The notes: generated by a model from the sequence alone, not told the origin. Positions 1 through 22,342 are shown, counted from the first letter of the stretch. The stretch is 22,342 bases of DNA from a virus (IMGVR_UViG_3300045999_010305:1-22342), one strand, 5' to 3'. A program made the numbers and translations.

Positions 1-715
1 ATTTTCCAAGCCAAATCAGCGGACCTGTTGCTGCGTTGGCGTTATGGAAGACAGCGAGTCCGCCCTCTGCTCCCGCTTCTTCCAGTTGAATATTGGGGAC
101 GAGACTGTTTCTGTAATTGCTACGCGCACTAGATGTGCCCACTAAGAGCCTGCCAGAGCTGTCGATGCGGGCGCGTTCGCTAAATGTTTGGGTAGTATTA
201 TCAAAGCCACCAAATGCAATTGCGTGTGCTGGGGCGCCACCAAATGCAACAACGCTATTGCTTGGTGTAGCAAGTCTCCATGTCGCGTTTGTGTTGTCGG
301 ATCCAAGTATCTGTACTTGGCCTGTGCTTGATGTAGCCCGCACTTCAAGCGGGAATCCAGGCCCGGATGTTCCAATACCAACCCTTCCACTCGCATCAAC
401 AAACAATCTGCCAGACCCACTAGTGCTGATGGCTACGCTGTTTGCACTGGGGCTGTATAGCCCCGTATCCGTGTCTCCCGTAAACGCTATACTCGGGGCT
501 GATGCACTACCACCCGGAAAACTTAACACACTAGCCGATTGTATATCTCCAGTCTCTGTGATCAAAAGTCTCTGAACACCGTTAGTCGTAATCGCTACTT
601 GACCAAGTGCTGGGAAAAAGATGCCGGTATCGCTATCTCCTCCACTATAGACAGGGTTTGTCCCAGTACCATTAACTCCGCTAATACCTGTGCTGCCGTT
701 TATTTGAATAGCCAT
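1..715 (-). CDS. tail fibre-like protein, 3' part missing
   Basis: The frame is open from ATG at 715 to the left edge, about 238 codons, with the C-terminus outside the window. It probably forms part of a tail fibre or other virion appendage. Visible repeats are 'GGDSDTGIFFPALGQVAI' near residue 25, 'GDTDTGLYSPSANSVAIS' near residue 80, 'GRLFVDASGRVGIGTS' directly after it, and a second related unit 'RIDSSGRLLVGTSSA' near residue 185. These units are common in cyanophage structural proteins (family knowledge). The start is well placed: GAGGTAA lies just upstream of the ATG, and the preceding fibre gene ends at 726. No copy of the junction motif precedes it, so it is probably co-transcribed with that gene. 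The 'DTG-[IL]-[FY]-x-P' units are paralogous to one in the upstream gene. Whether it ends in a trimerisation tip or chaperone domain cannot be seen. Confidence 0.85.
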   Translation of the reverse strand, partial: MAIQINGSTGISGVNGTGTNPVYSGGDSDTGIFFPALGQVAITTNGVQRLLITETGDIQSASVLSFPGGSASAPSIAFTGDTDTGLYSPSANSVAISTSGSGRLFVDASGRVGIGTSGPGFPLEVRATSSTGQVQILGSDNTNATWRLATPSNSVVAFGGAPAHAIAFGGFDNTTQTFSERARIDSSGRLLVGTSSARSNYRNSLVPNIQLEEAGAEGGLAVFHNANAATGPLIWLGK

Positions 716-725
716 AGTAGTTACC

Positions 726-2939
726 TCAAACGATTACCCAACTTTGTCCGCTAGGTATTGTTACCATAGCGTTTGAGTTAATAGTAACTGGTCCAGCAGT
801 CATAGCATTTTTTCCTGAAGTAAGTGTGTAGCTTGTAGTGATAACTTGACCGTTTTCATAGAAAACTTGGTCTGTGCTTCCTCCTGTTGCGGCAACGGGC
901 AGTCCCCAGGACATAACCCCGCTTCCATTACTTTTTAGGACATATCCCGGCACGGTTGCGTCAGTTGTCGGCCATGTCCAGGAATAAGCGTTTACAGTGA
1001 AGGCGAGAGATCCTGGGCCGGGTGAATAGATACCTGTATCCGTGTCGCCATTAAATGTGATCGAAGGTGCTGAGGAAGTGCCAGTGCTTACGGTTAAAAC
1101 TCCCGGTATCGTGATATTGCTTCGGTGTTCCCAGCGTGACGCGCTAGCGTTGTACTGAAGTAATTCGTTATTGGCCGTAGTACCATTCGCGTCGACATCG
1201 TGTAGATCTTGGAGACGATTACCGGTATCCAAACGAACAAACAAAATACCATTGTTGCCAACACTAACCACTGCGGCGACGGGCAATTTAAGGTTCGGTG
1301 CCAGCGGTTCGGTTTTAGTGAATCCGCCAGGTGTGGCCGGATTACACCACAAGATATCGCCTTCGACCCATTGACCGTTAACCCCTCCCTCGTTAATATT
1401 GGTATTCACTCCCTTAATCTCACCGAACGACCGGACGTATCCATCCGCTCCCGCCGCAATACTTTGAGCCGCTACGCCGAAGAACACATACCCCGGATAC
1501 GTTCCATTCGCGACCATAGGCGCCACTTTCAACATTCCACTATTGCCAATAGTGCCTGAGAACATAACCGCCGCACCTTTGGCAATTGTCGAAGCGGTTC
1601 CGTTACGACACAGGGTGATGATATCTTGCCCATACGGACTTTTAACTCCGTCACGTAACCCGATTTCTAACGTGCCTTTGTCCGCATTCCAGCCAACTTC
1701 CTGTTGTGTAGTAGGTTCAGCCGTACCGATAGATATTTTAGTGTCGAATGTGGCGACGCCAGTGACGTCGAGGGTGCCAGGAACATCAACGTTACTCGTC
1801 CACTCGACCCCGGTCCCCGCTGCATCGGTCTGGAGAAGCTGTCGTGCCGATCCGTCCGCCAGTTTCGATACCGAAATTTTCGCTGCCGCGTTGATATCGA
1901 TATCGACAATCGTTCCGTCAGCGATCATCGTACTGGTCACAGTACCTGTGTCACCAGTAGTTACCAGAGTCCCAGATACATTCGGTAACGTGTATACGCG
2001 GTTGTTAGTTAACGAGGTTGTTGTTATTTTACCATCGTAAGTTCCACGGTTTAATACAAAATCGACACTGTTGATTAATGTGACCAGCGTGTCCGATACT
2101 CGGAGTCGCTCAAGACTGTTTGTAGCGATAGATAACTGATTATCCGCTGACCGGTATAGACCGAGTCCTGGGTCGGACGTAAATGAATACGTGGGGGACG
2201 ATTCGCTACCATCAGTTCCTTTAACCGTTCGATTTAAGTTCCAGGAATCAGTAAGTGCGGCGTATAGAACGCTTGCGTTGCTGCCAGCAACGCTGATGCC
2301 TGATCCGTCTGCTTGTAAAGAATTAGTTGCAGATTTCGCAAGAACGATGTTTTTGTCTTCGATCTCGACCGTAGTCGAGTTAATCGTAGTCGTGGTACCT
2401 TGTACGGTTAAATCGCCGAGAATAATTACTTCGCCGGTGTTATCACCTTGCGCGGCCGGATCGATAACAAATTGACTCGGACCGTAAAGGACGCCGGTCA
2501 GTGTAGTGTTAGCGAAGGTGACGCTCGAACTAGTCGATACCGGTTGGCCGATAGCAACCGTACCGTTCGTGATCGTAACACCGGTTCCGCCGGAAAAATG
2601 TGCTCGAACCTCACTCGCGCTCGGACCGGTAAACGTTAGTACGCCGGATACGTTGTCATAGGACAACGAGCCATCGCCACCGCTGTCCATCACACTGATC
2701 GATTGACGTGAGCGCGCGTTTGTGAAGTAAAGATATGACGGGTCCTCGGCTACATCCGCCGTGTCAATATTAGTGAAATTCCCTTTTACTTCATTTACCG
2801 CCGCGACAATACTAGTCTTATTCGTTGTCGACAAGGTAGATATATTGCCGACATCGGTTAAGACGCCCGACCCATCCGCTAAACTTTTACCGCCGACCCT
2901 GAGTCCGTGTCTAACGTTAAGCTGTCTGGCAGTAGGCAT
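726..2939 (-). CDS. large modular tail fibre / virion structural protein (737 aa)
   Basis: This is a long beta-rich, low-Cys modular protein expected to be a trimeric tail fibre or whisker. From the N-terminus it has 'DPSYLYFTNARSR' (residues 66-78), 'GDLTVQGTTTTINSTT' followed by 'EIEDKNIVLA' (175-201), 'LGLYRSADNQLSIATNSLER' (259-278), a beta domain with 'WVEGDILWCNPATPGGFTKT' (524-543) and 'LQDLHDVDANGTTANNELLQ' (576-595), then 'GDTDTGIYSPG' (631-641). It ends in 'GGSTDQVFYENGQVI' (686-700) and 'GKNAMTAGPVTI...WVIV'. The last element resembles a recurrent C-terminal tip of fibre proteins in cyanophages and related phages (family knowledge). ATG at 2939 is the first codon of the conserved-looking N-terminus. 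A junction motif lies 58 nt upstream, with a 5'-leader that includes a short inverted repeat. It heads the unit that continues into the gene at 715. Confidence 0.88.
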   Translation of the reverse strand: MPTARQLNVRHGLRVGGKSLADGSGVLTDVGNISTLSTTNKTSIVAAVNEVKGNFTNIDTADVAEDPSYLYFTNARSRQSISVMDSGGDGSLSYDNVSGVLTFTGPSASEVRAHFSGGTGVTITNGTVAIGQPVSTSSSVTFANTTLTGVLYGPSQFVIDPAAQGDNTGEVIILGDLTVQGTTTTINSTTVEIEDKNIVLAKSATNSLQADGSGISVAGSNASVLYAALTDSWNLNRTVKGTDGSESSPTYSFTSDPGLGLYRSADNQLSIATNSLERLRVSDTLVTLINSVDFVLNRGTYDGKITTTSLTNNRVYTLPNVSGTLVTTGDTGTVTSTMIADGTIVDIDINAAAKISVSKLADGSARQLLQTDAAGTGVEWTSNVDVPGTLDVTGVATFDTKISIGTAEPTTQQEVGWNADKGTLEIGLRDGVKSPYGQDIITLCRNGTASTIAKGAAVMFSGTIGNSGMLKVAPMVANGTYPGYVFFGVAAQSIAAGADGYVRSFGEIKGVNTNINEGGVNGQWVEGDILWCNPATPGGFTKTEPLAPNLKLPVAAVVSVGNNGILFVRLDTGNRLQDLHDVDANGTTANNELLQYNASASRWEHRSNITIPGVLTVSTGTSSAPSITFNGDTDTGIYSPGPGSLAFTVNAYSWTWPTTDATVPGYVLKSNGSGVMSWGLPVAATGGSTDQVFYENGQVITTSYTLTSGKNAMTAGPVTINSNAMVTIPSGQSWVIV

Positions 2940-2980
2940 GACGGTAGGTAAAGGGGGTATATCACCCTTTTCGTTCTATT

Positions 2981-2997
2981 TCTATTTAGCTTTCAAC
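2981..2997 (-). promoter_or_regulatory. junction motif copy 1 (GTTGAAAGC-N3-RTAGR)
   Basis: Read leftwards this is GTTGAAAGCTAAATAGA, an exact match to the consensus found before many genes here. It begins 8 nt after the stop of the 273-aa gene and 58 nt before the ATG of the 737-aa fibre gene, the longest spacing in the set. Between motif and start lies a weak inverted repeat (AAGGG/CCCTT arms at 2951-2955 and 2965-2969). Probable promoter or mRNA signal; the function is inferred only from recurrence, position and orientation. Confidence 0.6.
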
Positions 2998-3004
2998 GAG
3001 CCCT

Positions 3005-3826
3005 TTAGAATAGAGAAACTTGAGCGGTTCGGATTGTGACGGTTCCAGTCACCCCTACCGAACGTCGAAACTGTAACGACACCATGTCAGTGCCAGCGAC
3101 ATTGATAATAACAGCTTGGAAATCGCCTAGCGGATTATCTGTGCTTCCGACCGCACCGTATTCGGTGTAGAATGTATCGGTACCGTTATGAGATAAGAGC
3201 AGTTCGGTTACAGAAACGGACCCGGTGCCGGTTAAAATTTCTACTATATATTTGCCACTTCGATAGAGGGTCTTATCATACGATTCTAGTTCTACCCATC
3301 CGGATTCGCCCGAAGCGACAGTGGTTTTGAATACGCTGGTACGCAGGCCGGTACCTGTTTCGCTAACGAACCCGTACGAGCCAAATGTTATATTATCGGC
3401 CAACCGAACTTCCAACGATCCTACAGTATTGTCAACAAAAAACGAACCGGTATCTAACGCGTAGGACTGAGCGGTTCCGCTGGGGCTTCCGACAATGATC
3501 TCATTCGCTCCTAGAGCGGAATCCAGGATACCAGTGCTTTGCCACGAATCCGTCGATTCGTTATAAACTCTAAGGACCGGTGTTAATCCGGATTTGTCGA
3601 TCCACAATTCACCATCAGACAGATCAGTGTAGTTAACAGGGGTAGGAGGCGATACGCCAACATGTGCCGGACCGACCTTACGGATTTTCCCTAGAGTATC
3701 CCGCAGATACACACCAACACTATTGGTATGGTAATTAACCGCTAACTCTCCATCCAATATTGAGGTTGATAGTGGGCGTTTTTCAAATACCGCGCTTCGA
3801 ATATGGCGGTAGGAATCTCGTGACAT
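3005..3826 (-). CDS. tail fibre-type structural protein, cyanophage-like N-terminus (273 aa)
   Basis: The N-terminus 'RHIRSAVFEKRPLSTSIL' followed by 'DGELAVNYHTNSVGVYLRD' and 'GKIRKVGPAHVG' resembles a module I recall at the start of several cyanomyovirus appendage proteins. In those, the phrase introduces a short beta domain thought to contact other fibre or baseplate parts. 'DGELWIDKSGLTPVLRVYNE' near residue 90 is a second such segment. The C-terminal half is beta-rich and ends 'VTGTVTIRTAQVSLF'. No catalytic motif, signal peptide or membrane segment is visible. It starts 2 bp after the stop of the 239-aa gene, so the two are probably co-transcribed. The exact structural role (fibre, whisker or collar) is not resolved. 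Confidence 0.8.
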   Translation of the reverse strand: MSRDSYRHIRSAVFEKRPLSTSILDGELAVNYHTNSVGVYLRDTLGKIRKVGPAHVGVSPPTPVNYTDLSDGELWIDKSGLTPVLRVYNESTDSWQSTGILDSALGANEIIVGSPSGTAQSYALDTGSFFVDNTVGSLEVRLADNITFGSYGFVSETGTGLRTSVFKTTVASGESGWVELESYDKTLYRSGKYIVEILTGTGSVSVTELLLSHNGTDTFYTEYGAVGSTDNPLGDFQAVIINVAGTDMVSLQFRRSVGVTGTVTIRTAQVSLF

Positions 3827-3828
3827 GA

Positions 3829-4548
3829 TTAGTATGTTCCCCCGTCTAGAGAGTAAAAGGGTATGCCGTCAGGTCGTACGGCATCTTCAAAGAAATCAGC
3901 AACGTAGGATTGAAGTGTACTGTATGGGACTGCATCGGTACCAAGAACGGGTGCGGCAACACCGGTAATCCGTTTACTGTTGAGATCGAGTGCGTAGTCA
4001 CCATTGGATACCAGGCGACCAAGTGATAATTTGTTTTCAAAAACCACACCGCCCGAGTTGCTTACGTACCCGATCCGGTCATCGGTATTATCGCGCCATT
4101 CGGTAACAATAGGATTGACGCTTGAGCCACGAACCGTCAACGCGATGGCGTTATTGGAACCCGGGTTAATGGTATTTTGGGCTGTGGTGGTTGGTGTTCT
4201 GCGTAGCAGAGTGTTTGGATCAAGGTCGATACCAGCGATAAGAGCGTCGACCTGGGTTTTAGTATATGTACCGGCTAAAGTCGCATATGTCGCAGCGACA
4301 CTAGCGTTAATGGTCGCTTGCAAACCTGCTAACGCCGTATTTAGCTGAGTGGTTGATACTTTTGAGCTTTGTAGGCCGGCTATTAATCCGGATAACGTCG
4401 CTAGCTCAGAGTCAATATACGCCCGCGTGTACGTCGTACTCGTATTCGCTTTAGAGTTTAATAGACTATTTACTTCCGCTTTAGTATACTGGTCTAACAC
4501 TCCACCAAGATTTGGCGTACAGGACTTCCCGTATTGATTAGTAGCCAT
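3829..4548 (-). CDS. coiled-coil tail fibre-like protein (239 aa)
   Basis: The first half is an alpha-helical repeat region typical of trimeric fibre shafts: 'YTKAEVNSLLNSKANTSTTY' (about residues 22-41), 'YIDSELATLSGLIAGLQ' and 'YTKTQVDALIAGIDLDP'. The second half is beta-rich and includes 'NAIALTVRGSSVNPIVTEWR', 'DRIGYVSNSGGVVFENKLSL' and a C-terminal part with 'KRITGVAAPVLGTDAVPYST', the usual phrase of phage fibre proteins in which a domain with conserved 'ITGVA.P....DA' follows the shaft. Its start overlaps the 3' end of the Cys-rich 295-aa gene by 11 bp, and a junction motif inside that gene lies 34 nt before the ATG. It probably heads the unit 4548-3005. The role as a fibre or connector is inferred from composition; the partner is unknown. 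Confidence 0.8.
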   Translation of the reverse strand: MATNQYGKSCTPNLGGVLDQYTKAEVNSLLNSKANTSTTYTRAYIDSELATLSGLIAGLQSSKVSTTQLNTALAGLQATINASVAATYATLAGTYTKTQVDALIAGIDLDPNTLLRRTPTTTAQNTINPGSNNAIALTVRGSSVNPIVTEWRDNTDDRIGYVSNSGGVVFENKLSLGRLVSNGDYALDLNSKRITGVAAPVLGTDAVPYSTLQSYVADFFEDAVRPDGIPFYSLDGGTY

Positions 4549-5425
4549 TCGTTCTCGGTCCTACCCCTATATCGCTTTCAACTGGCACGCAGACTAGATC
4601 GGTACCGTCGCTACCTAGATCGACAATGACACGTCCCGGTCCGCAGGATGTGGTTTTACCGCATGTGCTTAGGTTACCGTTACGGATACAATACAGGCGG
4701 GAGAAGTAGGCGGAAGGGGGTGGGCCTGGTACGATTAGGCTGGGGGTCGCTGGCATATCAGACGTGGCCACATACACACAAGTGTAGTCATCGCACCGAG
4801 TATTCCATAAAACTGTGTCTCCAGAACGATAGAAATACGTTTTCGCTATTTTCGCATCATCCCACTCATCCGAATTTGGTGTAGTTAAATCTACGTCCCA
4901 TTCCGATTCAAAATCCGACCAGGCAGTTAAAAACGGCTTTGGGTTGTAAAAATCGTATTTAGATAATAACGTTGTTACGTCAGGCAATCCAACGGGCTCG
5001 GAGACCGTTACCCGACATATTTCCGACCATTGAGCCGGATCGAACGCTCCAGCGGGTACTGGTACATTAACAATCGCTTCATAGACCACAACGGTTAAAC
5101 CGTCGGATTCTAAGACAATTACTTTGTCTCCTATTCTGTACGCGTATTCATCCGTGTACGCGGCTACTTGCCAGCGCTCATCACTAATCGCGTCCTCGTG
5201 GTCCCATGGAACAGGGATATTACCCCACTCTGTATACACACCGCGTTCAGGATCGTACAACGGATACAGGTTTACTAATTCCCTTGCATCACGACCGCAA
5301 GTATTAAGTCCGGCTGCAGTGCAGCCGGTATTAGCTATACTATTTGTTGTTATCCCACGCGCGTTCACCGCCGCGAGCTGATCGGCGGTTAAATTACAGC
5401 CCGTAACGAACGAACGCGCGGCCAT
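4538..5425 (-). CDS. cysteine-rich virion protein with two carbohydrate-binding-like modules (295 aa)
   Basis: I recognise no full-length family. Two segments resemble the CBM5/12 (chitin-binding type 3) pattern of Trp/Tyr, 'GD.V' and a following 'Y.A': one around residues 85-139 ('YAYRIGDKVIV', then 'VYEAIVN', then 'AQWSEICRV'), the other around 187-246 ('YFYRSGDTVLW', then 'CVYVATSD'). Such modules often occur in baseplate-associated or receptor-binding phage proteins. Ten cysteines (10, 35, 43, 137, 211, 216, 246, 255, 261, 279) are far more than in the neighbouring virion genes. No signal peptide is evident. The ATG at 5425 directly precedes 'AARSFVTGCNLTADQLAAVN' and lies 11 bp after the tube-like gene, so it is likely co-transcribed with it. 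Its last codons contain a junction motif for the next gene and overlap that gene by 11 bp. A surface or baseplate role is inferred. Confidence 0.72.
   Translation of the reverse strand: MAARSFVTGCNLTADQLAAVNARGITTNSIANTGCTAAGLNTCGRDARELVNLYPLYDPERGVYTEWGNIPVPWDHEDAISDERWQVAAYTDEYAYRIGDKVIVLESDGLTVVVYEAIVNVPVPAGAFDPAQWSEICRVTVSEPVGLPDVTTLLSKYDFYNPKPFLTAWSDFESEWDVDLTTPNSDEWDDAKIAKTYFYRSGDTVLWNTRCDDYTCVYVATSDMPATPSLIVPGPPPSAYFSRLYCIRNGNLSTCGKTTSCGPGRVIVDLGSDGTDLVCVPVESDIGVGPRTNGY
4566..4582 (-). promoter_or_regulatory. junction motif copy 2
   Basis: Read leftwards this is GTTGAAAGCGATATAGG. It lies entirely inside the 3' end of the Cys-rich gene, where it encodes Val-Glu-Ser-Asp-Ile, and begins 34 nt before the ATG of the coiled-coil fibre gene. 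Its position inside coding DNA shows that the element is kept for nucleotide-level reasons or as a coding tail, and is not mere spacer. Confidence 0.6.
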
Positions 5426-5436
5426 GGGCCTTTAAC

Positions 5437-5868
5437 TTATAGATAAGTGTAGTAGTCGCCTACGATCGTCGCTTCTAGCGTACTGGGGTTACCGCTAGTG
5501 CGGTCAACCTGGCCGAAGTTGATGCTAGACCATTGGCAGTTGAATACAATTAGTTCGCGACCGAGAGGTTGAGGATTTTCACCACAAGTAACCGGAGTCA
5601 CAGTAGTCGTAAAGTACTGACAATTGTCCGTACCGTTCCAAATATCCACCAATGCTGCGTGGATCTCGGGATCGAAGGGGGTGGACAGAGTCATCTCAGC
5701 TAGGGTTTTGGGGCCCCGGAGATTATAGATACGCTGCTGGGTGGCATGCGCGTACTGTGAGGTAGCGCTGGTATCACGAACGCCGGTGAAAGAGGTGAAG
5801 TAAAGATCAGGAGTTAGGCTCGTAAATACGAGAAACTGAGACTGAGTAATTGGACGGATGTTTAGCAT
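5437..5868 (-). CDS. probable tail tube protein (143 aa)
   Basis: This small all-beta protein has features of the tail tube/Hcp fold family. The N-terminus 'QSQFLVFTSLTPDLYFTSFT' is followed by 'GVRD'. A central segment reads 'RIYNLRGPKTLAEMTLSTPF', then 'DPEIHAALVDIWNG', matching the usual order of a beta-hairpin, a loop and a helix before the last strands. It ends with beta strands ('LIVFNCQWSSINFGQVD', 'EATIVGDYYTYL'). Its length suits T4 gp19-like tubes (about 160 aa). It would polymerise inside the sheath encoded at 18489. It sits between the portal and appendage genes, with a junction motif 37 nt before the ATG. Three cysteines are unusual for a tube protein. No search could be run; another small tail or neck protein remains possible. 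Confidence 0.6.
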   Translation of the reverse strand: MLNIRPITQSQFLVFTSLTPDLYFTSFTGVRDTSATSQYAHATQQRIYNLRGPKTLAEMTLSTPFDPEIHAALVDIWNGTDNCQYFTTTVTPVTCGENPQPLGRELIVFNCQWSSINFGQVDRTSGNPSTLEATIVGDYYTYL

Positions 5869-5888
5869 GACGGTGGGTGTCTCGTCTA

Positions 5889-5905
5889 TCTACCTAGCTT
5901 TCAAC
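5889..5905 (-). promoter_or_regulatory. junction motif copy 3
   Basis: Read leftwards this is GTTGAAAGCTAGGTAGA. It lies in the 52-bp gap between the portal stop (5921) and the probable tube gene start (5868), 37 nt from the first base to the ATG. An abundant protein such as the tail tube would suit having its own transcription or processing signal. Confidence 0.6.
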
Positions 5906-5920
5906 ACAAGAAAAAATCCG

Positions 5921-7870
5921 TCACATGTAGTACGGTGCGAAGTCAGCCCAGTAGCCAAGGGATTCCGGATCGATATTGACAAGTTCACGATGAACAAAAC
6001 TTCGATTAAGACGATAGGCGGATGAGTAGAGTTTTACGAGATTTTCCACACTATCCGTATCAAGGTCGTCGCCACGTAGAACAATATTCTCAAAACGTGC
6101 CAGATCCATGCGAAGGGTATCATGCTGATACGGGATTTGTCTGGGTACGGATCGAATCTCATCCAGCAGACGTTTAGTTACATAGATAATATCTCCGGGC
6201 GTGGTATACTCGTCGACATTGATCTTAGAGTTTTCGGAATCGGTAGACGATACGCCTGCGGATAACCTGTCCCAGCCAACTTCATCCATTCCACCCTGAT
6301 TAAACCGCTCAGCAATTTTTTTGGCGACTTTGTCTCGAGTCGTCTCATCCTTCAAGTCGCCACTCTCGTCAAATTCGCTGAAGTCGAGGTTTTCGGCGGA
6401 CAGGGGTGGAGGCGAAGACGACAACAGCTTTCCAATCACGCTTTCGCCAATTACCGGTCCGTTGGATTCACCGGCATTAGCGGTTTGGGGGTTACGACTA
6501 TTTCTATGTTCGCCCATACCAGCGTCCGCACCCATCCCGCCCATCATTTCTTCCATCGAGATTTTCTCAAGCGACGGAATCCTGAGTTTATCACGCACCC
6601 AGTCAAGATCGGTAACCTGGTAACCCACCGCTTGAAGCTGAGTAAGTATCTGAACCGTTTTGATCGGATCTTCGCCACGCTGCTCGATATCGCTGAAATC
6701 GCGCGAGATTCTAGGTACCGACGAGCCCGGATAATTCAACTCCACGATCCACCGAATCAGTGTCGCGTTAATGGTTTCGTCGAGCTGATCAGAAAAACTC
6801 TTAGATTTTCGAATCCGTACCGAGTCGGCAATCTGGTCACGAGCGTAACTGCCAACCCCGGTACCTTCTGCTCCTACCGTCGCTTCACCGTTAATTAGAA
6901 ATGAGATCTGCTGGTCAATGTAGCTGATAAGGTTTTGGTATACGTCCGCCCTGGAGTCTGATGTCAAATAGTCAATCGACATCTCGTCTGGTACGACAAT
7001 CGCCGTCTCCTGACCTAGTCGTTGCAACGCGGTAAACAATGACTTTACCTCCTCTTCAGGGGTACCGAGGCTAAACTTACCTACCGCAGTCGGAGTAGTA
7101 TGCTTGTCAGCGTATTGTAGCCAGAATGATAATAGCGTGCGGCGGAATTCTACCAGACTGTAAAGTTGTCGGCCTAGGCCAGTGCCATATGGGTCCGCAA
7201 GGTTATTGTACGCCCAGTGGCGATGAATAACCATTGAGCGGAGAGGGATAGGCATCCCTTCGACCGGAGATTGAATTGTAATGATTCGGGGGCTGATTGA
7301 GCCATCTTCATTTAGGATGAACTGAAACCGCCTCGGATCGCGAATCTTGATCTCGCTGGGGACAACGTAGCTTCCCTGTCTGATCCAGCAAATCTCACCC
7401 ACACTCATGCCGAGAATCAACGATTCCGCCATGCCCTTAACGAATGCGTTAAACCCTGTATTCGAGCTGACTAGCATGTCCCGACCCCGACTCTGCCGAG
7501 TGTTCGTACCGAGGTGATAAAGAGTCTGACGGACAAATTCCGCCACTTCTTCGTCTTTATCCGAATCTGATGTGGGATAAACGTGCCATTCGCGCTGAAT
7601 AATCTCTCCGACTAACTTTTCCCACGCCGAAATTACCGCGCTGTCGTTGAACAGTCGGGTATATTGTTCGATGGCACGGGGGCCGCCACCACCCTCCTCG
7701 ATAAGAATGTCGTCACGGCGAGGAAGGATAGCACCGGTAAGGACGGTTGGGAGCCCGCCCCATGTGTACGGATCACCTTTGTATCCACCCAGTGCGCCCT
7801 GGTTAACGCCGAGCGAATATAGTCGGTCGTTATAACCGGTTTTAACAACCCTTTTCGTCTCGGCGGACAT
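5921..7870 (-). CDS. portal protein, DUF935 / Mu gp29-like (649 aa)
   Basis: This is the dodecameric portal through which DNA is packaged and to which neck and tail attach. Family signatures are strong: 'SAWEKLVGEIIQREWHVYP' (about residues 81-99), 'IRDPRRFQFILNEDGSI' (176-192), 'VIHRHWAYNNLADPYGTG' (214-231) with 'LGRQLY' after it, and 'GEATVGAEGTGVGSYARDQ' (328-346) followed by a helical clip region. At about 650 aa it is longer than many DUF935 portals (about 450-550); the extra length is an acidic, low-complexity C-terminal part after residue 430 with 'GMGADAGMGEHRNSRN' and 'SSSPPPLSAENLDFSEFDES'. I chose ATG 7870 because GAGAAG lies 7 nt upstream; an in-frame TTG immediately before it (7873) is less well spaced. 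The junction motif starts 32 nt upstream inside the preceding gene. The Mu-type portal contrasts with the cyanophage-like fibres. Confidence 0.92.
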   Translation of the reverse strand: MSAETKRVVKTGYNDRLYSLGVNQGALGGYKGDPYTWGGLPTVLTGAILPRRDDILIEEGGGGPRAIEQYTRLFNDSAVISAWEKLVGEIIQREWHVYPTSDSDKDEEVAEFVRQTLYHLGTNTRQSRGRDMLVSSNTGFNAFVKGMAESLILGMSVGEICWIRQGSYVVPSEIKIRDPRRFQFILNEDGSISPRIITIQSPVEGMPIPLRSMVIHRHWAYNNLADPYGTGLGRQLYSLVEFRRTLLSFWLQYADKHTTPTAVGKFSLGTPEEEVKSLFTALQRLGQETAIVVPDEMSIDYLTSDSRADVYQNLISYIDQQISFLINGEATVGAEGTGVGSYARDQIADSVRIRKSKSFSDQLDETINATLIRWIVELNYPGSSVPRISRDFSDIEQRGEDPIKTVQILTQLQAVGYQVTDLDWVRDKLRIPSLEKISMEEMMGGMGADAGMGEHRNSRNPQTANAGESNGPVIGESVIGKLLSSSPPPLSAENLDFSEFDESGDLKDETTRDKVAKKIAERFNQGGMDEVGWDRLSAGVSSTDSENSKINVDEYTTPGDIIYVTKRLLDEIRSVPRQIPYQHDTLRMDLARFENIVLRGDDLDTDSVENLVKLYSSAYRLNRSFVHRELVNIDPESLGYWADFAPYYM

Positions 7871-7878
7871 CAAACTAA

Positions 7879-8127
7879 CTACTTCTCTATTTCGCTTTCA
7901 ACGGTTTTTTCGTCTGCCGAGCGGTAGACCACATCGAGATTGAGGATAGATTGATAAAGATCTTCACGGCTCATCTCGCCTCTTTCGTACATGTCAATTG
8001 TTTCCTCCGCTCCATCGACGTATACGCCATACGTGGTGTCGGTCAGGACGTTAATCCCACGCTGTCTTTCCAAGCTTTTTGCGCTATCCGCATCCTGGTT
8101 TCCATTTTTCTTAGTTCGTCTTGCCAT
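7879..8127 (-). CDS. hypothetical small acidic protein (82 aa)
   Basis: Family not recognised. The N-terminus is basic ('MARRTKKNGNQ') and the remainder acidic and helical, for example 'EETIDMYERGEMSREDLYQS'. No motif, signal or membrane segment is visible. The start overlaps the preceding 290-aa gene by 85 bp in another frame, an unusually long same-strand overlap. The C-terminus 'TVESEIEK' is encoded by the junction motif that precedes the portal gene, and it nearly repeats the C-terminus 'YVESEIEM' of the leucine-rich-repeat gene. Its position directly before the portal suggests a head or packaging accessory role, but nothing in the sequence proves it. Confidence 0.65.
   Translation of the reverse strand: MARRTKKNGNQDADSAKSLERQRGINVLTDTTYGVYVDGAEETIDMYERGEMSREDLYQSILNLDVVYRSADEKTVESEIEK
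7886..7902 (-). promoter_or_regulatory. junction motif copy 4
   Basis: Read leftwards this is GTTGAAAGCGAAATAGA. It lies inside the last codons of the 82-aa gene (encoding Val-Glu-Ser-Glu-Ile) and begins 32 nt before the portal ATG. The bases just after it form GAGAAG, which can serve as the portal ribosome-binding site. Confidence 0.6.
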
Positions 8128-8915
8128 AATTTTAGGTAGTTGGGTAGATGTTGGAGATACCGCTGATCCCAGCCTTGAATATGAGAAAGTTCGGAGGGCG
8201 GATAGCGGTTGAATGTCGATCGGAGAAAATGTATAGCGGTTTTGACAAACTCGCGACTATTGGCCTCGTAGATTTTATCAAACTGCTCCGAGTCGATAAA
8301 CGGGTATGCTTTGTGGAATTCGGCGAACAGCGGAGAGCTTGAAAAACTGTTGGACAATTTTTCCTGCGCCTCTGTCTGTATTGCATCGAGTTGCTCGGTA
8401 ACAATACGGGCATCAATGGTACCGAGGGCGGCGGATACTAGCTCAAACGCCTTATGTACTTTTATTTTACCATACTTTTCGACCGCTTTGTCCAAGTCGT
8501 CGCGAAGATTATACGCGACTTTCGTGTCTTTGGCCTGTGTCCATCGACCCATTCGTTGCCCACACCAGGATATTGTGATAGGAAGAGCGAGAAGAGGTAG
8601 GGGCAGGTTTTCCGGATTCTCTAGTTCTTTCGCCCTTATCAACGCGCCTGAGTTTACTTTCGTCTTAGCGATGAGGCCAATGTGGCTATCGTCACACTGG
8701 CCGCAAGACGTTTCAGCGTTAAACAAACGGTCCGCAGCATCACTGGTCGTCGCTTTCCCTTGATGCCCGCTCACCCCCATCATCGCCATTTCCTTCTCGT
8801 GCCGGTGCTTCTCCTTTACCGTCCACTTTTCGTGCTCTAGGACCTCGCGAACTACGTCCGGGTCGAGGTTTAGCCGGCTCAGGGCTAGCAGGTTGTCTAG
8901 CAGGTTCTGGTCCAT
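8043..8915 (-). CDS. hypothetical helical protein upstream of portal (290 aa)
   Basis: Family not recognised. It is mostly helical, with a charged N-terminal segment 'EVLEHEKWTVKEKHRHEKEM', a possible metal or disulfide site 'SCGQCDDSH' (near residue 70) and, about 45 residues later, 'SWCGQRMGRW'. The C-terminal third is a Tyr/Trp-rich helical region ('FVKTAIHFLRSTFNRYPPSE', 'LPNYLKLWQDELRKMETRMR'). I chose ATG 8915 over an in-frame TTG at 8954 because the residues between look unlike a gene start. The first 176 nt overlap the preceding gene and the last 85 nt overlap the next one, both in other frames. The operon position before the portal hints at a head-assembly or packaging function, but this is inference only. 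Confidence 0.7.
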   Translation of the reverse strand: MDQNLLDNLLALSRLNLDPDVVREVLEHEKWTVKEKHRHEKEMAMMGVSGHQGKATTSDAADRLFNAETSCGQCDDSHIGLIAKTKVNSGALIRAKELENPENLPLPLLALPITISWCGQRMGRWTQAKDTKVAYNLRDDLDKAVEKYGKIKVHKAFELVSAALGTIDARIVTEQLDAIQTEAQEKLSNSFSSSPLFAEFHKAYPFIDSEQFDKIYEANSREFVKTAIHFLRSTFNRYPPSELSHIQGWDQRYLQHLPNYLKLWQDELRKMETRMRIAQKAWKDSVGLTS

Positions 8916-9333
8916 CACTATACTGTAGCAGGTCTTGGCGGATCGTGGCAACAATATCCCGGTGAGACCAGGAATGGGTTAGACGGGTAGTGGAAGATGC
9001 AGGGACTCTCCCCCGATCGGATCCAGCCACCAGCAGCGTGTTCAGCTCCCGTTCAATGCTAGCGCCCGGCTCATCATACAGAATGATACGGGTAGTGGTG
9101 GGGTCAGTAGACTCTAAGGCAAAATGAAGATGGGCTAGAGTGACATGGTCGTAGCCGCATACGACAACTGTGCGATAGCAGGAGAAGTCAACGATTTTAT
9201 TCGTATTCAACTCGACGCAGTCGACTTTAACATTGTCGATATCGGTGAGAATCCTGGTTAAGTGATTGATCATCCTGCTGAGATCCTTCTCAGATTCAGA
9301 TCGTGGTGTGTATACTATGGCAATAGGTAACAT
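8740..9333 (-). CDS. Rossmann-like alpha/beta protein with disordered C-terminal tail (197 aa)
   Basis: Function unknown. The first about 120 residues alternate beta and alpha elements in the order expected of a Rossmann or flavodoxin-like fold: strand 'LPIAIVYT', helix 'SEKDLSRMINHLTRILTD', strand 'VKVDCVELN', strand 'RTVVVCGYD', helix 'HVTLAHLHFALE', strand 'TRIILYDEPGA', helix 'SIERELNTLL'. No complete catalytic signature is visible. The last about 55 residues are Pro/Arg/Gly/Asp-rich and look disordered; this part overlaps the next gene by 176 bp, so it may be shaped by overprinting. I chose ATG 9333 because the strand 'LPIAIVYT' follows directly; residues encoded upstream would run into the intergenic palindrome. 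The gene diverges from the 1070-aa gene across an 88-bp gap and heads the leftward block. Confidence 0.62.
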   Translation of the reverse strand: MLPIAIVYTPRSESEKDLSRMINHLTRILTDIDNVKVDCVELNTNKIVDFSCYRTVVVCGYDHVTLAHLHFALESTDPTTTRIILYDEPGASIERELNTLLVAGSDRGRVPASSTTRLTHSWSHRDIVATIRQDLLQYSDGPEPARQPASPEPAKPRPGRSSRGPRARKVDGKGEAPAREGNGDDGGERASRESDDQ

Positions 9334-9370
9334 GACAGCAAATTGGTACAACCCTTTCTCATACCCTTTC

Positions 9371-9385
9371 ACCGGAATTTCCGGT
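9371..9385. promoter_or_regulatory. perfect inverted repeat between divergent genes (operator-like)
   Basis: ACCGGAA and TTCCGGT are perfect 7-bp arms around one central T. The element lies in the 88-bp divergent gap, overlaps the first two bases of the junction motif for the rightward gene and sits 38 nt before the leftward ATG at 9333. A dimeric regulator site or a small RNA hairpin are both possible; neither is shown. Confidence 0.4.
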
Positions 9386-9400
9386 TGAAAGCAAGGTAGG
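9384..9400 (+). promoter_or_regulatory. junction motif copy 5
   Basis: GTTGAAAGCAAGGTAGG, first base 38 nt before the GTG start of the 1070-aa gene. The bases AGGTAGGAAG (9394-9403) could double as a distant ribosome-binding site. It is the first motif pointing rightwards in this window and marks the switch of transcription direction. Confidence 0.6.
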
Positions 9401-9421
9401 AAGATTTTTGTATTGTAGCAC

Positions 9422-12400
9422 GTGAGCGCGATAACCGAGCTAGTTAGGGAACGTGTAGGCGGCATTGTAACTCGCGGACTCGATGAGTATGGAAAATTTG
9501 GAGTCGAGAGTGAGAAAAATGCGTTCTATCGGGTAGCAGTAGACCTCTTGCTTGCGATCACTGATCGTATTGACAACGGTGAAATTGTGACAATTTCTCC
9601 ACTCCGAGACTTTATGATTAACGGAGTTTTTGCGGTTGGATTTGATTCCAGTAGGGTGATTGAGATTTTTGAGTCGATTACACGAAGTCTTTATGCAGAA
9701 ATTGAAAGCGAGGCTATTGTAGATCCGGATACAGTAAGGATTTACCAGAAATACGAAAAACTGCTGCGTGAAGTAGTTGGAGATTACCGAGCTTTACTGC
9801 AGAAGAGTATTACTGAGTATCTGGGGGAAATTGATGAGTATGGAATAGCGAAAACGGAAGTATTATTGCCAGTAACACGATCGAGACTGTTAAAGAGTAA
9901 TCGTGTTGTTCGCGATTCTCTAATCGTTTCACGAAGACGAATAAGAAAAAAGTTTAAAGACATATTTGACTCAAAAGTCCTTCAGTACGCTAATACTATT
10001 TCCAAAGCTTCGCGTGATATCAATGCGATAACGTCGGACTCTAAAACTCCTAATCCTATAGATCCAGTCGATCGCGACTTGCTTGTTGCGACGTTTGCGG
10101 GTGAGGGTAAAAAGATATATGAAGATATTGAACGTCTGTTTAACTTCTCAGTTGAAATGGCTGGGTATCAAGGATCACTGGTTGGGGCTGTAGAGTACCA
10201 GGCCTTGTACTACGAGTATTTAATGGCAATGTCGTATGGTAAGGTGTTACCGCAAGGGGTGTTGACGGGAGACTTTGGGAACTTTGAAGAAATATATAAC
10301 ACCCGAGCTACGGAAAGCAATATCCCAGGTCTAAAATTTTTAGAAACTTTATATACAACACGATCGGCAAATCAGACAGTAGGAATTAGTGTCCCAGTTG
10401 CGAAAAAATACACAAGAGTTGGTGTTACTGATAGATACTCGGCACCGAAACAGTCCGACAATGCACTCGATAACGTTTCTTTGGCCCTAGAGTCTGTATA
10501 TATCCTGTGCTTAAAGATTGGTGATACTATTCAATCTTTACTTAACAATAAACCTAAAGGGATTGGAGATACGGCTACTCACCTATCCGTACTCTCTCGC
10601 GTATTTCCGCAGTCATCCGACTTGAGGCTTCGAAATACAGGAATTACCGGAGCGATTAGTTCATTGCTGTCAGCACACCGCACGCTATATCTATTATTAG
10701 GGTACGAGCTAGACCTGCAAGATTTTAACGATCGTTTCAACGATTTAGCTAATCTCTTGTCTGGATTAGTTAGGACTATAAGAGTAATTGGGTTTAAGCC
10801 TGGGGGTCATGTTCCGTCATTAGAGTTAACATACCACGAGCCTAATAAAGAAAAAATAAAGAAACGGCTTATCTCCTTAGGATTTAGCCGCGCTGAGGCA
10901 GAAGGTATAATCAATGTTCAATCCTTTTCTGAATTACTTAGTCGTTTTGCCCCTATTTCTGATTCACAAGATGTTATTTCATTTTTCCGAGCCTATGATC
11001 TTACCAAATTAATCTACGAATTCGGAGGTCAAGAGGCAATTGATCAGTTTACTGATTTCTTGTACGGACGTGATTCAGATAAATCCGTGCTGAGACTATT
11101 AGATTTTCTTGAAAGAAGCAGGTCTTTAGCATCAAAAGTTAAAAGCAGCGAGTATTCAAAACTAATTGGATACTTGGTCACAATTACATATGCGATAAAT
11201 CCAGAGCAACTTGCCGCGCTAGATTCGATATTAAAACGCAACAACCTTGACTTATTCGAATCGATAACATATCTTGTTGAGCAAAACATACCGTCGGTAA
11301 TACGTGACCGGGCTAATATCTCGCTATTGTCTGGAATGGTCGCGCAGATGGTAACTCTAGACAACAGCGGTTATGATGCGCAAAAACCACTATGGAATAA
11401 TTTAATAGAAAACTCAGCGGGAAACGTTGGCAGAGGAGTCAACGGTCTTTACGAACGCGCCGAAGGTATTACTCCTACCGAACTTTATTCGGCCTTAACT
11501 AAACCAAGTGGGACATCGCCCCTCGGGCAAATACTGGATGGTGTAAGGGGAGGAAGATTAACATCTTTATTGCGGTATTGCAATATTTTCGGGTTGCTGT
11601 ACAGCCTGTCCCCCCACCGAAATTCCGGGCAGCTTGTCAATCAATCAGCAGATAATTACGTTGTAATTCTCGAGCTTCTTGATACAATGGAGATGCTGAC
11701 TGAACGTCTTGAACTAGCCAGGTTAATTTTTGATGATAACGCCACGGGAGACAATACAGCAAAAACCTCTTACGTCGAGCCAATCGTTCAAGTGCAGAAC
11801 AAAGAACTAATGGCTATGGTGGATTTGGTGTCTACACTAGGAACTGAAGATACGATTGTGCCAGACTCATACGCTATTGTCGAATCGCCGGGTGTAGGCA
11901 ATTCACGAGTTCCTAATGGTATCAGAGTTACTAACTCTCTTACTCCAGAAGAAGCAGTAATTATTTCGGTACGTGGTAGTAGTATCGGTGCGTTTACGGC
12001 CGCTGCGAATGCGGTTGAATCGGGAGCGTATATTCGTATTGCGGTTTCTAATCTCTTAGCAAACGGGATATTGGTAGAAAACGGTGTTTCGGTAAATATT
12101 GAAGAGTCTCAATCTTCTAGTTTCGAGTCTCCAGTAAAAGATTACTCTGTAACGTATGAGCCACGAACGAATGCGTCTCAATCTACACCCTCTTCCTTTG
12201 ATCCGCTATCATCTTGCATTCGGTTTGGCAATGCTAACTGCGTAGATCAAGGATATCCGGAAACATCCGAACTTTGTTCTACAGGATACAATAAATCGTT
12301 ATACCCGGAAACCGGATATGACTCATTACCTGGTTTTGTTGATGGCGTTCTAATCGATCGTCCGCTAGGGTCAAAAATATCTGAAAATATCGCGTATCAA

Positions 12401-12634
12401 ACAGTACCGCAGACTCACCCGCAACACTCGTTCTCAGCTAATGGGTTAAGTGAGATTTCACGTTCGTCGGTATTAAAGGATACGCCAATGTCGTGTGCAA
12501 GCCTTAAGGACCCCTATGAATACGGGGCATGTATGTCAATGCTGAAATGCAAAAAGTTCCGACCACCGTATGAGGGTAAGTACTCATTTCCATTCTGCCC
12601 TAGCACCTTACACGGTGGGAGGCTAAGGAAATGA
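9422..12634 (+). CDS. very large protein of unknown family, probable virion or tail-assembly component (1070 aa)
   Basis: I do not recognise a family. Residues 1 to about 800 are predominantly helical with many Leu/Ile and few Cys, for example 'ESEKNAFYRVAVDLLLAITD' near the N-terminus and 'LLGYELDLQDFNDRFNDLAN' in the middle. A beta-rich stretch follows ('YIRIAVSNLLANGILVENGV', about 870-890), then a low-complexity linker. The last about 140 residues hold seven of the protein's nine cysteines, in segments such as 'SSCIRFGNANCVDQ' and 'GACMSMLKCKK'. No membrane segment or catalytic motif is evident. GTG 9422 is the first possible start, since an in-frame TAG lies 6 nt upstream. It overlaps the leucine-rich-repeat gene by 4 bp (ATGA), so the two are translationally coupled. 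Placement among fibre genes makes a baseplate or tail role likely but unproven; a tape measure is disfavoured by the lack of hydrophobic segments and by the Cys-rich tail. Confidence 0.8.
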   Translation: MSAITELVRERVGGIVTRGLDEYGKFGVESEKNAFYRVAVDLLLAITDRIDNGEIVTISPLRDFMINGVFAVGFDSSRVIEIFESITRSLYAEIESEAIVDPDTVRIYQKYEKLLREVVGDYRALLQKSITEYLGEIDEYGIAKTEVLLPVTRSRLLKSNRVVRDSLIVSRRRIRKKFKDIFDSKVLQYANTISKASRDINAITSDSKTPNPIDPVDRDLLVATFAGEGKKIYEDIERLFNFSVEMAGYQGSLVGAVEYQALYYEYLMAMSYGKVLPQGVLTGDFGNFEEIYNTRATESNIPGLKFLETLYTTRSANQTVGISVPVAKKYTRVGVTDRYSAPKQSDNALDNVSLALESVYILCLKIGDTIQSLLNNKPKGIGDTATHLSVLSRVFPQSSDLRLRNTGITGAISSLLSAHRTLYLLLGYELDLQDFNDRFNDLANLLSGLVRTIRVIGFKPGGHVPSLELTYHEPNKEKIKKRLISLGFSRAEAEGIINVQSFSELLSRFAPISDSQDVISFFRAYDLTKLIYEFGGQEAIDQFTDFLYGRDSDKSVLRLLDFLERSRSLASKVKSSEYSKLIGYLVTITYAINPEQLAALDSILKRNNLDLFESITYLVEQNIPSVIRDRANISLLSGMVAQMVTLDNSGYDAQKPLWNNLIENSAGNVGRGVNGLYERAEGITPTELYSALTKPSGTSPLGQILDGVRGGRLTSLLRYCNIFGLLYSLSPHRNSGQLVNQSADNYVVILELLDTMEMLTERLELARLIFDDNATGDNTAKTSYVEPIVQVQNKELMAMVDLVSTLGTEDTIVPDSYAIVESPGVGNSRVPNGIRVTNSLTPEEAVIISVRGSSIGAFTAAANAVESGAYIRIAVSNLLANGILVENGVSVNIEESQSSSFESPVKDYSVTYEPRTNASQSTPSSFDPLSSCIRFGNANCVDQGYPETSELCSTGYNKSLYPETGYDSLPGFVDGVLIDRPLGSKISENIAYQTVPQTHPQHSFSANGLSEISRSSVLKDTPMSCASLKDPYEYGACMSMLKCKKFRPPYEGKYSFPFCPSTLHGGRLRK

Positions 12635-13401
12635 CTCTTGAGTCGTACTGTAAATACACAGAGAACGCTCCGGTATTGGAGTTCGGCAACGGCCCGGAGT
12701 ATTTTAACGGAACGAGGGACGGAGGGATCTATCGATCAAGAATTGAGAAGCAACTAACCGACTCGTTACGGATTGTTGTTGAATACAAGAATGGCGTTCC
12801 GCATCCGATCGATACGTTTAAACTCACCAACCAGTCCGTGACTACGTGGGACGATTACTGGGTGGACACCAAAGATGGGCTTATAGTTGATCCAAAAATT
12901 CATCACATAAATTTGCAGAGAAATAGTCTTGTATATGTAAATATAAACACTCCGAGACTAGAGTTACGGACTTTAAATTTAGAAGGAAATAGGGAGCTAG
13001 TGCATTTGTATATACATGAGGCACCACTCCTTGAACGATTAAATATTACTGGCTGTACTAGTCTTAAGTACATATCACTCGGGATTAACCGCTCGGTTAG
13101 GGAGTTAATAGCCAAGGATTGTAGCATGAGTGGAGATACGCTTGAACAGTTGTTGCGGGACTTCACCCCTACCGTGTGTGCTAGTGCAAATACTGGCGGG
13201 ATAGGAATGTTTCGTAAACAACATAGCACGGTGTTGGATCTTCGTGGTAACATCATCGACTGGTCGAATCCGCGTATCGCTAGTAAGATACGGTTGTTAC
13301 TTACCAACAATTGGGTAGTGAAGTGGGATAATAATCCGCCAAGCAACATAGTGTCCCCTTCCCTCTACGGTTTTTACGTTGAAAGCGAGATAGAGATGTA
13401 A
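12631..13401 (+). CDS. leucine-rich-repeat protein (256 aa)
   Basis: Residues about 90-215 contain irregular leucine-rich repeats of the 'L..L.L..N..L' type: 'IHHINLQRNSLVYVNI', 'LRTLNLEGNRELVHLYI', 'LERLNITGCTSLKYISL' and, after an insertion with Cys 164 and 183, 'STVLDLRGNIIDWSNP'. Leucine-rich repeats form curved ligand-binding surfaces, so host-surface or protein binding is plausible; no enzymatic motif is visible. The N-terminal about 85 residues ('NGPEYFNGTRDGGIYRSRIE') have no family I recognise. ATG 12631 overlaps the stop of the 1070-aa gene as ATGA, implying coupled expression and perhaps a shared complex. The C-terminus 'YVESEIEM' is encoded by the junction motif for the next gene. 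A close alternative would be a bacterial-style surface protein acquired as a fibre tip. Confidence 0.78.
   Translation: MTLESYCKYTENAPVLEFGNGPEYFNGTRDGGIYRSRIEKQLTDSLRIVVEYKNGVPHPIDTFKLTNQSVTTWDDYWVDTKDGLIVDPKIHHINLQRNSLVYVNINTPRLELRTLNLEGNRELVHLYIHEAPLLERLNITGCTSLKYISLGINRSVRELIAKDCSMSGDTLEQLLRDFTPTVCASANTGGIGMFRKQHSTVLDLRGNIIDWSNPRIASKIRLLLTNNWVVKWDNNPPSNIVSPSLYGFYVESEIEM
13378..13394 (+). promoter_or_regulatory. junction motif copy 6
   Basis: GTTGAAAGCGAGATAGA. It encodes Val-Glu-Ser-Glu-Ile at the end of the leucine-rich-repeat protein and begins 34 nt before the GTG start of the 429-aa fibre gene. Same frame and nearly the same peptide as copy 4, on the other strand and in an unrelated gene. 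Confidence 0.6.
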
Positions 13402-13411
13402 TGTAAACTCT

Positions 13412-14701
13412 GTGGCCGATCTACGAACCAGATATATTGAAGACTATGCAGGCGGGTTGCTGAATATAGCGCGGCAAGAGCTTTCAAGCACTGGTGAAGT
13501 GCTGGCTCAGGATGGGTTTGTTGACGGGTTGGCGTTATTTGTAGAGGACGGAAGAGGAGTAAAAAGCGGTTTACGCCTTGGTAGCGCTATAGCTGAGTGT
13601 ATCGACCCGATAACTGACACAGGGATCTTAAATGTTCGGACGGCGGATAGAACTTACGCAAAAGTACGCGACTTAAAGGCATTCGCTACCGCTGTTGCAT
13701 CAGCGCAAGGGGCATTGACCGAGTCAGTGACCGAATCATTCACGAATTTCGAAGGAGCGTTTGAGTCGTTAGAAGCGGACGTCCAGACGTACCGAACACA
13801 GGTCAGTGAGGCTATCGACTCAACCGATCTAGCGGTCTCGAATTTATCCGGCAGGGTGAGTGCTGTCGAATCAGGGTTGTCAACGGTAAATACCACATTG
13901 ACCACGCTATCAGAACAGGTATTTGCAGTTGAAACCAGCGGCATCACTGATGGTGAGAGGGGCGATATATCGATCCTGGAAAAAGGAACAGTATTCCAAA
14001 TCAATGCGAACACAATTGGTCCAAACGAGCTTATTGATACAACTGTAACGGCGGGAGAATACACGAATCCGATAATTGAAGTTGATGATCAGGGTCGTAT
14101 TATTGCCGCTAGCAATAGTGGAATAGTTGGAGTCACTAACGGAGATAAGGGAGATATAACTGTCTCTGGATCTGGCGCAACCTGGTCTATAAATAATAAT
14201 TCAATTGGACCTGATCAACTGGAGAATACTTCTGTAGTTCCTGGTTCTTATGTTAATGCTAATGTTACTGTAGACGCCCAGGGACGAATTACGTCTGCTA
14301 GTAATGGAGGGGGATTAACAGCTTCTCGAACTTTATCAAATGCAACTACTGCAAGCATCGCCAATGGAGATGCTGCAAACTTAACAATACCAGGATCAAA
14401 AAGTTACATTCTACTAAAAATTTCTACTTCTGCTGCTGCTTGGGTCACCCTATATACTGATGTAGCTAACCGAACAGCAGATGCAGGTAGGGTAGAGGGG
14501 GCTAATCCTTCTCCTGGTTCCGGTGTTATTGCAGAAGTAACAACAACTGCTCTCTCTCTGTCAAAAATTATTTCCCCAGGATTAGTAGGTTGGAACAATC
14601 AAACTTCTCCTGCGTCAGAAATTTATGCGAAAGTTGTAAATAAGAGCGGCGGCAATGCGGCGATTACAGTCACGTTAACCTATATTCCACTAGAGAGCTG
14701 A
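13412..14701 (+). CDS. tail fibre-like protein with mosaic C-terminal module (429 aa)
   Basis: The N-terminus 'ADLRTRYIEDYAGGLLNIAR' and 'TGEVLAQDGF' resemble a conserved opening I recall from cyanophage structural proteins. Residues about 85-175 form a coiled coil ('SAVESGLSTVNTTLTTLSEQ'). Two fibre-type units follow, 'YTNPIIEVDDQGRIIAAS' (about 215-232) and 'YVNANVTVDAQGRITSAS' (about 280-297). A C-terminal module (about 305-429) includes 'YILLKISTSAAAWVTLYTD', 'GSGVIAEVTTTALSL' and 'ITVTLTYIPLES'. This last part resembles a roughly 120-aa beta domain that I recall in other phage tail proteins; it uses more A/T-ending codons than the first half, consistent with module exchange. GTG 13412 is the start giving the conserved-looking N-terminus, and lies 34 nt after a junction motif. 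It ends convergently with the leftward 115-aa gene, overlapping it by 12 bp. Confidence 0.8.
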   Translation: MADLRTRYIEDYAGGLLNIARQELSSTGEVLAQDGFVDGLALFVEDGRGVKSGLRLGSAIAECIDPITDTGILNVRTADRTYAKVRDLKAFATAVASAQGALTESVTESFTNFEGAFESLEADVQTYRTQVSEAIDSTDLAVSNLSGRVSAVESGLSTVNTTLTTLSEQVFAVETSGITDGERGDISILEKGTVFQINANTIGPNELIDTTVTAGEYTNPIIEVDDQGRIIAASNSGIVGVTNGDKGDITVSGSGATWSINNNSIGPDQLENTSVVPGSYVNANVTVDAQGRITSASNGGGLTASRTLSNATTASIANGDAANLTIPGSKSYILLKISTSAAAWVTLYTDVANRTADAGRVEGANPSPGSGVIAEVTTTALSLSKIISPGLVGWNNQTSPASEIYAKVVNKSGGNAAITVTLTYIPLES

Positions 14702-15037
14702 CAATATATCAGCAAGGGTTTGTTCGCTGAGACGAATAACTAATGCCGGTCCGACTTTGCGAAGAACGTAAAACAGTATTCCTTGTCCACGTTCTATGTC
14801 GTCAGTGAACACGCTGCGAAACGTTTTATCGTGAATATCTTCACCGCCTAACATGTCATATACTGTATCCGGATCAAAAATCCACATACATGATGAGCGA
14901 TCAGCGGTTGCCACATATAACGCAAAGGGTGTGTGATGCTCGATGATGTATTCAAGGCATTCAACGACACCGTCTCGGTCCCCAGACTGCATGAGGGACT
15001 TTACCAGGATGTCTTTTTCCGCCTCAGTATTAAACAT
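14690..15037 (-). CDS. hypothetical protein (115 aa)
   Basis: Family not recognised. The sequence is balanced and globular-looking, with alternating helices and strands: 'DRDGVVECLEYIIEHHTPFA', 'CMWIFDPDTVYDML', then 'GILFYVLRKVGPALVIRLSE'. No signal, membrane segment or motif is visible. The ATG lies 4 nt after the stop of the upstream frame (15042), so it is probably the last gene of the small leftward unit 15342-14690. Its 3' end overlaps the convergent fibre gene by 12 bp, leaving no room for a separate terminator between the two. Confidence 0.7.
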   Translation of the reverse strand: MFNTEAEKDILVKSLMQSGDRDGVVECLEYIIEHHTPFALYVATADRSSCMWIFDPDTVYDMLGGEDIHDKTFRSVFTDDIERGQGILFYVLRKVGPALVIRLSEQTLADILSAL

Positions 15038-15041
15038 GGGT

Positions 15042-15335
15042 TTAAATTTTTACAGATCGAGATCGTCCACTTAGGCCTAGATGATTGGCGATGTCCCGTG
15101 TCATCCGATCAGCAAGTTTACGATCAGCGGGGCTAAGATCCGATATGGTATCAGTTTTATCTAATTCTTCTGCAACTACTACAGCCTCCGGTTCGAGGCT
15201 TAGGGACGAATTCTCCAGGGTATGGGTACTCTTGCAATCCGCCGTTATCTCTTGATGCTCCAGGTTGTCCGGCTTGCTGTCTTCTCGCCCACTCTCTCCA
15301 TGCGGCGATTTGGGATTTACTGAACGAGTTGCCAT
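15042..15335 (-). CDS. hypothetical protein, second of two overlapping frames (97 aa)
   Basis: Family not recognised. The C-terminal half is a charged, helical, protein-like segment: 'EELDKTDTISDLSPADRKLA' and 'DRMTRDIANHLGLSG'. The first 60 codons overlap a 61-aa frame starting 7 nt upstream, and the two proteins differ completely there. The only upstream start for this frame is ATG 15335; no ATG, GTG or TTG occurs before Met 77 or so. Either both frames are translated from nearby ATGs (15342 and 15335), or the C-terminal half is reached by a +1 frameshift from the first frame. Low certainty about which part is real protein. Confidence 0.5.
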   Translation of the reverse strand: MATRSVNPKSPHGESGREDSKPDNLEHQEITADCKSTHTLENSSLSLEPEAVVVAEELDKTDTISDLSPADRKLADRMTRDIANHLGLSGRSRSVKI

Positions 15336-15342
15336 TGGACAT
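15157..15342 (-). CDS. small Cys-ending protein, first of two overlapping frames (61 aa)
   Basis: It opens with a helix, 'FSKSQIAAWREWARRQQAG', and closes with 'GGCSSCRRIR', a possible metal or disulfide pair. ATG 15342 is the first start after the junction motif, whose first base is 37 nt away, matching the typical spacing. That makes this frame the better candidate for initiation. It overlaps the 97-aa frame almost entirely. No family recognised. Its stop (TAA) falls where the alternative frame continues in +1 with a protein-like sequence. Confidence 0.5.
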   Translation of the reverse strand: MSNGNSFSKSQIAAWREWARRQQAGQPGASRDNGGLQEYPYPGEFVPKPRTGGCSSCRRIR

Positions 15343-15362
15343 CGGTGGAGTTGTAGTCTTAT

Positions 15363-15379
15363 CCTACTACGCTTTCAAC
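15363..15379 (-). promoter_or_regulatory. junction motif copy 7
   Basis: Read leftwards this is GTTGAAAGCGTAGTAGG, 37 nt from the first base to ATG 15342. It lies in the gap after the 53-aa gene, which ends at 15442. No other gene or clear terminator is visible in 15380-15441. Confidence 0.6.
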
Positions 15380-15441
15380 CAAATAACGGCTAAGCAACAA
15401 AAATTCGACAGAAAATACTAATCGAGACTTGAGTTAAACGA

Positions 15442-15603
15442 CTAAAGAGTCTCTTCTGCTCCGGATTTTCTATAAATTGGATAAATACCTTCAGAATCTT
15501 CTATGGCTACGCACCCCTCAGGTGGTTGCCAATTCGATTCACCATCCCAAACGATCCGGTTAATGCAGACTTTCTCCGCATTAAGTATAGCATAAACTTT
15601 CAT
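15442..15603 (-). CDS. small conserved-looking protein after the adhesin gene (53 aa)
   Basis: Its ATG overlaps the stop of the polyglycine adhesin gene as ATGA, a strong sign of translational coupling. The sequence 'MKVYAILNAEKVCINRIVWD' continues with 'GESNWQPPEGCVAIED'. A short 'N.I.WDG...WQPPEG' protein is one I recall from cyanophage appendage regions, often downstream of a fibre or adhesin gene. There it may act as a small chaperone or assembly factor (inference). The frame ends at TAG 15442-15444. Nothing suggests a membrane segment. Confidence 0.7.
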   Translation of the reverse strand: MKVYAILNAEKVCINRIVWDGESNWQPPEGCVAIEDSEGIYPIYRKSGAEETL

Positions 15604-16472
15604 GGCCAACTCCAGACACGGACGACTCCGGCAGCTCCGTCGCCTCCAGCGCCAGAGTTACCTGTTGTTCCGCCGCCGCCACCGCCGCCGCCACCGCCAG
15701 GGAAGGCTCCATTGCCTCCAGTGCCACCATTAGTTGACGAGTTAGATCCGCCTCCACCGCCGCCGCCATCTCCAATTGTCGTCCCATTACCCCCATTGCT
15801 AGCGCTACTTCCCGATGCTCCGCCACCACCTGTACTACTTGCACCAATAGCTGCATTCTTTAATTCACTAAAACCTTCTCCTCCAACTGCGCCACTGTTT
15901 GGTGTATTTCCAGTTGTAACACCACCGCCTCCTGCACCACCCCCTGGTCCTAAAGCTGCGCGAGAACCTGATGTGCCTACACCACCTGTACCAGAAGAAT
16001 TACTACCTGCTCCTGCATATAAACCATTAATACTATTTCCCCAGTAAGAAACAGACGCTCCTGTTGCTCCAGCGGATGTTCCTCCTGTACCTCCACTTGT
16101 AGCTGGACTAACAACTAAAGAACCAAAAGACGATGAGCCTCCATCTCCACCTGAAGTACCGTCACTATTAACTGTTCGTGCAGCCCCGCCAATGCCGCCT
16201 GATCCAACTGTAACAGTTACCGTATCACCAACTAAAGTAGCTGGAATCCACCGAGCAACAAATTTTCCTCCTGCGCCACCTGCGCCACCATTTCTTGCAA
16301 GAGTTGTTGAAGTATTTCGGCGACCACTACCACCGCCACCGCCCCCGCTGACACACTCTACGTAGATAAATTTTGTTCCGTTAGGTTTTGTCCATGTGCC
16401 GCTACTAAGGAATTCCTGGTAGTCAGCAGAACCTTGAACACCAGATAGACTTGGAACAGTATAGAATGACAT
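15600..16472 (-). CDS. polyglycine-rich tail adhesin / fibre tip (290 aa)
   Basis: The N-terminal 'QEFLSSGTWTKPNGTKFIYV' matches the short opening common to glycine-rich phage fibre domains ('F..SGTWT.P.G'), followed by 'ECVSGGGGGGSG'. Glycine then dominates, with runs of six, eight and ten Gly separated by Ser/Thr/Asn-rich loops such as 'SGSSASNGGNGTTIG'. The protein closes with 'GDGAAGVVRVWSWP', the usual final strand of this domain type. Packed polyglycine II helices are known for S16-type gp38 adhesins, where variable loops bind the host receptor; the same design is inferred here. It lies 5 bp after the 134-aa gene and overlaps the 53-aa gene by 4 bp, so the three are probably one unit. 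Many codons end in A/T, unlike the head genes, consistent with exchange of tip modules. Confidence 0.82.
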   Translation of the reverse strand: MSFYTVPSLSGVQGSADYQEFLSSGTWTKPNGTKFIYVECVSGGGGGGSGRRNTSTTLARNGGAGGAGGKFVARWIPATLVGDTVTVTVGSGGIGGAARTVNSDGTSGGDGGSSSFGSLVVSPATSGGTGGTSAGATGASVSYWGNSINGLYAGAGSNSSGTGGVGTSGSRAALGPGGGAGGGGVTTGNTPNSGAVGGEGFSELKNAAIGASSTGGGGASGSSASNGGNGTTIGDGGGGGGGSNSSTNGGTGGNGAFPGGGGGGGGGGTTGNSGAGGDGAAGVVRVWSWP

Positions 16473-16477
16473 AGCAA

Positions 16478-16882
16478 TTACACGTATTCGGTTACTTGTG
16501 CGGTTCCGTTAGCAGAAACCCATATACCATATATAGCATTTCCCACAATCAATTGTTGGTCAAGTAGCAAAAAACTACCAGGCTGCATAACAATAAATGC
16601 GTTAGAAGTTGTGGCCGGAGAATTAAAACTAAGTCGTAAGATTTGAGTGCTATCATTAGCAATACTAATTCCGCGTCTATTGGCATTGGCGCTAATAATT
16701 GTAACGCTACTGCTGCTGCTAGCCACGCTGGTTGTAGTGGGCGTGCGAGATACAACTGTCCCCTGAGCCGGATCAACAATACTCCCCGAACTATCTGCTA
16801 ACTGAATGACCTGAAATGTCTTACCACCGGCAATATTGATCGCCTCGTCGTTTACTTGCCTAGGGTTATCATAATAAGCCAT
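16478..16882 (-). CDS. small beta-rich structural protein (134 aa)
   Basis: A Ser/Thr-rich linker ('RTPTTTSVASSSSSVTII') leads into a beta domain with 'NANRRGISIANDSTQILRL' and 'PGSFLLLDQQLIVGNAIYGI', ending 'WVSANGTAQVTEYV'. The sequence 'N..R.G..I.NDS...L.L' followed by a Gly-aromatic turn and 'I.GIW.SANG.A.VTE' is a small domain I recall from phage virion proteins, sometimes called head fibre or tail decoration. Function inferred only. It starts 36 nt after the first base of a junction motif and is the first gene of the unit leading to the polyglycine adhesin. A role attaching the adhesin is possible, but the sequence does not establish it. Confidence 0.7.
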   Translation of the reverse strand: MAYYDNPRQVNDEAINIAGGKTFQVIQLADSSGSIVDPAQGTVVSRTPTTTSVASSSSSVTIISANANRRGISIANDSTQILRLSFNSPATTSNAFIVMQPGSFLLLDQQLIVGNAIYGIWVSANGTAQVTEYV

Positions 16883-16901
16883 TACGGATGATGCTCTACT
16901 A

Positions 16902-16918
16902 TCTATCTAGCTTTCAAC
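16902..16918 (-). promoter_or_regulatory. junction motif copy 8
   Basis: Read leftwards this is GTTGAAAGCTAGATAGA, continuing as a TAGA-type repeat. It overlaps the end of the 116-aa gene, where it encodes Val-Glu-Ser followed by the stop TAG, and begins 36 nt before the ATG of the 134-aa gene. This copy has the clearest consensus. Confidence 0.6.
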
Positions 16919-17257
16919 TGTTCCTTCACAACCTGGAATGTTCCGACCGTCTGTATCCTTCTCAAGCAAGTTGCTGCTGACTGGGCTCTGAACTACATAT
17001 TCCGTCGTTTCTGTCCATTGCTGCCAACCCCATACATCTTCATTACATGTGCCATGGGGAATTTGTGCCTGAGAATCCGCCCCTCCCGCACGTACATTTC
17101 TTTCTGGCCCCGGATTCACCCTGTTGCTTCGCAACAAATACTCCGATTGCCGCATCATTTGTCGAGTCAACGCGCTAGCCTGAGTCTCCCGACTGCGGTA
17201 GTCAGAATTTTCCCGTTCATCCTCCCAGTGCCGGTACGGATTTGATTGTACGGCCAT
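16907..17257 (-). CDS. hypothetical protein (116 aa)
   Basis: Family not recognised. The N-terminal half is charged and helical ('YRSRETQASALTRQMMRQSE'), the second half contains 'NEDVWGWQQWTETTEYVVQ'. Two cysteines are present; no motif or membrane segment is visible. It is preceded by a junction motif, first base 35 nt before the ATG, and it ends with Val-Glu-Ser-stop provided by the next motif. It lies divergently from the chaperone gene at 17350, with a 92-bp gap between the two starts. Confidence 0.65.
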   Translation of the reverse strand: MAVQSNPYRHWEDERENSDYRSRETQASALTRQMMRQSEYLLRSNRVNPGPERNVRAGGADSQAQIPHGTCNEDVWGWQQWTETTEYVVQSPVSSNLLEKDTDGRNIPGCEGTVES

Positions 17258-17275
17258 ACGGATTACGTTTGCTCT

Positions 17276-17292
17276 TCTATCCCGCTTTCAAC
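17276..17292 (-). promoter_or_regulatory. junction motif copy 9
   Basis: Read leftwards this is GTTGAAAGCGGGATAGA, 35 nt from the first base to the ATG of the 116-aa gene. It lies in the divergent gap 17258-17349 next to a degenerate rightward copy beginning at 17301. Confidence 0.6.
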
Positions 17293-17300
17293 TTTTGACA

Positions 17301-17328
17301 GTTGAGCGAAAAATCGGTGAATAGGACT
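17301..17328 (+). promoter_or_regulatory. degenerate junction-like element before the chaperone gene
   Basis: GTTGAGCG (17301-17308) and, 20 nt after its first base, ATAGGACT (17321-17328) match the two halves of the element before the sheath gene (GTTGAAAGC at 18446, ATAGGACT at 18461). Both are followed within about 10 nt by CTCAC. The first base lies 49 nt before ATG 17350. A weaker relative of the junction motif; uncertain. Confidence 0.35.
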
Positions 17329-17349
17329 ATATGCTCACCTCAGACTATT

Positions 17350-17724
17350 ATGGCATTATCGTCTAAATCGCTACGGGAACTTGAAGTTACCGCTGCCGAC
17401 GCTTCATCGGATTTTGACTTTGGCGATCCGGAAGTCATCGCGGTTGAAGTAGCACCTGGCAAGTTCCTGTCACTTCAAGAACCCAGCGCGGAAGATTTGA
17501 TTGAGATCACAAAAATTTCTGCAGACAAATCGTTGGACGAAGTTCAAGCGACCCTAAAAACCATCTGCATTCTGCATAGTCCGGACCCAGGCGGACGCAA
17601 ACTCACTCTTAAAGATGCGAAACGCCTCCGCGCGAAACAGATCAAGTTACTCGGTAACGCGATTAACGAATTGCTGGGCGGGGGTGACGATGATGAAGAC
17701 ATGAAAAGCGAAGAGGACGGTTGA
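17350..17724 (+). CDS. probable tail assembly chaperone, short form (124 aa)
   Basis: Tail assembly chaperones coat the tape measure protein during tube growth and are typically made in a short and a frameshift-extended form. This frame has the expected pattern: an acidic N-terminal region, a beta segment 'GDPEVIAVEVAPGKFLSLQE', helix 'PSAEDLIEITKISADKSLDE', a Leu-rich helical core ('LTLKDAKRLRAKQIKLLGNA') and a Gly/Asp/Glu-rich acidic end. I chose ATG 17350 over TTG 17302 because the earlier residues lie in the regulatory element and have no plausible ribosome site. It is followed directly by a second long frame in +1, and then by the sheath gene, where such pairs are usually found. Assignment rests on architecture and context; no search was run. 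Confidence 0.6.
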   Translation: MALSSKSLRELEVTAADASSDFDFGDPEVIAVEVAPGKFLSLQEPSAEDLIEITKISADKSLDEVQATLKTICILHSPDPGGRKLTLKDAKRLRAKQIKLLGNAINELLGGGDDDEDMKSEEDG

Positions 17725-18178
17725 GCTAGAGACGGTACGGAACCCTAACTACACCGTATCGTGTATAGATTCACGCGAACGAGTCGTTTCGTTTAGAGAT
17801 ATTCGTGGCAGCGACCTTGAGTACCTAGAATCAAAACTAGGGGGTGATGATGCGACAATTACCAGCACGGATGCTATAGGAATTTTATCCTATCTATCTA
17901 CCAGTGCCAATTTAAACTTCAACCGGTTTACGCCTGCCACTATCCGAGCACTCTATCAGTCCATTAGCGAAAACATCCTTTGCTCGTATATGACGAAAGA
18001 AACTTGGCTCAGACAATGTTACGCTATCCAAAACGGATCGTTTCAAAACATCGATGCGATGGAGTCCGTGCCACTATCTAAATTTGTTGCTATGTGTCAC
18101 ATCCACAAAGAAGCTATGGACCAGATGAACAACTTAAATAACAATGAAAACACCCAAACCTCTGCCAGTTCGATTTAG
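17705..18178 (+). CDS. out-of-frame extension of the chaperone, likely reached by +1 frameshift
   Basis: This frame is open from 17705 to TGA/TAG at 18178 and reads like a real protein throughout: 'NPNYTVSCIDSRERVVSFRD', 'GSDLEYLESKL', 'ANLNFNRFTPATIRALYQSI', 'YMTKETWLRQCYAIQNG'. It contains no ATG, GTG or TTG before ATG 17990, so 95 codons have no ordinary start. It lies in +1 relative to the chaperone frame, whose stop is in GGT-TGA-G (17719-17725); a +1 shift there joins '...SEEDG' to 'ELETVRNPNY'. Chaperone pairs in lambda (-1) and Mu (-2) are joined by frameshifting (family knowledge). The alternative is a non-AUG start or a one-base sequencing error. It overlaps the 99-aa gene by 35 bp. 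Confidence 0.6.
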   Translation, partial: KAKRTVELETVRNPNYTVSCIDSRERVVSFRDIRGSDLEYLESKLGGDDATITSTDAIGILSYLSTSANLNFNRFTPATIRALYQSISENILCSYMTKETWLRQCYAIQNGSFQNIDAMESVPLSKFVAMCHIHKEAMDQMNNLNNNENTQTSASSI

Positions 18179-18443
18179 CGAAGAGCTAGAGACAAAGGAA
18201 CTCGTACAGTTCATGTTAATTCTGTACGAGATCTCCAAAGCACGTGACTTTATGGAATTGAGTCGGTTTGTTAAACTAGTCGCAGAAGTTATTGGGCCAG
18301 CAGATTTTAATCTGCTGCTTCGCAGCACAGTAAAGCTAATGGGATCGCATCGGTGCGGAAGAGATATGTGCTCGGACTGGTTAATGACTCAGCTATATGA
18401 ACTGTATCAGGCGTTTGGTAGTGAGCAAATTGAAACTTTGTGA
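18144..18443 (+). CDS. hypothetical helical protein (99 aa)
   Basis: Family not recognised. It is almost entirely helical, with 'ELVQFMLILYEISKARDFME', 'LVAEVIGPADFNLLLRSTVK' and 'WLMTQLYELYQAFGSEQIET'; two cysteines in 'HRCGRDMCSDW' could form a pair. No membrane signature. The start overlaps the chaperone extension by 35 bp in another frame, so the two are probably coupled. The stop lies just before the junction element of the sheath gene. Location between chaperone and sheath suggests a tail-assembly role. A tandem hairpin (18298-18326) is embedded in its coding sequence. Confidence 0.62.
   Translation: MKTPKPLPVRFSEELETKELVQFMLILYEISKARDFMELSRFVKLVAEVIGPADFNLLLRSTVKLMGSHRCGRDMCSDWLMTQLYELYQAFGSEQIETL
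18298..18326 (+). other. two overlapping, mutually exclusive hairpins inside the 99-aa gene
   Basis: CAGCAGATT at 18298-18306 pairs with AATCTGCTG at 18309-18317. GCTGC at 18314-18318 pairs with GCAGC at 18322-18326 around TTC. The arms share bases, so only one can form. No T-run follows, so it is not a typical terminator. It may be chance or a translational pause element. Confidence 0.3.
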
Positions 18444-18445
18444 CC

Positions 18446-18468
18446 GTTGAAAGCTATGTGATAGGACT
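18446..18468 (+). promoter_or_regulatory. junction motif copy 10 (relaxed) before the sheath gene
   Basis: GTTGAAAGC is exact (18446-18454), but the downstream TAG block is shifted by about 3 nt and reads ATAGGACT (18461-18468). The first base lies 43 nt before the TTG start of the sheath. AGGAG at 18476-18480 supplies a clear ribosome-binding site with 8-nt spacing. Confidence 0.55.
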
Positions 18469-18488
18469 GTCTCACAGGAGAGTTAGCT

Positions 18489-21311
18489 TTGGCAACTTCG
18501 ATCACAGTGAACGCCGCAGCACTGAATCGACCCGGCGTGTTTGTCGCCCAGTCGGTTACGGGCGGCCTGCCACAGCCCATCGCCAGCCATGCTGTAGGCT
18601 ATTTGTTCGGTACGACTCCGGCCGATGAATATTACGGCACCGGCAGCGAGGGTATTTATTCAGAATTTCTTCCATACACCCCGACTCAAGTAGCCTCAGT
18701 AGAGGACTACCTGCTAAAGGTTGGTGGTACGTTGCCCACTGGTAGTGTCGGCGCACTGACCACCTACGATGCGGTAAAAGGGTTTTTCGATAACGTTGGT
18801 GTTAACGGAATTCTCTACTTTACCCGTGTAACCCCAACCCCTGAAACGGTAATTAATCTCAGCGCTAGCAGTGCTGGAGCCGGTTATAACGCTTTCGCGA
18901 TTAAGGTTAACGGTCGGTATTTTGGTACTCCGATCAATGTTCTCGATCCGGATGGTGACGAGATTCGGGTCATTACGACTACCGGTATCGATGCGATTGA
19001 TAACGCACGCGACCTGTTTGTATATCTATCCGGGGCTAATTCTGACGGTTTCTCTGATTTCTATAAAGTCGAGCAAACTGCGACCGAAGCGACTCAAGGT
19101 AAGTTCAGAGTATTTGCGCGTGACAACACCAATCTGCCCGAAATCGATCGGTTTGTTGCCTATAGCTTCACCGATACTGGTTACGCTAGCCCGTTAAATT
19201 TAGATACCGAAGCCGTAGTTAAACTATACACCTCGGTAAAGGAGATTAACTTCCGCTGCAATAGTAGGGAGATCGCAACTGGTCAGGGCATCCTGTATAT
19301 CGAAGGTTCTTTGCTAAGCTTGTTTATCGCTGCGGCGAATACGGCGACCCCTGGTACCTACGATCCAGCAACCGAGCAATCTGATATCCTAAAAGATTAT
19401 CTCGCTAGCAAGAGTATTACTGTTGTCGACGATAAGATCGTTGCAGTAAGCAAAGACTTTAGCTCTGGCGTAGCTTCAGGCAATAAATGGACCGATGCCA
19501 GTGCAGCATACTGGCGCTACGACCTAGGAACTACTACGTTCGCGAAGCTAGTCTCTGGTTCTGACGCTATTGTTCCTACCGGCACAGTTTCCGTAAGTGG
19601 TGGCGTAGCTACCCGAACCGGCTACCTTCCTGACTCCGTCCAGGTATTTTATGTTTCTGTTGCTGGTGAAAACCGTGCGATTATTGTTAACGGTGCGACA
19701 CCAGACGAACTTGCCACTGCGCTTCGTGACGAACTTATTAGTATTCTGAACGAAAAAGAACTTGATCAGTACTACACCGTAGAAGCGGTAACAACCGGGT
19801 CTAACTACAGCGGTACAAACTACGCACCGAATAACGGCCATAAGGTTATTAACAACCTCGTATCTTCCCACGGCGCGCCGTATATTCGTCCGGACCTAGA
19901 GGATATCGCACTTACCGGCACTGTCGCAATTAGCTCTGGTACAGTAACAGGCACAAACACCCTGTTTACTCAAGAACTTGGTGCGGGAGATGTGATCGTT
20001 GTTAACGGTACTCGGTTCACGGTAACTGCGGTTACCACTAATACCGCCGCTACTGTTACCCCCAATAACGTTACGGTGACTGCTGGTGCGACTGCGAGAC
20101 TAGACAAATCTTACGCGAACGGTTTTGAATCTTTCGATTATGTTCTTAAGATTCGGATCACTGCGAAAAACGGTCTGGTAAGCCCAGTTCTTCCTGGTAC
20201 AAATCGTCAGGGTCTTACCGACAGCAATGTTGTCAAGCTAACCTCAATTCAGGAGAATGTTGGCTATGAGACCTACAAACTCACCTCCGCTGCTAAAGCC
20301 CAAGATTTCGTTTACGCGATTGAAAAGGGTATGAGCGACGAGTATTACGCCCCTGGCTTCCTAATGGCACCAGAAGCGTATGCGACGCTCAAGTATAGCG
20401 CTGATTCCGATCTCGCCTCCCGCAGCGAAGCGATTGGTGAAAGACTTAAAGTGACTCAGACTCTTGTCGCTGCGGCTGAAGGCCGGTTTGGCGTCACTGA
20501 AGGTATCAGCAACACCCAGCACGTTGCCCTAATCGATTGTGGTGGTGATGTAGACAACCTGTCTCAAGCACAAGACGAACTCGACACCATCAAACGAACT
20601 GTTGGCTCGTTCTACGGTCACGCAGCGTTCTACGCTCCGTACCTCAAAAACCTCAACGACCGCTTTGTTCCCGCTAGCCCGTTTGTGGCCGGTGCGGCCT
20701 GTAGCCGATTCATTAATGAGGGCTTCCAGCAACCTCCAGCCGGCGCAAGGTATCCGCTACGTGGTGTGGTCGATCTGAAGTTCAAGATCACCGCACAACA
20801 GCAAGAGGTAACTTACGCTCTCGGACTCAACCCGATCCGGTCTCTGCCTAACCGTGGAATCGTTGTATGGGGTGCACGTACCCTGTCCAGCAGCCCGCTA
20901 TTCCGGTTTGTCAATACTCGCGTCATTCTTAACGTCCTTATCGACGTCATGAACCGCAGCTTCGACGATATTCTCTTCGAGTCTATCGATTCTGCCGGTA
21001 CTGTGTATAGTCGAGTTAAGTCAGTTGCGAACCAGGTGCTGAACCAGTTCTTCCTGCAAGGTGCGTTGTTTGGTGGTAGACCAGAACAGGCATATCTGGT
21101 TATCTGTGGTAACAGTAACAATAGCGCTGCACTACTCGAGCAGGGTACTGTCCGTATGGATGCGTATGTGGCTACTTCACCCACCCTTGAGCGTCTTGCG
21201 ATTACCATTGTCCGCACTCCGGTCGGTCAGGTATCCCTGCTGAGCGATAGCTTTAGCAGAAATGAAGAACGGTTTACCGCTCTTCTCGATGCTACTAATC
21301 TTAACGTTTGA
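18489..21311 (+). CDS. tail sheath protein (940 aa)
   Basis: This is the contractile sheath that surrounds the tail tube and drives injection. The N-terminal region 'LNRPGVFVAQSVTGGLPQPI' and the C-terminal region with 'YALGLNPIRSLPNRGIVVWG', 'ARTLSSSPLFRFVNTRVILN' and 'FFLQGALFGGRPEQAYLVI' are the conserved ends of the sheath family. The start is TTG 18489, with AGGAG 8 nt upstream; no better in-frame start precedes the conserved 'RPGVFV'. The protein is long for the family (T4 gp18 is 659 aa). The extra length includes a beta insertion at about residues 474-545 with 'GTVTGTNTLFTQELGAGDVI' and 'TRFTVTAVTTNTAATVTPNN', probably a surface decoration domain. It follows the chaperone genes, and its tube partner is encoded on the opposite strand at 5437-5868. 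Confidence 0.93.
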   Translation: MATSITVNAAALNRPGVFVAQSVTGGLPQPIASHAVGYLFGTTPADEYYGTGSEGIYSEFLPYTPTQVASVEDYLLKVGGTLPTGSVGALTTYDAVKGFFDNVGVNGILYFTRVTPTPETVINLSASSAGAGYNAFAIKVNGRYFGTPINVLDPDGDEIRVITTTGIDAIDNARDLFVYLSGANSDGFSDFYKVEQTATEATQGKFRVFARDNTNLPEIDRFVAYSFTDTGYASPLNLDTEAVVKLYTSVKEINFRCNSREIATGQGILYIEGSLLSLFIAAANTATPGTYDPATEQSDILKDYLASKSITVVDDKIVAVSKDFSSGVASGNKWTDASAAYWRYDLGTTTFAKLVSGSDAIVPTGTVSVSGGVATRTGYLPDSVQVFYVSVAGENRAIIVNGATPDELATALRDELISILNEKELDQYYTVEAVTTGSNYSGTNYAPNNGHKVINNLVSSHGAPYIRPDLEDIALTGTVAISSGTVTGTNTLFTQELGAGDVIVVNGTRFTVTAVTTNTAATVTPNNVTVTAGATARLDKSYANGFESFDYVLKIRITAKNGLVSPVLPGTNRQGLTDSNVVKLTSIQENVGYETYKLTSAAKAQDFVYAIEKGMSDEYYAPGFLMAPEAYATLKYSADSDLASRSEAIGERLKVTQTLVAAAEGRFGVTEGISNTQHVALIDCGGDVDNLSQAQDELDTIKRTVGSFYGHAAFYAPYLKNLNDRFVPASPFVAGAACSRFINEGFQQPPAGARYPLRGVVDLKFKITAQQQEVTYALGLNPIRSLPNRGIVVWGARTLSSSPLFRFVNTRVILNVLIDVMNRSFDDILFESIDSAGTVYSRVKSVANQVLNQFFLQGALFGGRPEQAYLVICGNSNNSAALLEQGTVRMDAYVATSPTLERLAITIVRTPVGQVSLLSDSFSRNEERFTALLDATNLNV

Positions 21312-21312
21312 C

Positions 21313-21329
21313 GTTGAAAGATAGATATG
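21313..21329 (+). promoter_or_regulatory. short junction-motif copy 11 before the protease gene
   Basis: GTTGAAAGATAGATATG keeps GTTGAAAG and TAGA but lacks the spacer, so its first base is only 14 nt before the ATG (21327). GAAAG may act as a weak ribosome-binding site. It begins directly after the sheath stop. Whether it works like the other copies is uncertain. Confidence 0.45.
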
Positions 21330-22342
21330 GCAAGAAGACTTCGTGCAGAAATTAAGCCCGGACCTACCACGGATCCGGTTCTTAACGCCGATACTCCCCT
21401 GACCGAACAACAACCGAAACGTACGGTTTATATCGAACTGTTTCGTTCCGGCCCTCAGATTAGTTCTAGTGGCCAAAAAATGGTGTTTGCGGATGAGGAC
21501 TTGGATCAAGTGGTTAGTGGATACAATCCTACTACCCACGAGGCCCCTCTTATCATCGGTCATGATCAGGATGACGGTACACCTGCTCTTGGGTGGGTGC
21601 GCGAAGTTTGGCGCAAAGGTAAATCGCTCTGGGGTAAGGTTGAGCTTACCCCAAGAGCTGAGCGCCTTATCCGTGACGGCGTATTTAAGAAGGTAAGTAG
21701 CTCGTTTTATTTGCCTGATGCCGATACGAATCCGACCCCCGGCCAGTTAGCCCTGCGCCATCTTGGCCTGGTGTCGATCCCTGCGGTAAAAGGTCTCACC
21801 GCCTTTGCCGAAAATCACCCCGAAGGCTCGATCACAATTACTCCAAGGGAGTCTTCTATTTCATTTGAGGAAACTTTACCCACTATGGCTAAAAGAAAAA
21901 CTGAAGCCCCCGTTCAAGAGACAAAAATTGTCGATCATGCTGACGGCCGGGGCATGACCATTAATGTAAATATTAATGGTATGAAAGCAACAGACGAAGA
22001 AGGTGAAATGCTCCAGGAAACTGGTGCTGCCGCTCCATACGACATGGAGTACGCAGACGATATGGACATGGATCCGAACCGTGATATGGCCACCCCAAGA
22101 CCCATGGTCGATGAAGGCATGGGAGGTATGAGTGCAACCACGTCAATGGTTGAAGGTCCGGACGGTAAGGAAATGGGCGATGAGGATGGCGGCGACGCTG
22201 CACCCGTTGGCCCTGATGGTGCTGGTCCGGATGGTACAGAAGGTGAAACCGGTGGTGGTGGCGATGATATGGGCTCTGATGCCGATGTCGAAGACGTTTC
22301 TGGTTCTGATGACGAGAAAGTCGCCGCCGACCTTGCTTCCTC
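21327..22342 (+). CDS. capsid maturation protease with scaffold-like C-terminal part, cut by the window edge
   Basis: The frame is open to the right edge, 338 codons visible. Residues about 31-165 match the Mu gpI-like head protease family: 'KRTVYIELFRSG' opens the domain, 'HEAPLIIGHDQDDG' (71-84) contains a possible active-site His, 'FKKVSSSFYLPDADTNP' (120-136) contains the probable nucleophile Ser, and 'LRHLGLVSIPAVKGLTAF' (143-160) closes it. In this family the protease trims scaffold and coat during head maturation. From residue about 187 the protein turns acidic and Gly/Asp/Met-rich ('GMGGMSATTSMVEGPDGKEM'), as expected of a scaffold. An internal ATG at 21885 (codon 187) has GAGGAAA 11 nt upstream and may start a separate scaffold product. 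ATG 21327 begins 15 nt after the sheath stop. Confidence 0.88.
   Translation, partial: MARRLRAEIKPGPTTDPVLNADTPLTEQQPKRTVYIELFRSGPQISSSGQKMVFADEDLDQVVSGYNPTTHEAPLIIGHDQDDGTPALGWVREVWRKGKSLWGKVELTPRAERLIRDGVFKKVSSSFYLPDADTNPTPGQLALRHLGLVSIPAVKGLTAFAENHPEGSITITPRESSISFEETLPTMAKRKTEAPVQETKIVDHADGRGMTINVNINGMKATDEEGEMLQETGAAAPYDMEYADDMDMDPNRDMATPRPMVDEGMGGMSATTSMVEGPDGKEMGDEDGGDAAPVGPDGAGPDGTEGETGGGGDDMGSDADVEDVSGSDDEKVAADLAS
21885..22342 (+). CDS. possible nested scaffold protein from an internal start (partial)
   Basis: The in-frame ATG (codon 187 of the protease gene) follows GAGGAAA at 21867-21873 with 11-nt spacing, and opens 'MAKRKTEAPVQETKIVDHAD' before the acidic low-complexity region. 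Nested scaffolds inside protease genes are known in lambda (C/Nu3) and in Mu (I/Z). The internal start is inferred from the ribosome-site-like sequence and the domain boundary; the end lies beyond the window. Confidence 0.4.
   Translation, partial: MAKRKTEAPVQETKIVDHADGRGMTINVNINGMKATDEEGEMLQETGAAAPYDMEYADDMDMDPNRDMATPRPMVDEGMGGMSATTSMVEGPDGKEMGDEDGGDAAPVGPDGAGPDGTEGETGGGGDDMGSDADVEDVSGSDDEKVAADLAS

Follow-up and report, generated by a model that had tools for sequence, protein, structure and literature searches.

A conserved element upstream of virion genes in S-TIM5-like cyanophages is a candidate late promoter, probably read by a phage sigma factor

The DNA analyzed here, called the window throughout, is a virus record of 22,342 bases whose recognizable genes are virion genes. 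Its tail sheath protein is ~53% identical to that of S-TIM5 over 99% of the length and its portal protein ~56% identical to the S-TIM5 portal; these two identities mark the window as part of the genome of an S-TIM5-like cyanomyovirus (Aurunvirus relatives). A preliminary description of the window had reported nine exact copies of the 17-base pattern GTTGAAAGC-N3-RTAGR, distributed on both strands, and we found all nine at the same coordinates and on the same strands (Table 1), with no match in 100 dinucleotide shuffles. As it had also stated, the copies lie at gene junctions, each directed into the following gene, and the measured distance from first base to start codon is 32 to 38 nt for eight of them and 58 nt for the remaining one. 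The window junctions that carry the motif mostly carry it in relatives too (the two weaker cases being 1/2 and 2/8), and those devoid of it are also devoid of it at the orthologous junctions of relatives.

Table 1. Copies of the element in the window and two genes proposed to be under its control
Feature	Position	Strand	Distance to start codon	Orthologous junctions with motif	Remarks
GTTGAAAGCTAAATAGA	2981..2997	(-)	58 nt before ATG 2939	1/2 (that one being S-TIM5)	Tail-fibre/virion-like gene 726-2939
GTTGAAAGCGATATAGG	4566..4582	(-)	34 nt before ATG 4548	8/8	Within end of upstream ORF 4538-5425
GTTGAAAGCTAGGTAGA	5889..5905	(-)	37 nt before ATG 5868	8/10	
GTTGAAAGCGAAATAGA	7886..7902	(-)	32 nt before ATG 7870	9/10	Portal gene; GTTTAAAG there in S-TIM5
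GTTGAAAGCAAGGTAGG	9384..9400	(+)	38 nt before GTG 9422	8/9	
GTTGAAAGCGAGATAGA	13378..13394	(+)	34 nt before GTG 13412	12/13	Overlaps end of ORF 12631-13401
GTTGAAAGCGTAGTAGG	15363..15379	(-)	37 nt before ATG 15342	10/13	
GTTGAAAGCTAGATAGA	16902..16918	(-)	36 nt before ATG 16882	2/8	
GTTGAAAGCGGGATAGA	17276..17292	(-)	35 nt before ATG 17257	10/14	Sister motif there in S-TIM5
Variant GTTGAAAGC-N7-ATAGG	18446..18465	(+)	43 nt before TTG 18489	13/14 (sheath orthologues)	Tail-sheath gene
Portal gene	5921..7870	(-)			PHROG 113 portal, E=1e-72; proposed to be governed by element 7886-7902
Tail sheath gene	18489..21311	(+)			PHROG 17610 tail sheath, E=4e-257; proposed to be governed by the variant element

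Two further copies had been listed, a relaxed one at 18446 and a short one at 21313. The former is, by its conservation before sheath orthologues, a real variant of the putative sheath promoter, and its displaced second block is found in relatives too. The latter was dropped: ~14 nt separate it from the following ATG, where the usual range is 27 to 45 nt, and GTTGAAAGC was found at the matching junction in 0 of 15 orthologues of S-TIM5 virion_43187, so that it is probably nonfunctional. Separately, the sheath junctions of the window (18446-18489), of contigs G001 to G013 and of G031 share a conserved downstream tract, AGG-N-CTGTC ... GGAGA, which together with the displaced second block perhaps forms a separate leader element.

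The motif extends well beyond the window. Of 13 related IMG/VR contigs, 11 contain the strict 17-mer and none its reversed control, and the GTTGAAAGC 9-mer alone occurs 317 times in related contigs versus 5 times each for its reversed and complemented forms, these 317 copies not being independent because many of the contigs are related; we therefore also worked with nonredundant sets of 108 sites and of 135 sites (main group). Placement relative to gene starts, on which the preliminary description had staked its claim, is far from random in the related contigs, since 233 of the 317 copies stand 27 to 45 nt before an open frame, versus ~7 to 8% of random positions. Moreover, the motif-finder check that it had called for succeeded: k-mer enrichment and an EM motif finder each recovered the motif unprompted. 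A scan of IMG/VR with a 19-base pattern returned many single matches, some at least by chance; it was set aside as evidence because unrelated large contigs contain the 9-mer at background numbers only.

The window motif is absent from the cultured phage S-TIM5, which carries instead 36 copies of a sister motif, GTTTAAAG; 22 of these precede one of the annotated genes tested by no more than 90 nt. Among S-TIM5 genes with GWTTAAAG upstream, 13 of 17 have GTTGAAAGC in most relatives, compared to 7 of 52 other genes (p = 3e-6). GTTTAAAG thus replaces GTTGAAAGC at orthologous S-TIM5 junctions, and an element kept in place while its sequence changes fits a trans-acting reader that co-evolves with it.

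The element favors virion genes and the heads of transcription units. In S-TIM5, it precedes 18 of 44 virion genes versus 3 of 36 metabolic and replication genes (p = 0.001), while TATAAT-like boxes show the opposite bias (12/36 metabolic and replication genes versus 4/44 virion genes, p = 0.01); in G001 alone, the virion bias has the same direction and is not significant (p = 0.13). Among relatives, the element stands at 17 of 310 tight codirectional junctions versus 54 of 178 divergent ones (p = 2e-13), a comparison partly confounded by the intergenic space that the element itself takes up, and in S-TIM5 at none of 49 tight codirectional junctions. From the function of these genes, their expression would be late.

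A conservation profile was drawn from the 108 nonredundant sites, which had been picked by the 9-mer. Beyond that 9-mer, it shows R13 T14 A15 G16 R17 A18 and, weakly, G19, with the TA step as the most conserved part of this second block, and a weak preference for T/C immediately before the motif and for purine or A immediately after it. Positions 20 to 27 form an A+T-rich stretch that is tied to the motif and not to the start codon. In S-TIM5 and the G031 group, the second block is weak. From -44 to +75, no other conserved box was seen in these sites, which bears out the earlier remark that no TATAAT follows TTGAAA after 16 to 18 nt; a canonical -10 box downstream of TTGAAA was thereby discarded as a candidate. 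The element does not form a canonical sigma-70 -35/-10 pair 16 to 18 bp apart, having no second box and nothing conserved upstream. Where two genes diverge, a pair of copies can stand back to back, with 0 to 1 bp between their 5' ends, and therefore no separate upstream box is needed.

The abutting copies also bear on the idea, raised in the preliminary description, of a processing or translation signal, which would act at the RNA level, from the 5' leader of late transcripts, as a processing site or as an enhancer of translation. The near-constant distance to the start codon would suit such an element, as would the scarcity of Shine-Dalgarno-like sequences (before 19 of 128 genes with the motif). 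Abutting divergent copies, however, leave no room for a promoter between them, no conserved sequence lies upstream, and the element is rare at tight codirectional junctions; we consider this explanation very improbable. A Shine-Dalgarno role was likewise rejected, no excess of such sequences having been found. As a side observation, sequences resembling TAGCAC (TATAGCAC, TTGTAGCAC) turn up repeatedly close to gene junctions, in many cases next to the element (G001, G003, G010, and the window at ~9411-9421); they could be a host-type -10 or the site of another regulator.

S-TIM5 and G001 both encode, near TerL, a member of the sigma-70 family, named SigF in the S-TIM5 annotation; the two proteins are 40% identical. 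The Pfam profile Sigma70_r2 matches the G001 protein at 35.6 bits (cutoff, 24) and the S-TIM5 protein at 23.7, just below the cutoff, and no Pfam profile matched region 4, a profile search being weak evidence here. An AlphaFold2 model of the sigma (mean pLDDT 71, pTM 0.33) has sigma-factor folds as its best PDB matches. Our first idea, a sigma without region 4, was withdrawn once the C-terminal domain modeled alone (pLDDT 87) matched region-4 domains best, weakly (Foldseek E >0.5, Z <=6.6). Relatives of this sigma were found at 29 IMG/VR loci (G001 and 28 more), and the gene co-occurs with the element: 17 of the 20 sigma-bearing contigs tested have the strict 17-mer, G033 and G034 have GTTGAAAGC with a looser second block, and G030, at 11 kb, is too short to judge.

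Two neighbors of the sigma gene deserve mention on their own account. Directly after it lies a conserved protein gene of ~190 to 240 amino acids (L112 8662-9348 (+); G001 81762-82484 (-); S-TIM5 109734-110309 (-)) with no confident Pfam family (best, DUF6390, E=0.007), whose product is possibly a partner of the sigma. Between TerL and the sigma gene, a small thioredoxin-like gene (G001 83184-83510 (-), L056 3184-3510; Thioredoxin_2 E=6e-5, below cutoff) raises the idea of a redox control of the sigma.

A dedicated sigma gene in the lineage speaks against activation of the kind known from MotA-type middle promoters, in which another phage DNA-binding protein would bring in the SigA-containing polymerase of the host, and so does the lack of a TATAAT-like box at a fixed distance. 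The invariant nine-base block of the element is typical of a DNA-binding protein; on balance, we hold such an activator to be improbable. A promoter for a T7-like single-subunit RNA polymerase was suggested by the form of the element, one ~20-bp block ending in TAG and purines and resembling the T7/SP6 type (-15 to +2, purine-rich start). Against it, a search for PF00940 in complete S-TIM5 and in five large relatives found nothing, the T7 and P-SSP7 controls being positive, and the families of bacterial-type phage RNA polymerases were absent as well, with controls working. This makes a phage polymerase the least probable of the explanations weighed here.

Altogether, conservation in relatives and at orthologous junctions, the presence of a sigma gene alongside the motif, divergent pairs that abut, and the preference for virion genes support what the preliminary description had put forward, a phage-specific promoter for the scattered virion genes. 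We propose, with a probability of about 0.7 for the model as a whole, that the element acts as a late promoter of the S-TIM5-like lineage and that its likeliest reader is the phage's own sigma-70-family SigF. The promoter would be one directional, self-contained block of ~20 bp, GTTGAAAGC-N3-RTAGRAG, located 27 to 45 bp before the start codon at the heads of virion units. Host core RNA polymerase with phage SigF would bind GTTGAAAGC as a single -10-like box, and the mRNA would start in the TAG of RTAGR, presumably at A15 or G16, positions preferred because leaders would then measure ~13 to 30 nt.

Several observations do not sit easily with this model. RTAGR is more conserved than is usual for a start site, and the C-terminal domain of the sigma resembles region 4, the -35 binder, so that its domains would lead one to expect something other than a single -10-like box. 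Furthermore, the window, a 22-kb fragment, lacks the sigma gene, which lies elsewhere in the genomes of relatives, and the statistical limits given above for G001 and for the junction comparison apply here too. The same promoter and sigma could also be laid out differently, with RTAGR(AG) as the -10 box (T14 A15 being -12/-11), GTTGAAAGC as an upstream box at ~-25 to -17 and a possible start near position 26. The strongly conserved TA step, the A+T-rich positions 20 to 27 that track the motif, and the region-4-like domain would all agree with this layout. Nevertheless, its leaders would be very short (2 to 20 nt, mostly ~10) and poor for translation, the distance between its boxes would fall short of that in known -35/-10 pairs by about one helical turn, and its supposed -10 box is the block that is weak in S-TIM5 and the G031 group; we regard it as unlikely, though worth keeping in view beside the model with a start in TAG.

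A homologous sigma is found in the cyanosiphovirus P-SS2 (NC_013021.1), whose gp003, a group-3 sigma homologue (26% identity), is encoded next to terL, as SigF is near terL. The P-SS2 authors suggested that this group-3 sigma reads sequences of a particular regulon, the main text giving no cognate promoter (PMC2784084). The P-SS2 box differs from those above: GGAANGCT, a lead found after looking for it, stands 24 to 48 nt before 13 genes versus 1.4 at random positions (maximum 7 in 300 trials). Many of these are virion genes, among them portal, tape-measure and baseplate genes (sites, e.g., at 17615, 63224 and 73094; L166/L167), and GGAANGCT is a possible cognate promoter of the P-SS2 sigma. 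A second recurrent P-SS2 sequence, GGTAGANTG, precedes several genes by ~30 to 33 nt (e.g., 2058, 29828, 31767, 32714), and TTGACA stands upstream in some cases. Phage Cr-LKS4, with a related sigma, showed TTGACA-type motifs and no GTTGAAAG.

The pairings of these sigmas with GTTGAAAGC, GTTTAAAG and GGAANGCT are proposed here. A tentative extension, to which we lend limited credence, would be that the promoter is compact, its two blocks separated by about one helical turn less than in known sigma-70 promoters, that it is read by a sigma in which domains 2 and 3 are accompanied by a domain 4 that has diverged strongly, and that sigma and promoter have co-evolved into these three lineage versions. 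Matched sets of sigma and promoter from several lineages make such co-evolution directly testable, as they do orthogonal promoters for cyanobacteria. Moreover, the element provides a readable signal for the late regulon of cyanophages that have been little studied, and allows late genes to be recognized in metagenomic fragments.

No description of the motif was found in the open papers searched, a search outside which the original S-TIM5 genome paper fell. Ma-LMM01, likewise a cyanomyovirus, has early, middle and late classes and was reported with sigma-70-like motifs only and without phage-specific motifs (PMC5780444). T7/SP6 promoters share the single ~20-bp block and the purine-rich start, whereas no single-subunit polymerase gene was found here. 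The T4 late promoter box is TATAAATA; the box of the present element is a different one, GTTGAAAGC or GTTTAAAG. In other respects, T4 late promoters (gp55 sigma, gp33 and sliding clamp gp45) are the closely similar case, with a single box near -10, no -35 conservation, an A+T-rich downstream stretch, late genes on both strands and a phage sigma (PMC2988020). Unlike them, the element has a conserved TAG block ~5 bp after the box, and the sigma of the S-TIM5 lineage, unlike gp55, combines region 2 with region-3 and region-4-like domains. A lineage-specific motif before virion genes and a phage sigma gene in the motif-bearing genomes were both found, and the element probably belongs with the phage-sigma late promoters, SigF being the factor that would direct late transcription from it.
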